Assembly (NCBI RefSeq): GCF_030538285.1
Contig: NZ_JAUNUG010000019.1
Span: forward strand, 1-54,524
DNA length: 54,524 nucleotides
Source of the DNA: Corynebacterium sp.
GTDB lineage: Bacteria; Actinomycetota; Actinomycetes; Mycobacteriales; Mycobacteriaceae
Direction: 5' to 3'
Translations under genes and position numbers: made by a program
The notes under the pieces: model-generated
The model's database searches: none
What the model saw: only the letters and a program-made list of their open reading frames with translations
Told to the model about the DNA's origin: nothing
Part shown: positions 1-54,524 of the stretch, one piece after another
How the letters are laid out: each line of letters opens with the position of its first letter
Numbering within the stretch: the stretch's first letter is position 1

Positions 1-742
1 CCCACAGCATCATCTTGTTCATCATGCCCATCTGCATGGCCATCATGTCGGCGTTATCGCCAGTCGGGGCTGACTGCTTGCCGGAGGCGATACGGGCCTT
101 CTGGCGGTCGATGGACATACGCGCGTTGAAGTGGGTCGCGACGGCAATGATGATGGCCAGCGGCGCGGCCACCAGGATGATGTCGGTGCGCGTGAAGTCG
201 ACCGGCTCAAACGCCTTGTACATGTCCTGCGGCATCGAGATGTAGGAGGACAGCGGCACGCCGAAGAAACGGGCGTCGATGAAGGACTGGACCTCGTCGA
301 CACCGAAGATGTAGTTCGGGGTGTTGCGGTTTTCCTCGATGCCCATGCCCAGCTGGCCCACGCCCTCACCGGTGCGGTTGAAGGAACGCAGCACGTGGAA
401 CAGGCCGATGAAGACGGGGATCTGGATGAGCATCGGCAGGCAGCCGAGCAGCGGGTTGACGCCGTGCTCCTTCTGGAGCTTGCGCGTCTCCTCCATCATC
501 TTTTGCTGGTCGTTTTTGTACTTGGCTCGGATCTCCGCCATCTTGGGCTGCATTTCCTGCATCTTGCGGCCCGAGCGCAGCTGATTCTGGGTGGGCTTGA
601 ACATGATCGCCTTCACCGTGAAGGTGAGGAAGACGATCGATAGCACCCAGGTGATGCCGAGGTCCGGGTCCAGCACAAAGCTGAACGCCTTGTGCCAGAA
701 CCACAGGATGGCCGAGATCGGCCAGTAGATGAAGTTGAGCAC
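1..742 (-). CDS. yidC: Membrane protein insertase YidC (C-terminus cut by window edge)
   Basis: YidC/Oxa1 family insertase, which inserts and folds inner-membrane proteins with or without SecYEG. About 247 N-terminal residues are visible. The protein begins LNFIYWPISAILWFWHK, the usual actinobacterial YidC start, from a GTG at 742 with AAGGAG about 12 nt upstream. The conserved cytoplasmic hairpin (KMQEMQPKMAEIRAKYKND) and the hydrophobic LGCLPMLIQIPVFIGLFHVL segment follow. The rest lies beyond base 1. It is the last visible gene of the minus-strand rpmH-rnpA-yidD-yidC run, 6 nt after yidD. The identification is very secure; only the C-terminus is unseen. Confidence 0.95.
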   Translation of the reverse strand, partial: MLNFIYWPISAILWFWHKAFSFVLDPDLGITWVLSIVFLTFTVKAIMFKPTQNQLRSGRKMQEMQPKMAEIRAKYKNDQQKMMEETRKLQKEHGVNPLLGCLPMLIQIPVFIGLFHVLRSFNRTGEGVGQLGMGIEENRNTPNYIFGVDEVQSFIDARFFGVPLSSYISMPQDMYKAFEPVDFTRTDIILVAAPLAIIIAVATHFNARMSIDRQKARIASGKQSAPTGDNADMMAMQMGMMNKMMLW

Positions 743-748
743 TGTGAG

Positions 749-1003
749 TCAGGACTCCTTGCTATCGGTTTTTTCAGGGACGGGATCATACCCGCCCGGA
801 TGCCATGGACCGCACTTGCTCAGTCGGGCCAGCGACAGGATAGTTCCGCGCACCGCCCCGTGACCGCGGACGGCGTCTAAGGCGTAGGCACTGCACGTCG
901 GTTCAAAACGGCAGGACGATCCCATCTTAAGGGGCGAGATGTTCTTTTGGTAGAACAGCACCGCCGCCTCCAGGGCGCGCGCCACCGGCGACAGCCTAGT
1001 CAT
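749..1003 (-). CDS. yidD: Membrane protein insertion efficiency factor YidD
   Basis: Small (84 aa) YidD family protein, thought to help YidC-dependent membrane insertion at the inner face of the membrane. Seen directly: an amphipathic N-terminus ([19 protein letters not shown]) and the family signature [15 protein letters not shown] followed by [14 protein letters not shown], with the three conserved cysteines. The ATG at 1003 overlaps the rnpA stop by 8 nt, so translation is probably coupled. A longer upstream extension in the same frame runs through rnpA and is not credible. The order rpmH-rnpA-yidD-yidC is the classic origin-proximal block. Confidence 0.93.
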
Positions 1004-1352
1004 GCAGGGCCCCCAGGCGGGTGAGCGCCTTGCGGATGTCACGCTCCAGATCGCTTGACGACGCCCCACCGGAAGCCGGCAACGCCCGGATAACGAGGTC
1101 AGCGGTGGGGGAGAGGGCGTCGAAAAGCGCTGCCATGACATGGCGTAGCCGCCGGGAGGTGCGGTGACGGATGACCGCGTTTCCGACGGCTTTGGAAACG
1201 ATGAGCCCGACGCGGGGGCCGCCCTGGTGGGCGACCGGTGCGTCGGGCTCATAGAAATGGACCACTACGGTGCGGGTACCGGCGCGGCGTCCACGTTTAA
1301 TTGTCCGGCTGAATTCAGTCGGAGACGTGAACTTGTGCTGCTTCGGAAGCAC
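996..1352 (-). CDS. rnpA: Ribonuclease P protein component
   Basis: Protein subunit of RNase P, which assists the catalytic RNA in removing 5' leaders from tRNA precursors. The 118-aa product starts at GTG 1352 ([14 protein letters not shown]), the standard RnpA beginning. It carries the RNR-like basic motif as [20 protein letters not shown] near residues 54-73, plus the central PRVGLIVSK strand. The open frame continues far upstream through rpmH, but homology begins at 1352. It follows rpmH by 16 nt and overlaps yidD. Length is normal for the family. Confidence 0.94.
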
Positions 1353-1368
1353 CTCGGGTGCGCGTCTT

Positions 1369-1512
1369 TTAAGCGGTGAGCTTGGCGCGGCCCTTACGGC
1401 GACGCGCCGAGACGATGGCGCGACCGGCACGGGTGCGCATACGGGTACGGAAGCCGTGCACGCGTGCACGACGACGGTTATTCGGCTGGAACGTCCGCTT
1501 GCCCTTTGCCAC
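1369..1512 (-). CDS. rpmH: 50S ribosomal protein L34
   Basis: Ribosomal protein L34, 47 aa, very basic. The sequence reads [20 protein letters not shown] and ends GRAKLTA, diagnostic of L34. It starts with GTG at 1512 behind a good Shine-Dalgarno (AAAGGAG, 9 nt upstream). Being short, it is easily missed by ORF callers. It is the first gene of the minus-strand operon that diverges from dnaA across the 1513-2249 intergenic region. There is nothing abnormal about the gene. Confidence 0.96.
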
Positions 1513-1662
1513 GGTTGTTCTCCTTTGAGTTTCTGACGCGGTCGGCCGTACGGGACCGGCAGACCGCTGAAGTTTTCATTAACTTGATGAGATGTGCTGC
1601 GTCCGCACTGACGCGCGGCGGGTGCCGCGGCCCGGTGATCCGGTGCCGACGCTGCTCTCACA

Positions 1663-1708
1663 CACATCCGCCGGCGCCTCCCCGTGACGGGGCGCATCCG
1701 GCGGTGTG
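1663..1708. other. Strong hairpin in the rpmH-dnaA intergenic region
   Basis: The arms CACATCCGCCGG (1663-1674) and CCGGCGGTGTG (1698-1708) pair, with one bulge. They enclose a second stem built from CCCCG/CGGGG. No U-run follows on either strand, so it does not look like a terminator. It lies about 150 nt upstream of rpmH and may sit in that gene's 5' leader or promoter zone. The function is unknown. Confidence 0.5.
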
Positions 1709-1964
1709 ACAGACCCTCACAGACTACGCGAGGAACCACGTCTCGAACAAATTGCCTTTTCCGGCGTGTCGCCGGGGCGGGGTCGGGGGCCCCTGAAATG
1801 ACATTCTTGTGATTAGTGCCAGCTCACCGGGGATGTTTGGGCATTTTCCCAGCGGCCCTCGGGGCGGGCGGAGAAATGGCCGGGCCGTTCGATGGACACC
1901 CACGGGATTCGGTGGGTAACAATGTAGGGACTCACAGAAAACCACAGAGGACCACCAACACCCC

Positions 1965-2116
1965 TGTGGATAACCGTCAATCTGAGGTTGAGGGTTTTTC
2001 ACAGCGGTCGTGTTTCCGCAGGTAGGGAAGTAATCCCACCGAAATCGTTTTATCCACAGCCCATCGACTAGGCTGTGGAAAGATTTCGGCCCCGGATACT
2101 CCACACCTGTGGATAA
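1965..2116. promoter_or_regulatory. DnaA-box cluster upstream of dnaA
   Basis: Three perfect TTATCCACA DnaA boxes are present: 1965-1973 (minus), 2050-2058 (plus) and 2108-2116 (minus). Weaker copies lie at 2074-2082 and 2120-2128. They sit 130-290 nt before the dnaA start, which fits DnaA autoregulation of its promoter and/or an auxiliary part of the origin. The rest of 1513-2249 shows no credible gene; the hairpin at 1663 is the only other structure I see. Confidence 0.8.
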
Positions 2117-2249
2117 CTCTGTGGATGGCGAGGTTGAGGCCACAATCCCCCTGGGGGCAGGCCTGTGAACAGATGCGGCGTGAACACCTCGTGAATTAGC
2201 CCCGGCCGCAACACCCGACGATGGAATTTTTCAAAGGAGCAGCCCCGAC

Positions 2250-3722
2250 GTGGCGGATCAGCAACAGTCACTCGCCGACACCTGGCAGGCGATCAAGGCG
2301 GAACTCCTTGACCAATCCGAGCGGGCGGACTCCTCCATCCCGACGTTCACCCACCAGCAGCGCGCCTTCCTCGGCCTGGTGCAGCCCATCGTCCTAGTCG
2401 ACGGTTACGCCGTGCTGGCCACCCCGCACGCCATGGCCAAGCAGGTCATCGAGGATGATTTCGGCCCCCACATCGTCAAGGTGCTCACCGAACGCACCGG
2501 CCGCCCCTGCAGCCTCGCCGTGTCGATCGAGCCCGAGGCCATCCCCGAACCGCCTGCACCCGAGCCCGTGACGGCGCCTGTCCAGCAGCAGATCACGGAC
2601 CACCAGCTGGGCTGGAGCACCACCACCGCGCCGACCCCGGCGCCTCAGCGCCTGCACCGCGAGACCCCGGCACATGACCCGAACCGAGAGAAGTCCCTCA
2701 ACCCGAAGTACACCTTCGAGAACTTCGTCATCGGGTCCTCCAACCGCTTCGCCAACGGCGCCGCGGTGGCGGTGGCCGAAAACCCCGCGCGGGCCTACAA
2801 CCCGCTGTTCATCTGGGGTGGTTCCGGCCTCGGCAAGACGCACCTGCTGCACGCCGCAGGTAATTATGCCCAGGTTCTCCAGCCGGGTCTGCGTGTGAAG
2901 TACGTCTCCAGTGAGGAATTCACCAACGACTACATCAACTCGGTGCGCGATGACCGGCAGGAATCCTTCAAGCGCCGTTACCGCAATCTGGACATCCTCA
3001 TGGTCGATGACATCCAGTTCCTCGAGGGCAAGGAGGGTACGCAGGAGGAGTTCTTCCACACCTTCAACGCTCTCCACCAGGCAGATAAGCAGATCATCTT
3101 GTCCTCGGACCGCCCGCCGAAGCAGCTAACCACGCTGGAGGACCGGCTGCGCACCCGCTTCGAGGGCGGGCTCATCACCGATATTCAGCCGCCGGACCTG
3201 GAGACCCGCATCGCGATTCTGGAGAAGAAGGCCCTGGCCGACGGCACCCACGTCGACCGGACGGTGCTGGAGCTCATTGCCTCGCGTTTCGAGTCCTCCA
3301 TCCGCGAGCTGGAGGGCGCACTCATCCGTGTATCCGCCTACTCCTCACTCATCAACGAGCCGATCAACCAGGAAATGGCGGAGATCGCGCTGCGCGACAT
3401 CCTGCCCGACGCCGCCGATGTGGAAATCACCGCGTCGACCATCATGGAGGTCACCGCCGACTATTTCGGCGTTACCATGGACACTCTCACCGGCGCCGGC
3501 AAGACCCGCGCGGTGGCGCATGCCCGCCAGCTGGCGATGTACCTGTGCCGCGAGCTCACCGACCTCTCCCTGCCCAAGATTGGCCAGGAGTTCGGGGGTA
3601 AGGATCACACGACCGTCATGTACGCCGACCGGAAGATCCGTAAGGAGATGACCGAGAAGCGCGACACCTACGACGAGATCCAGGCGCTCACGCAGTTGGT
3701 CAAAAACCGCGGTCGCGGCTAG
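2250..3722 (+). CDS. dnaA: Chromosomal replication initiator DnaA
   Basis: AAA+ ATPase that binds DnaA boxes at oriC, opens the origin and recruits the helicase. The product is 490 aa, starting at GTG 2250 with AAAGGAG at 2233-2239. Domain I is N-terminal. A proline/glutamine-rich linker covers about residues 90-150. The AAA+ core has Walker [10 protein letters not shown] near 190-198 and Walker [10 protein letters not shown]. The C-terminal domain IV carries the signature [15 protein letters not shown] near 448-462. The linker is typical of Corynebacterium. The gene is flanked by DnaA boxes on both sides and followed by a terminator at 3741. Confidence 0.99.
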
Positions 3723-3740
3723 TTTCAGCGCTTGATCACG

Positions 3741-3770
3741 CCCCGTTCACCCTCTGGTGGACGGGGTTTT
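3741..3770 (+). terminator. Rho-independent terminator of dnaA
   Basis: A stem is formed by CCCCGTTCACC (3741-3751) and GGTGGACGGGG (3756-3766), with a 4-nt loop and TTTT at 3767-3770. It begins 18 nt after the dnaA stop codon. Confidence 0.85.
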
Positions 3771-3775
3771 CGTAG

Positions 3776-4106
3776 TTTTCCACAGCGTTATCCACACCTG
3801 TGTAATTACAGCAGTGTAATTCCGAGAAGTTTCTCACATAGTGGTGCGGGTTACTCCGCCTTGCAGCCCTGTGGATAACCCTGTTTTCCCTGTTGAGAAC
3901 CGGTGAATGGATGCGGCCCCTTCTGTGGATGGATCGCACAGGCCGGAAGTTATCCACAATCGCCCAAAGTTATCCACAGTTAGTCCACACGCCGAATCAC
4001 ATCCCGGATCCGATCGGCTACCTTGTCGTTTAGGCCCCCATCCACAGGTTGCACAGGACTTACTGTTACTCCCATCTTTTAAACTTGTAATTTCTATAGA
4101 AGAAAG
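3776..4106. other. oriC: Probable chromosomal origin oriC (dnaA-dnaN intergenic)
   Basis: Five strong DnaA boxes lie here: TTTTCCACA 3776-3784 (plus), then TTATCCACA at 3788-3796 (plus), 3870-3878 (minus), 3950-3958 (plus) and 3970-3978 (plus). Weaker ones occur at 3924-3932, 3981-3989 and 4038-4046. They are followed by an AT-rich stretch around 4057-4106, which could be the unwinding element. This arrangement in the dnaA-dnaN gap is the standard actinobacterial oriC. The remainder, up to the dnaN Shine-Dalgarno at 4238, looks like dnaN leader. Confidence 0.85.
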
Positions 4107-4252
4107 AGGATGTGGGGAGAACGCGGCCTAGTGCCTGGCGCAGAGCGAATGACAACAATCGTTGTGGGGGCGAGGCGTCGGGTACGTTGGAGTTTGTTGT
4201 TTTGAAGGGGGTCCGCGACGGCGGATCACAAATTTTCAAGGAGCCCGCAAGC

Positions 4253-5434
4253 ATGGAGTCTCAAGCAGTGTCATTCCGGGTGGCCAGGGAGGATCTGGCC
4301 CACGCCGTCGGATGGGTGGCCCGGAGCCTGCCCACCAAGGTGACGCAGCCGGTCCTGCGCGCCATGTTGATCACAGCTGATGACAATGGTCTGGAGTTCG
4401 CGGGCTTCGACTATGAGGTTTCCACGAAGGTCAAGATCGCGGCCGAGATCGGTGACCAGGGGCGTATCGCCGTCGCCGGCAAGCTCATCGCGGAGATTGT
4501 CTCCAACCTGCCGAATAAGCCGGTCGAGCTACGGGTCGACGGATCCAAGGCACTGCTGTCTTGTGGTTCCTCCCGCTTTGAGCTGCCGTTGATCCCGCTC
4601 GATGATTACCCGCAGATCCCTTCTCTGCCGGAAGTCACGGGCTCGATCGATCCAGTCCTGTTCAACGAGGCTGTCACCCAGGTGGCCACCGCCGCAGGTA
4701 AGGATGACACCTTGCCGATGCTTACCGGTGTGCACATGGAAATTTCCGGTTCTCAGGTCAAGCTGGCTGCCACTGACCGTTTCCGGTTGGCGCTGCGCAC
4801 CTTTGAGTGGGATCCGGAATCCCCGGAAGTGCAGGCCAAGCTTCTGGTTCCAGCGAAAACTCTGCTGGACAACGCCCGCAGCCTGGACACCACGAACCCG
4901 GTGGAGATCGCCGTGGGTACCGGCGAGCAGATCGGCGCGGCGGGCCTGTTCGGTATCCACACCGATTCCCGGGAGACCACGGCCCGCATGCTGGATGCGG
5001 ATTTCCCGAACATCCAGCCGCTGCTGCCCAAGACACACACCTCGATCGCCAGCGTGGAGATCGCTCCGCTGCAGGAGGCGATCCGCCGCGTCAGCCTGGT
5101 CACCGAACGTAACGCGCAGATCCGCATGCAGTTCATGGAGGGTGAGCTCATCCTCTCGGCCGGTGGTATGGATTCCGGTCATGCGGAGGAGCGCCTGCCC
5201 TGCGCGTTCACCGGCAAGGAAGAGCTGGTCATCGCGTTTAACCCCGGCTACCTGCGCGATGGTCTGGGTGTCATCCACACCAACCGGGTGGTTTTCGGAT
5301 TCACTGAGCCCTCCCGCCCGGCGATCCTCGTGCCGGAGCCGGAGGAGCTCCCGGAGGCAGACGCCGACGGAACGTTCCCCACCCCGGAGACGGAGTTCAC
5401 TTACCTGCTCATGCCGGTGCGTTTGCCCGGATAG
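4253..5434 (+). CDS. dnaN: DNA polymerase III beta sliding clamp
   Basis: Beta clamp that tethers DNA polymerase III to DNA and serves as a docking platform for repair and initiation factors. The product is 393 aa, matching the family. It starts at ATG 4253 ([19 protein letters not shown]) with AAGGAG at 4238-4243. An open frame extends to 4112 but has no homology and no Shine-Dalgarno there. The three clamp repeats are recognisable, including the [12 protein letters not shown] and [10 protein letters not shown] segments, and it ends in [11 protein letters not shown], the conserved C-terminus. recF follows within about 11 nt. Confidence 0.98.
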
Positions 5435-5445
5435 GTGGATGCGCC

Positions 5446-6603
5446 ATCTACATCAGGACGCTGGATCTGCGGGATTTCCGCAGTTGGCCGGAGCTGACGC
5501 TCGAGCTGGAACCGGGAATCACCCTGTTCGTCGGCCGCAACGGCTTCGGTAAAACCAACATCATCGAGGCCGTCGGGTATGTCGCCCACCTCTCCTCGCA
5601 CCGGGTGGCACAGGATGCGCCGCTGGTGCGACAGGGGGCGGACAATGCCCGCGTCTCCGCGACGGCCGTCAACCAGGGCCGCGAGCTGACCACCCACCTG
5701 TTGATCAAACCGCACGCTGCGAACCAGGCGCAGATCAACCGCACCCGACTGGGTTCCCCACGGGAATTGCTAGGGGTGGTGCGCACGGTATTATTCGCAC
5801 CGGAGGATCTGGCGCTGATCAAGGGAGAGCCGGCAGAGCGTCGTCGCTACCTCGATGACATCATCGCCACCCGCACCCCCCGCTTAGCCGGGGTGAAAGC
5901 GGATTATGACAAGGTGCTGCGCCAGCGCAATGCCCTGCTGAAATCGGCGAACTCCGCTTTGCGACGCGGCTACCGCGACGATGACGGCGCCAGTGCCCTG
6001 GCCACCCTCGATGTGTGGGATGGCCAGCTGGCTTCCCTCGGCGCGCAGGTCATCGCCGCGCGCCTGGCCCTGGTCGCAGAACTCACCGAGCTCATCGCCG
6101 AGTCCTATGCTGGCATCGCACCGGAATCACGTCCGGTGCGGGTGGAGTATCGGGGGACGGTGGCGTCGATAAGCAATGAACCAGCAGTGCTCGAGGCGGA
6201 GATGCTCGCCGAGTTGGGCCGGGGACGCAACCGCGAAATTGAACGCGGCATGTCGCTGGTGGGCCCGCACCGCGATGACCTGGTGCTTCATCTGGGGGAT
6301 GCGCCGGCCAAGGGTTTCGCCTCCCACGGGGAGACATGGAGTTACGCGATTGCGTTGCGGCTGGCGGAATTCACCCTGCTACGTCGCGACGGCAGCGACC
6401 CCGTTCTCATCCTCGACGATGTTTTCGCCGAGCTGGATGCCCGGCGGCGCGAAAAGCTCGTTGATCTGGCGGCAGATGCGGAACAAGTGCTCATCACTGC
6501 TGCCGTCGATGGCGATCTTCCGGCCAATATCACCGATACCGCGCGGAAATACGTGGTCACGGTGCGGGATACCGAACAGGGCAGGATCAGTGAGATCCAA
6601 TGA
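5446..6603 (+). CDS. recF: DNA replication/repair protein RecF (no canonical start codon)
   Basis: SMC-like ATPase that loads RecA at gaps with RecOR. Homology starts at [15 protein letters not shown] (base 5449). It includes Walker [10 protein letters not shown], the signature [11 protein letters not shown] and Walker [12 protein letters not shown], and ends in GRISEIQ. In this frame there is no ATG, GTG or TTG before homology begins; the codon where Met is expected is ATC (5446), preceded by AGGTGGA at 5433-5439. The first in-frame GTG (5605) would delete the Walker A. An ATG at 5439 is out of frame by one base. The choices are therefore a non-canonical ATC start, a one-base insertion or a sequencing error. 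The stop overlaps the next gene by 4 nt. Confidence 0.85.
6164..6174 (+). repeat. Clearest copy of the dispersed CGTCGATAAGC motif (inside recF)
   Basis: This is one of about 29 copies in the window of CGTCGA(N)AAGC. Here it is read as GCG TCG ATA AGC within recF, using ATA, an isoleucine codon that is otherwise very rare in these genes. That suggests selection on the DNA word rather than on the protein. All positions are listed in the findings. Confidence 0.75.
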
Positions 6604-7103
6604 GTGAGCAGGATCCGGTCCAGGCGGCCTTCGAGGCCATGCAGAAAGTGGCGCGCACCCCGCAGGCGCCGCACAAGCCCCGCCGCAACACCACCCCGCC
6701 ACAGTTGGGGCGGCCCACCGGCAAGGATGGGCGCCGGCGGCGTCGGCCGCTGGATGTTGATAATTTGGGTTCCTTGCTCGGTAGGGAAATTGACCGGCGT
6801 GGCTGGGAGAAGGAGATAGCCGGCGGCTGGGTGTACGGCAACTGGCAGGAGTTGGTGGGGGAGAAGATCGCCCAACACACCAAAGTCGAGATGGTGAAGG
6901 ACAAGAAACTGTTCATCACCTGCGATTCCACCGCCTGGGCGACGAACCTGCGGATGATGCAGAGACAGATCCTGCAGGTCATCGCCGAAAAGATCGGGCC
7001 CAACATCATCGTCGAGTTAAGGATCTTCGGACCGAAGGCACCGAGCTGGCGCAAGGGTCCGCTGCATGTGAAAGGGCGCGGGCCGCGCGACACATACGGG
7101 TGA
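6600..7103 (+). CDS. DUF721 (DciA-like) protein
   Basis: DUF721 family protein of 167 aa. Proteins of this family include DciA, the ancestral bacterial replicative-helicase loader or operator; the location between recF and gyrB near oriC is typical of actinobacteria. An N-terminal basic, proline-rich linker (about residues 1-50) precedes the compact domain. The domain has the conserved [26 protein letters not shown]-type core, split here around residues 78-105. The ATG overlaps the recF stop (ATGA), so translation is probably coupled. A role in helicase loading is inferred from the family and location, not proven here. Confidence 0.85.
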
Positions 7104-7160
7104 TGCGGCCATAAACGCACGAGAATGGCCCTGCGGCTCGCGTGACCCCTTCCCTGGTAG

Positions 7161-9907
<2,747 letters not shown>

Positions 9908-10351
9908 CTACTTCATGTGCTTCTGCAGGATGCGGCCGAGCTCCGGGATCTCGGGCTCGATGAGCTTCGCAGCCTTGTTGCGCAATCCGTTGTAGGCCTT
10001 GGCCAGCGGGGCCACGGTGATGGATTCGGCGTTGCGGTCCGCGATGGCCATGAGCGAATCGCCGACCTGGGAGGAACGGGAAGCCAGGAAATCCCCGAAG
10101 TCAGTGGCATTGTCGTCGGCGTTGAAGGCCTGCCAATGGGGCTGGAGATCGCCGAGCACGTCGGGGAGCATGCGGTTGATGCCCTTCGGCACGATGTCAC
10201 CGTCGACCTTCTTGGCGGCGGCGACGGCGGCCTTGATCGCGGTGCCCGTGAGCCCGGATTGCTTGGCGACGGTCGCCTCAGCGAAACCGGCCAAGTCATC
10301 GACGAGGGGAGCGCGCTTGTCGGCGCTCAGGAGCTGGGAGAGATCAGTCAT
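9908..10351 (-). CDS. Conserved actinobacterial hypothetical protein (possibly DUF6918)
   Basis: A 147-aa cytoplasmic protein without membrane segments, beginning MTDLSQLLSADKRAPLVDDL. It is helical, with the segment VDGDIVPKGINRMLPDVLGDLQ in the middle. I believe it matches the family called DUF6918, but this is from memory; the function is unknown. The ATG at 10351 is chosen because TATCCT at 10358-10363 (minus strand) is 6 nt upstream, a leaderless promoter layout. The ORF continues 24 codons further upstream without support. It is in a pair with the phosphoesterase gene. The 300 nt upstream (10352-10651) hold this promoter and nothing else I can recognise. Confidence 0.7.
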   Translation of the reverse strand: MTDLSQLLSADKRAPLVDDLAGFAEATVAKQSGLTGTAIKAAVAAAKKVDGDIVPKGINRMLPDVLGDLQPHWQAFNADDNATDFGDFLASRSSQVGDSLMAIADRNAESITVAPLAKAYNGLRNKAAKLIEPEIPELGRILQKHMK

Positions 10352-10651
10352 GAGCCTAGGATATAAGGAAAAAGCGATCACCATGGTTGAACTCATCCGG
10401 TTGTCGGGGCCGGGTGGGGACAACGACGGAGATCGCCATCGTGTTGCAGCTCTTCCGCCACAGTTTCACGTTCGTCACATCAGCAACTCTGATTCACTGC
10501 AACCACAACGGTTACAGACCTTACACACCTCCTGCGCCTCCCGCCAATGATTGGACTTGCAAACATCTTCGCTGTGAATTTCGCTGCGCTGCGATGGGAG
10601 AAAGTAGCCCGGTGGCCTGCGAGGACGAGTATTTTCCCCCGCCGGGGGATC

Positions 10652-10918
10652 TTAAGCGGACAGGCGTACGTACACAGCACGGCAGGCGGCGGCGAAGAGC
10701 TCGTTGCGGGCCGTCAGAGGCCGTAGGGCGCTGACGGCCGCGGCCAGGGAATCGGCCGCGGCGGAGGAGTTGTCGTGCACCGGAATGCCAGCGATTCGCG
10801 CCCCGGGCACGGCTGCAGCGGCGACCAGCGCCCCGAAATCCTGCACCTGGGTGCCGTGGGTGGTACAAAACTCATCGGCGATGAGCAGTAACTGCTCGGG
10901 ACTCAGACGAGGGATCAT
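10652..10918 (-). CDS. Degenerate Fic/Doc-like toxin-module protein
   Basis: An 88-aa protein resembling Doc toxins in overall shape: N-terminal LSPEQLLLIADEF, then HGTQVQDFGALVAAAA (compare the Doc HG..V.D.GLL..AL segment), then a helix ending LRPLTARNELFAAACRAVYVRL. The last part aligns with the Fic active-site motif HPFxxGNKRTA, but the catalytic His, the GN and the R are absent or changed (only N, plus the spacing, survive). AMPylation or phosphorylation by the Doc mechanism therefore looks impossible. It overlaps the RHH-like antitoxin gene by 4 nt. The Doc relationship is inferred from the pattern only. Confidence 0.6.
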   Translation of the reverse strand: MIPRLSPEQLLLIADEFCTTHGTQVQDFGALVAAAAVPGARIAGIPVHDNSSAAADSLAAAVSALRPLTARNELFAAACRAVYVRLSA

Positions 10919-11127
10919 CCCCGCGCCCGCCTGATCCGCGACTCTAAAGCCGCCTGCCCAGGGATGACCTCACGGGCGAGTTCGGCGACGGCCGCGTCGT
11001 GAAGCAGGCGCGAGGCGGCGGTGACAATAGCCCGCACTGCAGCCTCATGCTTACTGGAGCCCTGCGCCTCGGCGAGAAGGCTCAGGGCGCGATCCTGCTC
11101 GGGGGTGAGTCGAAGTGTCATGGCCAT
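10915..11127 (-). CDS. Small ribbon-helix-helix-type antitoxin
   Basis: A 70-aa protein, MAMTLRLTPEQDRALSLLAE, then AQGSSKHEAAVRAIVTAASR. This is the strand-helix-helix layout of CopG/RHH antitoxins, which bind operator DNA as dimers and neutralise the partner toxin. The ATG at 11127 is 6 nt downstream of a TATCAA -10 (11134-11139, minus strand), consistent with leaderless expression. ATG 11121 is the alternative. A longer TTG-started version would run through the operator. It is translationally coupled to the Doc-like gene and lies beside a 10-bp-arm palindrome. Confidence 0.7.
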   Translation of the reverse strand: MAMTLRLTPEQDRALSLLAEAQGSSKHEAAVRAIVTAASRLLHDAAVAELAREVIPGQAALESRIRRARG

Positions 11128-11155
11128 ACCCAGTTGATACCACAGCGGCGGCGAA

Positions 11156-11178
11156 GTTGGTATCAAAGTGATACCAAC
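11156..11178. promoter_or_regulatory. Palindromic operator between the toxin-antitoxin pair and gyrA
   Basis: The arms GTTGGTATCA (11156-11165) and TGATACCAAC (11169-11178) are a perfect inverted repeat with spacer AAG. A third half-site, TGATACCA, occurs at 11135-11142, overlapping the antitoxin -10. This is the expected arrangement for autoregulation by the RHH antitoxin. The site also lies about 35 nt upstream of the presumed gyrA -10 (TAACAT, 11214-11219), so it could affect gyrA as well. Confidence 0.8.
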
Positions 11179-11255
11179 GGGACGTCGATAAGCACCGTAG
11201 AAGGCCGTACAGGTAACATTGAGGGGTATTTCAACCCCGAAAAAGATAGGTGATC

Positions 11256-13850
11256 ATGAGCGACGACACCACGCAGGGTGGCGGCGACCTCTTCGACCGC
11301 ATCCTCCCCATTGACATCAATGAGGAGATGCAGACCAGCTACATCGACTACGCGATGTCCGTCATCGTGGGCCGAGCGCTGCCCGAGGTCCGCGACGGCA
11401 TGAAGCCCGTCCACCGCCGCATCATGTACGCGATGTTCGACTCCGGCTACCGCCCGGAACGCGGTTATGTGAAGTCCGCCCGCCCCGTCTCCGACACGAT
11501 GGGCCAGTTCCACCCCCACGGCGACGTGGCCATCTACGACACCCTGGTGCGCCTCGCCCAGCCGTGGAACATGCGTTATCCGCTGGTCGACGGCCAGGGC
11601 AACTTCGGCTCCCGCGGTAACGACGGCCCCGCCGCCATGCGTTACACCGAGTGCAAGATGACCCCGCTGGCCATGGAGATGGTCCGCGACATCCGCGAGA
11701 ACACCGTCAACTTCTCCCCGAACTACGACGGCAAGACCCGCGAACCGGATGTCCTGCCCGCGCGCGTGCCCAACCTGCTCATGAACGGGTCCGGCGGCAT
11801 TGCGGTCGGCATGGCCACCAACATCCCCCCGCATAACCTGGGTGAGCTTGCCGACGCCATCTACTGGCTGCTCTCCAACCCGGAGGCGGATGAAAAGGAG
11901 GCCCTCGACGCGTGCATGAGCTACGTCAAGGGCCCGGATTTCCCCACCTCGGGGCTTATCGTCGGCGACCAGGGCATCAAGGATGCCTACACCACCGGTC
12001 GCGGCTCGATCCGCATGCGCGGTGTCACCTCCATCGAGGAGGCGGGCAACCGCCAGACCATCGTCATCACCGAGCTGCCGTACCAGGTCAACCCGGACAA
12101 CATGGTGGCCAACATCGCCGAGCAGGTCGCCGCGGGCAAGCTCGCCGGCATCTCGCGTATCGACGATGAGTCCTCCGACCGCGTGGGCCTGCGCATTGTC
12201 ATCACCCTCAAGCGTGATGCCGTGCCGCGCGTGGTGCTCAACAACCTGTACAAGCACTCCCAGCTGCAGACCAACTTCAGCGCGAACATGCTCTCCATCG
12301 TCGATGGCGTGCCGCGCACCTTGCGCCTGGATCAGATGCTGCGCTACTACGTCGCTCACCAGATCGACGTCATCGTGCGCCGCACCCAGTACCGCCTCGA
12401 TGAGGCCGAGGAGCGTGCCCACATCCTGCGCGGCCTGGTCAAGGCCCTCGATATGCTCGATGAGGTCATCGCGCTCATCCGCCGCTCGCCCACCGTCGAC
12501 GAGGCCCGCTCCGGCCTCATGTCGCTTCTCGACGTCGACGAAGTCCAGGCCGATGCCATCCTCGCGATGCAGCTGCGCCGCCTCGCCGCCCTTGAGCGCC
12601 AGAAGATTGTCGATGAGCTCGCCGAGATCGAGCTGGAGATCGCGGATCTCAAGGACATCCTCGCCAAGCCCGAGCGCCAGCGTGCGATCGTGCGCGAGGA
12701 ACTCGAGGAGATCGTCCGCAAGTACGGCGATGACCGCCGCACCCAGATCATCGCCGCCACCGGCGATGTCTCCGAGGAAGACCTCATCGCCCGCGAGAAC
12801 GTGGTGGTCACCATCACCTCCACCGGCTATGCCAAGCGCACCAAGGTCGACGCCTACAAGTCGCAGAAGCGCGGCGGCAAGGGCGTGCGCGGTGCGGAGC
12901 TCAAGCAGGATGACGTGGTCCGCCACTTCTTCGTCTCCTCCACCCACGACTGGATCCTCTTCTTCACCAACTTCGGCCGCGTCTACCGCCTCAAGGCCTA
13001 CGAGCTGCCCGAGGCCTCCCGTACCGCCCGCGGCCAGCACGTGGCCAACCTGCTGGAGTTCCAGCCGGAGGAGCGCATCGCGCAGGTCATCCAGCTCCAG
13101 ACCTACGAGGACGCCCCCTACCTGGTGCTCGCCACCGCCCAGGGCCGCGTGAAGAAGTCCCGCCTCACCGATTACGAGTCCGCCCGTTCCGCCGGCCTGA
13201 TCGCCATCAACCTCAACGACGGTGACCGCCTCATCGGCGCAGCCCTGTGCTCGGACGACGACGACCTGCTGCTCGTCTCCCAGCTCGGCCAGTCCATCCG
13301 CTTCACCGCCGATGATGACCAGCTGCGCCCCATGGGTCGCGCCACCGCCGGCGTGAAGGGCATGCGCTTCCGCGGGGATGATCAGCTGCTCGCCATGTGC
13401 GTCGTCCGCGACGGCGACTACCTGCTCGTGGCCACCTCCGGCGGCTACGGCAAGCGCACCCCGATGGAGGACTACAACTCCCAGGGCCGCGGCGGCCTCG
13501 GCGTGGTCACCTTCAAGTACACCCCGAAGCGCGGCCACCTCATCGGTGCCCTCGCCGTCGACGAGGACGACGAGATTTTCGCCATCACCTCCGCCGGCGG
13601 TGTCATCCGCACCGAGGTCAACCAGATCCGCCCGTCGTCACGCGCCACCATGGGCGTGCGCCTGGTTAATCTGCCGGGTGACGTCGAGCTGCTGGCCATC
13701 GACAAGAACGTCGAGGAGGAGGGCGAGGAAGAGGCCGAGGCAGTTGCCAAGGGTGACGTCGCAGGCCCGACTGAGCGTGCTCAGCAGAAGATCGTTGTCG
13801 AGGGCATCCAGTCCGTCGACGAGCCTGCCGACTACGAGGACGAGGAGTAG
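11256..13850 (+). CDS. gyrA: DNA gyrase subunit A (valine at the quinolone Ser position)
   Basis: Breakage-reunion subunit of gyrase, 864 aa from ATG 11256 ([16 protein letters not shown]), with AGGTGA just upstream; GTG 11250 is an alternative. The catalytic Tyr is Y130 in GPAAMRYTE. The quinolone-determining stretch reads [19 protein letters not shown]. The residue equivalent to E. coli Ser83 is V91 (GTG), while Asp87 is kept as D95. The C-terminal beta-pinwheel repeats carry the GyrA-box-like [10 protein letters not shown]. The acidic tail ends in DYEDEE. The 5' leader contains a GGGGT/AACCCC hairpin at about 11223-11238. The DUF3566 gene follows after 3 nt. Confidence 0.98.
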
Positions 13851-13853
13851 GCC

Positions 13854-14198
13854 ATGGCCAGCCGCGACATCGCCGTCACGCGCATCTCCCCGCTGTCCGC
13901 TTTCCGGGTCGGCCTGGCCATGTCCCTCGTGGGCCTGGTCGCCTGGCTCATCGCCTGCGCCCTGCTGTTCTTCGGCATGGACGCCGCCGGCATCTGGGAC
14001 CAGGTCAACTCCCTGCTCGGTGACATCGGCGGCGAGCAGACCGTGACCTTCGGCCTCGTCATGTCCGTGGCGGCGCTACTCGGAGCGATCAGCGCCATCC
14101 TCACCTCGGTGCTGGCCCCCTTGGCGGCGTTGGTCTACAACGCCATTGTCGATCTCTTCGGCGGCCTGCAGCTAGGCACCCAGGAGGAAGCCTCCTAA
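13854..14198 (+). CDS. DUF3566 two-helix membrane protein
   Basis: A 114-aa protein of the DUF3566 family found downstream of gyrA in many actinobacteria. An arginine-containing N-terminus (VTRISPLSAFRVGLAMSLVG) leads into two strongly hydrophobic helices, about residues 20-43 and 66-92. A GMDAAGIWDQVNSLLGDIGG loop lies between them. The 3-nt gap to gyrA implies co-transcription. The cellular role is not known; the mycobacterial relative has been linked to envelope and sporulation-type phenotypes only loosely. A terminator-like hairpin follows. Confidence 0.88.
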   Translation: MASRDIAVTRISPLSAFRVGLAMSLVGLVAWLIACALLFFGMDAAGIWDQVNSLLGDIGGEQTVTFGLVMSVAALLGAISAILTSVLAPLAALVYNAIVDLFGGLQLGTQEEAS

Positions 14199-14213
14199 CT
14201 CGCTTATCGACGC

Positions 14214-14256
14214 TCGCCTGGCCCCCCATTTAACCCGGGTGACCAGGCGATTTGTC
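14214..14256 (+). terminator. Terminator-like hairpin after the gyrA operon
   Basis: TCGCCTGG (14214-14221) pairs with CCAGGCGA (14243-14250), followed by TTTGTCTTT. The loop is long (21 nt). The dispersed GCTTATCGACG motif lies immediately before the stem, at 14202-14211. Confidence 0.6.
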
Positions 14257-14295
14257 TTTAGGTGGGCGTACTGGTTAAAGTTATCAACGTTCCAA

Positions 14296-14372
14296 GGGCC
14301 TATAGCTCAGTCGGTTAGAGCGCATCGCTGATAACGATGAGGTCGCAAGTTCGATTCTTGCTAGGCCCACCA
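14296..14372 (+). tRNA. tRNA-Ile (anticodon GAT)
   Basis: The cloverleaf is complete: acceptor GGGCCTA/TAGGCCC, D-loop with AGCTCAGTCGGTTAGAGC, anticodon loop CTGATAA with GAT, T-loop GTTCGATTC, discriminator A, and CCA encoded at 14370-14372. Confidence 0.97.
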
Positions 14373-14381
14373 GGAACGCAA

Positions 14382-14454
14382 GGGGCATTAGCTCAATTGG
14401 TAGAGCATCTGCTTTGCAAGCAGAAGGTCAGGAGTTCGATTCTCCTATGCTCCA
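14382..14454 (+). tRNA. tRNA-Ala (anticodon TGC)
   Basis: Acceptor GGGGCAT pairs with ATGCTCC. The anticodon loop is TTTGCAA with TGC and the T-loop is GTTCGATTC. The discriminator is A at 14454; CCA is not encoded. It lies 9 nt after tRNA-Ile, as is usual downstream of gyrA in actinobacteria. Confidence 0.97.
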
Positions 14455-14460
14455 CAGGTA

Positions 14461-14496
14461 GAACCCGCCACCGGATCTCGTCTGGGAGGCGGGTTC
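14461..14496 (+). terminator. Hairpin terminator of the tRNA pair
   Basis: GAACCCGCC (14461-14469) pairs perfectly with GGCGGGTTC (14488-14496). The hairpin is followed by TCTGATTT. Confidence 0.75.
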
Positions 14497-14653
14497 TCTG
14501 ATTTCGGGTGTGTGCTCCCGGAATGGTCGAGAGGCGACGTTCGAGAGGGGACTGATCGCGAACTCTCGCGGACCCCGATGGACGGGCCCTGTCAAACGTC
14601 TCTCGAAGGTTTCGGTGGGTGTGGGGGTCGCGCATAAGCGATAGCCTGAGGTC

Positions 14654-15511
14654 ATGGCACACGATCATGACCACGGGCACGCACCCCTGCGCGCGCTCGG
14701 CATCGCCGTCGGCATTACCGGCACCGTGTTCCTCGCCGAACTCATCGGCGGGCTCGTGTCCGGCTCCCTGGCGCTGCTCTCCGATGCGATGCACATGCTT
14801 TCCGACGCCGCCGGCCTCATCATCGCGCTGCTCGCGGCGGTGGTGGGGAAGAAGGCGGCGTCGGCAAGTGCGACCTTCAGCTACCGCCGTGTCGAAGTGC
14901 TTGCGGCGCTGCTCAACGCCATCGTGGTGAGCGGTGTGGTGATGTGGATCCTCGTGCAGGCGATCGGGCGCCTCGGCGGGGAGCACGACATCGACACCAC
15001 ACTCATGCTGGGAGTGGCCGTCATCGGCCTGGTGGCGAACGCGGCCTCGGCGTGGGTGCTGTCCCGGCATCGCGCGGACAACCTCAACATCCGCGGCGCG
15101 TTCCTGCATGTCATCGCGGACATGCTCGGCTCGGTGGCGGTCATCATTGCAGCCCTGGTCATCCGCTTCACCGGCTGGGCACACGCCGACACGGTGGCCT
15201 CTCTGGCGATCGTCGCGTTGGTCCTGCCCCGGGCACTCAGCCTGCTGTGGCAGACGCTGGGGGTGCTCATGGAGAAGGCGCCGCGGGGCGTCGATACGCA
15301 GGAAGTGGAACGCGTACTCTCCCGACTACCGGGCGTGATCGCCGTCCACGACCTGCACGTCTGGTCCACGGACGGACAGACCCCGCTGGCCACCGCCCAC
15401 CTCGTCGTCGACGAGGCGTGCGTGCCAACGGGGGAGTGCGGGGTGCTCGGGGCGGCGCAGGAGGCGCCGCGGGAACTGCGTATCGAGCATGAGGTGGTTT
15501 GCCGGGGTTAG
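14654..15511 (+). CDS. Cation diffusion facilitator (zinc-type efflux transporter)
   Basis: CDF/CzcD-ZitB family metal:proton antiporter, 285 aa, in the inner membrane. The N-terminus is His-rich (AHDHDHGHAP). About six transmembrane helices follow. The metal-site motifs SDAMHMLSDAAG (HxxxD, helix 2) and HVIADMLGS (helix 5) are present. The C-terminal cytoplasmic domain has VHDLHVWSTDGQTPLATAHLVV. Zinc is the most likely substrate, by similarity to the CzcD/ZitB branch. ATG 14654 has TAGCCT at 14642-14647, 6 nt upstream, which fits a leaderless mRNA. Its 3' end overlaps the convergent neighbour by 4 nt. Confidence 0.92.
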   Translation: MAHDHDHGHAPLRALGIAVGITGTVFLAELIGGLVSGSLALLSDAMHMLSDAAGLIIALLAAVVGKKAASASATFSYRRVEVLAALLNAIVVSGVVMWILVQAIGRLGGEHDIDTTLMLGVAVIGLVANAASAWVLSRHRADNLNIRGAFLHVIADMLGSVAVIIAALVIRFTGWAHADTVASLAIVALVLPRALSLLWQTLGVLMEKAPRGVDTQEVERVLSRLPGVIAVHDLHVWSTDGQTPLATAHLVVDEACVPTGECGVLGAAQEAPRELRIEHEVVCRG

Positions 15512-15765
15512 TGACCGCGGATGGCGGTGTCCTCCATCATCTCGACGTCGTACTGCGAGATCTCGGCGGCGGGGATGGCGCGCTGCTTCCCGTGGAGGTC
15601 CTCGCACTCGAAGGCGGCGTCCGGGTCCTCGGACTCCAGGACGGCGCGGAGGCGCTCGACGTTATCGACCTCCGGCAGGCCGTTCTCGTCCTTCTCCTTG
15701 GACTGGGCGCGGAAGTAGAGGGTCAGGTCGTCGATGGTTTTGACGGTCAGCACGTTCATTCGCAT
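15508..15765 (-). CDS. Small acidic hypothetical protein
   Basis: An 85-aa soluble acidic protein (MRMNVLTVKTIDDLTLYFRA...SQYDVEMMEDTAIRGH). I recognise no domain. The ATG at 15765 is supported by TACGCT at 15773-15778 (minus strand), 7 nt upstream (leaderless layout); ATG 15759 is an alternative. The regular charge pattern and the good promoter argue for a real gene, as does the stop overlapping the CDF stop by 4 nt. The function is unknown. Confidence 0.65.
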   Translation of the reverse strand: MRMNVLTVKTIDDLTLYFRAQSKEKDENGLPEVDNVERLRAVLESEDPDAAFECEDLHGKQRAIPAAEISQYDVEMMEDTAIRGH

Positions 15766-15811
15766 GACGCCGAGCGTACCTGTGCCACCGGTCACATGCA
15801 GAGCATGGAAA

Positions 15812-15842
15812 AGCGCCCTTCCCCGCGAGGGGAAAGGGCGCT
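15812..15842 (-). terminator. Terminator of the membrane-anchored hypothetical gene
   Basis: AGCGCCCTTCCCC and GGGGAAAGGGCGCT form a long stem with a GCGA loop. Read on the minus strand it ends in TTTTCC, 10 nt after the stop of the 15852-16496 gene. Confidence 0.85.
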
Positions 15843-15851
15843 GACGGGGGA

Positions 15852-16496
15852 CTACTTCTTATCGCCGGACTCGGCATCCGGGTCGGTGACGTCGTCGACG
15901 GTCTCTTCGTTGATCGGATCCTCCTCGGTCACCTCAACCTCGTCTCCGTCCTCGGAGCGGTGCTTCTCCAGCTGCTCGTCGAGCGAGCCCAGAAGCTCCT
16001 CGTCGCGCTCGGTGGCACCCTCCTCCGGGGAGCCCGGGGTGGTGGTGGAGTAGACAAGCTTCGACTCGGTCTCCGGGGTATCTGCGGAGAAGTCCTCCAC
16101 GCGCGGCGGGACATCGCCCGGGGCCTGCTGCTGGCGGGTGAACCAGTAGACGGCGCCACCGATGGCGGCGACCAGCAGGGCCGCCAGGCCGGCGAGGCTC
16201 CAGTTGCGGCGGCAGCGGGCCTTCTTCGCTCGCTTGCGGGCCGGGGTGTTGTCGGCCACCTTGGCCAGGCGCTTCTTGGCGTCATCCAGGCGCGCGTGGG
16301 CTGCCTGGGTGACTACGCCTGCTTCCTTGCGGCCTTCGTCGAGAAGCTCTTCACCGCGGGAACGCAACTCGTCGATGTCGACGTGATCGGACAGCAGATC
16401 GTAGGCCTCGCGGGCCTTCTTCTCGTTGTACTCCTTGACGCGGTCACGCACGGTGGAGAAACCGTCGATGAGCATCTTGATGGTGGCAGGGTTCAT
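15852..16496 (-). CDS. Single-pass membrane protein with acidic tail, unknown function
   Basis: A 214-aa protein. The N-terminal helical/coiled region (residues 1-90, rich in K/E/R/D) includes REAYDLLSDHVDIDELRSRG. A basic stretch (ARKRAKKARCRRNW) precedes one transmembrane helix, LAGLAALLVAAIGGAVYWF, at about residues 99-117. A long, disordered acidic tail follows (EEDPINEETVDDVTDPDAES). ATG 16496 has a good AAGGAG 8-9 nt upstream. Similar proteins are common in Corynebacterium, but I know of no assigned role. The 294 nt between this start and metF diverge and hold both promoters. Confidence 0.75.
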   Translation of the reverse strand: MNPATIKMLIDGFSTVRDRVKEYNEKKAREAYDLLSDHVDIDELRSRGEELLDEGRKEAGVVTQAAHARLDDAKKRLAKVADNTPARKRAKKARCRRNWSLAGLAALLVAAIGGAVYWFTRQQQAPGDVPPRVEDFSADTPETESKLVYSTTTPGSPEEGATERDEELLGSLDEQLEKHRSEDGDEVEVTEEDPINEETVDDVTDPDAESGDKK

Positions 16497-16790
16497 GTTC
16501 GTCTCCTTGCGGTCGGTTTGTCTGCCCTCCAGCGTAGCCAGGAACGGGGCAGTGGTGCCGGAAATTGCCGGTGCGGATCCTGGGAAAACAAAACTGAACA
16601 GCTTGGTTCATTTTTGGGCCGATTTCAGCACCGTCGGGCGAAATATATTCATCGCTGGGTGGAATGGTTGCAGCAGGTCAACGCCACAACCCTAAATAAT
16701 ACCTTTAGGAAAAATACCCGGAGCAAACCCTTGGCTTGCTACATTCACAGCCACTTGCCCACCGGGATGAAGAACAGGAGGAGAAACACC

Positions 16791-17765
16791 ATGAACGCAG
16801 CCGCGCCGCACCACAGCGCCAAGCGTCGATTCTCCGCCTCTGCCCCGCTGGACACCTTCGACCCGGAGGAATACCGCCAGGCCCGCGTCCCGCAGCGCAC
16901 CTCACTGTCTTTCGAGGTCATGCCCCCGCGCCACGACGCCGACGAAGCCGCCATCGAGGAACTGCTCACCACCCTCGAGTCCTACAACCCGGACTACATC
17001 TCCGTCACCAGCTCCAAAAACTCCGGCTGGCTGGAAGGCACCGCGCGCTTCATCGAGAAGATCAGCACCTCCACCCGCATCCCGACCCTGGCCCACCTGG
17101 CGTGTACCGCTGGTACCCGCGAGGAACTCATCGGCTGGATTAACCGCCTCATGGATTCCGGCGTCCGCGGTCTGCTGGCCCTGCGCGGCGACCTCGCCGA
17201 AGGCCAGACCGAGATGCCCGCCGGCTACCTGGCCCACGCCACCGACCTCATCAACCTCATCCAGTCCATCGAGGACGACCAGGTCGCCCGCTTCGGGGCC
17301 GGCCGCCTGGCCATCGGCGTCGCCGCCTACCCCAGCGGCCACGAAGAATCCGTCAACATGGATGAAGACATCGACGTGCTGCTGACCAAGCAGCGCCTCG
17401 GCGCCGACTTCGCCATCACCCAGCTGTTTTTCGACGCCGAGGACTACCTCCGCTTCAGCGAACGCGCCCGCCTCGCCGGGGTACGCATCCCGCTCATCCC
17501 CGGCATCATGCCCATGACATCGGTCGCGAGACTGCGCCGAATGGGCCAGCTCTCCGGACTCACCGTCCCCGACCGACTGCTTCGTCAGTTGGAGGCGGCC
17601 GGGCCGGAGAGCGAGTACCAGACGGGCCTCGACCTCACCGCCGAGCTCGCGCAGACCATCCTGGCCGCCGGTGCCGGGGGGATGCACGTGTACACGTTCA
17701 ACCGGCCGGACACCACCACCGAACTGCTCGACCGCATCGGCATCGCTCGCCCGACCACCGGGTGA
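16791..17765 (+). CDS. metF: 5,10-methylenetetrahydrofolate reductase
   Basis: MetF reduces 5,10-methylene-THF to 5-methyl-THF, the methyl donor used by the adjacent MetE. The product is 324 aa from ATG 16791 with AGGAGGAG just upstream. The TIM-barrel FAD-binding motifs are visible: SFEVMPPR near residue 43, VTSSKNSGW, GLLALRGDL, and the terminal GAGGMHVYTFNRPDTT. The frame is open far upstream but without homology. metE follows after 60 nt, giving the last two steps of methionine synthesis in one unit. I found no clear McbR operator or SAM riboswitch upstream. Confidence 0.96.
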   Translation: MNAAAPHHSAKRRFSASAPLDTFDPEEYRQARVPQRTSLSFEVMPPRHDADEAAIEELLTTLESYNPDYISVTSSKNSGWLEGTARFIEKISTSTRIPTLAHLACTAGTREELIGWINRLMDSGVRGLLALRGDLAEGQTEMPAGYLAHATDLINLIQSIEDDQVARFGAGRLAIGVAAYPSGHEESVNMDEDIDVLLTKQRLGADFAITQLFFDAEDYLRFSERARLAGVRIPLIPGIMPMTSVARLRRMGQLSGLTVPDRLLRQLEAAGPESEYQTGLDLTAELAQTILAAGAGGMHVYTFNRPDTTTELLDRIGIARPTTG

Positions 17766-17825
17766 GCCCCCGCGGCACATAGCACCGATAAACCCTGAAC
17801 TTATTGACGAAAGGTCCACCTCTCC

Positions 17826-20135
17826 ATGTCTTCCTTCCCCACCTTCACCATCGAGGGCTACCCGCGCGTCGGCGCCAACCGCGAGCTCAAGAAGGCCCTC
17901 GAGTCCTTCTGGGCCGGCCGCATCGACGAGGAGACCTTCGTCTCCTCCGCGCACTCCATCCGCGTCGAGAACTACGCCCGCCTGCGTGACCTGGGTCTCG
18001 ACCAGGACTACGCCATCCCGGCCGACGTCGCCCTCTATGACCAGGTGCTGGAAACGGCCGTCACCGTCGGCCTTATCGGTGGCGACGCCGCCGAAATCGA
18101 CCTCACCGAGTACTTCGCCCTCGCCCGCGGTAACTCCGAGCGCTCCCCGCTCGAGATGACCAAGTGGTTCGACACCAACTACCACTACCTCGTCCCGGAG
18201 GTCTCCGCGGACACCGTCATCACCCCGCGCCCGCAGCGCATCCTCGACATCGTCACCGAGGCCAAGAACGCCGGCCACACCGTCCGCCCGTACCTCGTCG
18301 GCCCGGTCACCCTGCTGGCCAAGTCCAAGGCCACCGAGGACGCCGGCGAAGGCTTCAACCCGCTCACCCGCCTCGCCGACCTGACCGCCGCCTACAAGCA
18401 GGTCCTGGCCGCCCTCAAGGAGGCCGGCGTCGAGTGGATCCAGCTGGCCGAGCCCGCCCTGGTCGCCGACCTCACAATTGCATCTGACCAGGAGCTGGCC
18501 GACCACGCCGCCACCGTCTACGGTGAGATCCTCGGCGAGACCAACCGCCCGCAGGTACTCATCACCACCCCCTACGGCGCCCTGCGCGCCGGTCTCGACG
18601 CCCTCGTCGGCGCCAAGCCGGAGGCCCTGGCCGTCGACCTCGCCCCGGTCACCCTGGGTAACGAGGAGGGCTACGTCGAGCGTGTCGCCAAGGCTCTCGC
18701 CGGCACCGACATCACCCTCGCCGCCGGTGTCATCGACGGCCGTAACATCTGGGCCGCTGACCTGCGCGAGCGCCTGTCCGTGCTGGAGGAGTTGAAGAAG
18801 GGCGGCGTCGAGAAGCTCGCCGTCACCTCCTCTGTCTCTCTGCAGCACGTCCCGCACACCGTCGCCGTGGAGAAGAACCTCCCCGTCGACGTCGCCGGCT
18901 GGCTCTCCTTCGCCGACGAGAAGATCGGCGAGGCCAAGGCCCTGGCCGCCGCCCTCGAAGGTGGCTCCGTCGCCGCAGCCGACGCCTTCGCCCGCTCCGA
19001 CCGCGCCGTGCGCACCCGCCGCGAGTCCGCACGCACCCACAACCAGGCAGTTCAGGACCGCGTCGCCGCGCTTCCCGACGGCCAGGTCGCCCGCCAGCCC
19101 GAGTTCACCGGCCGCGTTGAGGCCCAGAAGGCCCTCGGCCTGCCGCAGCTGCCGACCACCACCATCGGCTCCTTCCCGCAGACCACCGAGATCCGCAAGG
19201 CCCGGGCCGACCACCGCTCCGGCGAGCTCACCGACGAGCAGTACGTCGACGCCCTCAAGGACGAGGTCAAGTCCGTCATCGAGCTGCAGGAACGCCTCGG
19301 CATCGACGTGCTCGTCCACGGCGAGCCCGAGCGCAACGACATGGTTCAGTACTTCGCCGAGCTTCTCGACGGCTTCGTCACCACCGAGCACGGCTGGGTC
19401 CAGTCCTACGGCTCCCGCTGTACCCGCCCCTCCATCGTCGTCGGTGACGTCTCCCGCCCGGAGGCCATGACCGTCGAGTGGGCCAAGTACGCCCAGTCCC
19501 TGTCCGAGAAGCACGTCAAGGGCATGCTCACCGGCCCGGTCACCATCCTCGCCTGGTCCTTCACGCGTGACGACGTGCCGAAGTCCGTCTCCGCCGACCA
19601 GATCGGCGTGGCGCTGGCCGACGAGGTCGCCGACCTCGAGGCCGCCGGCATCGACATCATCCAGATCGACGAGCCCGCCCTGCGCGAGCTGCTGCCGCTG
19701 CGCGAGGAAGACCGCCCCGCGTACCTCGACTGGGCCGTGCGTTCCTTCCGCCTCGTCTCCCTCGACGCGCAGCCGACCACCCAGATCCACACCCACCTCT
19801 GCTACTCGGAGTTCGGCCAGATCATCGACGCCGTCGCCGCGCTTGACGCCGACGTCACCTCCATCGAGGCCGCCCGCTCCCGCATGGAGCTGCTCGCCGA
19901 CCTCGACGACTCCTTCCACTCCGAGATCGGCCCCGGCATCTGGGACATCCACTCCCCGCGTGTCCCGGACGTCGCCGAGCTCACCGAGCTGATTAAGGCC
20001 GCCCTGGTCAACGTGCCCACCGAGCGTCTGTGGGTCAACCCGGACTGCGGCCTGAAGACCCGCGGTTACGAGGAGACCGAGGCCTCCCTGCGCAACATGG
20101 TCCTCGCCCGCGACCTCGTGGTCGAGTCCCTGTAG
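17826..20135 (+). CDS. metE: Cobalamin-independent methionine synthase
   Basis: MetE transfers the methyl group of 5-methyltetrahydropteroyl-triglutamate to homocysteine without B12. The product is 769 aa, the normal length. The N-terminal half begins [20 protein letters not shown]. The C-terminal catalytic half contains [14 protein letters not shown], the zinc ligands in [11 protein letters not shown] (His and Cys) and the final cysteine in [15 protein letters not shown], plus the catalytic IDEPALRE loop. It starts at ATG 17826 with GAAAGG upstream. Codon use is extremely biased (almost only CTC/CTG, GCC), implying high expression. A strong terminator follows. Confidence 0.98.
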
Positions 20136-20153
20136 CACCTGCGTGATCGCTGC

Positions 20154-20186
20154 GGGCCCGGTTCCACCTCAGGTGGGGCCGGGCCC
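20154..20186 (+). terminator. Terminator of metE
   Basis: GGGCCCGG (20154-20161) pairs with CCGGGCCC (20179-20186), extended by an inner CCACCT/AGGTGG stem and followed by TTGTTGATT. It lies 18 nt after the metE stop. Confidence 0.88.
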
Positions 20187-20308
20187 TTGTTGATTCCTGG
20201 GGGGCCTGCGTTGTGGCGTATCCCTTTGTGTCCGAAAGTGGCCAGAAAATCGGCTTGCCGGGGTGAATCGGGGTACGTGCGTACGCGGTGCCTGCTTTAG
20301 TGGGCACC

Positions 20309-20998
20309 ATGAATATCGACCGGCTAGTGGCGTACTGCGAGGAGAACCTCGGGGATCCGGATCTGTGGCACACCCCGGACGGCTATCCGGGAAGCCTGGC
20401 GCTGTGCATCATCGACGCTCTTTACTCCACCGGTTCCCACTACACCTCCGTTGTCAACGTGATCAACCGCTACAGGAGGAAGTACCCGGAGGAGAACCAC
20501 GGGCCGCAGGACCTGCTGGAGTCGATGCGGGTGGTAGGCGGTGCCAGGGCATGGGCTGAGGACGTGGTGGAAAACGTAAAACCGGCGCACACCGGTCGCA
20601 ATGCCAGGCTCAAGGCGGAGGTTATCGAGCAGGCTGCTGAGCTCATGTGTGAGCGGAGCATCGCCACCGTCGCGGATTTTCGGGGGGCGGTCGCGCGTGA
20701 CCTCTACGACAATGATGTTCGCACCGGTTGGCTCGGGTTGCCTAGCCAAAGCTCGGGCGTCACATACAACTACATGCTCCTTCTCGTGGGACTCCCGTCA
20801 ATCAAACCGGACCGGATGGTCCTTCGTTTTCTTGCCGACGCGCTCGGCGAGGATGCGGACCTGAGCGAGAAGCAGGCGGTGGAGCTTCTGGAGCGCACCG
20901 CCGAGCGGATGAACGTCGACGCCGGGGCCCTGGACCACATCGTGTGGCGTGCTGCGTCGGGTCGTGAACTCACCGTCGAGGGTGAGCGTCGATCGTAG
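20309..20998 (+). CDS. Conserved actinobacterial protein of unknown function
   Basis: A 229-aa soluble protein beginning [20 protein letters not shown]. Conserved-looking blocks are [28 protein letters not shown] and a C-terminal [18 protein letters not shown] followed by [10 protein letters not shown]. The combination of a GYP..LA..IIDA block and a KPDRMV block recalls a family of HhH-GPD-like actinobacterial proteins. I cannot see a catalytic Lys/Asp pair, so I leave it unassigned. ATG 20309 has TTTAGT (20296-20301, preceded by TG) 7 nt upstream, so it is probably leaderless. The region 20136-20308 holds only the metE terminator and this promoter. Confidence 0.75.
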
Positions 20999-21007
20999 GG
21001 ACTTCGC

Positions 21008-21013
21008 TAGACT
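21008..21013 (+). promoter_or_regulatory. -10 element of a leaderless ppiA promoter
   Basis: TAGACT ends 7 nt before the ppiA ATG at 21021, so transcription should begin at or within a base of the start codon. No Shine-Dalgarno is present. This is the clearest of at least 13 such layouts in the window. Confidence 0.65.
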
Positions 21014-21020
21014 GGCCGCC

Positions 21021-21542
21021 ATGACCAACAAGACCGCAACTGCGACTCTGCACACCAACCAGGGTGACATCGTCATCGAGCTCTTCGGCAACCACGCCCC
21101 GGCCACCGTCGACAACTTCGTCGGCCTGGCTGATGGTTCCAAGGAGTACTCCACCGAGAACGCTTCCGGCGAGAAGTCCGGCCCGTTCTACAACGGTGCC
21201 GTGTTCCACCGCGTCATCGACGGCTTCATGATCCAGGGCGGCGACCCGACCGGCACCGGCCGCGGCGGCCCGGGCTACATGTTCGCCGACGAGTTCCACC
21301 CGGAGCTCCAGTTCGACCGTCCGTACCTGCTGGCCATGGCTAACGCCGGCCCGGGCACCAACGGTTCCCAGTTCTTCATCACCGTCGTCCCGACCCCGCA
21401 CCTGAACAACCGCCACACTATTTTCGGTGAGGTTGTGGATGAGGAGTCCCGCAAGGTCGTCGATGCTATCGCCACCACCGCGACCGATCGCATGGACCGC
21501 CCGAACGACCCGATCTTCATCGAGTCCGTCACCATCGCTTAA
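21021..21542 (+). CDS. ppiA: Cyclophilin-type peptidyl-prolyl isomerase
   Basis: Cytoplasmic cyclophilin, 173 aa, catalysing cis-trans isomerisation of prolyl bonds during folding. The full cyclophilin core is visible: [59 protein letters not shown] and HTIFGEV. There is no signal peptide. The start is set at ATG 21021 from homology and the leaderless -10 at 21008. The upstream extension in frame is spurious. The ppiA-rhomboid order near oriC is conserved in actinobacteria. Confidence 0.96.
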
Positions 21543-21556
21543 GTTCCAGAAGCTGT

Positions 21557-21588
21557 GGCCCGCACGTCGCTTTTCGACGTCGCGGGCC
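21557..21588 (+). terminator. Terminator of ppiA
   Basis: GGCCCGCACGTCG pairs with CGACGTCGCGGGCC, followed by TTTCCCTTTT. The dispersed motif (as GCTTTTCGACG) forms the loop and one side of the stem. Confidence 0.85.
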
Positions 21589-21613
21589 TTTCCCTTTTCC
21601 TCATGGAGTCACC

Positions 21614-22261
21614 GTGATCACCCTGCGCCGTTTCTGGGCCGAGGCCCCGGCCACCGTCTTATTCACTGCTCTGGCGGTCATCGTGTACCTCATCACCGCC
21701 GCTGAGTCGTTGTCGCTGATGAACAATTTGCATGATTCGGCCCTGGGCCGGGCGTGGGTCCTTTATGGCCCGGAGGTGTCCTCGGGTGGGTGGGATCGCC
21801 TGCGTGCGCTGGGGGCGGTGTTCCTCCACATCGACTTAGGTCACGTGGCGATCAACAGTTTCCTGCTCATGTTGGTGGGCAGGGAGATCGAGAAGTTCGC
21901 GGGGACAGCGCTGTATGCGGCGGCGTTTCTGGCGGGCGGCATCGGGGCGAGCGCCACGGTGCTGTGGATGGACTGGGCGCAGCCGACGGCCGGGGCCTCG
22001 GGGGCACTGTTCGCGCTCATGATGTTACTCGTCGGAGTGGCGCGGGTGCGGGGTGGGGATCTGCGGGCCCCGCTGACACTCGTCGCGGTGAACGTGGCTT
22101 ACACGTTTGTGGCGCCATCAGTGTCATTGTGGGGGCACCTGGGTGGGTTGTTCGCGGGGGCGGTGATGGTGTGGTTTTTCGTGCACCGGGAACACCGTGT
22201 GCGCTGGGCGGGGGTCCTTGCAGTGTTGGCTGCGTCCTGTGCGGCGGTGCTGGTCGTCTGA
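21614..22261 (+). CDS. Rhomboid family intramembrane serine protease
   Basis: A 215-aa membrane protein with about six helices. Rhomboids cleave transmembrane substrates inside the bilayer with a Ser-His dyad. Seen: HVAIN (the conserved HxxxN of TM2), the catalytic serine in AGASGALFAL and the histidine in SLWGHLGGLFAG. The start is GTG 21614; an ATG at 21603 is out of frame. The natural substrate is unknown. It follows the ppiA terminator by 25 nt. Downstream lies the crgA-side DnaA-box cluster. Confidence 0.9.
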   Translation: MITLRRFWAEAPATVLFTALAVIVYLITAAESLSLMNNLHDSALGRAWVLYGPEVSSGGWDRLRALGAVFLHIDLGHVAINSFLLMLVGREIEKFAGTALYAAAFLAGGIGASATVLWMDWAQPTAGASGALFALMMLLVGVARVRGGDLRAPLTLVAVNVAYTFVAPSVSLWGHLGGLFAGAVMVWFFVHREHRVRWAGVLAVLAASCAAVLVV

Positions 22262-22276
22262 CCTGTGAGTGGGAAG

Positions 22277-22531
22277 TTATCCACAGGCTGGGGATAAAAC
22301 TGTGGAGAATGTGAAGAATCTCTCGATCCGGGCACACTCCACAGCCTGTGGATAACTGTGTGAACAGTTTTCCCCACCTGCGCAAATGTTCGAAACTCCT
22401 GCGGAAATACCAGGTACATTGTATGCTCTTGAGTTCTGCGGGCGTGTCATTCGAATAATGACATCCGTGTAACTATCCACAGTGTGGATAACTCCTGTGG
22501 ATAGTTTCAAGGGGTGTGGATCGGTGGATAA
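22277..22531. promoter_or_regulatory. Dense DnaA-box cluster between the rhomboid gene and crgA
   Basis: Perfect TTATCCACA boxes occur at 22277-22285 (plus), 22347-22355 (minus) and 22483-22491 (minus). One-mismatch boxes occur at 22301-22309, 22473-22481, 22496-22504 and 22523-22531, and a weaker one at 22515-22523. This is as dense as the dnaA-dnaN origin, 18 kb away. The stretch 22262-22650 has no gene. It could titrate DnaA, regulate crgA, or act as an accessory origin element. Confidence 0.8.
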
Positions 22532-22650
22532 ACCGGTGGATTCCTCTACGAGGCTGGGGATAACTCACCCGGTTGTTCACAACTGTCACAACCGCCCCGA
22601 TCCTCCCTGGCGAAGCACTTCACAACGTTGGCAGGTCGAACGCCGACACC

Positions 22651-22690
22651 AAAAAACCACCCCGCCCGCGATCATCGCGGACGGGGTGGT
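22651..22690 (-). terminator. Terminator of crgA
   Basis: On the minus strand ACCACCCCG...CGGGGTGGT with an inner CCGCGAT/ATCGCGG stem is followed by TTTTTT. It lies about 20 nt after the crgA stop. Confidence 0.92.
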
Positions 22691-22711
22691 CAGCACCCGT
22701 GAAGTTGAGAG

Positions 22712-22984
22712 CTAGCGCCAGCCCATCGTCATGAGCAGGCCGATGATGAACAGGCCGAAGCCGATGCCGTAGTTCCACACACCGAGTTCCACCATGAAGG
22801 GGATCTGGTGGCCGGCGAGGTAGTTGACCACCAGCCAGGCCAGGCCGAGGAGCATGAGCCCGAACATGATGACCTTGTACCACAGCGGGGTGCCACCGGT
22901 GTTGATCTTCACCGGGGTGCGGTTGGCGCTCGAGGTGGAGGAGGTGGTGGGCAGTGCGCTGCGGGTGATCTTCGCCTTGGGCAT
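22712..22984 (-). CDS. crgA: Cell division protein CrgA
   Basis: CrgA, 90 aa, is an actinobacterial two-helix membrane protein that helps place septal FtsZ, FtsI and wall enzymes. It begins [12 protein letters not shown] and carries [21 protein letters not shown] (helix 1) and [21 protein letters not shown] (helix 2, ending the protein), matching the family exactly. ATG 22984 has GAAAGG upstream. It stands 53 nt after pknB on the same strand, with its own terminator. The upstream non-coding cluster of DnaA boxes is downstream of this gene in transcription sense. Confidence 0.95.
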
Positions 22985-23037
22985 CGTCAGGGGCCTTTCA
23001 ACGTCGGGTGTCAGGTGGGTCTAAGAGTAGCAGCGGT

Positions 23038-24978
23038 TTAACCGCGTCGGCCGAGGAGCCCGTCGAGGGGGTTGGCCGGCCTGGGGTCGGGGTCGTCGTC
23101 GGGGATGAACACGCCGACGTCGAACTCCCACAGCCGCAGGGTGACCACCGCGTCCTTGCGGAACTCGGTGCCAGCGGTGGGGTTGTGGGCGGCGGTGAGG
23201 CCGGCGTCGACAAGCGCGCCAGTTTTGACCGGCTCGCCGATCCGCAGCTCGCCGGTCCAGCCGGCGGATTCCAGGGCCGCGCGGGCGTCGGCCTCGTTGC
23301 GGCGGGTGAGATCCGGCATGGTGATGATCATGCCGTTGGAGACCTCCAGTCGCACGGTGGTGCCCGGGCGGGCCTGGGCGCCTTCGTTTTCCACGGTGAG
23401 AACGCGGCCCTCCGGCTCGGCGGAGTCGACCATGTCGACCTGCGGGATGAAGCCCAGGCTGTCGAGGGTCGCCTCCGCCTGCTCGACCTGCATGCCGGAC
23501 AGCGCCGGGATGCGGATGAGCGCAGGACCCGTGGAGACGGTGATGGTCACGCGGGAGCCCTTCGGCACCTGCGCGCCAATCGGCGGGCTCTGGTCCATGA
23601 CGCGCCCAGCGGTGATGTCGTCGGAGGTATCCTCCTCGACCTGTTGCTCCAGCAGCAGGCCGACATCGGCGAGCGCGCGTTCGGCCTCGGCGGGAGTCAT
23701 GTCGGTGACGTCCGGGACGTCGGTGATCTCCCGCCCGCTGGACACCGTCAGCGTGACCGAGGTCCCCGGTTGCAGCTGCGAACCGGCGGTCGGGTTGGTC
23801 CGGATGACCGTGCCGCGCGGGATGTCGGGGGAAGGCTCCTCGTTGATGTCGACGCGCAGCTCCAGCGCCTCCAGACGGGCGGTCGCATCCTGGCGGGACA
23901 ATCCGGTGACATCCGGGACAGACACCATCTGCTGGGAGGACTGGTTCCGGTCGGCGACCATGTCCCACACGAAGCCACCACCAATGCCCAGGGCGATGAT
24001 GGCCAGCAGCGCCGCCAGCCACACCATCCACCGGTTACGGGGTGGTTCCTCCTCGCGGACCACGGGGGTCAGCTCGGTCGGGGCTTCCGATATCGGCTCC
24101 GGTTCCGCGATGTAGTGGCGGGCGGCCTCGGTGACGGCGTTGCGGGACAGGCGCTGCAGATCCTCACCCATCGCGGCGACCGACTGGTAGCGGTCCGCGG
24201 GGTGCTTGGCCATGGCGGTGAGCACTACGGCGTCGATGTTGACGGCGGCGGTGGGGGAGAGGGCGTCGATAAGCGACGACGGTGCCTCCGGATCCTCCTG
24301 CACATGCTGGTAGGCGACGGCGAACGGTGTCTCACCGGAAAACGGTGGGCGGCCGGTGACAGTTTCGTAGAGGACGCAGCCGAGGGCGTAGACATCGGAA
24401 CGCGCGTCGGCGGCCTTGCCGCGCGCCTGCTCCGGGGACAGGTACTGGGCGGTGCCGATGACCGCGGAGGTCTGCGTCATCGCCGAGGTCGAATCGTCGA
24501 GGGCGCGGGCGATGCCGAAATCCATCACCTTCACCTCACCGGTGTTGGTGATCATGATGTTCGCCGGCTTGACGTCGCGGTGGATGATGCCCGAATCGTG
24601 GCTGTGCTGCAGCGCATCCGCCACGGGCAGGAGTACACCGGCGGCGCGCGCCGGGGTCATCGGGCCGTCCTCGCGGACGATGTCGCGCAGGGTCCGGCCG
24701 TGGACGCGTTCCATGACGATGTAGGGGACGTCGATGCCGTCGATAACCGTCTCACCCGTGTCGAGCACCGCGACAATCGACGGGTGGTTCAGTTTGCCCG
24801 AGTTCTCTGCTTCTCGACGAAAGCGTTCCCGGAAACTGACATCGCGCGCCAACTCCAGGCGCAGCATTTTCACCGCCACGCCACGCCCCAGGAGGCTGTC
24901 CTGCGCGGCGAAGACCTCGGACATGCCGCCGGTGCCGATGATCTCGGCCAGCTCGTAGCGGTCCCCGACGACAGTCAT
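23038..24978 (-). CDS. pknB: Serine/threonine protein kinase PknB with four PASTA domains
   Basis: Transmembrane Hanks-type kinase that senses peptidoglycan fragments and controls growth and division. The product is 646 aa. The kinase domain (1-270) has a GTGGMSEVF loop, Lys37 and HRDVKPAN with Asp135, then DFGIA and the activation loop TQTSAVIGTAQYLSPEQ. One transmembrane helix lies near 325-345 (VWLAALLAIIALGIGGGFV). Four PASTA repeats follow (VPDVTGLS..., VPDVTDMT..., IPALSGMQ..., MPDLTRRN...). A short acidic/proline tail ends in GLLGRRG. It overlaps the pknA stop by one base. Confidence 0.98.
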   Translation of the reverse strand: MTVVGDRYELAEIIGTGGMSEVFAAQDSLLGRGVAVKMLRLELARDVSFRERFRREAENSGKLNHPSIVAVLDTGETVIDGIDVPYIVMERVHGRTLRDIVREDGPMTPARAAGVLLPVADALQHSHDSGIIHRDVKPANIMITNTGEVKVMDFGIARALDDSTSAMTQTSAVIGTAQYLSPEQARGKAADARSDVYALGCVLYETVTGRPPFSGETPFAVAYQHVQEDPEAPSSLIDALSPTAAVNIDAVVLTAMAKHPADRYQSVAAMGEDLQRLSRNAVTEAARHYIAEPEPISEAPTELTPVVREEEPPRNRWMVWLAALLAIIALGIGGGFVWDMVADRNQSSQQMVSVPDVTGLSRQDATARLEALELRVDINEEPSPDIPRGTVIRTNPTAGSQLQPGTSVTLTVSSGREITDVPDVTDMTPAEAERALADVGLLLEQQVEEDTSDDITAGRVMDQSPPIGAQVPKGSRVTITVSTGPALIRIPALSGMQVEQAEATLDSLGFIPQVDMVDSAEPEGRVLTVENEGAQARPGTTVRLEVSNGMIITMPDLTRRNEADARAALESAGWTGELRIGEPVKTGALVDAGLTAAHNPTAGTEFRKDAVVTLRLWEFDVGVFIPDDDPDPRPANPLDGLLGRRG

Positions 24979-26372
24979 CAGGTACCTCCGTTGGTGAGGT
25001 TCCCCAGATCATCGACGAGTTGATCCAGGCCGGGGATCTCCGGCGCGGCGGGTGGCTCCACCGGCGGCTCCGGTTCTGGTTCCGGAGTCGGCTCCGGGGT
25101 GGGGGTGACCCACTCGGTGACGGTCTCCGGGGCTTGTTCGGTGGTCGGCTCCGGGGTCGGCTCCGGTTCCGGGGTGGGCGTGACCCACTCGGTGATGATC
25201 TCCTGGCTGGTGGGCTGCTCGCTGGTGGTCGGCTCAGTGGAACCGCCCTCGAACAGGCCGGCCTGCCACGCCAGGTACATGCCGCCGCCGAGCAACCCCG
25301 CGATGAGCAGGGCCAGCAGCAGGCCGGTGCCGAAACCACTGTCATTGCGACGCGGCTGCACGGCTGGTTGCTGTGGCACCGGGGTGCGGGGTGCGGGGTG
25401 GATGGTCTGGGCAGGGCGGATCGTCGTGGGGTTGGTCACCGCGCCGAGCATGCGGGTCGACTCGGTCGGGGAAGGCTCCCGGGCGACCTGCGTCATCGCC
25501 GCCGATGCCGGCTGCGGGGGGCGCTTGCCCAGGCGGACGGCGGACACGGCCAGGGCCATCTCATTGCCGTCGGCGAAGCGTTGCTGCGGTTCCTTACGCA
25601 GGGCGATGCCGATGAGCTCGCGGGCCTCGGCGCTGACCTGCGTGGACAGGGCCGGCGGGGACTGCGAGATATGGGCCAGTGCTACCGACACCGAGGAGTC
25701 CCCGGTGAACGGGCGCTGCCCGGCGAGCATCTCGTAGCCGACGACACCGAGGGAATAGATGTCGGAGGCGGAGGTGACGTCCTTGCCCTGCGCCTGCTCG
25801 GGGGAAACGTACTGCGCGGTGCCCACGACCATGCCGGTGCGGGTCAGCGGCACGGCGGCCGCGGCCTTCGCGATACCGAAGTCCGTGATCTTGACCTGCC
25901 CGTTCTGGGTGATCATGAGGTTGCCCGGCTTGATGTCGCGGTGCACCAGGTCCATGCGGTGGATGATGGACAGACCATGGGCGGCCTGCTCGAGGACATC
26001 CAGGGCGAGCGACTCGTCGAGTGTCTTCTCCCGGGCCAGCAGGTCCGCCAGCGATTCGCCGCGGACATATTCCATGGCGATGAAGCAGAAGGTGTGGCCG
26101 GCGGGGTCGGGGATCTCCCGGTAGTCGTAGGTGCGTACGACGTTGTCGGAGTCGATGAGCTCGGCGGTTTCTGCTTCGTTGCGGAAACGGGTGAGGAACT
26201 CCCGGTTGTCGGAGAATTCGGGGCGCAGGATCTTCAGCGCCACCTCACGGTCGTGGACGAGGTCGTCGGCGAGCCAGACGGTGGACATGCCGCCGTGGCC
26301 GATGATCCACTGCAGCTGGTAGTCGCCGCCGATGAGTTCCTGGAGCCTGTCGCGGCCGTCGATGTCAGCCAT
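24978..26372 (-). CDS. pknA: Serine/threonine protein kinase PknA
   Basis: Second essential-type kinase of the cluster, 464 aa. The kinase domain has GHGGMSTVW, Lys47, HRDIKPGN with Asp146, DFGIA and TRTGMVVGTAQYVSPEQ. The juxtamembrane region is proline/arginine-rich. One helix (FGTGLLLALLIAGLLGGGMYLAW) precedes an extracytoplasmic P/E/T tail in which TEWVTPTPEP occurs twice, mirrored by a DNA repeat near 25098 and 25166. The start at ATG 26372 overlaps the pbpA stop by one base (TGATG) and is better spaced from GGAGG than ATG 26375. Confidence 0.97.
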   Translation of the reverse strand: MADIDGRDRLQELIGGDYQLQWIIGHGGMSTVWLADDLVHDREVALKILRPEFSDNREFLTRFRNEAETAELIDSDNVVRTYDYREIPDPAGHTFCFIAMEYVRGESLADLLAREKTLDESLALDVLEQAAHGLSIIHRMDLVHRDIKPGNLMITQNGQVKITDFGIAKAAAAVPLTRTGMVVGTAQYVSPEQAQGKDVTSASDIYSLGVVGYEMLAGQRPFTGDSSVSVALAHISQSPPALSTQVSAEARELIGIALRKEPQQRFADGNEMALAVSAVRLGKRPPQPASAAMTQVAREPSPTESTRMLGAVTNPTTIRPAQTIHPAPRTPVPQQPAVQPRRNDSGFGTGLLLALLIAGLLGGGMYLAWQAGLFEGGSTEPTTSEQPTSQEIITEWVTPTPEPEPTPEPTTEQAPETVTEWVTPTPEPTPEPEPEPPVEPPAAPEIPGLDQLVDDLGNLTNGGT

Positions 26373-27805
26373 CATGCACCTCCTGCGGCGTCGAGGACGG
26401 CACGCCCGATGGGGGAGGCCACCTGTCCACCGGTGGCGCCGGTGCCCAGGCCGCCACCATTCTTCACGACGACGCCCACCGCCACATCCGCATCCGGCAG
26501 GTACGCGACGTACCACGTGTGCGGGGCGGTGTTCTCGTCGCCGTGCTCGGCGGTACCGGTCTTGGAGGCGATGCCCGCGCGGCCGCCGGCGGTGTTGCGC
26601 TCGGAGGCCAACATCAGCTCCTCCAGCTGGGCGGCCACCTCCGGGGTGATGGCCTGGGTGACCTCGTGCGGGTCGGCCGAGCGCAGTTCCTTAAGGTCCG
26701 CACCCGTGATCTTATCGACGACATACGGTTCCATCCGGCGTCCCTCGTTGGCGACGGTCGCCGCCATCACCGCCGCCTGCAGCGCCGACATGGTGACGTC
26801 GCGCTGGCCGATGGCACTTTGGCCGAGGGCAGCATCATCGCTGATGTCGCCGAGCCCGCCGGGGGAGGTGGGCAGACCCAGGTCCGGTTCCTCGCCGATG
26901 CCGAAGGCCTCCGCGGTGGAACGCAGGGCATCCGCGCCGACGTCGACGGACATCTGCACGAAGGCGGTGTTGCAGGACAGGGAAAACGCGGTCTCCAGGG
27001 TGACCTCGCCGCCGCCGGCGCAGGCCTGACCGCCGTAGTTGGTCAGTGTCGTCGTGGTGCCCGGCAGGGTGATCTCCGGGGCGCCGGTGAGCATCGAGTT
27101 GGCGGAGTAGCCATTGCCCAGACCTGCGGCGGTGGTGATGATCTTGAAGATCGACCCCGGCGGCAGGGTGTCCTGCGTGGCGTGGTTGATCAGTGGGTTA
27201 CCCGGGGCCTGGGTCACCTGCGTCCACGCCTGCTCGGCGGTTGCCGGGTCGACGATGGCGTTCGGGTCATAGCCGGGGGAGGACGCCAGGGCCAGCACCT
27301 CACCACTCGACGGGCGCAGAGCCACGACCGCACCCTCATAACCGTTGCCGCTGAGCTGCTGGTGGGCGATCTGCTGCATATTCGGGTCGAGGGTCAGTTC
27401 CAGGTTCGCGCCGACACTCTCCTGGCCGGTGATCGTGTCCATCCACCGGGAGGTGAACAGGGCCGGATCGGTGCCGTTGAGCACCTGGTTGTAGGAGGCC
27501 TCTAACCCGGAAGCACCGTACTGGTCAGACAGGTACCCCGTGACCGGCACGAAGGCAGCCGGATCAGCCGAAGGATAAGAACGCTGGTAGAAACCGTTGG
27601 CATCCTGCGTGGAGGAAGCCAACACCATGCCCCCGCTGGCGATCTGCCCGCGTGGGATGGATTTCAGCTCATAGAAGCCACGCTGATTGAGCGGGTTGTT
27701 GGCGTACTGCTCCTCGCGGAAACCCTGCACCCAGGTGAGGTTGACCAGAAGGACCAGGATGAGCAGCACCGCGAAGCCGGCGGCGAAACGAAGCGAACGA
27801 TTCAT
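26372..27805 (-). CDS. pbpA: Penicillin-binding protein PbpA (transpeptidase)
   Basis: Class B PBP, 477 aa, cross-linking peptidoglycan outside the membrane. An N-terminal signal anchor (FAAGFAVLLILVLLVNLTW) is followed by the dimerisation domain. The transpeptidase domain has its three motifs: SIFK (Ser218-Lys221), SCN (277-279) and KTG (415-417). The order with rodA, pknA and pknB is the actinobacterial standard. The ATG overlaps the rodA stop by 4 nt, so the operon is tightly coupled. Confidence 0.97.
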   Translation of the reverse strand: MNRSLRFAAGFAVLLILVLLVNLTWVQGFREEQYANNPLNQRGFYELKSIPRGQIASGGMVLASSTQDANGFYQRSYPSADPAAFVPVTGYLSDQYGASGLEASYNQVLNGTDPALFTSRWMDTITGQESVGANLELTLDPNMQQIAHQQLSGNGYEGAVVALRPSSGEVLALASSPGYDPNAIVDPATAEQAWTQVTQAPGNPLINHATQDTLPPGSIFKIITTAAGLGNGYSANSMLTGAPEITLPGTTTTLTNYGGQACAGGGEVTLETAFSLSCNTAFVQMSVDVGADALRSTAEAFGIGEEPDLGLPTSPGGLGDISDDAALGQSAIGQRDVTMSALQAAVMAATVANEGRRMEPYVVDKITGADLKELRSADPHEVTQAITPEVAAQLEELMLASERNTAGGRAGIASKTGTAEHGDENTAPHTWYVAYLPDADVAVGVVVKNGGGLGTGATGGQVASPIGRAVLDAAGGA

Positions 27806-29157
27806 CGCGCACCACCCGCCTGGGCGCTGAAGAGGCCGGTGCCGGGGGCGGCGTCGATAAGCGGGTCCTGCTCGGCAGGACGGCGCGCGGAATGGGAAAT
27901 CCGCAACAACAGGCCGAGAAGAATGTAGTTCGCCATGAGGGAGGAACCGCCGGCGGACATGAACGGGGTGGTCAGCCCGGTCATGGGCATGAGCGCGGAG
28001 ATACCGGCAGTGACCACGAACACCTGGATCGCGATCGTCAGAGACAGGCCACCGGCGACGAGCTTGCCGTAGGTGTCGCGCACCTGCAGTGCCGCGCGGA
28101 AACCGCGGGTGATCAGCAGTGCGAACAACACCAGCACCGCGGCGATACCGACCAGGCCCAACTCCTCAGCAACGGCCGCCAGGATGAAGTCAGAATGTGC
28201 CACGGGCACGATCTCCGGGTGGCCCTGGCCGAGGCCGGTGCCGGTCACCCCACCCCAGGACATGCCGAACAGGGCCTGGGATAGCTGGTAGCCGGTGGAA
28301 TCGTAGTTGGCCACCGGGTCAAGGAAATTGGTCACCCGGTCCTGGATCTTCGCCGAGACCTGGTACACGGCCGTACCGCCGGCGGCCACCAGCATGACGC
28401 CGATGAGCAGCCAGGAGGCACGCCCGGTCGCCAGGTACACCATGCCCAACACGGTCGAGAACAGCAGCAGCGCAGGGCCGAAGTCATTGGAGGCGGCCAT
28501 GATGAGAATGGCGATGGCCCACACCAGAAGGATCGGCGCGAGGTCGCGCAGGCGTGGGAAATCCAGGCCGAGGAAACGGTAACCGGCCACGTTGAACAGC
28601 GCGCGCTTGGAGGCCAACAGCTGCGCGAAGAACAACAGCAGCAGGATCTTGGAGAACTCACCCGGCTGCACAGAGAAGGGACCGATGGTGATCCAGATGC
28701 GGGCATCAGCGTTGATCGACGTCGGCCACACCAGTGGCAACGCCAGCAGGATGAGTCCCAGCAGGCCCAGCAGGTAGGAGAATTTCGACAGGTGTCGGTG
28801 CTGGCGCACCACAAACAGCACCCCGACTAACAGGACGATGCCCACCAGCGTCCACATCACCTGCCGCGAGGCCAGCGACGTGCCGTTGGCGATGTCCAGC
28901 CGGTGGATGACCACCAAACCGATGCCGTTGAGCAGGGCCGCGCCAGGCAGCAGCAGCTGATCGGCGTGCGGAGCGGTGATGCTCAGCGCCACGTGCGCGA
29001 TGGTGAACACCACGATGAAACCGGCGATCAGCTGCAGCATGTCCGTGGTCAGGGCGTTGCCCTGCGAGAGCTCCAGGCTGGCCAGCATCACGGTGAGGAT
29101 GACGGCGGCGAGGATGAGCAGGAAAAGTTCGGTACGGCGAGCCAGCAGGCGCGACAT
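27802..29157 (-). CDS. rodA: FtsW/RodA/SpoVE family peptidoglycan glycosyltransferase
   Basis: SEDS-family polymerase of 451 aa with about ten helices, which builds glycan strands with the class B PBP encoded next to it. Recognisable motifs include GLVVIHRLD, WITIGPFSVQPGEFSKILLLL and the C-terminal LMPMTGLTTPFMSAGGSSLMANY, the RodA/FtsW signature. The ATG at 29157 directly follows the pstP stop (no gap). Assignment to RodA rather than FtsW rests on this cluster position. Confidence 0.95.
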   Translation of the reverse strand: MSRLLARRTELFLLILAAVILTVMLASLELSQGNALTTDMLQLIAGFIVVFTIAHVALSITAPHADQLLLPGAALLNGIGLVVIHRLDIANGTSLASRQVMWTLVGIVLLVGVLFVVRQHRHLSKFSYLLGLLGLILLALPLVWPTSINADARIWITIGPFSVQPGEFSKILLLLFFAQLLASKRALFNVAGYRFLGLDFPRLRDLAPILLVWAIAILIMAASNDFGPALLLFSTVLGMVYLATGRASWLLIGVMLVAAGGTAVYQVSAKIQDRVTNFLDPVANYDSTGYQLSQALFGMSWGGVTGTGLGQGHPEIVPVAHSDFILAAVAEELGLVGIAAVLVLFALLITRGFRAALQVRDTYGKLVAGGLSLTIAIQVFVVTAGISALMPMTGLTTPFMSAGGSSLMANYILLGLLLRISHSARRPAEQDPLIDAAPGTGLFSAQAGGAR

Positions 29158-30591
29158 TTACTCCACCTCCCGGCAGTTGATGCCCGGGCGGGAGAGGTTG
29201 CCGTCGGCTTCCTCTTCGTCCGCGTTTTCATCTTCGGTGGCCCGGTCGATGCACACCGGCAGCGCCTGATCCGCCAGACGGCGCAGTTGCAGGGTGACAT
29301 CATCGTAGGAGCCGGTGTCCAGGCCCTCGACCTGGGAACGCACCGACTCGGGCAGGTCCTGCAGCTGGAAGGGGGCGCAGTTCTCCGTGGAACCGACGTC
29401 CACCAGGCGCAGATCCCCCTCAGCGTTGAGGCAGGCCTCCTGGAAGGGCGAATGCAGGTCGCGGCCGAACACGGAGTAATTCACCCCGTGGTGGATGACC
29501 AGGTGATCTTGGGCGCCGGTGGTGATGAAATAGGAATCATCGATGGTGCGTTTGGCCCACCAGCCGCCCAGGGCCAGGCCGATGAGCAGCAGCAGTACCG
29601 CGATCAGTGCGGGGAGACGAAACGAGCTCCGGCGGCCGGCATCACCTGCCGGGGCGGCAGCAACCTCCTGCGCACCGGATGGGGCCTGGCGGGCACCCGT
29701 GAGCGGCTGTTGGGTGATCTCCCCGTCGGGGGAGATCGTCTTCGGCTGGCGGGAGAGCAGCGCGGCGCGGCCGGCGGAAGTGTCCGGGTGGGACTCCTCC
29801 TGGGTCTCTCCCAGCAGGGCGCCGGCGGTGACGGGGGAGGCGGGAAGGGCGGCGCGGGCGACGTCGTCTAGCTCGTCCGTCTCGACGACATCCGCCACAA
29901 CCACCGTGATGTTGTCCGGACCACCCGAACGCAGGGCCAACTCGATCAGGCGCCGCGCGGCATCGGAGGGGGAGCCCTCCGCCAGGGTCTGCTCGATCGT
30001 CGAGGCGGTGACGGGATCCGACAGCCCATCGGAGCACAGCAGGAGGCGATCGCCGGGGCGGGCGTCGAGATCCCGCAGCGTCGGCTCCACCGGGCGGCCC
30101 GTGTAGGCCTTGAGGATGAGCGATTTCTGCGGGTGCGAGGAGACATCCTCGGGGTCGAGCTTGCCTTCATCAACCAGCGACTGGACGAACGTGTCGTCCA
30201 CCGTGATCTGCTCCAGCTTCCCCTCGCGCAGGCGGTAACCACGCGAATCGCCGACGTGGATGAGCCCGAAGGAATCGCCGTTGAACATCAAAGCGGTGAG
30301 CGTGGTGCCCATGCCGTCGGTCTCCGGGTGATCCTGAATCGCCTGGGAAATCTCCCGGTTCGCATCATCGGCGATGCCGCCGAGTAGGGCGAGCATGTCA
30401 TTGTCGGCCGGGTCAGCGTCAAGACGCTCCAGGTGAGTGACCATCAGCTGGCTGGCGACCTCGCCCGCTGCGTGCCCGCCCATGCCGTCGGCGATGACGA
30501 GCAGGTTCGGGCCCGCGTAGGCGGAGTCCTCGTTGTTGCCGCGGACCAGCCCCCGGTCGGAGAGCACGCTGTAATTAAGTTTCAGACTCAC
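29158..30591 (-). CDS. pstP: PP2C-type Ser/Thr phosphatase PstP
   Basis: Membrane phosphatase that reverses PknA/PknB phosphorylation. The product is 477 aa from a GTG at 30591. The PP2C catalytic domain (1-240) has RGNNEDS, VIADGMGGHAAGE, GTTLTALMF, HVGDSRGYRL, LLLCSDGLSD and GGPDNITVVV. A linker of about 70 residues leads to one helix (ALIAVLLLLIGLALGGWW). A 140-residue external domain with several cysteines follows, ending in GINCREVE. GTGA overlap (4 nt) with the fhaB stop indicates coupling. Confidence 0.97.
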   Translation of the reverse strand: MSLKLNYSVLSDRGLVRGNNEDSAYAGPNLLVIADGMGGHAAGEVASQLMVTHLERLDADPADNDMLALLGGIADDANREISQAIQDHPETDGMGTTLTALMFNGDSFGLIHVGDSRGYRLREGKLEQITVDDTFVQSLVDEGKLDPEDVSSHPQKSLILKAYTGRPVEPTLRDLDARPGDRLLLCSDGLSDPVTASTIEQTLAEGSPSDAARRLIELALRSGGPDNITVVVADVVETDELDDVARAALPASPVTAGALLGETQEESHPDTSAGRAALLSRQPKTISPDGEITQQPLTGARQAPSGAQEVAAAPAGDAGRRSSFRLPALIAVLLLLIGLALGGWWAKRTIDDSYFITTGAQDHLVIHHGVNYSVFGRDLHSPFQEACLNAEGDLRLVDVGSTENCAPFQLQDLPESVRSQVEGLDTGSYDDVTLQLRRLADQALPVCIDRATEDENADEEEADGNLSRPGINCREVE

Positions 30592-31052
30592 GGGACCAAC
30601 CTCACTGTCGTCCGGCCGACCTTAATGTCGGTGCCTGTGCCCACGCGTTCAGGCTGGTCAATGCGGTATCCGCCGACAAACGTGCCGTTGCGGGAATCCA
30701 GGTCCTCGACATACCAGTCGGAGCCGCGGCGGAAGAGGCGGGCGTGGCGGGCGGATGCGAAATCATCGCCCAGCTGAAAGGAGCACTCGGGGCTGCGGCC
30801 CATGACCACCTCTTCGAGGGTGGACACGGCCATGTGGGAGCCCTTGAGGGGGCCGTCGATGACGGCCAACTGCTTCGCCGCTTCTCGACGCCCCGTCGGC
30901 AACGCCGTCCGCTGTTGCGGCGCCGCCGCGGAGGGCAGGACCCCCTCCGCGGCGCGGAGATCCTTCCGCATGGCGCGCACCGCCATGAAGATGAAAAACC
31001 ACAGTAAAACCAGCAGAGCAATCTTGAAAATGAGCAGTACCAGTGAATCCAT
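30588..31052 (-). CDS. fhaB: FHA-domain protein FhaB (membrane-anchored)
   Basis: A 154-aa protein that reads phosphothreonine, in this context on PknA/PknB targets; the mycobacterial relative (FipA/FhaB) acts at the septum. An N-terminal helix (LVLLIFKIALLVLLWFFIFMAV) anchors it in the membrane. The FHA domain follows, with VMGRSPEC, SARHARL and the terminal DLDSRNGTFVGG loop. ATG 31052 lies 3 nt after the fhaA stop. Confidence 0.95.
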   Translation of the reverse strand: MDSLVLLIFKIALLVLLWFFIFMAVRAMRKDLRAAEGVLPSAAAPQQRTALPTGRREAAKQLAVIDGPLKGSHMAVSTLEEVVMGRSPECSFQLGDDFASARHARLFRRGSDWYVEDLDSRNGTFVGGYRIDQPERVGTGTDIKVGRTTVRLVP

Positions 31053-31055
31053 GGC

Positions 31056-31853
31056 TCACCTCCCCGCCGTCTTCATCGGATCCACGATGCGGACCTCGAT
31101 GTGGGAATGACCGACGGTGATGACATCGCCGTCGGCAAGCAACCAGTTCTCCACCGGAGTGTCATTGACGGTGGTGCCATTCGTCGACTGCAGATCCACC
31201 AGCACCGCATCCTGCCCATCCCAGGTGATCTCCGCGTGCTGACGCGACACCCCCGTGTCCGGCAGACGGAAATCCGCATCGTTGGAACGACCGATGATGT
31301 TCGAACCCTCATTGACCATGAACGTCCGGCTCGAACCATCCTGCAGCAGCAGCGTCACCACCGGGTCCTGCGGCATCTCCGTCAGCTCGGTGGGTACATC
31401 CTGCTGGTTCATCGACTTCTCCTGGTTGTTGACATGATCGGTGGTGATCGCCTCGAAACCACTGCTTTCCGAAGGCTCGGCATCCCGGTAGGACGACACC
31501 CGCAACTGCCCGGTGTGCAGCCCCGACTCCTCCGCAATCCGCACCACCATCGGCCCGTGAGTGCTCCACGCCCGGTTCCGGCACCAGCGAGTGAGCTGAT
31601 CCGCGAAACCAGCCGCCAGATCATTCGCACCCTGCGAGAGGTTCTCCAGATCCTTTGAGGACACACCCACCATGTAAATGTTGGGCGCGTACACCACACC
31701 GTCCTCGACGACGAGGTTGTCTTCCGCCTCCTGCTTGAGCAACTCCTCAATCTCGGCGGGCACCACCTTGCCTCCGAAGACCAGGGCGAAACCATTGTCC
31801 AGGCCGCGCTGCAAAGCACTGTCCAGCCTGGCGAACTTGGCCATGATCGACAT
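31056..31853 (-). CDS. fhaA: FHA-domain protein FhaA (DUF3662 plus FHA)
   Basis: A 265-aa cytoplasmic protein, first gene of the kinase operon. An N-terminal DUF3662 domain (LDNGFALVFGGKVVPAEIEELLKQEAEDN...) is joined by a short acidic linker to a C-terminal FHA domain with NIIGRSNDAD, VSRQHAEI and LQSTNGTTVND. In mycobacteria the homologue binds the pseudokinase MviN and tunes wall synthesis. ATG 31853 has GAGAGGAGG upstream at good spacing; ATG 31844 is less well placed. The 257 nt to tRNA-Leu hold the operon promoter. Confidence 0.95.
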   Translation of the reverse strand: MSIMAKFARLDSALQRGLDNGFALVFGGKVVPAEIEELLKQEAEDNLVVEDGVVYAPNIYMVGVSSKDLENLSQGANDLAAGFADQLTRWCRNRAWSTHGPMVVRIAEESGLHTGQLRVSSYRDAEPSESSGFEAITTDHVNNQEKSMNQQDVPTELTEMPQDPVVTLLLQDGSSRTFMVNEGSNIIGRSNDADFRLPDTGVSRQHAEITWDGQDAVLVDLQSTNGTTVNDTPVENWLLADGDVITVGHSHIEVRIVDPMKTAGR

Positions 31854-32110
31854 CGGGCGCGGCCTCCTCTCGGGCGTTACGGCTAACTAGTAAATCGCGC
31901 GGGGTGACTGACCCTCGCGCGCATGACAGGCACCAGTATAGGGTGCGCACAGATGGAAAACGTACCCGAGTAACCTGCGTTACACGTACCCATCGCCTGC
32001 TTATGGGCTGCGGAAACATGGATTGTACTGGCGATTTGCTTAATCTCACTGAGTCCGTGTTATCTTGTACTAGTCCACAGAGCGGGTTATACCGCTTGAA
32101 TGGCCACCCA

Positions 32111-32194
32111 GCCCGGGTGGCGGAATTGGCAGACGCGCTGGCTTCAGGTGCCAGTGTTCGCAAGAACGTGGGGGTTCAAGTCCCCCCCCGGGCA
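32111..32194 (+). tRNA. tRNA-Leu (anticodon CAG)
   Basis: A class II tRNA with a long variable arm (TGTTCGCAAGAACG). Acceptor GCCCGGG pairs with CCCGGGC, the anticodon loop contains CAG, and the T-arm is GGGGGTTCAAGTCCCCC. The discriminator is A; CCA is not encoded. Confidence 0.97.
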
Positions 32195-32200
32195 CAGATG

Positions 32201-32235
32201 AAAATCCCGGTCCCTCTCAGAGGGGTCGGGATTTT
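32201..32235 (+). terminator. Terminator of tRNA-Leu
   Basis: AAAATCCCG...CGGGATTTT with the inner CCCTCT/AGAGGG stem begins 7 nt after the tRNA. The symmetric A/T tails allow termination from both directions. Confidence 0.85.
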
Positions 32236-32314
32236 CGCGTCCCCGGGCTTAGTGGTCGATAGCCGGTACACTCCCCGATTCTCAGGACCTCAAAACGGGC
32301 GAGTGTACCGGCTT

Positions 32315-32988
32315 TCACCACCGGCGCCGCGCGAGCGCTATTGCGACTGCCCCCAGCACGGCGGCCATGCCGAGCAGCACACCGACTGAGGTGATGTTCC
32401 ACGGCTCGTTCACCCACGAGCGGGCGACCAGGTCCGCCAGTTGATAGGAGGGTGAAAAGTGGAAGATGCGGCGGATGCTCTTGTCGAGGATCGCGACCGG
32501 GACGAACGCCCCGGATGTCAGCATGAGAAGGATCATGAGGATGTTGCCGAGGGCCGCGGCGGCCCCCACGCTGGGCATCAGGCTGCCCAGGGTGTAGTCG
32601 AGGGCCAGCATCGCCGCCGGAGAGGTCTTCCACGCGGGAGGTGGCCTTGTCGCTCATCCGGGTCGCGGGGCGCGGCGTAGAAGGATGCGAACAGGGTGAT
32701 GGTTTCGCGGACTGTCAGGCGGGGCAGGGAGGTGGATTCCTGGTGTTGGCTGCACAGGCGGTGCACCAGTTCGGCGTGGTTGGCGATCGGGTCGAGCCCC
32801 AGTACCTCCACTGTGCCCGCGGTGGGGCGATCCAGACCTTGGATCTGGTTGAGCAGGGTGGTTTTGCCCGAGCCGTTGGGCCCGAGCAGACCGTAGATCT
32901 GGTGCTTATCGACGTCGAGGGTGACATCCTCCAGTGCAATCGTACTGCCGAATTCCCGCCTGACTCCGATGCAGATGATGGCGCTCAT
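32315..32988 (-). pseudogene. Remnant of an ABC exporter (ATPase fused by deletion to permease end)
   Basis: From ATG 32988 the frame encodes a good ABC ATPase N-terminus (MSAIICIGVRREFGSTIALEDV, Walker A GLLGPNGSGKTTLL, CSQHQESTSLPRLTVRETI) up to about 32675. The next frame then gives SDKATSRVEDLSGGD, the ABC signature region, and a third frame (32611-32315) gives the last 98 residues of an ABC-2 permease (VGAAAALGNILMILLMLTSGAFVP...). The Walker B/H-loop part of the ATPase and most of the permease are gone. At least one frameshift and one large deletion are needed. Upstream signals (AGGAAGAGG) are intact. It cannot make a working transporter. Confidence 0.85.
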
Positions 32989-33087
32989 GGGCCTCTTCCT
33001 GGTGGTACATGCAGTTATACCCCAGGTTAGCAACACGGTGACGCTAAAAACCTGCCGGACGCGGTGTGCCCGCCAGCCTCGCGGTTC

Positions 33088-33684
33088 TTAGAAGTGGATG
33101 CCGTGGTGTGCGAACCACGGGACCGGATCAACCGGGCCGGAGCCGGCCGGGTGGATCTCGAAGTGCAGGTGGGAGCCGGTGGAGAAGCCGCGGTTACCCA
33201 TGCCGGCGATGTGGTGGCCGGCGTCCACGCGCTGGCCGACGCCCACGTGCAGGGTCTCCATGTGACCGTAGACGCTCATGGATCCATCATCGTGGCGGAT
33301 CCGGATCCACTGGCCGTATCCGGAGGCCGGGCCGGAGTCGATGACGGTGCCGGCCATGACGGCGTAGATCGGGGTGCCGATCGCGTTGGCGATGTCGATG
33401 CCGTAGTGGAAGGTGCCCCAGCGCGGGCCGTAACCGGAGGTGAAGGCCCCCGTGGCCGGGCGGACCACGGAGGGGGTCGGGGCGAGCTGGGCGACACCGG
33501 TGGCGGCGGCAACCTCGTTGATGATGTTGCCGCCGGAGGACATGGCGGCGAAGTCCTGGGCATGGGCGGTGGGGGAGACCAGGCCGGAGGTGGCGGCGGT
33601 GCCGATGGCCAGGGTGCCCAAGGCCAGACGACGCTGGAGACGGGCGGTGGTGCTGGGCTTGCGGTGGCGGCCGATGTAGCTCAT
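33088..33684 (-). CDS. Secreted M23-family peptidoglycan endopeptidase-like protein
   Basis: A 198-aa exported protein. The N-terminus is a signal peptide with twin-Arg-like basic stretches (RLQRRLALGTLAIGTAATSG) and a likely cut at AHA-QDF. The LytM/M23 domain covers the rest, with the zinc ligands in HYGIDIA (HxxxD) and HLHFEIH (HxH), and the GYGQWIRIRHDDG and YGHME segments between. There is no other domain, so it is a minimal LytM protein. ATG 33684 has AGGAAG upstream. Whether it cuts or only binds the wall is not shown. Confidence 0.9.
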   Translation of the reverse strand: MSYIGRHRKPSTTARLQRRLALGTLAIGTAATSGLVSPTAHAQDFAAMSSGGNIINEVAAATGVAQLAPTPSVVRPATGAFTSGYGPRWGTFHYGIDIANAIGTPIYAVMAGTVIDSGPASGYGQWIRIRHDDGSMSVYGHMETLHVGVGQRVDAGHHIAGMGNRGFSTGSHLHFEIHPAGSGPVDPVPWFAHHGIHF

Positions 33685-33838
33685 GGGTGGTGCTTCCTAA
33701 CCTTTGGTCACGGGCGGATGATCTTTTGTAACCATTCCGTTATCAAGTTGTGACCAGATTAGGGGTCGCGGCGAGTTATGTCCAGTCGTGCATCTGAGCT
33801 GGGCCCCTTGTCGGGTTGAGGGGATACTGTGGCATGTC

Positions 33839-34999
33839 ATGGACAATCACTCCACTGACCGGTGGCAGAACCTCCTTGATCGCCTGCAGAAGGACGATGA
33901 GTCGCTGGTGGACACGACGGTGGCGCAGCTGCTCGACACCATTCCGGGATACGGGAAGGTGGGCCCAGCGCCGCTGGCCTTTTCCGTGCGCCGCAACATC
34001 GCGCTGAGTATCCGCATCATCCGCCACGGTGCAGAGCCCACGTTGGATGATGTTCCCGAGGCGCATGCCCTGGCCAATGAACGCCTCGGGCAGGGCGTGC
34101 CGCTGGGTAGCGTGCTCAGCGGTTTCCGTGTCTCCATGATCATGATCCTGCGTCGCCTCATCGCCTTGGCCCCGGAGTTCGACGTCCCCACCGATGAGGT
34201 GCTGGAATGCTCCACACTCTTGTGGTCGCTCGCGGACGCCTTCTCGACGCGGGCCACGGCCGTCTACCGCGACCGGGAGATTGCCCGGGCGGTGGCGGAT
34301 TCCGCGCGCCGTTCCGAATGGATCGGCAACGCGGTCCGGGAGGGGATGGAAGCCTCGGAACTGATGTGGGGTGCGGCCATGTACAACGTGCCCACGGATG
34401 TGCCGCTGCGCGCGGTGGCCGCTTTCTCCACTCTGGCCACCGGAGCGCCAGCGGAACCCCTGCTCGTGGCCTGGGCGGAGCGGTCGGGTCTGCGGCTGCT
34501 CACTTCGGTGCAGTCGAGCATCATCGTCGGCATCCTCATCGGCGAACTCCGCGAGGGGGCGCAGCAGGAAGCCAAGCAGGGGATGGTCATCGGCCTGGGG
34601 CAACCGGAGTTGCTCAGTGAGCTGCACGCTTCCTTCTCCTCTGCCACGCTCGCTCTGCGGGCTGCGGAACAGGTAGGGGAGGAGGGGCTCGTTGACCTGG
34701 AGAATCTCTCGTGGCGGCTGGCCATCCACACGTGCCCGGAGGCGACGGACCTGCTTAAGCGCCGTTACCTGGATCCCCTGCGGGGGGTGGGGGAGTTTCG
34801 CACGGAGCTGCTGGAGTCTGTGCGGGCCTATCTGGAGCACCGGATGAACATTCCGGCGGCGTCGAGAAGCATCCCTGTCCATGTGAATACTCTGCGTTAC
34901 CGTCTGCGGCGATTTGAAGAATTAACTGGTGCGGATTTGGGGGACGTGCAGTCCGTCATTGAGGTCGCGTGGGTATTGGCAGCGCACCCCAAGTTGTAG
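33839..34999 (+). CDS. PucR/CdaR-type transcriptional regulator
   Basis: A 386-aa regulator. The N-terminal two thirds form a sensory region (DTTVAQLLDTIPGYG..., a RsbRD-like beginning, then a GGDEF-derived PucR-type middle). The C-terminal HTH reads SLVLT-like LLESVRAYLEHRMNIPAASRS, then VHVNTLRYRLRRFEELTG, the PucR family DNA-binding signature. It precedes, on the same strand, the putative 3-hydroxybutyrate operon and probably controls it. TACTGT at 33825-33830 is 8 nt before the ATG (near-leaderless). The stop codon lies inside a perfect 16-bp palindrome. Confidence 0.88.
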   Translation: MDNHSTDRWQNLLDRLQKDDESLVDTTVAQLLDTIPGYGKVGPAPLAFSVRRNIALSIRIIRHGAEPTLDDVPEAHALANERLGQGVPLGSVLSGFRVSMIMILRRLIALAPEFDVPTDEVLECSTLLWSLADAFSTRATAVYRDREIARAVADSARRSEWIGNAVREGMEASELMWGAAMYNVPTDVPLRAVAAFSTLATGAPAEPLLVAWAERSGLRLLTSVQSSIIVGILIGELREGAQQEAKQGMVIGLGQPELLSELHASFSSATLALRAAEQVGEEGLVDLENLSWRLAIHTCPEATDLLKRRYLDPLRGVGEFRTELLESVRAYLEHRMNIPAASRSIPVHVNTLRYRLRRFEELTGADLGDVQSVIEVAWVLAAHPKL

Positions 35000-35009
35000 C
35001 TAGCTACAA
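34994..35009. promoter_or_regulatory. Perfect 16-bp palindrome upstream of the ketone-body operon
   Basis: TTGTAGCTAGCTACAA is perfectly self-complementary and overlaps the PucR-type gene's stop codon (TAG). It lies 160 nt upstream of the transporter start. It is a natural candidate operator for the preceding regulator, though it could be chance or part of a terminator. Confidence 0.5.
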
Positions 35010-35038
35010 GATTTGGTCTAAAAGGTTGCACCCATAGA

Positions 35039-35054
35039 TGTAGTGCGGATCACA
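35039..35054. promoter_or_regulatory. Possible CRP/GlxR-type site
   Basis: TGTAGTGCGGATCACA keeps the outer TGT and TCACA halves of the corynebacterial GlxR consensus (TGTGAN6TCACA) but departs at positions 4-5. A cAMP-responsive site would make sense for a catabolic operon. The match is weak. Confidence 0.3.
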
Positions 35055-35169
35055 TTCGGGGATGCATGCTGGAACACAACGCCAGCCACATAGTGTCGTG
35101 CATCACAGTAGTGGTGCCAGGCTCCATAGGCGGCTCCCACCTATCCCTTCCCACTACAAGGAGGAGCTG

Positions 35170-36582
35170 ATGATCCTCGGAATCATCGGAATCCTGGTTT
35201 CCCTCGCGTTGCTCATCACGCTCGCGTACCGCGGAGTGCCGGTGCTCATCGCCGCCCCCGCCGCATCACTGGTCGCCCTCATCTTCTCCGGCGCCCCGAT
35301 GCTGCCCGCGTACACGGAGATCTTCATGCCGGCGATGGCCAACTTCGTCGGCAGTTTCTTCCCCGTCTTCCTCACCGGTGCCATCTTCGGCATGCTCATG
35401 ACCGTCACCGGTTACGCCAAATCAATCGCCACCAGCGTCACCTCACTCATCGGCGGCAAGGGCGCCATCGCCGCCACCGTCATCACCTCAGCGCTGATGA
35501 CCTACGGCGGCATCAGCCTCTTCGTCGTCGCCTTCGTCATGTACCCGCTGGCCCGCGAGCTCTTCCGCGTCGCAGACATCCCGCGCCGCCTCATCCCGGC
35601 AACCATCGCCCTGGGTATTTTCACCTTCACCATGACCGCCCTGCCGGGCACTCCGCAGGTGCAGAACATCATCCCCGGCCAGTTCTTCGATACCGGCTCC
35701 TTCGCCGGCGCGCTCATCGGCATCATCGGATCCCTCATCATCCTCGCCTTCGGCATGGGTTGGCTCGAGTTCCGTCGCCGTCAGCTCGTCCGCAATGGTG
35801 AGCACTTCTCCAGCCGGGAGAACGATGGTGAAGAGGACACATCCAGCGGGATCAGCAACGGCACCGAGAACCACCTGCCGGAGCCCACGAACCGCTTCAT
35901 CCCCTTCGTGCCGCTGCTCACCGTGTTCGCCGTCAACTTCCTGTGCACCCTCTACATCTTCCCGGCACTCGACTGGAGCTACCTCTCCGAGGACAAGTAT
36001 GGTGGCGCCACCTTGTCCAGCCGTGCCGCACTGTGGGCCGTGCTCGTGGGAATCACCACCGCGATCCTGGTCATCCTGGCGCTCAACGCCCGCCACGTGC
36101 AGAAGCTGTTCCGGGCCCTGGGAGAAGGCGCGAAGAACTCCATGTTCCCGGTGTTCAGCACCGCCTCCGAGGTCGGCTACGGAGCGGTCGTCGCCTCCGT
36201 CGCTGCCTTCGCCCTGGTCCGTGATTCCGTATTCAACATGGGCGCCAACGCCATCATCACCTCCGTGGTCACCGTCTCCATCACCGCCGGCCTCACCGGT
36301 TCCTCCTCCGGCGGCATGACCATCGCTCTTAACGCCCTTGGTGAGCAGCTCCGCGACATGGCCGTGGCCGACGGCATCAGCATGGAAGCCATGCACCGCC
36401 TCACCGCCATGGCCGCCGGCGGCCTGGACACTCTGCCGCACTCCGGCGCCGTGGTCACCCTGCTCATCGTCTGTGGACTCACCCACCGCCAGTCCTACAA
36501 GGATGTCGCCATGATCACCATGGCCGGCCCGCTGCTGGCCGTCGCCCTCCTCGTCGGCGCCGTGTCCGCCGGCATCCTCTAA
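35170..36582 (+). CDS. GntP-type (gluconate/hydroxyacid:H+ symporter) transporter
   Basis: A 470-aa membrane protein with about 12 helices, starting at ATG 35170 (MILGIIGILVSLALLITL) behind AAGGAGGAG. Features of the GntP/citrate-type family include AYRGVPVLIAAPAASLVAL, GALIGIIGSLIILAFG, FSTASEVGYGAVVASV and TGSSSGGMTIAL, with a hydrophilic central loop at about 205-240 (SSRENDGEEDTSSG). Given the dehydrogenase and CoA transferase downstream, the likely substrate is 3-hydroxybutyrate or a similar short hydroxy- or ketoacid. This is inferred from context. Confidence 0.85.
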   Translation: MILGIIGILVSLALLITLAYRGVPVLIAAPAASLVALIFSGAPMLPAYTEIFMPAMANFVGSFFPVFLTGAIFGMLMTVTGYAKSIATSVTSLIGGKGAIAATVITSALMTYGGISLFVVAFVMYPLARELFRVADIPRRLIPATIALGIFTFTMTALPGTPQVQNIIPGQFFDTGSFAGALIGIIGSLIILAFGMGWLEFRRRQLVRNGEHFSSRENDGEEDTSSGISNGTENHLPEPTNRFIPFVPLLTVFAVNFLCTLYIFPALDWSYLSEDKYGGATLSSRAALWAVLVGITTAILVILALNARHVQKLFRALGEGAKNSMFPVFSTASEVGYGAVVASVAAFALVRDSVFNMGANAIITSVVTVSITAGLTGSSSGGMTIALNALGEQLRDMAVADGISMEAMHRLTAMAAGGLDTLPHSGAVVTLLIVCGLTHRQSYKDVAMITMAGPLLAVALLVGAVSAGIL

Positions 36583-36600
36583 ATCCCTGAAAGGAACATC

Positions 36601-37347
36601 ATGCATTCCCTTGCTTCTCGACGTGCCCTCATCACCGGAGGTGCCTCCGGTATCGGCGCTGCCTGCGCCCGCGCCTTCGCCGCGGCTGGTGCCCACGTCA
36701 CCGTGTGCGACATCAACGACGATGATGCCCGCGCCCTGGCCGAGGAAATCGGCGGCGAGCACTGGAGCGTCGACCTCTCCGACACCGTCGCCCTCGAGGA
36801 CCTGAGCCTCGAGACCGACATCTTGGTCAACAACGCCGGTATCCAGCGCATCTCCCCGATCCACGAGTTCGACCCGGGCGACTGGCGCCTGATCAACCGC
36901 CTCATGGTGGAGGCCCCGTTCCTCCTCGTCCGCGCTGCCCTGCCAGGCATGTACGAGCGTGGCTTCGGGCGCATCATCAACATCTCCTCCATCCACGGCA
37001 TGCGTGCCAGCGCCTTCAAGTCCGCCTACGTCACCGCCAAGCACGCCCTCGAAGGCTTCTCCAAGGTCACCGCCCTGGAGGGCGCCGAGCATGGGGTGAC
37101 ATCCAACTGCATCAACCCGGCCTATGTGCGTACCCCGCTCGTCGAAAAGCAAATCGATGACCAGGCCAAGATCCACGGAATCGGGGCGGACGAGGTCGTC
37201 GAAAAGATCATGCTCACCGAATCCGCCGTCAAGCGGCTCGTCGAACCGGAGGAGGTCGCCTCCCTGGCCACGTGGCTCGCCTCCGAACACGCGGGCATGG
37301 TCACCGGCGCCGCCTACACCATCGACGGTGGCTGGACCGCCAGCTAA
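36601..37347 (+). CDS. 3-hydroxybutyrate dehydrogenase (SDR family)
   Basis: A short-chain dehydrogenase of 248 aa, probably oxidising (R)-3-hydroxybutyrate to acetoacetate with NAD+. Seen: NAD-binding TGGASGIG (residues 12-19), LVNNAGIQ, catalytic Ser in INISSIHG, and YVTAKHALEGFSK (YxxxK). The segment AEHGVTSNCINPAYVRTPLVEKQIDDQA is typical of 3-hydroxybutyrate dehydrogenases. It follows the transporter by 18 nt and precedes a CoA transferase that would take the acetoacetate. The start carries the dispersed motif (GCTTCTCGACG at 36613). Confidence 0.88.
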   Translation: MHSLASRRALITGGASGIGAACARAFAAAGAHVTVCDINDDDARALAEEIGGEHWSVDLSDTVALEDLSLETDILVNNAGIQRISPIHEFDPGDWRLINRLMVEAPFLLVRAALPGMYERGFGRIINISSIHGMRASAFKSAYVTAKHALEGFSKVTALEGAEHGVTSNCINPAYVRTPLVEKQIDDQAKIHGIGADEVVEKIMLTESAVKRLVEPEEVASLATWLASEHAGMVTGAAYTIDGGWTAS

Positions 37348-37364
37348 GCAGGAAGGAACCACAC

Positions 37365-38078
37365 ATGAGCAAGTACACAGACACCATCCGGGACGCCCTG
37401 ATCCCGCAGCTGCATGACGGCATGACCCTCGCTGTCGGTGGATTCGGAATCTGCGGCATCCCCTCCACCCTCATCGACATCGTCCGGGACTCCGGCGTGC
37501 GCGACCTCACCGTTGTGTCGAACAACCTCGGTATCGACGGCGTCGGCCTCGGCCGCCTCCTGGAGAAGGGCCAGATCGCCCGCGTCCTCGCCAGCTACAT
37601 CGGGGAGAACAAACTCTTCATGGAGCAGTACCTCAGCGGGGCCGTCGAGGTTGAACTCGTACCCCAAGGCACCCTCGCCGAGCGGATGCACGCCGGCGGC
37701 GCCGGTATCGCCGCCTTCTACACCCGCACCGGCGTGGGCACCGAAGTGGCCGAAGGAAAACCCACCGCCGAGTTCGACGGCGAGACCTACCTGCAGGAAC
37801 GCGCGATCATCGCCGATATTTCCCTCGTCCGGGCGCACACCGCCGACGTCGACGGCAACCTCCGCTACCGCCTGGCCGCCCGCAACTTCAACCCCGTCGT
37901 CGCCCAGTGCGGACGCCTCACCTTCGCCGAGGCCGAGCACGTTCTCGCCCGCGGAGAGCTGGGCCCCGACGACATCCACACTCCCGGCGTCTACATCCAC
38001 CACCTGGGGGACGCCACCATCCCGACCCAGATTGAGCAACTCACCACCCGCCCCCGACCCAGCGATCAGGAGGACTAA
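37365..38078 (+). CDS. scoA: 3-oxoacid CoA-transferase subunit A
   Basis: Alpha subunit of a class I CoA transferase (237 aa), forming acetoacetyl-CoA from acetoacetate and succinyl-CoA or acetyl-CoA with the next gene's product. It contains the glycine-rich AVGGFGICGIPSTLI at residues 24-38 and the conserved NNLGIDG, YIGENK and ALERAIIADISLVR-like segment (LQERAIIADISLVRAHTAD). ATG 37365 has AGGAAGG upstream. The exact oxoacid cannot be read from the sequence; acetoacetate is favoured by the neighbouring dehydrogenase. Confidence 0.9.
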   Translation: MSKYTDTIRDALIPQLHDGMTLAVGGFGICGIPSTLIDIVRDSGVRDLTVVSNNLGIDGVGLGRLLEKGQIARVLASYIGENKLFMEQYLSGAVEVELVPQGTLAERMHAGGAGIAAFYTRTGVGTEVAEGKPTAEFDGETYLQERAIIADISLVRAHTADVDGNLRYRLAARNFNPVVAQCGRLTFAEAEHVLARGELGPDDIHTPGVYIHHLGDATIPTQIEQLTTRPRPSDQED

Positions 38079-38081
38079 ACC

Positions 38082-38735
38082 ATGACCTGGACACGAGACG
38101 AAATGGCGGCCATTGCCGCCCGCGAACTCGAGGACGGCGACTACGTCAACCTCGGCATCGGCATCCCCACCCTCATCGCCAACAACCTGCCCGCCGGCGT
38201 CGACGTCGTCGTGCAGAGCGAGAACGGCATCCTCGGCATGGGCCCCAACCCCTACCCGGGTGAGGAGGACCCCGACCTCATCAACGCCGGCAAGCAGACC
38301 ATCACCCTGCAGCCCGGGGCGGTCATCTTCGACTCCGCCACCTCCTTCGGCATGATCCGCGCCGGCAAGATGAAGGCCGCCTTCCTTGGTGCCATGGAGG
38401 TCTCCGGCAGCGGAGACCTGGCCAACTGGAAGATCCCCGGCAAGCTCGTCAAAGGCATGGGCGGGGCCATGGACCTCGTCGCCGGGGCACGCCGCGTTGT
38501 CGTGCTCACCGACCACAACGCCAAGGACGGCTCCCCCAAGATCGTCGAGGAGTGCTCGCTGCCGCTGACCGGCGTGGGGGTGGTCAACCGGATCATCACG
38601 GACCTGGCGGTCTTCGACGTCGTGGATAGGCAGCTCATCCTGCGCGAGATCGCGCCGGGACACACCGAGGACGAGGTGCGCGAACGTACCGGAACCGACT
38701 TCACGGTCGAGCTCGCGGAAGGAGCACAGGCATGA
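38082..38735 (+). CDS. scoB: 3-oxoacid CoA-transferase subunit B
   Basis: Beta subunit (217 aa) carrying the catalytic glutamate in [12 protein letters not shown], which forms the enzyme-CoA thioester. Other family blocks are [32 protein letters not shown] and [17 protein letters not shown]. It starts 3 nt after subunit A, so the two are made together. The stop overlaps the thiolase ATG (ATGA). Confidence 0.92.
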
Positions 38736-39895
38736 GGAACGTCATCGTCGCAGGCATCGGGGAAACCCCGATGGGCCGCTATCCCGACCGCGGCCTGCAC
38801 GCCATGATCGAGGAGGCCGGTAGCGCCGCGCTTATCGACGCCGGCGTCGACCCCGCCCGCATCGGTGCCGCCTACGTGGGCAACTTCGCCGGCCAGCCGC
38901 TCACCGGGCAGGCCCATATGGGCCCGCTGCTCGCCGAGACCCTGGGCATCCCCCATGTTCCGGCGCTGCGCGTTGAAGGCGCGTGTGCCTCCGGCGGGCT
39001 CGCCCTCTACCAGGCGGTACAGGCCATCCGGCACGGCATCCACGACGTCGTGCTGGTCGGCGGCGTGGAGAAGATGACCCACCAGACCACCGCCGTGGTC
39101 ACCGAGGCGCTGACCTCCGCCATGGACGTCGAACTCGAGGCCCAGTCCGGGCTCACCTTCCCCGGCATCTTCGCCATGGTGGCCCACCGCTACTTCCATG
39201 AGCACCGCGACGTCCGCCGCGAAATGGCCCAGGTGGCCGTCAACGCCCACGACAACGCCCTGCTCAACCCCCACGCCCAGCTGCAGAAGGCGATCGACGT
39301 GGACAAGGTGCTCTCCGCCCCCCGCATCGCCGACCCCTTCGGCCTCTACGACTGCTCCCTGGTCACCGATGGCGCCGCCTTCCTCGTGCTCACCGCCGAG
39401 GGTGTGGACACGGCCTCGACGGCGCGCCGGGTGCGCATCACCGGTTCCGGCCACGGCGGCGACACCCTGACGCTGCACGGCCGAAAATCCCAGACCAGCT
39501 TCGCCGCCACCCGGCAGGCCGCGGCCACCGCCTACGAGCAGGCCGGGGTGGGCCCGGGTGACATCGACCTCGCCGAGGTCCACGACTGCTTCACCATCAC
39601 CCAGATCATCAACACCGAGGACCTCGGGTTCTTCGAGCCCGGCCGCGGCGGCGACGCGGTGGCCGAGGGGCGGACGGCCCGCGGCGGCGACATGCCGATC
39701 AACACCTCCGGCGGCCTCAAGGCCAAGGGCCACCCGGTCGGGGCGACGGGCATCAGCCAGGCCATCGAGGTCATCACCCAGCTGCGTGGCGACGCCGGCG
39801 AGCGCCAGGTGTCCACCGCCAACATCGGGCTCACCCACAACCTGGGCGGCACCGCCGGCACCTGCGTCATCAACATCTTCGAGGGAGAATCATGA
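38732..39895 (+). CDS. SCP-x type thiolase
   Basis: A 387-aa thiolase of the SCP-x/SCP2 branch rather than the classical acetoacetyl-CoA thiolase type. The acylated cysteine lies in [16 protein letters not shown] (about residue 88), and histidines lie in [10 protein letters not shown] and [14 protein letters not shown]. It ends [14 protein letters not shown]. In context it would cleave acetoacetyl-CoA (or a longer 3-ketoacyl-CoA) into acyl-CoAs. SCP-x thiolases usually need a DUF35 partner; the short gene downstream looks like that partner, cut down. Confidence 0.88.
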
Positions 39896-40104
39896 GTTCC
39901 ACCATCTTCACCTACACGATCGTGCGCACCCCACCCCAGGGCGTCGAAGGTGCGCCCTACTGTGTGGCCATCGTCGACACCGACGGCCATCGCGAGACCG
40001 CCCGCGTCGCCGGCTACACCGACGGGCGGGAGGTCAGCATCGGGCAGGCGCTGCGCGCACTCGACCAGCCGGATGAGTTCGGGGCGCGCTACAGCCTGGA
40101 CTGA
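39892..40104 (+). CDS. Short OB-fold-like (DUF35 C-terminal) partner of the thiolase
   Basis: A 70-aa protein, [23 protein letters not shown], then CVAIVDTDGHRETARVAGY and VSIGQALRAL. The pattern resembles the OB-fold half of DUF35 proteins that accompany SCP-x thiolases (YT.V...P.GF....PY..A.V...G). The zinc-ribbon half, with its four cysteines, is missing. It is translationally coupled to the thiolase (ATGA) and closes the operon. Its end overlaps the convergent flavin reductase gene by 16 nt. The assignment is from pattern and context only. Confidence 0.65.
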   Translation: MSSTIFTYTIVRTPPQGVEGAPYCVAIVDTDGHRETARVAGYTDGREVSIGQALRALDQPDEFGARYSLD

Positions 40105-40721
40105 TTGGCCTCCGGGCGGGGCATCTCGAAGCGGGCCTCTTCGGAGATGGTGAAGTAGGTCGCGGGGCCGCCACCCCGGCTGATGGGGTCAGCCAAGGTG
40201 GTTTGGTAGATGCCGTCGACGAGCAGTGTCTTGTCGATGTGCACGCCTACGACCTCCCCGAACACCATTCTCGTCTCGGTCGGCGCACCGGCGGCATCCT
40301 CCAGATGCACGATCTGCGTGGCGCGGCACTCGAAGACGACGCGGGCCTCGCCGACGTGGGGGACGTCGATAAGCCGGGAGGGGGCGGGGGTGAGCCCGGC
40401 GAGCGCGAACTCATCCACCTCCGGGCCGGTGATCCGCGCCGACTCGTTCATCGCCTCCGCCAGGTCGCGTGTGGCGAGGTTCCAGCAGAACTCTCCGGTT
40501 TCGCGGATGTTGGTCACGGAGTCCTTCTCCCCGATGCTGGCGAATCCGATGAGCGGCGGCGTGTACGAGAAAGCGTTGAAGAAGCTGTAGGGCGCCAGAT
40601 TGAGGGTGCCGTCAGCGGCGCGCGAAGAAATCCAGCCGATCGGGCGCGGCGCGATGATGGCGTTGAAGGGCGAATGCGGCAGACCGTGGCCGGCGGCCGG
40701 CTCGTAGAAGTGGAAGTCCAT
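40089..40721 (-). CDS. Flavin reductase-like FMN-binding protein
   Basis: A 210-aa split-barrel flavoprotein of the flavin reductase-like (DIM6/NTAB) family. MDFHFYEPAAGHGLPHSPFNAIIAPRP is the beginning. IGWISSRAADG, NLAPYSFFNAFSYTPPLIGFAS and the internal SVTNIRETGEFCWNLAT are the FMN-binding blocks. ATG 40721 is supported by TACTGT at 40728-40733 (minus strand), 6 nt upstream; the ORF itself stays open further upstream through the erm leader. The reaction is unknown. It diverges from the erm leader with nearly touching promoters. Confidence 0.87.
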   Translation of the reverse strand: MDFHFYEPAAGHGLPHSPFNAIIAPRPIGWISSRAADGTLNLAPYSFFNAFSYTPPLIGFASIGEKDSVTNIRETGEFCWNLATRDLAEAMNESARITGPEVDEFALAGLTPAPSRLIDVPHVGEARVVFECRATQIVHLEDAAGAPTETRMVFGEVVGVHIDKTLLVDGIYQTTLADPISRGGGPATYFTISEEARFEMPRPEANQSRL

Positions 40722-40738
40722 GCGGCCACAGTAGGTGG

Positions 40739-40744
40739 TAATGT
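40739..40744 (+). promoter_or_regulatory. Probable -10 element of the erm leader
   Basis: TAATGT lies 7 nt before the leader-peptide ATG (40752), which would make the leader mRNA leaderless. The opposing -10 of the flavin reductase gene (TACTGT, 40728-40733, minus strand) is 5 nt away. The two divergent promoters therefore overlap. Confidence 0.5.
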
Positions 40745-40751
40745 CGTTGAC

Positions 40752-40799
40752 ATGTTGATCTTGGGAACCGCCTTCATGCGGTTGCGCCGCAACCGCTGA
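40752..40799 (+). CDS. Erm leader peptide (macrolide-sensing)
   Basis: A 15-codon ORF encoding MLILGTAFMRLRRNR, starting 148 nt before the methylase. It looks like the leader described for erm(X) (MLISGTAF-type start, from memory). It contains the R-L-R stretch at which macrolide-bound ribosomes stall in other Erm leaders. It is expected to act as the sensor in translational attenuation: stalling would disrupt the downstream hairpins and free the methylase start. The hairpin GCGGTTGC/GCAACCGC overlaps its last codons. Confidence 0.8.
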   Translation: MLILGTAFMRLRRNR

Positions 40800-40894
40800 C
40801 AGCGGCTGACCCTCCAGTAATGGTCGCCGCTCCGGTCCATGAGCCGGGCGGTCCCTTTGTCGTGCCCGGCTCCAGAACACCTCATTCTCGGAGC
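40778..40894 (+). promoter_or_regulatory. Multi-hairpin attenuator of the erm gene
   Basis: Mutually exclusive stems can be drawn by eye. GCGGTTGC (40778-40785) pairs with GCAACCGC (40789-40796). AGCGGC (40801-40806) pairs with GCCGCT (40826-40831). GAGCCGGGC (40841-40849) pairs with GCCCGGCTC (40864-40872). GCTCCG (40829-40834) pairs with CGGAGC (40889-40894). The last stem would hide the GGAG ribosome site of the methylase (40890-40893). Confidence 0.7.
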
Positions 40895-40899
40895 ACCCC

Positions 40900-41691
40900 T
40901 TGTCTGCATACTCCCACGGCCGTCACGAGCACGGCCAGAACTTCCTCACTGATTCCCGCGTTATCGCCTCGCTCATGGAGCGCGTCGCATCCACCACAGG
41001 CCCTCTCATTGAGATCGGCCCCGGCGAAGGCGCTCTGAGCCGCCCGCTGGCCGGTATCGGTCGGTCCCTCACCGCCGTGGAGATCGATCCCCGGCTCACG
41101 GAGGCGTTGCGGCTGGCACTTGGCCCCGCGGTCACCGTCATCAACGATGATTTCCTGCGTTACCGACTGCCCTCGCATCCGCACGTCATCGTCGGAAACA
41201 TCCCGTTCCACCTCACCACGGCCATCCTCCGACGTCTGCTGCATGCGCCTGCCTGGACCGATGCCGTCCTTCTCATGCAATGGGAGGTCGCCCGGCGGCG
41301 CGCCGGGGTCGGTGCATCCACCATGATGACAGCCCAATGGGCACCATGGTTCACGTTCGAGCTCGGCGAACGCGTCCCCCGGGCAGCGTTCACTCCCCGG
41401 CCCGGGGTCGACGGCGGTGTCCTGCACATCCGGCGCCGCACGACTCCGCTGGTGCCGACGAAGAACCGCAAGGCGTTCCAGGCGCTGGTGCATACCCTCT
41501 ACACGGGGCGCGGTCGCGGCATCGGGGAGATCATCACCCGGGCCAGGATCCTCCCCTCCCGGCAGGCGGCGCAGGCGTGGGCGGAACGATCCGGGGTGCG
41601 CCCCACTGCGCTGCCCTCGGATCTGTCGGTGGTCCAGATGGTCAGCCTCTTCGAGAGCAGCGGGGCGGCCCCGCCCCGACGCCGCAGGTAG
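40900..41691 (+). CDS. erm: 23S rRNA (adenine) N-methyltransferase, Erm(X)-like
   Basis: Dimethylates A2058 of 23S rRNA, giving macrolide-lincosamide-streptogramin B resistance. The product is 263 aa from a TTG at 40900 with GGAG 6 nt upstream. The N-terminus MSAYSHGRHEHGQNFLT is nearly that of Erm(X). SAM motif I is LIEIGPGEGALS (36-47), acidic AVEID follows, and the catalytic NIPF lies at 100-103 in VGNIPFHLTTAIL. WTDAVLLMQWEVARRRAGVG and TMMTAQWAPWFTF match the family closely. It differs from my memory of Erm(X) in several stretches and in its C-terminus (shorter, PPRRRR), so it may be a new erm class or an intrinsic one. No transposase lies nearby. Confidence 0.9.
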   Translation: MSAYSHGRHEHGQNFLTDSRVIASLMERVASTTGPLIEIGPGEGALSRPLAGIGRSLTAVEIDPRLTEALRLALGPAVTVINDDFLRYRLPSHPHVIVGNIPFHLTTAILRRLLHAPAWTDAVLLMQWEVARRRAGVGASTMMTAQWAPWFTFELGERVPRAAFTPRPGVDGGVLHIRRRTTPLVPTKNRKAFQALVHTLYTGRGRGIGEIITRARILPSRQAAQAWAERSGVRPTALPSDLSVVQMVSLFESSGAAPPRRRR

Positions 41692-41706
41692 AAGAAGGTC
41701 CGGACA

Positions 41707-42675
41707 TTACGGGCGCTGCTCGCTCCCGTCGGGGAAGCGGGCGAAGCGACCGGCATCGCGGGGGAAGACCTCCTCGGTGGTGGGCCACGGCCAGCCGCCG
41801 AAGCGGGTCTCCTGATAGTCGATGAACGCCTGCTGCAGCTCCGCATGCGAGTTGGCCACGAAGGGGCCGTGCTGATGCACCGGCGCCCCGATGGGCACAC
41901 CCTGGAGGACCAGCGCGCGCACCGTCTCCTGACCTGCGGTGATCTCGGTGCTCTCCTGCCCGACCTGCTGGTAGCCCCAGCCTGCGGCCACCGTCGACCC
42001 CTCGACCTCGGCGTCTCCGGAGAAGACGTAGAGGGTGCGGCGGGTCTCGTCATTCTTGGAGGCCGGGAGGGTGAGGGACTGCCCGGCCTCGACCTCGATG
42101 AGCCAGACGGCGACATCATGGGCCGGGTCGGCGGCCCAGGAATTCACCGGCGGGTTGAGGGGCGTGGCATCGCCGAGCGCGCCCGCGATGATGCGCACCG
42201 ATCCGCCTTCGGCCTGGTGGACCGGGATATCCTCACCCCACTGCATGGTGAATTCCGCGGGGACGGTCTTGGATTCCGGCGGCAGGTTGAGCCAGATCTG
42301 GAAGAGCTCGAGGGGGTTGGGGGAATCCTCGTTGATCAGCGGGAACATCTCCGAGTGGGTGACGCCTCCGCCGGTGGTCAGCCACTGGGCGTCACCCTGG
42401 CCGTAGCGGGCCGCGGCGCCGACGGAGTCGGTGTGGTCGACGTGTCCGGAGGTGACCAGGGTGATGGTCTCGAAGCCGCGGTGCGGGTGAGCGGGGAAGC
42501 CGGGGATCTTCCGGCCGTGGTACATGCTCCAGCCCTCGGGCCGGGCGGAGCCGGGGCCCATGTCGGCATCGCCGGCCGGGAAGGCGTCCTGGTGGAAGAC
42601 GGCGAAGAGGAAGGGATCGGTGCCCTGCCAGGGGTGGGTGAGGCGGAAGGGAACATTGGAAGTGGTCATGTACAT
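41707..42675 (-). CDS. Pirin family protein
   Basis: Bicupin pirin-like protein of 322 aa (from ATG 42675; ATG 42669 gives 320). The pirin signature reads FPAHPHRGFETITLVTSGHVDHTDS and GDAQWLTTGGGVTHSEMF, with the metal ligands His-x-His, His and Glu. The second cupin follows, with VHQHGPFVANS near the end. Bacterial pirins have been tied to quercetinase-like activity or to redox and metabolic control; the role here is unknown. It converges on erm, with 15 nt between stops. Confidence 0.88.
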   Translation of the reverse strand: MYMTTSNVPFRLTHPWQGTDPFLFAVFHQDAFPAGDADMGPGSARPEGWSMYHGRKIPGFPAHPHRGFETITLVTSGHVDHTDSVGAAARYGQGDAQWLTTGGGVTHSEMFPLINEDSPNPLELFQIWLNLPPESKTVPAEFTMQWGEDIPVHQAEGGSVRIIAGALGDATPLNPPVNSWAADPAHDVAVWLIEVEAGQSLTLPASKNDETRRTLYVFSGDAEVEGSTVAAGWGYQQVGQESTEITAGQETVRALVLQGVPIGAPVHQHGPFVANSHAELQQAFIDYQETRFGGWPWPTTEEVFPRDAGRFARFPDGSEQRP

Positions 42676-42733
42676 GTCAACAACTTCGGGGAGGGTTTGT
42701 TCCCGCTGCGAGACGGGCCCGTACCGTGGGGGC

Positions 42734-43039
42734 ATGAGTATCCGGGGAGTCGGCGTCGATGCGCAGGGTCGCTGCGCCCACTACCGCAGCGACCGCGACG
42801 TGGTGGCCAACCGCTGCGCGACCTGCGGGGATTACTGGGCGTGCCACGCCTGTCACGCGGAGCTGGCGGATCACCCCTTCGGTCGGATGCCGTTGGTCGA
42901 GTCGGGCTCGGTCATGTGCGGGGTGTGCGCCCACGGGATGGATTATGCGGCGTACTCGGCGGCGACGGCCTGCCCGCAGTGCCGGCACCCCTTCAATGCG
43001 GGGTGCGCCGCGCACGCTTCGCTCTACTTCCTGATCTGA
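42734..43039 (+). CDS. CHY-type zinc finger protein
   Basis: A 101-aa cysteine/histidine-rich protein: C14-A-H16-Y, C28xxC31, C37xxC40-H41, C62xxC65, C80xxC83-x-H85, C91xxH94. This is the CHY zinc-finger pattern, binding about three zinc ions. Such small bacterial CHY proteins have no firm function. ATG 42734 lies 6 nt after TACCGT (42722-42727), a leaderless layout. It diverges from the pirin gene, sharing a 58-nt intergenic region. Confidence 0.85.
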   Translation: MSIRGVGVDAQGRCAHYRSDRDVVANRCATCGDYWACHACHAELADHPFGRMPLVESGSVMCGVCAHGMDYAAYSAATACPQCRHPFNAGCAAHASLYFLI

Positions 43040-43121
43040 CCCCCGGGCGGGATGACAGGGCGGCGTACACTTGTTACAGTTGTTGCAGATAATTCCAGGT
43101 ACTTCAGTTGGGAGGGCCGCT

Positions 43122-43559
43122 GTGGCCGACGTCATGCGCATCGATCAGGAGGACCTCACGGAAAGTGAGCTGTGGGAGCACCTCTCCCTGCTCAAGGATC
43201 TGTGCCGCAGGCTGCCTGTGCATTCTCCCGTGGCTGAATTGGTCGGGCAGCTTGCTTCGGCACTGGAGGGCGGACGGGAGTTCACTGCAATTGTCGGCGA
43301 GAAGGATCTCAGTCCGAACGAGGCGGCGAAACTACTCGGAATCAGTCGGCCCCACCTCATGGAAAAGTACGTCCGAACAGGCCTTCTTGAGGCAGGTAAG
43401 GTCGGGACGCACTATCGCATCTCGGCCAGCGCTGTCGCGGATTTCATCGAACGCCGGGAGCGCGCGGCCCAGGACGTGGCGGAAGCGATTTCGCATTCAT
43501 ATGAAACGCGCGAACTCGACCTCCGTGACGAGGATCTGGAGGAGCTCGCTGAACTCTAG
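43122..43559 (+). CDS. HTH (excisionase-like) protein resembling a type II antitoxin
   Basis: A 145-aa protein. The C-terminal half contains an excisionase/MerR-like helix-turn-helix, LSPNEAAKLLGISRPHLMEKYVRTG, then KVGTHYRISASAVADFIERRERA. This is the layout of actinobacterial antitoxins that normally precede a PIN-domain toxin. No PIN gene follows: the next gene is convergent and overlaps its stop by 4 nt. GTG 43122 has GGGAGGG 5 nt upstream. It is either an orphan antitoxin or a regulator of the convergent unknown gene. Confidence 0.75.
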   Translation: MADVMRIDQEDLTESELWEHLSLLKDLCRRLPVHSPVAELVGQLASALEGGREFTAIVGEKDLSPNEAAKLLGISRPHLMEKYVRTGLLEAGKVGTHYRISASAVADFIERRERAAQDVAEAISHSYETRELDLRDEDLEELAEL

Positions 43560-44662
43560 TCGGTGGGACTACCGGACGCTTCGATCCGCTTGATTAGGCT
43601 CTGCAGTTTCTGCGCCACGGGTTGGATGCTTTCACATTCCTCGCAGATGGGCAGGTCGGGTGCCGAATCTCCGTCGCGGGTCGGGACGAACCAGACACCA
43701 CACAGTGCCTTGACTGCTTTTCCGAGAACATATCCGGCAGTCAGCTCATTGATACCTGCCCAGTGGAGGACTGCGGGAGCAGCGGGCTGTCGGCGTGCCA
43801 CGTGTCCGTCAGTTGCGATCGTGAGGAACTGCGCGAGTTGGGCATGTGTCACCAGAAGGTTGAGAAGGATCCTTCGATAATCGGGGCCGTAAACCTGTTC
43901 TCTCAACTCAGCATTCGGTTGGAGGAAGGGGACGTAAAGTCCCAGGAATCTTGACCGGAGGTTGTCGTTGTCTGCGTCGATGGTCATGCTCACAGTCACC
44001 TCAGCCGTCGACTCATGCATCGTGTCTACAGAATTTGATACCTCAGAAAAATCGATTCTGACGAGGACTTTCGCCGGCATGTTCTTCGGGAGGGGGACAA
44101 GACTGTCACTGCCTGGAGCATTCACCGCCCGTTCCATGGCCCGGCAGAAACTTTGCAGCAGTTCGATATCCTCGGCCGATGTCAGACGGGCAGCCCTGTC
44201 CCGGTCTCGAAGCTGTTGATCGATTCGGGAAGGAAAGGCACTGCTACTGCTTGATGACAACACGTCAGCAGTGCTCGCGTGAAAGCGGTCATGGGTGTCT
44301 GCATGGACCAGCCACCAGTCGCCTTCTGCGTCGACGATGACTGCACCACGCCAGGCTGCCCCCTGGTGAGAGCGCACCTCGTAGACAGGCACTCCACATT
44401 TCCGTGAGCTGCTCCGGTGCAGATCCGGAAGCGCACTACTGTCCAAGAAGGATCGCGCATCCTTGAGCAAGGGATGATCCAATTCATCCAAGTTCAGTGA
44501 CGCGAGGATCTGTCGGCGAAGGTCATTGGGGGCGGAAGCCAGTCGGCGCACCGCGTCGTATGTGGTTGGGTCAGCGAACGAATCCCTGGGCAACCTCTTG
44601 ATGACGCGGAGCGTGGGTCGGATCGCATGCATAAGGGACAGACTAGTGGAGGGGTCGAACAT
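43556..44662 (-). CDS. Unknown protein with C-terminal cysteine pair, atypical composition
   Basis: A 368-aa protein with no domain I recognise, starting MFDPSTSLSLMHAIRP (ATG 44662; the start is uncertain because the frame is open further and no Shine-Dalgarno is evident). The centre holds VPVYEVRSHQGAAWRGAVIVDAEGDWWLVH and then DTHDRFHAS. The C-terminus holds CGVWFVPTRDG and ICEECESI, possibly one zinc site. There are no membrane segments. Codon use is visibly less GC-biased than in all neighbours, which suggests recent transfer together with the HTH gene. Confidence 0.65.
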   Translation of the reverse strand: MFDPSTSLSLMHAIRPTLRVIKRLPRDSFADPTTYDAVRRLASAPNDLRRQILASLNLDELDHPLLKDARSFLDSSALPDLHRSSSRKCGVPVYEVRSHQGAAWRGAVIVDAEGDWWLVHADTHDRFHASTADVLSSSSSSAFPSRIDQQLRDRDRAARLTSAEDIELLQSFCRAMERAVNAPGSDSLVPLPKNMPAKVLVRIDFSEVSNSVDTMHESTAEVTVSMTIDADNDNLRSRFLGLYVPFLQPNAELREQVYGPDYRRILLNLLVTHAQLAQFLTIATDGHVARRQPAAPAVLHWAGINELTAGYVLGKAVKALCGVWFVPTRDGDSAPDLPICEECESIQPVAQKLQSLIKRIEASGSPTD

Positions 44663-44691
44663 ATGATCGCCGCTGGAGGGAGACTCGCCCT

Positions 44692-45492
44692 CTACAGCTG
44701 ATCGAGCACCGCTTCCGCCATCGCGCGCTGCCCCAGGGGTGTCGGGTGCATGGGATAGGCGTCCGTCTCCTCCCCGGTGATGTCGGCCCAGCGCTGCACG
44801 GGTTCGGCACAGGCGGAGTGCTCGGATGCGTCCGCAGGCAGGACGAACTCGGCGCCGTGGCGTTCCGCGGCCGCGCGGACCACGTCGTTGATCTGTTCGG
44901 TGAGGGCCACCGCCCAGGCGCGGTGCTCCTCCGGGACGGCCTCCAGCTCCGGACATTCACCCGCCGAGACCAGCGGGAGGTAGCCGGTGGCGATGACCCG
45001 TGCGTCGGGACTGGCCTCCGCGATGAGGCCGTAGACCTCGTCGAGGCGGGCGGGGACGGAGTCGAGCTGTTCGTTGACGGGGGCGTCGAGAAGCGCAGGG
45101 CAGTCGAGCGTTTCGCTCATGGCGCGGCGGAAGCAGCCGGCGATCTCGGCGAAGCGGATGTCGTTGCCGCCGATGGACAGGGTCACCAGATCGGTGTCCG
45201 GGGTGAGGGCGGCGGCCTGGCCGGGGATGTCGGCGGTGACGGCGCTCGAGCAGGTGACGTCCTGACCGGCGGCGACGGGGGCGTCGATAAGCAGGAGGGA
45301 GGGGTAGTTGTCCGCGGAGCGGAAGCACTCGAGGGGGCCGGAGGTCGGGGCGCTGCGGCTGCCCATCGCGGCGAAGGAGTCCCCGAGGGCGACGTAGTGC
45401 CGATAGGTGACGAGTTCCGGTGTCATGTCGGGGGCCGTGCAGGCGGCGAGCAGCCCGGCGCCGAGGAGGGCGGGCACGGCGCGGAAGTTCAT
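44692..45492 (-). CDS. SGNH/GDSL-type esterase lipoprotein
   Basis: A 266-aa exported hydrolase. The N-terminus is a lipoprotein signal with lipobox LLAAC (Cys18). The SGNH blocks are YVALGDSFAAMG (catalytic Ser39), SIGGNDIRFAE (Asn) and the C-terminal DAYPMHPTPLGQ (Asp/His). It most resembles secreted actinobacterial lipases/esterases. ATG 45492 lies 6 nt downstream of TACATT (45499-45504, minus strand), so it is probably leaderless. It diverges from the lipocalin gene. It contains two copies of the dispersed motif (45085, 45283). Confidence 0.9.
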   Translation of the reverse strand: MNFRAVPALLGAGLLAACTAPDMTPELVTYRHYVALGDSFAAMGSRSAPTSGPLECFRSADNYPSLLLIDAPVAAGQDVTCSSAVTADIPGQAAALTPDTDLVTLSIGGNDIRFAEIAGCFRRAMSETLDCPALLDAPVNEQLDSVPARLDEVYGLIAEASPDARVIATGYLPLVSAGECPELEAVPEEHRAWAVALTEQINDVVRAAAERHGAEFVLPADASEHSACAEPVQRWADITGEETDAYPMHPTPLGQRAMAEAVLDQL

Positions 45493-45563
45493 GACTCCAA
45501 TGTACGAATCAATCAGTCCGACCGCATGTAGTGTCGGAAGTCACACCTCAGAAAGGTAGATAC

Positions 45564-46202
45564 ATGCGCCGGATCCTCCTTGCCCTCGCCCTGGGTGCCA
45601 CCTCGCTCAGCCCTGTCGCCGGGGCGCAGGACCTTTTCGATGGCGGCCGTCTCGGGGGCGGCTCCTCCCAAATCATCCCGCAGGGCTCCTCCCTGCCGGG
45701 CGCCGAGCTCCCCGAGGTCAACCGGGCCGTCGACCTCGAGCGCTACTCCGGCACGTGGTACCAGGTCGCCGCCCTCCCGCAGCCCTACACGCTGCAGTGC
45801 GCGCACCACACGACTGCGGAGTACGGGGTCGTGGATGCGCAGACCATCTCAGTCCGCAATTCCTGCGGCACGCTCCTCGGCCCGCGCTCGACCATCGAGG
45901 GCACCGCCACGGCGGTGTCCGACGCCTCCCTCCGCGTCACCTTTCCCGGCGTGCCCTTCCAGCAGGTCGACGGGCCGCCCAACTACCGGGTGACCCATCT
46001 GGAGGAGGACTACTCCCTCGCGGTCGTCGGTGACCCGCGCCGCCTGTCCGGGTTCGTGCTCTCACGGACGCCGGATCTCAGCCCCGGAGAATGGTCGCGG
46101 GTCCGGGGGATCGTCGAGTCCCGCGGCTGGAACTCGTGCACCTTCCTCACGGTGCCGACGCCCGGCGGCCGTGGCGATGTGGCGCCTCTCTGCGCTTTGT
46201 GA
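45564..46202 (+). CDS. Secreted lipocalin (Blc-like)
   Basis: A 212-aa exported protein. The signal peptide MRRILLALALGATSLSPVAGA is cut before QDL. The lipocalin motif LERYSGTWYQVAALP (GxW) is followed by a beta-barrel resembling bacterial Blc, with FPGVPFQQVDGPPNYRVTHLEEDYSLAVVGDP and the closing LSRTPDLSPGEW. It probably binds a lipid or lipophilic molecule in the envelope. Start ATG 45564 has AAAGG upstream. It diverges from the SGNH lipoprotein gene and may work with it on a common lipid, though that is speculation. Confidence 0.88.
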   Translation: MRRILLALALGATSLSPVAGAQDLFDGGRLGGGSSQIIPQGSSLPGAELPEVNRAVDLERYSGTWYQVAALPQPYTLQCAHHTTAEYGVVDAQTISVRNSCGTLLGPRSTIEGTATAVSDASLRVTFPGVPFQQVDGPPNYRVTHLEEDYSLAVVGDPRRLSGFVLSRTPDLSPGEWSRVRGIVESRGWNSCTFLTVPTPGGRGDVAPLCAL

Positions 46203-46203
46203 C

Positions 46204-46749
46204 TCAAGCGCGGGTTTCTGCACCGTCATCGGGCGGGTACGTCAGCACCCCGTCGGTGACCACCGCGAAAGACGTGAGCTTCTCCGGCGTGGCCTTCGTC
46301 GGGCTCATGATGTCGTAGACCTCGTGGCCCTGGAGTAGCAGCGCATCGCCGATGAGCGAGCGGTGGCAGCGCCACGGGACCGCCTCGGCGCACATGATCG
46401 CGGTCGGGGCCTGCGCGGCGTAGTCGAGCAGCTCCGCCAGGCCGGCCGCGAATTCCGGCGTGAGCATGTAGTCGGCGTAGCCGCGGAAGGAGGCATTGCG
46501 CCAGGCGCCGTTGGGGGAGTCCGCCCTGGTCTTCCGCAACCCGCCGAGCTGGGGGAACCACCGGTAGTCGATCCCGGCCGCCGCGAGGCTGGCCTCGAGG
46601 GCAGCGCCCCAGAACTGCGGGTTGTGGCTCGACTTCGGCACCGTCCGGACGTCGGCGACCTGCGCAATCTCGTGTGCCCGCAACAAGTCGGTGAATTCCT
46701 CCGCGGAACGGTTGGAGTGGCCGACGGTGAAGATCTGCAGGGCGTCCAT
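46204..46749 (-). CDS. DUF488 family protein
   Basis: A 181-aa cytoplasmic protein of DUF488. Seen: IFTVGHSNRSAEEF, VADVRTVPKSSHNPQFW, GLRKTR and CAEAVPWRCHRSLIGDAL, the last with the conserved Cys/His pair. The family's function is unknown. ATG 46749 lies 7 nt after TACCCT (46757-46762, minus strand), consistent with leaderless expression; the frame is open further upstream. Its stop abuts the lipocalin stop in convergent orientation. Confidence 0.87.
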   Translation of the reverse strand: MDALQIFTVGHSNRSAEEFTDLLRAHEIAQVADVRTVPKSSHNPQFWGAALEASLAAAGIDYRWFPQLGGLRKTRADSPNGAWRNASFRGYADYMLTPEFAAGLAELLDYAAQAPTAIMCAEAVPWRCHRSLIGDALLLQGHEVYDIMSPTKATPEKLTSFAVVTDGVLTYPPDDGAETRA

Positions 46750-46829
46750 GGGCCCCAGGGTAGGGCGCTGCCGATGCTGTGGCGCTGACGAGTAGCCATC
46801 TTGTACACACACTGGCTTAAGGTGGCTGC

Positions 46830-48041
46830 ATGGCTCACGTTGCATCCCGCCGTCGCGTCCTCACCGCCCTCATGATTGCCCAGGTCATGGCCGGGCTGGC
46901 ACACGGCGTGACCTTCTCCATGGGGGCGATCCTCTCCGCGGACATGGCCGGGCCGGCCTGGGGCGGGGCCGCGTCGACGGTGACCACCATCGGTGCGGCG
47001 TTGTGGGCGGTGCCGCTGGCGGCGATCGTCAACCGGCGGGGACGCCGGGCCTCGCTGAGCACCGGCCTGGCCCTCGGCTCCCTCGGCGCGCTCTCGGCGC
47101 TGTTCGCCGCGCAGACCGGTATCTACCCCTTCCTGCTGGCGGGCTTCTTCTTCCTCGGTGCGGCCGTGGCCATGAACCTGCAGGCCCGTTTCGCGGCCGC
47201 CGACGTGGCCGACCAGAAGCGCAAGGGGCGCGACATCTCGCTGGTGGTGTGGGCGACGACGATCGGCGCGATCCTCGGCCCCAACCTCTTCGAGCCGACG
47301 GAACGCCTCGGCGCCAGCCTCGGCCTGGCGAGCTTCTCCGGCGCCTACCTGGTGTGCATCGCGGCGCAGTGGGCGGCGGTCCTCGTGCTGCAGCTCATGC
47401 TCCGCCCCGAGCCCGCCCCCGTGGTGGTCACTGGCCCGAAGCCGCGGACGAACCTGCGGGAGCACCCGGTGGTGGCCTCCGCGATCATCACCAACGCGTT
47501 CAGCCACTTCGCGATGATCGCCATCATGTCCATGACCGCCGTCCACATGCACGGCCACGGCGCCTCAATGACCCTCATCGGCCTGACCATCTCCTTCCAC
47601 GTCGGCGGCATGTACGGCCTGGCACCCGTGTTCGGGTGGCTCGCCGATTCGTGGGGCGCGCTCCCGACGATGCTGCTCGGCCTGGCGGGCACCTTCACCG
47701 CCGCGGCGCTGCTCGTGCCGTGGTCCGGGAACGAGTCGATCGTCGTGGCCGCGCTGCTCCTCCTCGGTATCGGGTGGTCCGCCACGCTTGTCGGCTCCTC
47801 GGCGGTGGTCGCCGCGGCCGCGCCCCCCGAGCAGAAGGCCGGCCTGCAGGGTCGTTCCGACCTGACCATGAACCTCACCGGCGCCCTCGGCGGCGTCATC
47901 TCCGGCCCGGTGGTCTCCGTGTGGGGCATGCCGACGATGGCGGTGCTCGTCATCGTGCTCATGGTGGCGGTGCTCGCCGGGACTACTGCTTTGCGAAGCC
48001 GCGATAGGTATATCTCGCCAGCTATATCTTCCGATGTATAG
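46830..48041 (+). CDS. Major facilitator superfamily transporter
   Basis: A 403-aa membrane protein with 12 predicted helices. It has the MFS loop signature IVNRRGRRASL between helices 2 and 3 and a hydrophilic central loop (PAPVVVTGPKPRTNLREHP). GWLADSWGALP repeats the loop motif in the second half. The substrate is unknown; it looks like a drug or small-molecule exporter. ATG 46830 lies 6 nt after TAAGGT (46818-46823). The last 12 codons (RDRYISPAISSDV) lie inside the 48006-48116 repeat element, so the C-terminus is donated by that element. Confidence 0.88.
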   Translation: MAHVASRRRVLTALMIAQVMAGLAHGVTFSMGAILSADMAGPAWGGAASTVTTIGAALWAVPLAAIVNRRGRRASLSTGLALGSLGALSALFAAQTGIYPFLLAGFFFLGAAVAMNLQARFAAADVADQKRKGRDISLVVWATTIGAILGPNLFEPTERLGASLGLASFSGAYLVCIAAQWAAVLVLQLMLRPEPAPVVVTGPKPRTNLREHPVVASAIITNAFSHFAMIAIMSMTAVHMHGHGASMTLIGLTISFHVGGMYGLAPVFGWLADSWGALPTMLLGLAGTFTAAALLVPWSGNESIVVAALLLLGIGWSATLVGSSAVVAAAAPPEQKAGLQGRSDLTMNLTGALGGVISGPVVSVWGMPTMAVLVIVLMVAVLAGTTALRSRDRYISPAISSDV

Positions 48042-48116
48042 GTCGAGTGGGATTGCCGTGGGCGCCACCGGCTACTCGACCTATACCTGTCGAGAAATAC
48101 CTGCCGAGATATACCT
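48006..48116. repeat. Inverted pair of triple 14-bp repeats between convergent genes
   Basis: The left arm 48006-48050 and right arm 48072-48116 are inverted copies. The outer 12 bp (AGGTATATCTCG) and inner 13 bp (GTATAGGTCGAGT / ACTCGACCTATAC, 48036-48048 and 48074-48086) are perfect. Each arm is built from three tandem 14-mers of the type AGGTATATCTCGGC. The stop codons of both convergent genes (48039-48041 and 48116-48118) lie in it. It could fold as a long cruciform or act as a multi-site protein target. Confidence 0.85.
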
Positions 48117-49111
48117 TAGGACCGGTATCCCAGCGGCCCGCTGACACGCATCGTCACCGGGTCCCCGACGTCCGGGCGCGCCCCGCGCACCGTCGCCCGG
48201 AAGACGGTGTCCAGGGCGTCGAGGGTGAGGGACCAGTCGCCGGCGTCATAAAGCACGGAACGCACCTGCGCCGGGATGCCGTCGCAACCGGCGGGCAGCA
48301 CCTCCACCATGTGGGGCAGTACCGCCAACGTCAGGGCCGAACCGCTGCCGATGACCTCGGAGGGCTCGACGTCGAGGGAGGCGGCGTCGAGAAGCGTCGC
48401 GTCCGCGATGAACGCGGCGACCTCGGCGGTGGCCGGGCGTGAGACGAGCTCGGCCGGGGTGGCGATCTGCTGGATCCGGCCCTCGCCGAGCACGACGATG
48501 CGGTCGGCGATGGACAGTGCCTCGGCGCGGTCATGCGTGACATGCACCGTGGTCAGGCCCTCGCGGCGGGTGAGCGAGACGAGTTCGCGGCGCAGGCTGT
48601 CGCGGAGGGGTTCGTCGAGGGCGGACAGGGCTTCGTCGAGAAGCAGGACGGTGGGGTCGGCGACGATGGCGCGCGCGAGAGCCACCCGCTGCCGCTGCCC
48701 GCCGGACAGCGATTCCGGTTTGCGACGCGCGAAACCGCCCATGCCGACCAGCTCGAGGGCGCGCTCGACGCGTTGCCCCCGCTCCCGCTTATCGACGCCC
48801 CCGCGTTTCAGCGGGTACTCCACATTCCCGGCCACCGACATGTGCGGCCACACGGCGTGCTGCTGGAAGACCATGCCCATGCGGCGTTTTTCCGGGGGCA
48901 CGTCGGTGACGTCGCGGCCATCGATGGCGACATGCCCCGCGCTCGGCGCGATGAATCCGGCGATGGTGCGTAGCAGCGTCGTCTTGCCGGAACCGGAGGC
49001 GCCGATGAGGGCGATGAACTCCTCGGGCTGCACGTGGAGGTCGATGTCGGCCAGGCCCGTGGTGCCGTCGGGGAAGGTGACGCGCAGGTCATGGATGTCG
49101 ATGGCGGACAC
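48116..49111 (-). CDS. fbpC: ABC importer ATPase (ferric iron type)
   Basis: ATP-binding subunit of a periplasmic-binding-protein-dependent importer, 331 aa. Walker A GASGSGKTT (37-45), signature ESLSGGQRQR, Walker B VLLLDEALSALDEP and the H-loop HVTHDRAEA are all present. A TOBE-like C-terminal domain of about 90 residues follows. It is the last gene of the fbpA-fbpB-fbpC operon, with a 1-nt gap to fbpB. Ferric iron is the most likely substrate given the FbpB/FbpA partners; thiamine or a phosphonate is possible. Its stop lies in the inverted repeat at 48006-48116. Confidence 0.87.
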   Translation of the reverse strand: MSAIDIHDLRVTFPDGTTGLADIDLHVQPEEFIALIGASGSGKTTLLRTIAGFIAPSAGHVAIDGRDVTDVPPEKRRMGMVFQQHAVWPHMSVAGNVEYPLKRGGVDKRERGQRVERALELVGMGGFARRKPESLSGGQRQRVALARAIVADPTVLLLDEALSALDEPLRDSLRRELVSLTRREGLTTVHVTHDRAEALSIADRIVVLGEGRIQQIATPAELVSRPATAEVAAFIADATLLDAASLDVEPSEVIGSGSALTLAVLPHMVEVLPAGCDGIPAQVRSVLYDAGDWSLTLDALDTVFRATVRGARPDVGDPVTMRVSGPLGYRS

Positions 49112-49112
49112 G

Positions 49113-50711
49113 TCAGCTCCTGACTTTCGGGGATCGCACGGTAAGCGCCAGGGCGACGATGCCGACCACGGCGAACATGAGGGACAGCGCGGAGGCCTGA
49201 TTGTAATTGCCAGCCTGCTGCAGGTTGAACACCTGCACGCCGAGGGTCGTGGTGCCCGGGGCGATGAGCAGGATGGACACGGTGAGCTCGCGCACGGCCG
49301 TCACGGCGACGAGCACCGCACCCGAGAACGCCGCCGGGATCGCCATGGCGCCGGTGGTGCTCAGCAACGCCCACAGGCGACCGGCGCCGGAGATCCGGGC
49401 GGCCTCCTCGACGGCCAGCGGCGTGCCCTGTAGCGGGGCACGCACCGCCTGGAGCACCAGCGCGGTGAAGGCACACACGTAGGCGCCGAGGATGACCCAC
49501 ATCGTGTTGTATGTGCCGGTGTAGCGGCCGAGGATGAGCCAGCCGACACCGATGATCAGCCCCGGCAGGGCCGTCGGCAGCAGCACCGTCAATGTCAGCG
49601 CGGTGTTGCCGACAAAGCGGGTACGGGTGACCAGCAGGCCGATGAGCCAGCCGAGCACACCGCAGATCAGCGCCGCCGACAGGGCGAGTGTCACCGAGTT
49701 GGAGAAGCCCTCCACCACGCGCGGATTGGCCAGGGAGCGGCGGAAATTGTCCAGCGTGATGGTGTCTAGGGTGAAGGGGATGCCCGGGGCGGGCAGCAGC
49801 GCGCGGTAGGCCAGACCGAGAATGGGGCCGAGCGTGACGGCCAGGCCGAGGACCCAGGCCAGTAGGGTCACCGGCCAGCGGGCGCCCCCGAGATCGAAAC
49901 GCAACGCCTGCCCGGTGTCCTGCAGCTTGGAGCCCGCCCACTGGGACACCAGGTAGTCGGCGGTGACGGAGGCGATGCCGAGGAAGAGCAGGACCACACC
50001 GATCGTCGAGACGGTCTGCAGCGGGTTGGCCACGGTGCCGGACTCCATGAAGCGGTAGATCATGGTGGCCAGAGTCTCGAAGCGCGCCGGGGATCCCAGC
50101 AGCGCGGGGATACCGAAGTCCGCCAGGTTCGCCACCGCTGTCAGCGTGAACGCCGAGAGCAGGGCCGGGCGCAGCAGCGGCAGGGTGACGGTGCGCAGCA
50201 CGGTGGAGGTACCGGCACCGGAGATCCGAGCGGCCTGCTCCAGATCCGAGGGAATGGAGCGCAGGCCCGCGGCGACGATGACGTAGACGATGGGGTAGGA
50301 GTGCAACACCAGCAGGAATGTCACGCCGTCGGCGCCGTAGATGTTCCACACCTGCGTGCCGAAGAAACGGTTAAGCCCCTGGTTCGGGCCGAAGAGCTGC
50401 AACCACGCGATCGCCCCGATAAACGGCGGGATGAGCAGCGGGGAGAGCAGGAACAGGCGCAGCACCGTGGTGCCGCGGGCGTTGGTGCGGTCAAGCAGCA
50501 GCGCGATGGCGGTGCCGACGACCGTGGCGCCCACCGCCGAGAGCAGCGTCGTGTACGTGGAGTTCCACACCGCGGTGCCCAGGCCCTGGTCCAGCAGCAC
50601 GGGAATCTGGTTGCCACCGGCGGCCAGGGCGACGACGAGCGCCAGGGGTGTGACGAACAGTCCGAGGACGATCAGCCACACCCCGAAGCGCATCAGGGTT
50701 AGCGCGGGCAT
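49113..50711 (-). CDS. fbpB: ABC importer permease (fused double domain)
   Basis: A 532-aa membrane protein with about 12 helices, made of two fused permease halves, as in FbpB/SfuB iron permeases. Each half has its EAA loop: DLEQAARISGAGTSTVLRTV and AVEEAARISGAGRLWALLST, which contact the ATPase. It starts at ATG 50711, 3 nt after the fbpA stop. The fused architecture is characteristic of ferric-ion importers, which is the main reason for the iron assignment. Confidence 0.88.
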   Translation of the reverse strand: MPALTLMRFGVWLIVLGLFVTPLALVVALAAGGNQIPVLLDQGLGTAVWNSTYTTLLSAVGATVVGTAIALLLDRTNARGTTVLRLFLLSPLLIPPFIGAIAWLQLFGPNQGLNRFFGTQVWNIYGADGVTFLLVLHSYPIVYVIVAAGLRSIPSDLEQAARISGAGTSTVLRTVTLPLLRPALLSAFTLTAVANLADFGIPALLGSPARFETLATMIYRFMESGTVANPLQTVSTIGVVLLFLGIASVTADYLVSQWAGSKLQDTGQALRFDLGGARWPVTLLAWVLGLAVTLGPILGLAYRALLPAPGIPFTLDTITLDNFRRSLANPRVVEGFSNSVTLALSAALICGVLGWLIGLLVTRTRFVGNTALTLTVLLPTALPGLIIGVGWLILGRYTGTYNTMWVILGAYVCAFTALVLQAVRAPLQGTPLAVEEAARISGAGRLWALLSTTGAMAIPAAFSGAVLVAVTAVRELTVSILLIAPGTTTLGVQVFNLQQAGNYNQASALSLMFAVVGIVALALTVRSPKVRS

Positions 50712-50714
50712 GGA

Positions 50715-51794
50715 CTACTGCATGGCGTTCTGGAACAGCTCGACGGCTGCGTCCTTGTCCTCTGTGACCACCTGCAGGTCCGGGGTCATCAGGGCGATCT
50801 CGTGCAGCGGCGGGGTGTCCGCCGGGGTGCCCACATCCTCACGCACCGGCAGGTAGGCCTGCTCGACGGCGATCTTCTGGCCCTCCTCGGAGAGCAGGAA
50901 GTTGATGTAGCGCTCGGCGGCCTCCTTGTTGTCGGAGGACTCGAAGACGCCGGCCGGCTCGGTGATGTACGGCGCGCCCTCGGTCGGGTAGACGGCGGCG
51001 ATCGGGGAACCGGCCTCGGCCAGGTCGCGCACCAGGTAATCGACGACGACGCCGACCGGGTGGCCGCCGCCCGCGATCTCCTGGGAGGTGGGGCCGTTGG
51101 ACTGGGCGATCATCGGGGTGTTTTCACCGAGGGCGTTGATCCAGTCCTCGCCGAGCTGGGAGTCGTTCTTCCACACCGAGGCGTTGAACGCGGCGGCACC
51201 GGAGACGGCCGGGTCAGGCATGACCAGCTGGCCCTGGAAACGCGGGTCGACGAGGTCGGCCCAGGACTGCGGGGCGTCGGCTTCGTCGATGATGTCGGTG
51301 TTGTAGGCGATGACGGTGGGGATGATGCGGGTGCCAACGTAGTGGTTGTCGGCGTCGAGGGCCTCGTCGATGAGCTCGGAGGTGTCGACGTCCTGCAATT
51401 CGGCGAGGTCACCGGCCTCCTTGTAGGTTTCGAAGGTGGCGGAGTCGGCGGCCCACAAGATGTCGGCCTCGATGGAGCCGGACTCCTTCTCCGCGGCGAT
51501 ACGCGCGTTGAGATCGCCGGTGCCAGCGCGGTAGACCTCGACCTTGATGTCCGGGTTCGCGGCCTCGAAGGCGGCGTTGATCTCGTCGACCTTCTCCTCC
51601 GGCTCGGAGGTGTAGACGGTGATGGTGGTGGTCTCGCCGGCGGCGGCCGCGGTGGTGGCGGTGGTGTTCTCCGCGGCGGTGGTCTCGGCGGTGGTGTCGT
51701 CCTCGGCGGGTTCGGCGCAAGCAGCCAGCAGGGCGGCGGAGGAGGCGAGGGCGGTCACCGCGAGGGTGGTGCGGCGGTGAAAGAAGTGGCGCAT
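50715..51794 (-). CDS. fbpA: Iron-type substrate-binding lipoprotein
   Basis: A 359-aa solute-binding lipoprotein. The signal peptide ends in lipobox LLAAC, followed by a Thr/Ala-rich linker (TTAETTAAENTTATTAAAA). The mature part reads TTTITVYTSEPEEKVDEINAAFE, then LWAADSATFETYKEAGDL, PTVIAYNTD and VVVDYLVRDLAEAGSPIAAVYP, typical of the FbpA/thiamine/2-aminoethylphosphonate (class F) binding family. The start is ATG 51794 with AAGGA upstream. It heads the operon. I saw no clear DtxR operator upstream. Confidence 0.88.
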   Translation of the reverse strand: MRHFFHRRTTLAVTALASSAALLAACAEPAEDDTTAETTAAENTTATTAAAAGETTTITVYTSEPEEKVDEINAAFEAANPDIKVEVYRAGTGDLNARIAAEKESGSIEADILWAADSATFETYKEAGDLAELQDVDTSELIDEALDADNHYVGTRIIPTVIAYNTDIIDEADAPQSWADLVDPRFQGQLVMPDPAVSGAAAFNASVWKNDSQLGEDWINALGENTPMIAQSNGPTSQEIAGGGHPVGVVVDYLVRDLAEAGSPIAAVYPTEGAPYITEPAGVFESSDNKEAAERYINFLLSEEGQKIAVEQAYLPVREDVGTPADTPPLHEIALMTPDLQVVTEDKDAAVELFQNAMQ

Positions 51795-51911
51795 GGCGTT
51801 GTCCTTATGTCCGTACTTGTTTCGGAGCCCCGATCTTCCCACGGGTTCACCGTTCCCGCATGAGATGCGATAGCTGCTTCTCGAGCCGGGAGCTGTCGTA
51901 GGAAGAACAAA

Positions 51912-51958
51912 CCCCTCCGCGGCCTTATCCGGTGTGCGGGCGACCTTATGCGGAGGGG
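51912..51958 (-). terminator. Terminator of the M20 peptidase gene
   Basis: CCCCTCCGC (51912-51920) pairs with GCGGAGGGG (51950-51958). Read on the minus strand it ends TTTGTTCTT. It lies 45 nt beyond the stop of the M20 gene. The loop is long (29 nt), with a repeated CCTTAT. Confidence 0.65.
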
Positions 51959-52003
51959 AATACGCCTGACAGTGTACCCGGATTGACCAGGCATCGGTGG
52001 CAC

Positions 52004-53329
52004 TTACACCCCGCAGAACCGCCGCACCAGGGAGCGGTAGGCGCGCACGGTGAGGTCGAGGTCCTCGAGTTCGATGTACTCGTCGTGGTGGTGGAGGAGC
52101 TGGAAGACGTCGCCGAGCGTGCGCTCGCGGGCGTGGAGGGCGAAGCCGTAGCCGTTGCCGCCGAGGCGGCGGCCGAAGCGCAGGTCGGAGCCGCCGGCCG
52201 CGATGGTTGGCACGACAGGGACGCCGGGGAAGAACTCGTTGAAGGTGGCGACGAGGGCGTCGTACAGCGGTCCCGAGGTGGGGGAGACGGTGGCCGGTTC
52301 GGAAATGAGCCGTTCGATGCGGACCTCGTGGTACATGTCGCCCAGCGCATCGGCGAGGATGGCGTCGACCTCATCCTGCGTGGTGCCGGGCAGGGGGCGG
52401 ATGTCCAGGTCGAGGGTCGCGGACGAGGGCAGGACGTTGATGGCGGTGCCCGCGCGCAGGATCGTCTGCGAAAACGTCAGGCGCGACAGGGCGTGGGCGT
52501 AGCGCTTGAGGTCACCGAAGTGCTCGAAGGCCGTGTCGTCGGTGCCCTCCAGCAGGGCGCGTTCGATCTCCGGGTCAAAGCGGAAGGCGCGGACGAAGCC
52601 CTGCCAGAGGGGGTCGTGGGAGACGGGGACGTCGATAAGCGAGATACGACGGGCGACCTCGCCGATTTTCGCGATCGCCGACTCGCGGCCATAAGGGTTG
52701 GAGCCGTGGCCGGCGTCACCGGTGACGTGCAGGCGGCGCTGGGCAGCGCCCTTCTCGCCGACGACGAGGACGAGGGCGTCGGAGCCGTCGGCGATCGGCA
52801 GGTGCGAGCCGCCGGTCTCCGAGAGGGTGTTGCGCCAGGAAAACGCGTCGGGGTGCTCCTCGGAGAGCCACTTCGCGCCGAGGGTGCCGCGGGATTCCTC
52901 ATCGGCCACACCCACGAAGGTCAGCGTGCCGGTGGGGCGACCGGTACGGGCGGCGTCGCGCAGCACGGCGGCCTGGGTGGCGGTGATGAACAGCATGTCC
53001 ATGGCACCGCGGCCGTAGAGGCGGCCGTCGATGATCTCCGCGCCGAAGGGGTCGACCGTCCAGCGCTCGCGGTCGACGGGCACCACGTCGGTGTGGCCGA
53101 GGAAGGTGAGCGGTTCGGCGGCCGGATCCGTGCCCTGCAAGGTGACAACGATGCTCACGCGCCCCGGAGCCGACTCATAGCGGGTGATTTCCACGCCCGG
53201 GGTGTCGGCGAAGAAGCGCTCGAGGGTGTCGGCATTGCGCACCTCCTGGCCGGAGCCGGGGGTGTAGTCGTTGACGCAGGCATTGCGGATCATCTCGCGG
53301 AGGAGGGCGAGGGTGTCGTCGTAAAGCAT
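52004..53329 (-). CDS. M20/M25/M40 family metallopeptidase
   Basis: A dizinc aminoacylase/carboxypeptidase-type hydrolase of 441 aa. The metal-binding motifs are FLGHTDVVPVD (His, Asp), GRGAMDML (Asp), GVADEESRG (catalytic Glu pair) and the C-terminal LLHHHDEYI. The dimerisation domain carries AGHGSNPYGRES. It most resembles the peptidases annotated as carboxypeptidase/succinyl-diaminopimelate desuccinylase-like; the substrate is unknown. ATG 53329 lies 6 nt after TACCTT (53336-53341, minus strand). It diverges from the BaeRF-like gene. Confidence 0.92.
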   Translation of the reverse strand: MLYDDTLALLREMIRNACVNDYTPGSGQEVRNADTLERFFADTPGVEITRYESAPGRVSIVVTLQGTDPAAEPLTFLGHTDVVPVDRERWTVDPFGAEIIDGRLYGRGAMDMLFITATQAAVLRDAARTGRPTGTLTFVGVADEESRGTLGAKWLSEEHPDAFSWRNTLSETGGSHLPIADGSDALVLVVGEKGAAQRRLHVTGDAGHGSNPYGRESAIAKIGEVARRISLIDVPVSHDPLWQGFVRAFRFDPEIERALLEGTDDTAFEHFGDLKRYAHALSRLTFSQTILRAGTAINVLPSSATLDLDIRPLPGTTQDEVDAILADALGDMYHEVRIERLISEPATVSPTSGPLYDALVATFNEFFPGVPVVPTIAAGGSDLRFGRRLGGNGYGFALHARERTLGDVFQLLHHHDEYIELEDLDLTVRAYRSLVRRFCGV

Positions 53330-53415
53330 GGGTCTAAGGTACCCCGCGATCAACTATGTACCCGATCCTCAACATTGTTAGCTCGCTGTGACCTGAATTT
53401 CAGTAGCGTGGAACT

Positions 53416-54513
53416 ATGAATAACGCACTGATCGATCCGAACACTGACCCTGTCCGCCACGAAGATCTGCGCGCCCTCGCCGAGCTGGACGGCCCCGTCG
53501 TCTCCCTGCTCATCCCCACCCACCGCGGGGGCCCCGAGACCGTCAACGACCACCGCCAGCTCAAGCCGCTTCTCGACGACGCCCGCACCCAGCTCGCCGA
53601 GTCCTTCCCGGACACCGACGCGGATGCCCTGCTCGCCGAGGTCGCCGCACTCGCCGACGACGAGCCGTTCTGGCAGCGCCAGGCCGACGCGCTGGCCGTC
53701 TTCGCCTCCCCGTCCGGCACCCGCTACTTCCGCACCACGCTCGAGGGCCAGGCCCAGGTCAGCGTCGGTGAGTACGCCAACCTGCGCCCGCTGCTGCCGC
53801 TGGTCGCCGACGACATGCCCTTCCTGCTGCTCGCCGTGAGCCAGGACAAGGTCCGCCTGTTCGAGGGTGACCGCAACCACCTCGACGAGCTGCCCCTCGG
53901 TGACGCCCCGGCCTCCACCGACGACTCCGACTACTACACCCGCGAGCCCGAGTTCCAGCACCAGACGGGTGATTCCGCACCGGCCCACGGACATGACACC
54001 GGTGAGAACGTTGTCCGCGACAGCTTCCTGCGCGATGTGGCCAAGGCCGTCAACACCCGCTTCACCAACGATGACCGCCCGCTCATCCTCGCGGCCGTCG
54101 ACGAGCACCGCGGCGGCGTCAAGGATTACCTGCCCAACGTGCAGCTTCTCGACGACACCGTCTCCGGCAACCCCGACCAGCTCAGCGAGGCCGAGCTGCA
54201 TGAGAAGGCCTGGCCGCTGGCCTCCGCCGAGGCGGACAAGCGTCACGATGACCTGCTCGAGCGCTTCGGCGAGAACCTCGGCACCGGCAAGGGCACCCAC
54301 GATGCCGCGAAGATCAGCCAGGAATCCGTGCATGGTCGCGTGGACACGCTCGTGCTGACCACGCTGGCCCTGCGCGAGAACACCCTGGGCGATTCCTCCA
54401 AGGCTGCGGATCTCGACGCCGCCGTCGCCCACACCCTGCGCAACAGCGGCACCGTGGATGTGGTGCCGACCTTCCACGAGGAGCGCGCGGCGGGAGCGAT
54501 CTTCTGCTTCTAG
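53416..54513 (+). CDS. BaeRF-like (archaeo-eukaryotic release-factor fold) protein
   Basis: A 365-aa cytoplasmic protein. SLLIPTHRGGPETVNDHRQLKPLLDDA near the start, RYFRTTLEG and the centre HGHDTGENVVRDSFLRDVAKAV, then PLILAAVDEHRGGVKDY, lead to the terminal AGAIFCF. This layout matches the bacterial archaeo-eukaryotic release factor (BaeRF) families, thought to bind ribosomes or act in stress; the real function is unknown. ATG 53416 lies 6 nt after TAGCGT (53404-53409), leaderless. The gene is complete, ending 11 nt before the window edge. Confidence 0.75.
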   Translation: MNNALIDPNTDPVRHEDLRALAELDGPVVSLLIPTHRGGPETVNDHRQLKPLLDDARTQLAESFPDTDADALLAEVAALADDEPFWQRQADALAVFASPSGTRYFRTTLEGQAQVSVGEYANLRPLLPLVADDMPFLLLAVSQDKVRLFEGDRNHLDELPLGDAPASTDDSDYYTREPEFQHQTGDSAPAHGHDTGENVVRDSFLRDVAKAVNTRFTNDDRPLILAAVDEHRGGVKDYLPNVQLLDDTVSGNPDQLSEAELHEKAWPLASAEADKRHDDLLERFGENLGTGKGTHDAAKISQESVHGRVDTLVLTTLALRENTLGDSSKAADLDAAVAHTLRNSGTVDVVPTFHEERAAGAIFCF

Positions 54514-54524
54514 CGTCCGGTTGG

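Follow-up and report, generated by a model that had tools for sequence, protein, structure and literature searches.

The question raised by the window, the whole stretch of 54,524 nucleotides of Corynebacterium sp. analysed here, is why the word CGTCGANAAGC occurs in it 29 times. The evidence presented below indicates that the genus Corynebacterium probably has a DNA uptake sequence, of which this word is the local dialect, with the uptake role deduced from the word's pattern of occurrence.

Exact counting reproduced the 29 copies, their positions and the strand split (17 plus, 12 minus) given in a preliminary description of the window, in which the plus-strand coordinates denoted the G of GTCG, one base past the leading C (Table 1). 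The word is asymmetric, i.e., non-palindromic, and its variable position is occupied by T in 11 copies, G in 13, C in 2 and A in 3. The expectation was 0.14 copies in 100 dinucleotide-preserving shuffles (sd 0.35, maximum 1), in line with the earlier estimate of less than one copy by composition, although the GC content assumed there was about 62% and the measured value is 65.8%. When one mismatch was allowed, 55 forms were found in the window compared with 4.9 expected, and GTCGANAAGC without the leading C accounted for none of the 26 one-mismatch forms added.

Table 1. Copies of the word in the window, with the base at the variable position (N) and the location relative to the CDS of a simple gene caller
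Position	Strand	N	Location
1118..1128	+	A	outside CDS, left of dnaA
6164..6174	+	T	recF-position ORF 5605-6603
9817..9827	+	C	ORF 9278-9907(-)
11183..11193	+	T	outside CDS
12524..12534	-	G	ORF 11250-13850(+)
14202..14212	-	T	outside CDS
16337..16347	+	G	ORF 15960-17765(+)
18806..18816	+	G	ORF 17826-20135(+)
19361..19371	-	G	ORF 17826-20135(+)
21569..21579	-	A	outside CDS
23205..23215	+	C	PASTA-kinase gene 23038-24978(-)
24264..24274	+	T	PASTA-kinase gene 23038-24978(-)
24809..24819	-	G	PASTA-kinase gene 23038-24978(-)
27852..27862	+	T	ORF 27802-29157(-)
30880..30890	-	G	ORF 30588-31052(-)
32904..32914	-	T	outside CDS
34860..34870	+	G	ORF 33788-34999(+)
36613..36623	-	G	start of ORF 36601-37347(+)
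37140..37150	+	A	ORF 36601-37347(+)
38830..38840	-	T	ORF 38732-39895(+)
40364..40374	+	T	ORF 40089-40880(-)
45084..45094	+	G	ORF 44692-45492(-)
45282..45292	+	T	ORF 44692-45492(-)
48385..48395	+	G	ORF 48116-49111(-)
48634..48644	+	G	ORF 48116-49111(-)
48787..48797	-	T	ORF 48116-49111(-)
52630..52640	+	T	ORF 52004-53353(-)
53568..53578	-	G	ORF 53416-54513(+)
54144..54154	-	G	ORF 53416-54513(+)

The whole genome to which the window belongs, 2.95 Mb in length, contains 1,533 copies (761 + 772 by strand), about one per 1.9 kb, compared with 19 (14 + 5) of the reversed word used as a control. Across 527 kb of this genome, 284 copies were counted when an order-3 Markov model predicted 3.5. Furthermore, 416 predicted genes hold 233 copies versus a mean of 17.6 and a maximum of 23 in 20 protein-preserving synonymous shuffles, so that amino-acid words of the LLD and VEK type do not explain the enrichment. 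A codon-aware background or such words had been named beforehand as what might account for the counts; the word survived this comparison. The genome count, the Markov model and the synonymous shuffle all support selection or maintenance of the word itself. Predicted genes contain 82% of the copies, at 526 per Mb, with 605 per Mb outside them. No clear crowding of the intragenic copies at gene ends was observed; the uptake words of Pasteurellaceae do crowd there, according to one study (PMC2346458).

The absence of strand bias reported for the window was also borne out, not only by the genome totals but by two complete genomes sampled as ten spaced 20-kb stretches each, with 66 plus and 66 minus copies in one and 48 and 46 in the other, and with no visible relation of strand to GC skew. 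Strand polarity had been suspected from plus-only places in two genomes, which proved to be an artefact of listing order when the stretches were fetched. Alignment of 281 sites revealed no conservation outside the word other than a slight bias that mostly follows codon periodicity, the main signal being a G bias upstream of the word. Similarity reaching past the word, as in a REP, MITE or other mobile repeat, was not seen in these sites.

The word is rare in mobile DNA. In 19 stretches of plasmid-like contigs (323 kb), 6 CGTCGNNAAGC were found versus 122.7 expected from the density of their own genomes, and a TrwC relaxase was detected in six of the nine such contigs tested. Seven prophage stretches contain 15 copies versus 61.8 expected: five of them carry at most one copy each, and each of the remaining two has a gap (12.2 and 13.8 kb) surrounding the terminase gene, with their 13 copies all falling outside these gaps. 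One Corynebacterium phage, Juicebox, carries 5 CGTCGNNAAGC in 41 kb, a density higher than the 18 per Mb of other genera. Scarcity in mobile DNA would equally be expected of a word that accumulates slowly or that tags the chromosome for some other purpose.

Among 151 Corynebacterium genomes, 99 carry the word at 60 per Mb or more and eight carry CATCGNNAAGC instead, with 625–1,337 copies each; the remainder comprise five moderate, eight weak and 31 at background. In contrast, 113 genomes of 30 other genera reach at most about 32 per Mb. The word-rich genomes sampled span about 50% to 67% GC, and one whole clade is without the word. Dialects with a common core can be distinguished, namely the CGTCGA, CGTCGB and CATCG forms. 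All three patterns contain the TCG and AAGC parts by design, and both parts were recovered by de novo counts in three genomes (G053, G099 and G143). Position 5, at which the dialects vary, is likewise where a mismatch is best tolerated in the window's genome. CGTCGBNAAGC dominates in some genomes (for example, 1,480 versus 272). Seven of the CATCGNNAAGC genomes hold 6–43 copies of CGTCGANAAGC, and the eighth, G143, is mixed, with mainly CATCG plus 117 CGTCGANAAGC and 235 further CGTCG forms. On a ComEC tree, a CATCG pair (G006 and C. macginleyi) is sister to the CGTCG rows C. tuberculostearicum, C. kefirresidentii and ACRPO; the dialect can therefore differ between sister species, and the CATCG dialect needs at least two origins on this tree. 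No other clear dialect was found in six word-less or weak genomes (G014, G147, G120, G041, G133 and G082), sampled over 40–160 kb each, a size at which a rare alternative word could be missed.

The genes expected for DNA uptake are widespread in the genus. ComEC is present in all 151 genomes, comEA adjoins comEC in the 28 loci read, a Tad ATPase scores above the cut-off in 142 of 151 and a TadE-like protein was found in each of the 30 genomes searched. ComEC and the Tad genes also occur in word-less species, so the machinery does not track the word. TadB/C (PF00482) is missing from eight of the 151 genomes, four of them word-less (G024, G028, G128 and G146), one weak (G073) and three word-rich (G071, G075 and G119). 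Its absence from G071 is due to an assembly break, as the ATPase and TadE-like matches lie at contig ends; for G075 and G119 the assemblies are incomplete (90% and 53%). Word-less genomes frequently give weaker Tad matches, an effect not separable from phylogeny.

Two candidate links between these genes and the word were discarded. ComEC length seemed to distinguish word-rich genomes from word-poor ones (Mann-Whitney p 3e-7); however, the difference consists mainly of N-terminal extensions in one clade, and the four proteins scanned, from word-bearing (G000, G006) and word-less (G147, G030) genomes, contain only the Competence domain, so that length was taken as a clade marker and dropped as functional evidence. 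Likewise, no convincing residue pattern in ComEA or ComEC follows dialect among only four CATCG rows. Each protein has one column that is alike in all four but seldom so in CGTCG rows, and a shared change partly fits 2 columns in ComEA and 22 in ComEC; no weight was placed on these columns.

From these patterns we infer a role of the word in DNA uptake, a receptor that is part of a pilus and a build-up of the copies through biased uptake. In most species, DNA would enter through a surface receptor, perhaps a component of the Tad pilus, and then pass to ComEA and ComEC. If that receptor prefers DNA carrying the word, word-bearing fragments would enter the cell and recombine with the chromosome more frequently than word-less ones, and copies would build up in recombining chromosomal DNA irrespective of strand. 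Plasmids and prophages would stay word-poor, since they spread by other means. A changed receptor would give a species a new spelling, either CGTCG with a different letter at position 5 or CATCGNNAAGC. The chances seem evenly balanced that the word is a working self-DNA tag read by a Tad-pilus component, with dialects marking groups of species that exchange DNA among themselves and not with other groups, and that it was gained once, after the lineage had parted from the C. jeikeium/C. glyciniphilum side, and then switched and lost repeatedly. The preliminary description had left four options open. Among them, the uptake signal fits best, given the depletion in mobile DNA, the dialects and the phylogenetic distribution; the fit is poorer for a nucleoid or SMC site, for a recombination hotspot and for a modification target. 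Several observations sit awkwardly with an uptake role: the uptake genes of word-less species, the lack of a convincing dialect pattern in ComEA and ComEC, the Juicebox copies, the mixed forms of G143, the lack of an inverted-pair excess and the lack of clear gene-end crowding.

To our knowledge, self-DNA uptake tags have previously been described in just two families, both Gram-negative. The uptake signal sequence (USS) of Pasteurellaceae differs in sequence from the Corynebacterium word and has AT-rich flanks, which were not seen here. Both are abundant chromosomal words, and USS is tied to a preference for self-DNA (PMC12616744). In Neisseriaceae, eight dialects of the DNA uptake sequence (DUS) with an invariant core are described (PMC3630211). 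DUS resembles the Corynebacterium word in its length of about 10–12 bases, its very many copies per genome, its invariant-core dialects that follow phylogeny and its absence from some genomes of the family (PMC3630211). However, the two are unrelated in sequence, Corynebacterium belongs to a Gram-positive phylum and has Tad genes rather than type IVa pili, and the receptor in Neisseria is ComP whereas uptake and receptor in Corynebacterium are predicted from sequence. Moreover, close inverted pairs at terminators, an accompaniment of uptake sequences rather than part of their definition, are common for neisserial DUS, while in the window's genome close inverted pairs are not enriched (5 under 50 bp versus 7.3 expected). 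HIP1 of cyanobacteria is likewise a very abundant, dispersed and short word of debated function, but it is palindromic and the Corynebacterium word is not. Nearer in phylogeny, transformation of the actinobacterium Micrococcus luteus involves Tad pili with ComEA/ComEC; the term "uptake sequence" is absent from that paper's text (PMC4322843). Corynebacterium shares with it the tad, comEA and comEC genes, here a putative uptake machinery.

It is unlikely that the word is a chromosome-organising site, bound along the whole chromosome by a nucleoid, SMC or segregation protein. Such a role would suit its rarity on plasmids and prophages, the way in which copies are distributed over the chromosome (variance/mean ratios of 0.84, 0.23 and 1.61 for 20-kb counts in three genomes, with spacing clearly more even than random in only one) and the tendency of neighbouring copies to alternate in orientation (151 versus 108, p 0.009). 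However, the oriC window shows no excess, its 29 copies in 54.5 kb being close to the average of the genome, strand polarity is absent and most copies lie within predicted genes; dialect switches between sisters and a word-less clade would also be odd for a housekeeping site.

A relic, i.e., an ancestral uptake sequence persisting in species that have stopped taking up DNA, is quite improbable. Copy numbers grade across species, exceeding 1,000 at the upper end and reaching about 50 at the lower, with eight genomes being weak, and one-mismatch forms in the window's genome total 256 versus about 83 expected, as a decaying word might produce. Yet exact copies there are at 80 times expectation, and the one-mismatch excess sits mainly at positions 5 and 8, which look tolerated, whereas decay would spread evenly. 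Very improbable is a self-mark that spares the chromosome from a defence system directed at plasmid and phage DNA, which it would degrade or block: the strong depletion in mobile DNA and the species dialects would agree with it, but plasmids and phages would be selected to gain the word and those examined hold few copies, and restriction sites do not usually comprise ten specified, asymmetric bases. The least probable is a Chi-like hotspot for a double-strand-break repair nuclease. The shortness of the word, its abundance on the chromosome and its rarity in mobile DNA would suit such a role, and Chi and KOPS are likewise short, over-represented chromosomal words; however, both are strand-polar along the replichore, with known Chi sites biased to the leading strand, unlike the 66/66 and 48/46 found here, and the length and dialect switching are unlike Chi.

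If the uptake reading holds, this would be, as far as could be found, the first DNA uptake sequence in Gram-positive bacteria and a third independent case, with a different pilus, implying repeated evolution of DNA self-tagging. Natural transformation would then also be expected in Corynebacterium, a genus including industrial, skin and pathogenic species; no report of it appeared among the literature matches listed on this subject (in two cases 15 of 118 and 15 of 64). For the word and its variants, the titles of the 30 of 91 matches listed suggest primers or other unrelated uses. Thanks to the dialects, the uptake prediction lends itself to a direct test, and they also point to possible barriers to gene exchange. 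In addition, the word flags plasmids and prophages as gaps, and DUS distribution has been used elsewhere to spot mobile elements (PMC7371117).

Finally, the copy at 6164 reads in frame as GCG TCG ATA AGC AAT. The codons TCG ATA AGC that the preliminary description had placed in recF are thus correct, and the gene name itself comes mainly from the position of the ORF between dnaN and gyrB, its RecF/RecN/SMC match being sub-threshold.

Each of the 29 copies of CGTCGANAAGC that the preliminary description had listed by eye in the window was found in its place, 17 on the plus strand and 12 on the minus strand, where 0.14 would be expected. In the whole genome (2.95 Mb in 94 contigs; completeness 96%, contamination 6.7%), the word occurs 761 and 772 times on the two strands, and the reversed word 14 and 5 times. 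A 527-kb sample of this genome holds 284 exact copies, against 3.5 expected under an order-3 Markov model, with T (148), G (100), A (20) or C (16) as the variable letter. The codon-aware background that had been proposed as a check did not account for the excess: 233 copies lie within genes, called by a simple script, compared with 17.6 after protein-preserving codon shuffling.

Mismatches in the same 527-kb sample, with positions numbered from 0, are in excess mainly at position 5, where the replacement of A by G, T or C gives 44, 21 and 19 copies (19, 13 and 10 times expectation), and at position 8, where A to C gives 37 copies (8 times expectation). A mild excess is seen at position 10 (34 copies versus 8.9 expected), and the remaining positions are near background or based on few copies; in sum, one-mismatch forms number 256 against about 83 expected. 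No flank conservation was found beyond the 11 bases in 281 aligned sites, apart from mild preferences at the adjoining bases and an upstream G bias. The latter mostly follows a period of three and is read as codon bias, since 135 of the 233 intragenic copies share one reverse frame, reading xLI/LLD.

The copies are also balanced between strands in other genomes, with 66 plus and 66 minus in ten spaced 20-kb stretches of the complete genome G099, and 48 and 46 in ten 20-kb stretches of G143. No link between copy strand and GC skew was seen by eye in these stretches. In the window's genome, successive copies are separated by 1,759 bp on average (coefficient of variation 0.89), and the 527-kb sample shows no enrichment of close inverted pairs. 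In those 527 kb, adjacent copies alternate beyond expectation (151 opposite versus 108 same orientation, p 0.009). The window itself spans the replication origin, as indicated by the DnaA boxes around dnaA; a second group of boxes lies further along (see table).

Three patterns were tallied in 151 Corynebacterium genomes, including that of the window, and the genomes were sorted by hand into classes with bounds of our own setting. CGTCGANAAGC reaches at least 60 per Mb in 99 of the 151 (98 of 150 in the tabulated set, plus G001 added by hand). Eight of the remaining 52 are rich in the CATCG spelling, CATCGNNAAGC (1,337 copies in G143, 1,080 in G111, 1,063 in G144, 1,021 in G006, 974 in G105, 736 in G094, 680 in G053 and 625 in G138). 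Another five have moderate numbers of the CGTCG pattern, CGTCGNNAAGC (G013, G032, G048, G077 and G123), eight are weak (G041, G062, G073, G084, G120, G129, G132 and G133), and the last 31 have fewer than 90 copies of each pattern. G143 additionally carries 117 CGTCGANAAGC and 235 CGTCGBNAAGC, and de novo word counts in G053 recover the CATCGGCAAGC form (TGCCGATGCC, 66 versus 1.1 expected). Some CGTCG genomes favour letters other than A at position 5 (1,480 versus 272 in G113, 1,362 versus 256 in G001, 1,300 versus 232 in G056 and 1,250 versus 289 in G099); as B stands for three letters, a ratio of three means no preference.

Outside Corynebacterium, 113 genomes from 30 genera of the same family carry the word at no more than about 32 per Mb (the value of G250), and those with the highest densities show it two to six times as often as its reversed control. 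Within named species, loci of about 21 kb hold 11 CGTCGNNAAGC copies in C. tuberculostearicum and 12 in C. kefirresidentii, and 9 CATCGNNAAGC copies in C. macginleyi and 8 in C. phoceense; those of C. jeikeium and C. glyciniphilum lack any CGTCG form and each have a single CATCG form. A sample of the word-less genome G147 (L046, L107-L112) shows a different word, CGGCGTCC, over-represented about threefold (203 versus 63.5), which may be codon-driven.

In a tree built from 58 ComEC rows (55 from Corynebacterium, 3 outgroup; the named locus L144 excluded), 13 word-less Corynebacterium rows, including C. parakroppenstedtii, fall on the outgroup side. In the other clade, the word is present in 39 of 42 rows, the exceptions being 13CS0277, G132 (weak) and G014. 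The window genome's ComEC clusters with C. lemuris and C. hylobatis, and that of G003 is identical to the C. glyciniphilum protein. Well-supported branches require at least two origins of CATCG; the CATCG pair G006 and C. macginleyi is sister to the CGTCG rows C. kefirresidentii, C. tuberculostearicum and strain ACRPO, the labels of named rows being based on about 21 kb each. The two-label split of CGTCG is noisy, because one identical-protein pair received different CGTCG labels. Since ComEC could itself be one of the components of the proposed system, a core-genome tree would be preferable. Both the dialect switches between sister species and the absence from a whole clade are hard to explain under the main rival reading, in which a chromosome-organising protein binds the word.

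The word is rare in mobile DNA. Twenty contig stretches were chosen as presumed extra replicons and 19 were kept (323 kb; L090 reads as N); they hold 3 CGTCGANAAGC against 78.3 expected and 6 CGTCGNNAAGC against 122.7. L089 was dropped as part of a 392-kb contig that is likely chromosomal (4 copies versus 2.9). Among large proteins tested from nine plasmid-like contigs, one per contig, six were TrwC relaxases. The relaxase of G029 is identical over its whole length to that of C. atrinae. Two restriction-modification proteins were also seen on such contigs. Terminase family matches occur at 13 places in 9 of the 151 genomes. Seven of these places, in five CGTCG genomes, were taken as 20-kb stretches with prophage ends unmapped, and hold 15 CGTCGNNAAGC versus 61.8 expected (singly 0, 7, 6, 1, 1, 0 and 0); in the stretches with 7 and 6, all of them fall outside gaps of 13.8 and 12.2 kb that surround the terminase. 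The L240 terminase is below the family cut-off, yet 58% identical to that of a Corynebacterium phage. Three isolated Corynebacterium phages carry 2, 5 and 1 CGTCGNNAAGC in 45, 41 and 40 kb, the five of Juicebox amounting to more than the 18 per Mb found in other genera. A chromosome-organising protein would account for the rarity in mobile DNA as well. As minor observations, the extra contig L091 is perhaps a phage-plasmid, given its large terminase match; a chromosomal place in the same genome, G112, has the same terminase score and frame length. The nearest relatives of the L241 terminase among the 12 matches listed come from phages of Streptococcus and Oscillospirales or from gut phages (75-78% identity), which would not usually be expected of an element in Corynebacterium.

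Taken together, the excess of the word, its equal use of both strands, its scarcity in mobile DNA, its occasional loss and its dialects with a constant core (TCG..AAGC) make up the pattern of DNA uptake sequences (DUS/USS). According to one study, a CTG core is common to eight Neisseriaceae dialects and an obvious DUS is absent from five Neisseriaceae genomes (PMC3630211). Another describes transformation via Tad pili and ComEA/ComEC in another actinobacterium, Micrococcus luteus (PMC4322843). On this pattern and precedent, DNA uptake is the likeliest function of the word and a fairly probable one. No published description of this word, or of any Corynebacterium uptake sequence, was found among the matches listed, from a coverage that leaves out most subscription journals.

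Candidate genes for such uptake are widespread. ComEC is above cut-off in all 151 Corynebacterium genomes, the Tad ATPase in 142 (any match in 148) and TadB/C in 138 (any match in 143). Their presence in word-less and word-rich species alike makes the uptake reading possible, but does not test it. comEA adjoins comEC in all 28 loci read, with a helix-hairpin-helix Pfam domain in ComEA and a Competence domain in ComEC. In the window's genome, the pair lies directly ahead of a gene that we take to be holA, with presumed rpsT and lepA beyond; the tad locus adjoins genes presumably encoding a helicase and a cold-shock protein. In two word-bearing genomes, G101 and G112, the Tad ATPase match falls into two parts, and the gene may be broken or misassembled.

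Positions of the features discussed (C, contig; G, genome; L, fetched stretch)
Feature	Position	Detail
dnaA	window:2250-3722	
DnaA boxes around dnaA	window:1973-3970	seven TTATCCACA
Second DnaA-box group	window:22277-22491	three TTATCCACA
tad locus, window's genome	C45:138,959-142,629	ATPase, two T2SSF proteins, TadE-like protein
Restriction-modification protein	L086:11901-14747	MmeI-type
Restriction-modification protein	L075:1414-4773	type ISP
Extra contig L091	G112:C2	48 kb
Stretch L241, with terminase	G112:C1:236400-256399	
Tad ATPase match	G101:C2:174454-175475	in two pieces
Tad ATPase match	G112:C1:297808-298844	in two pieces
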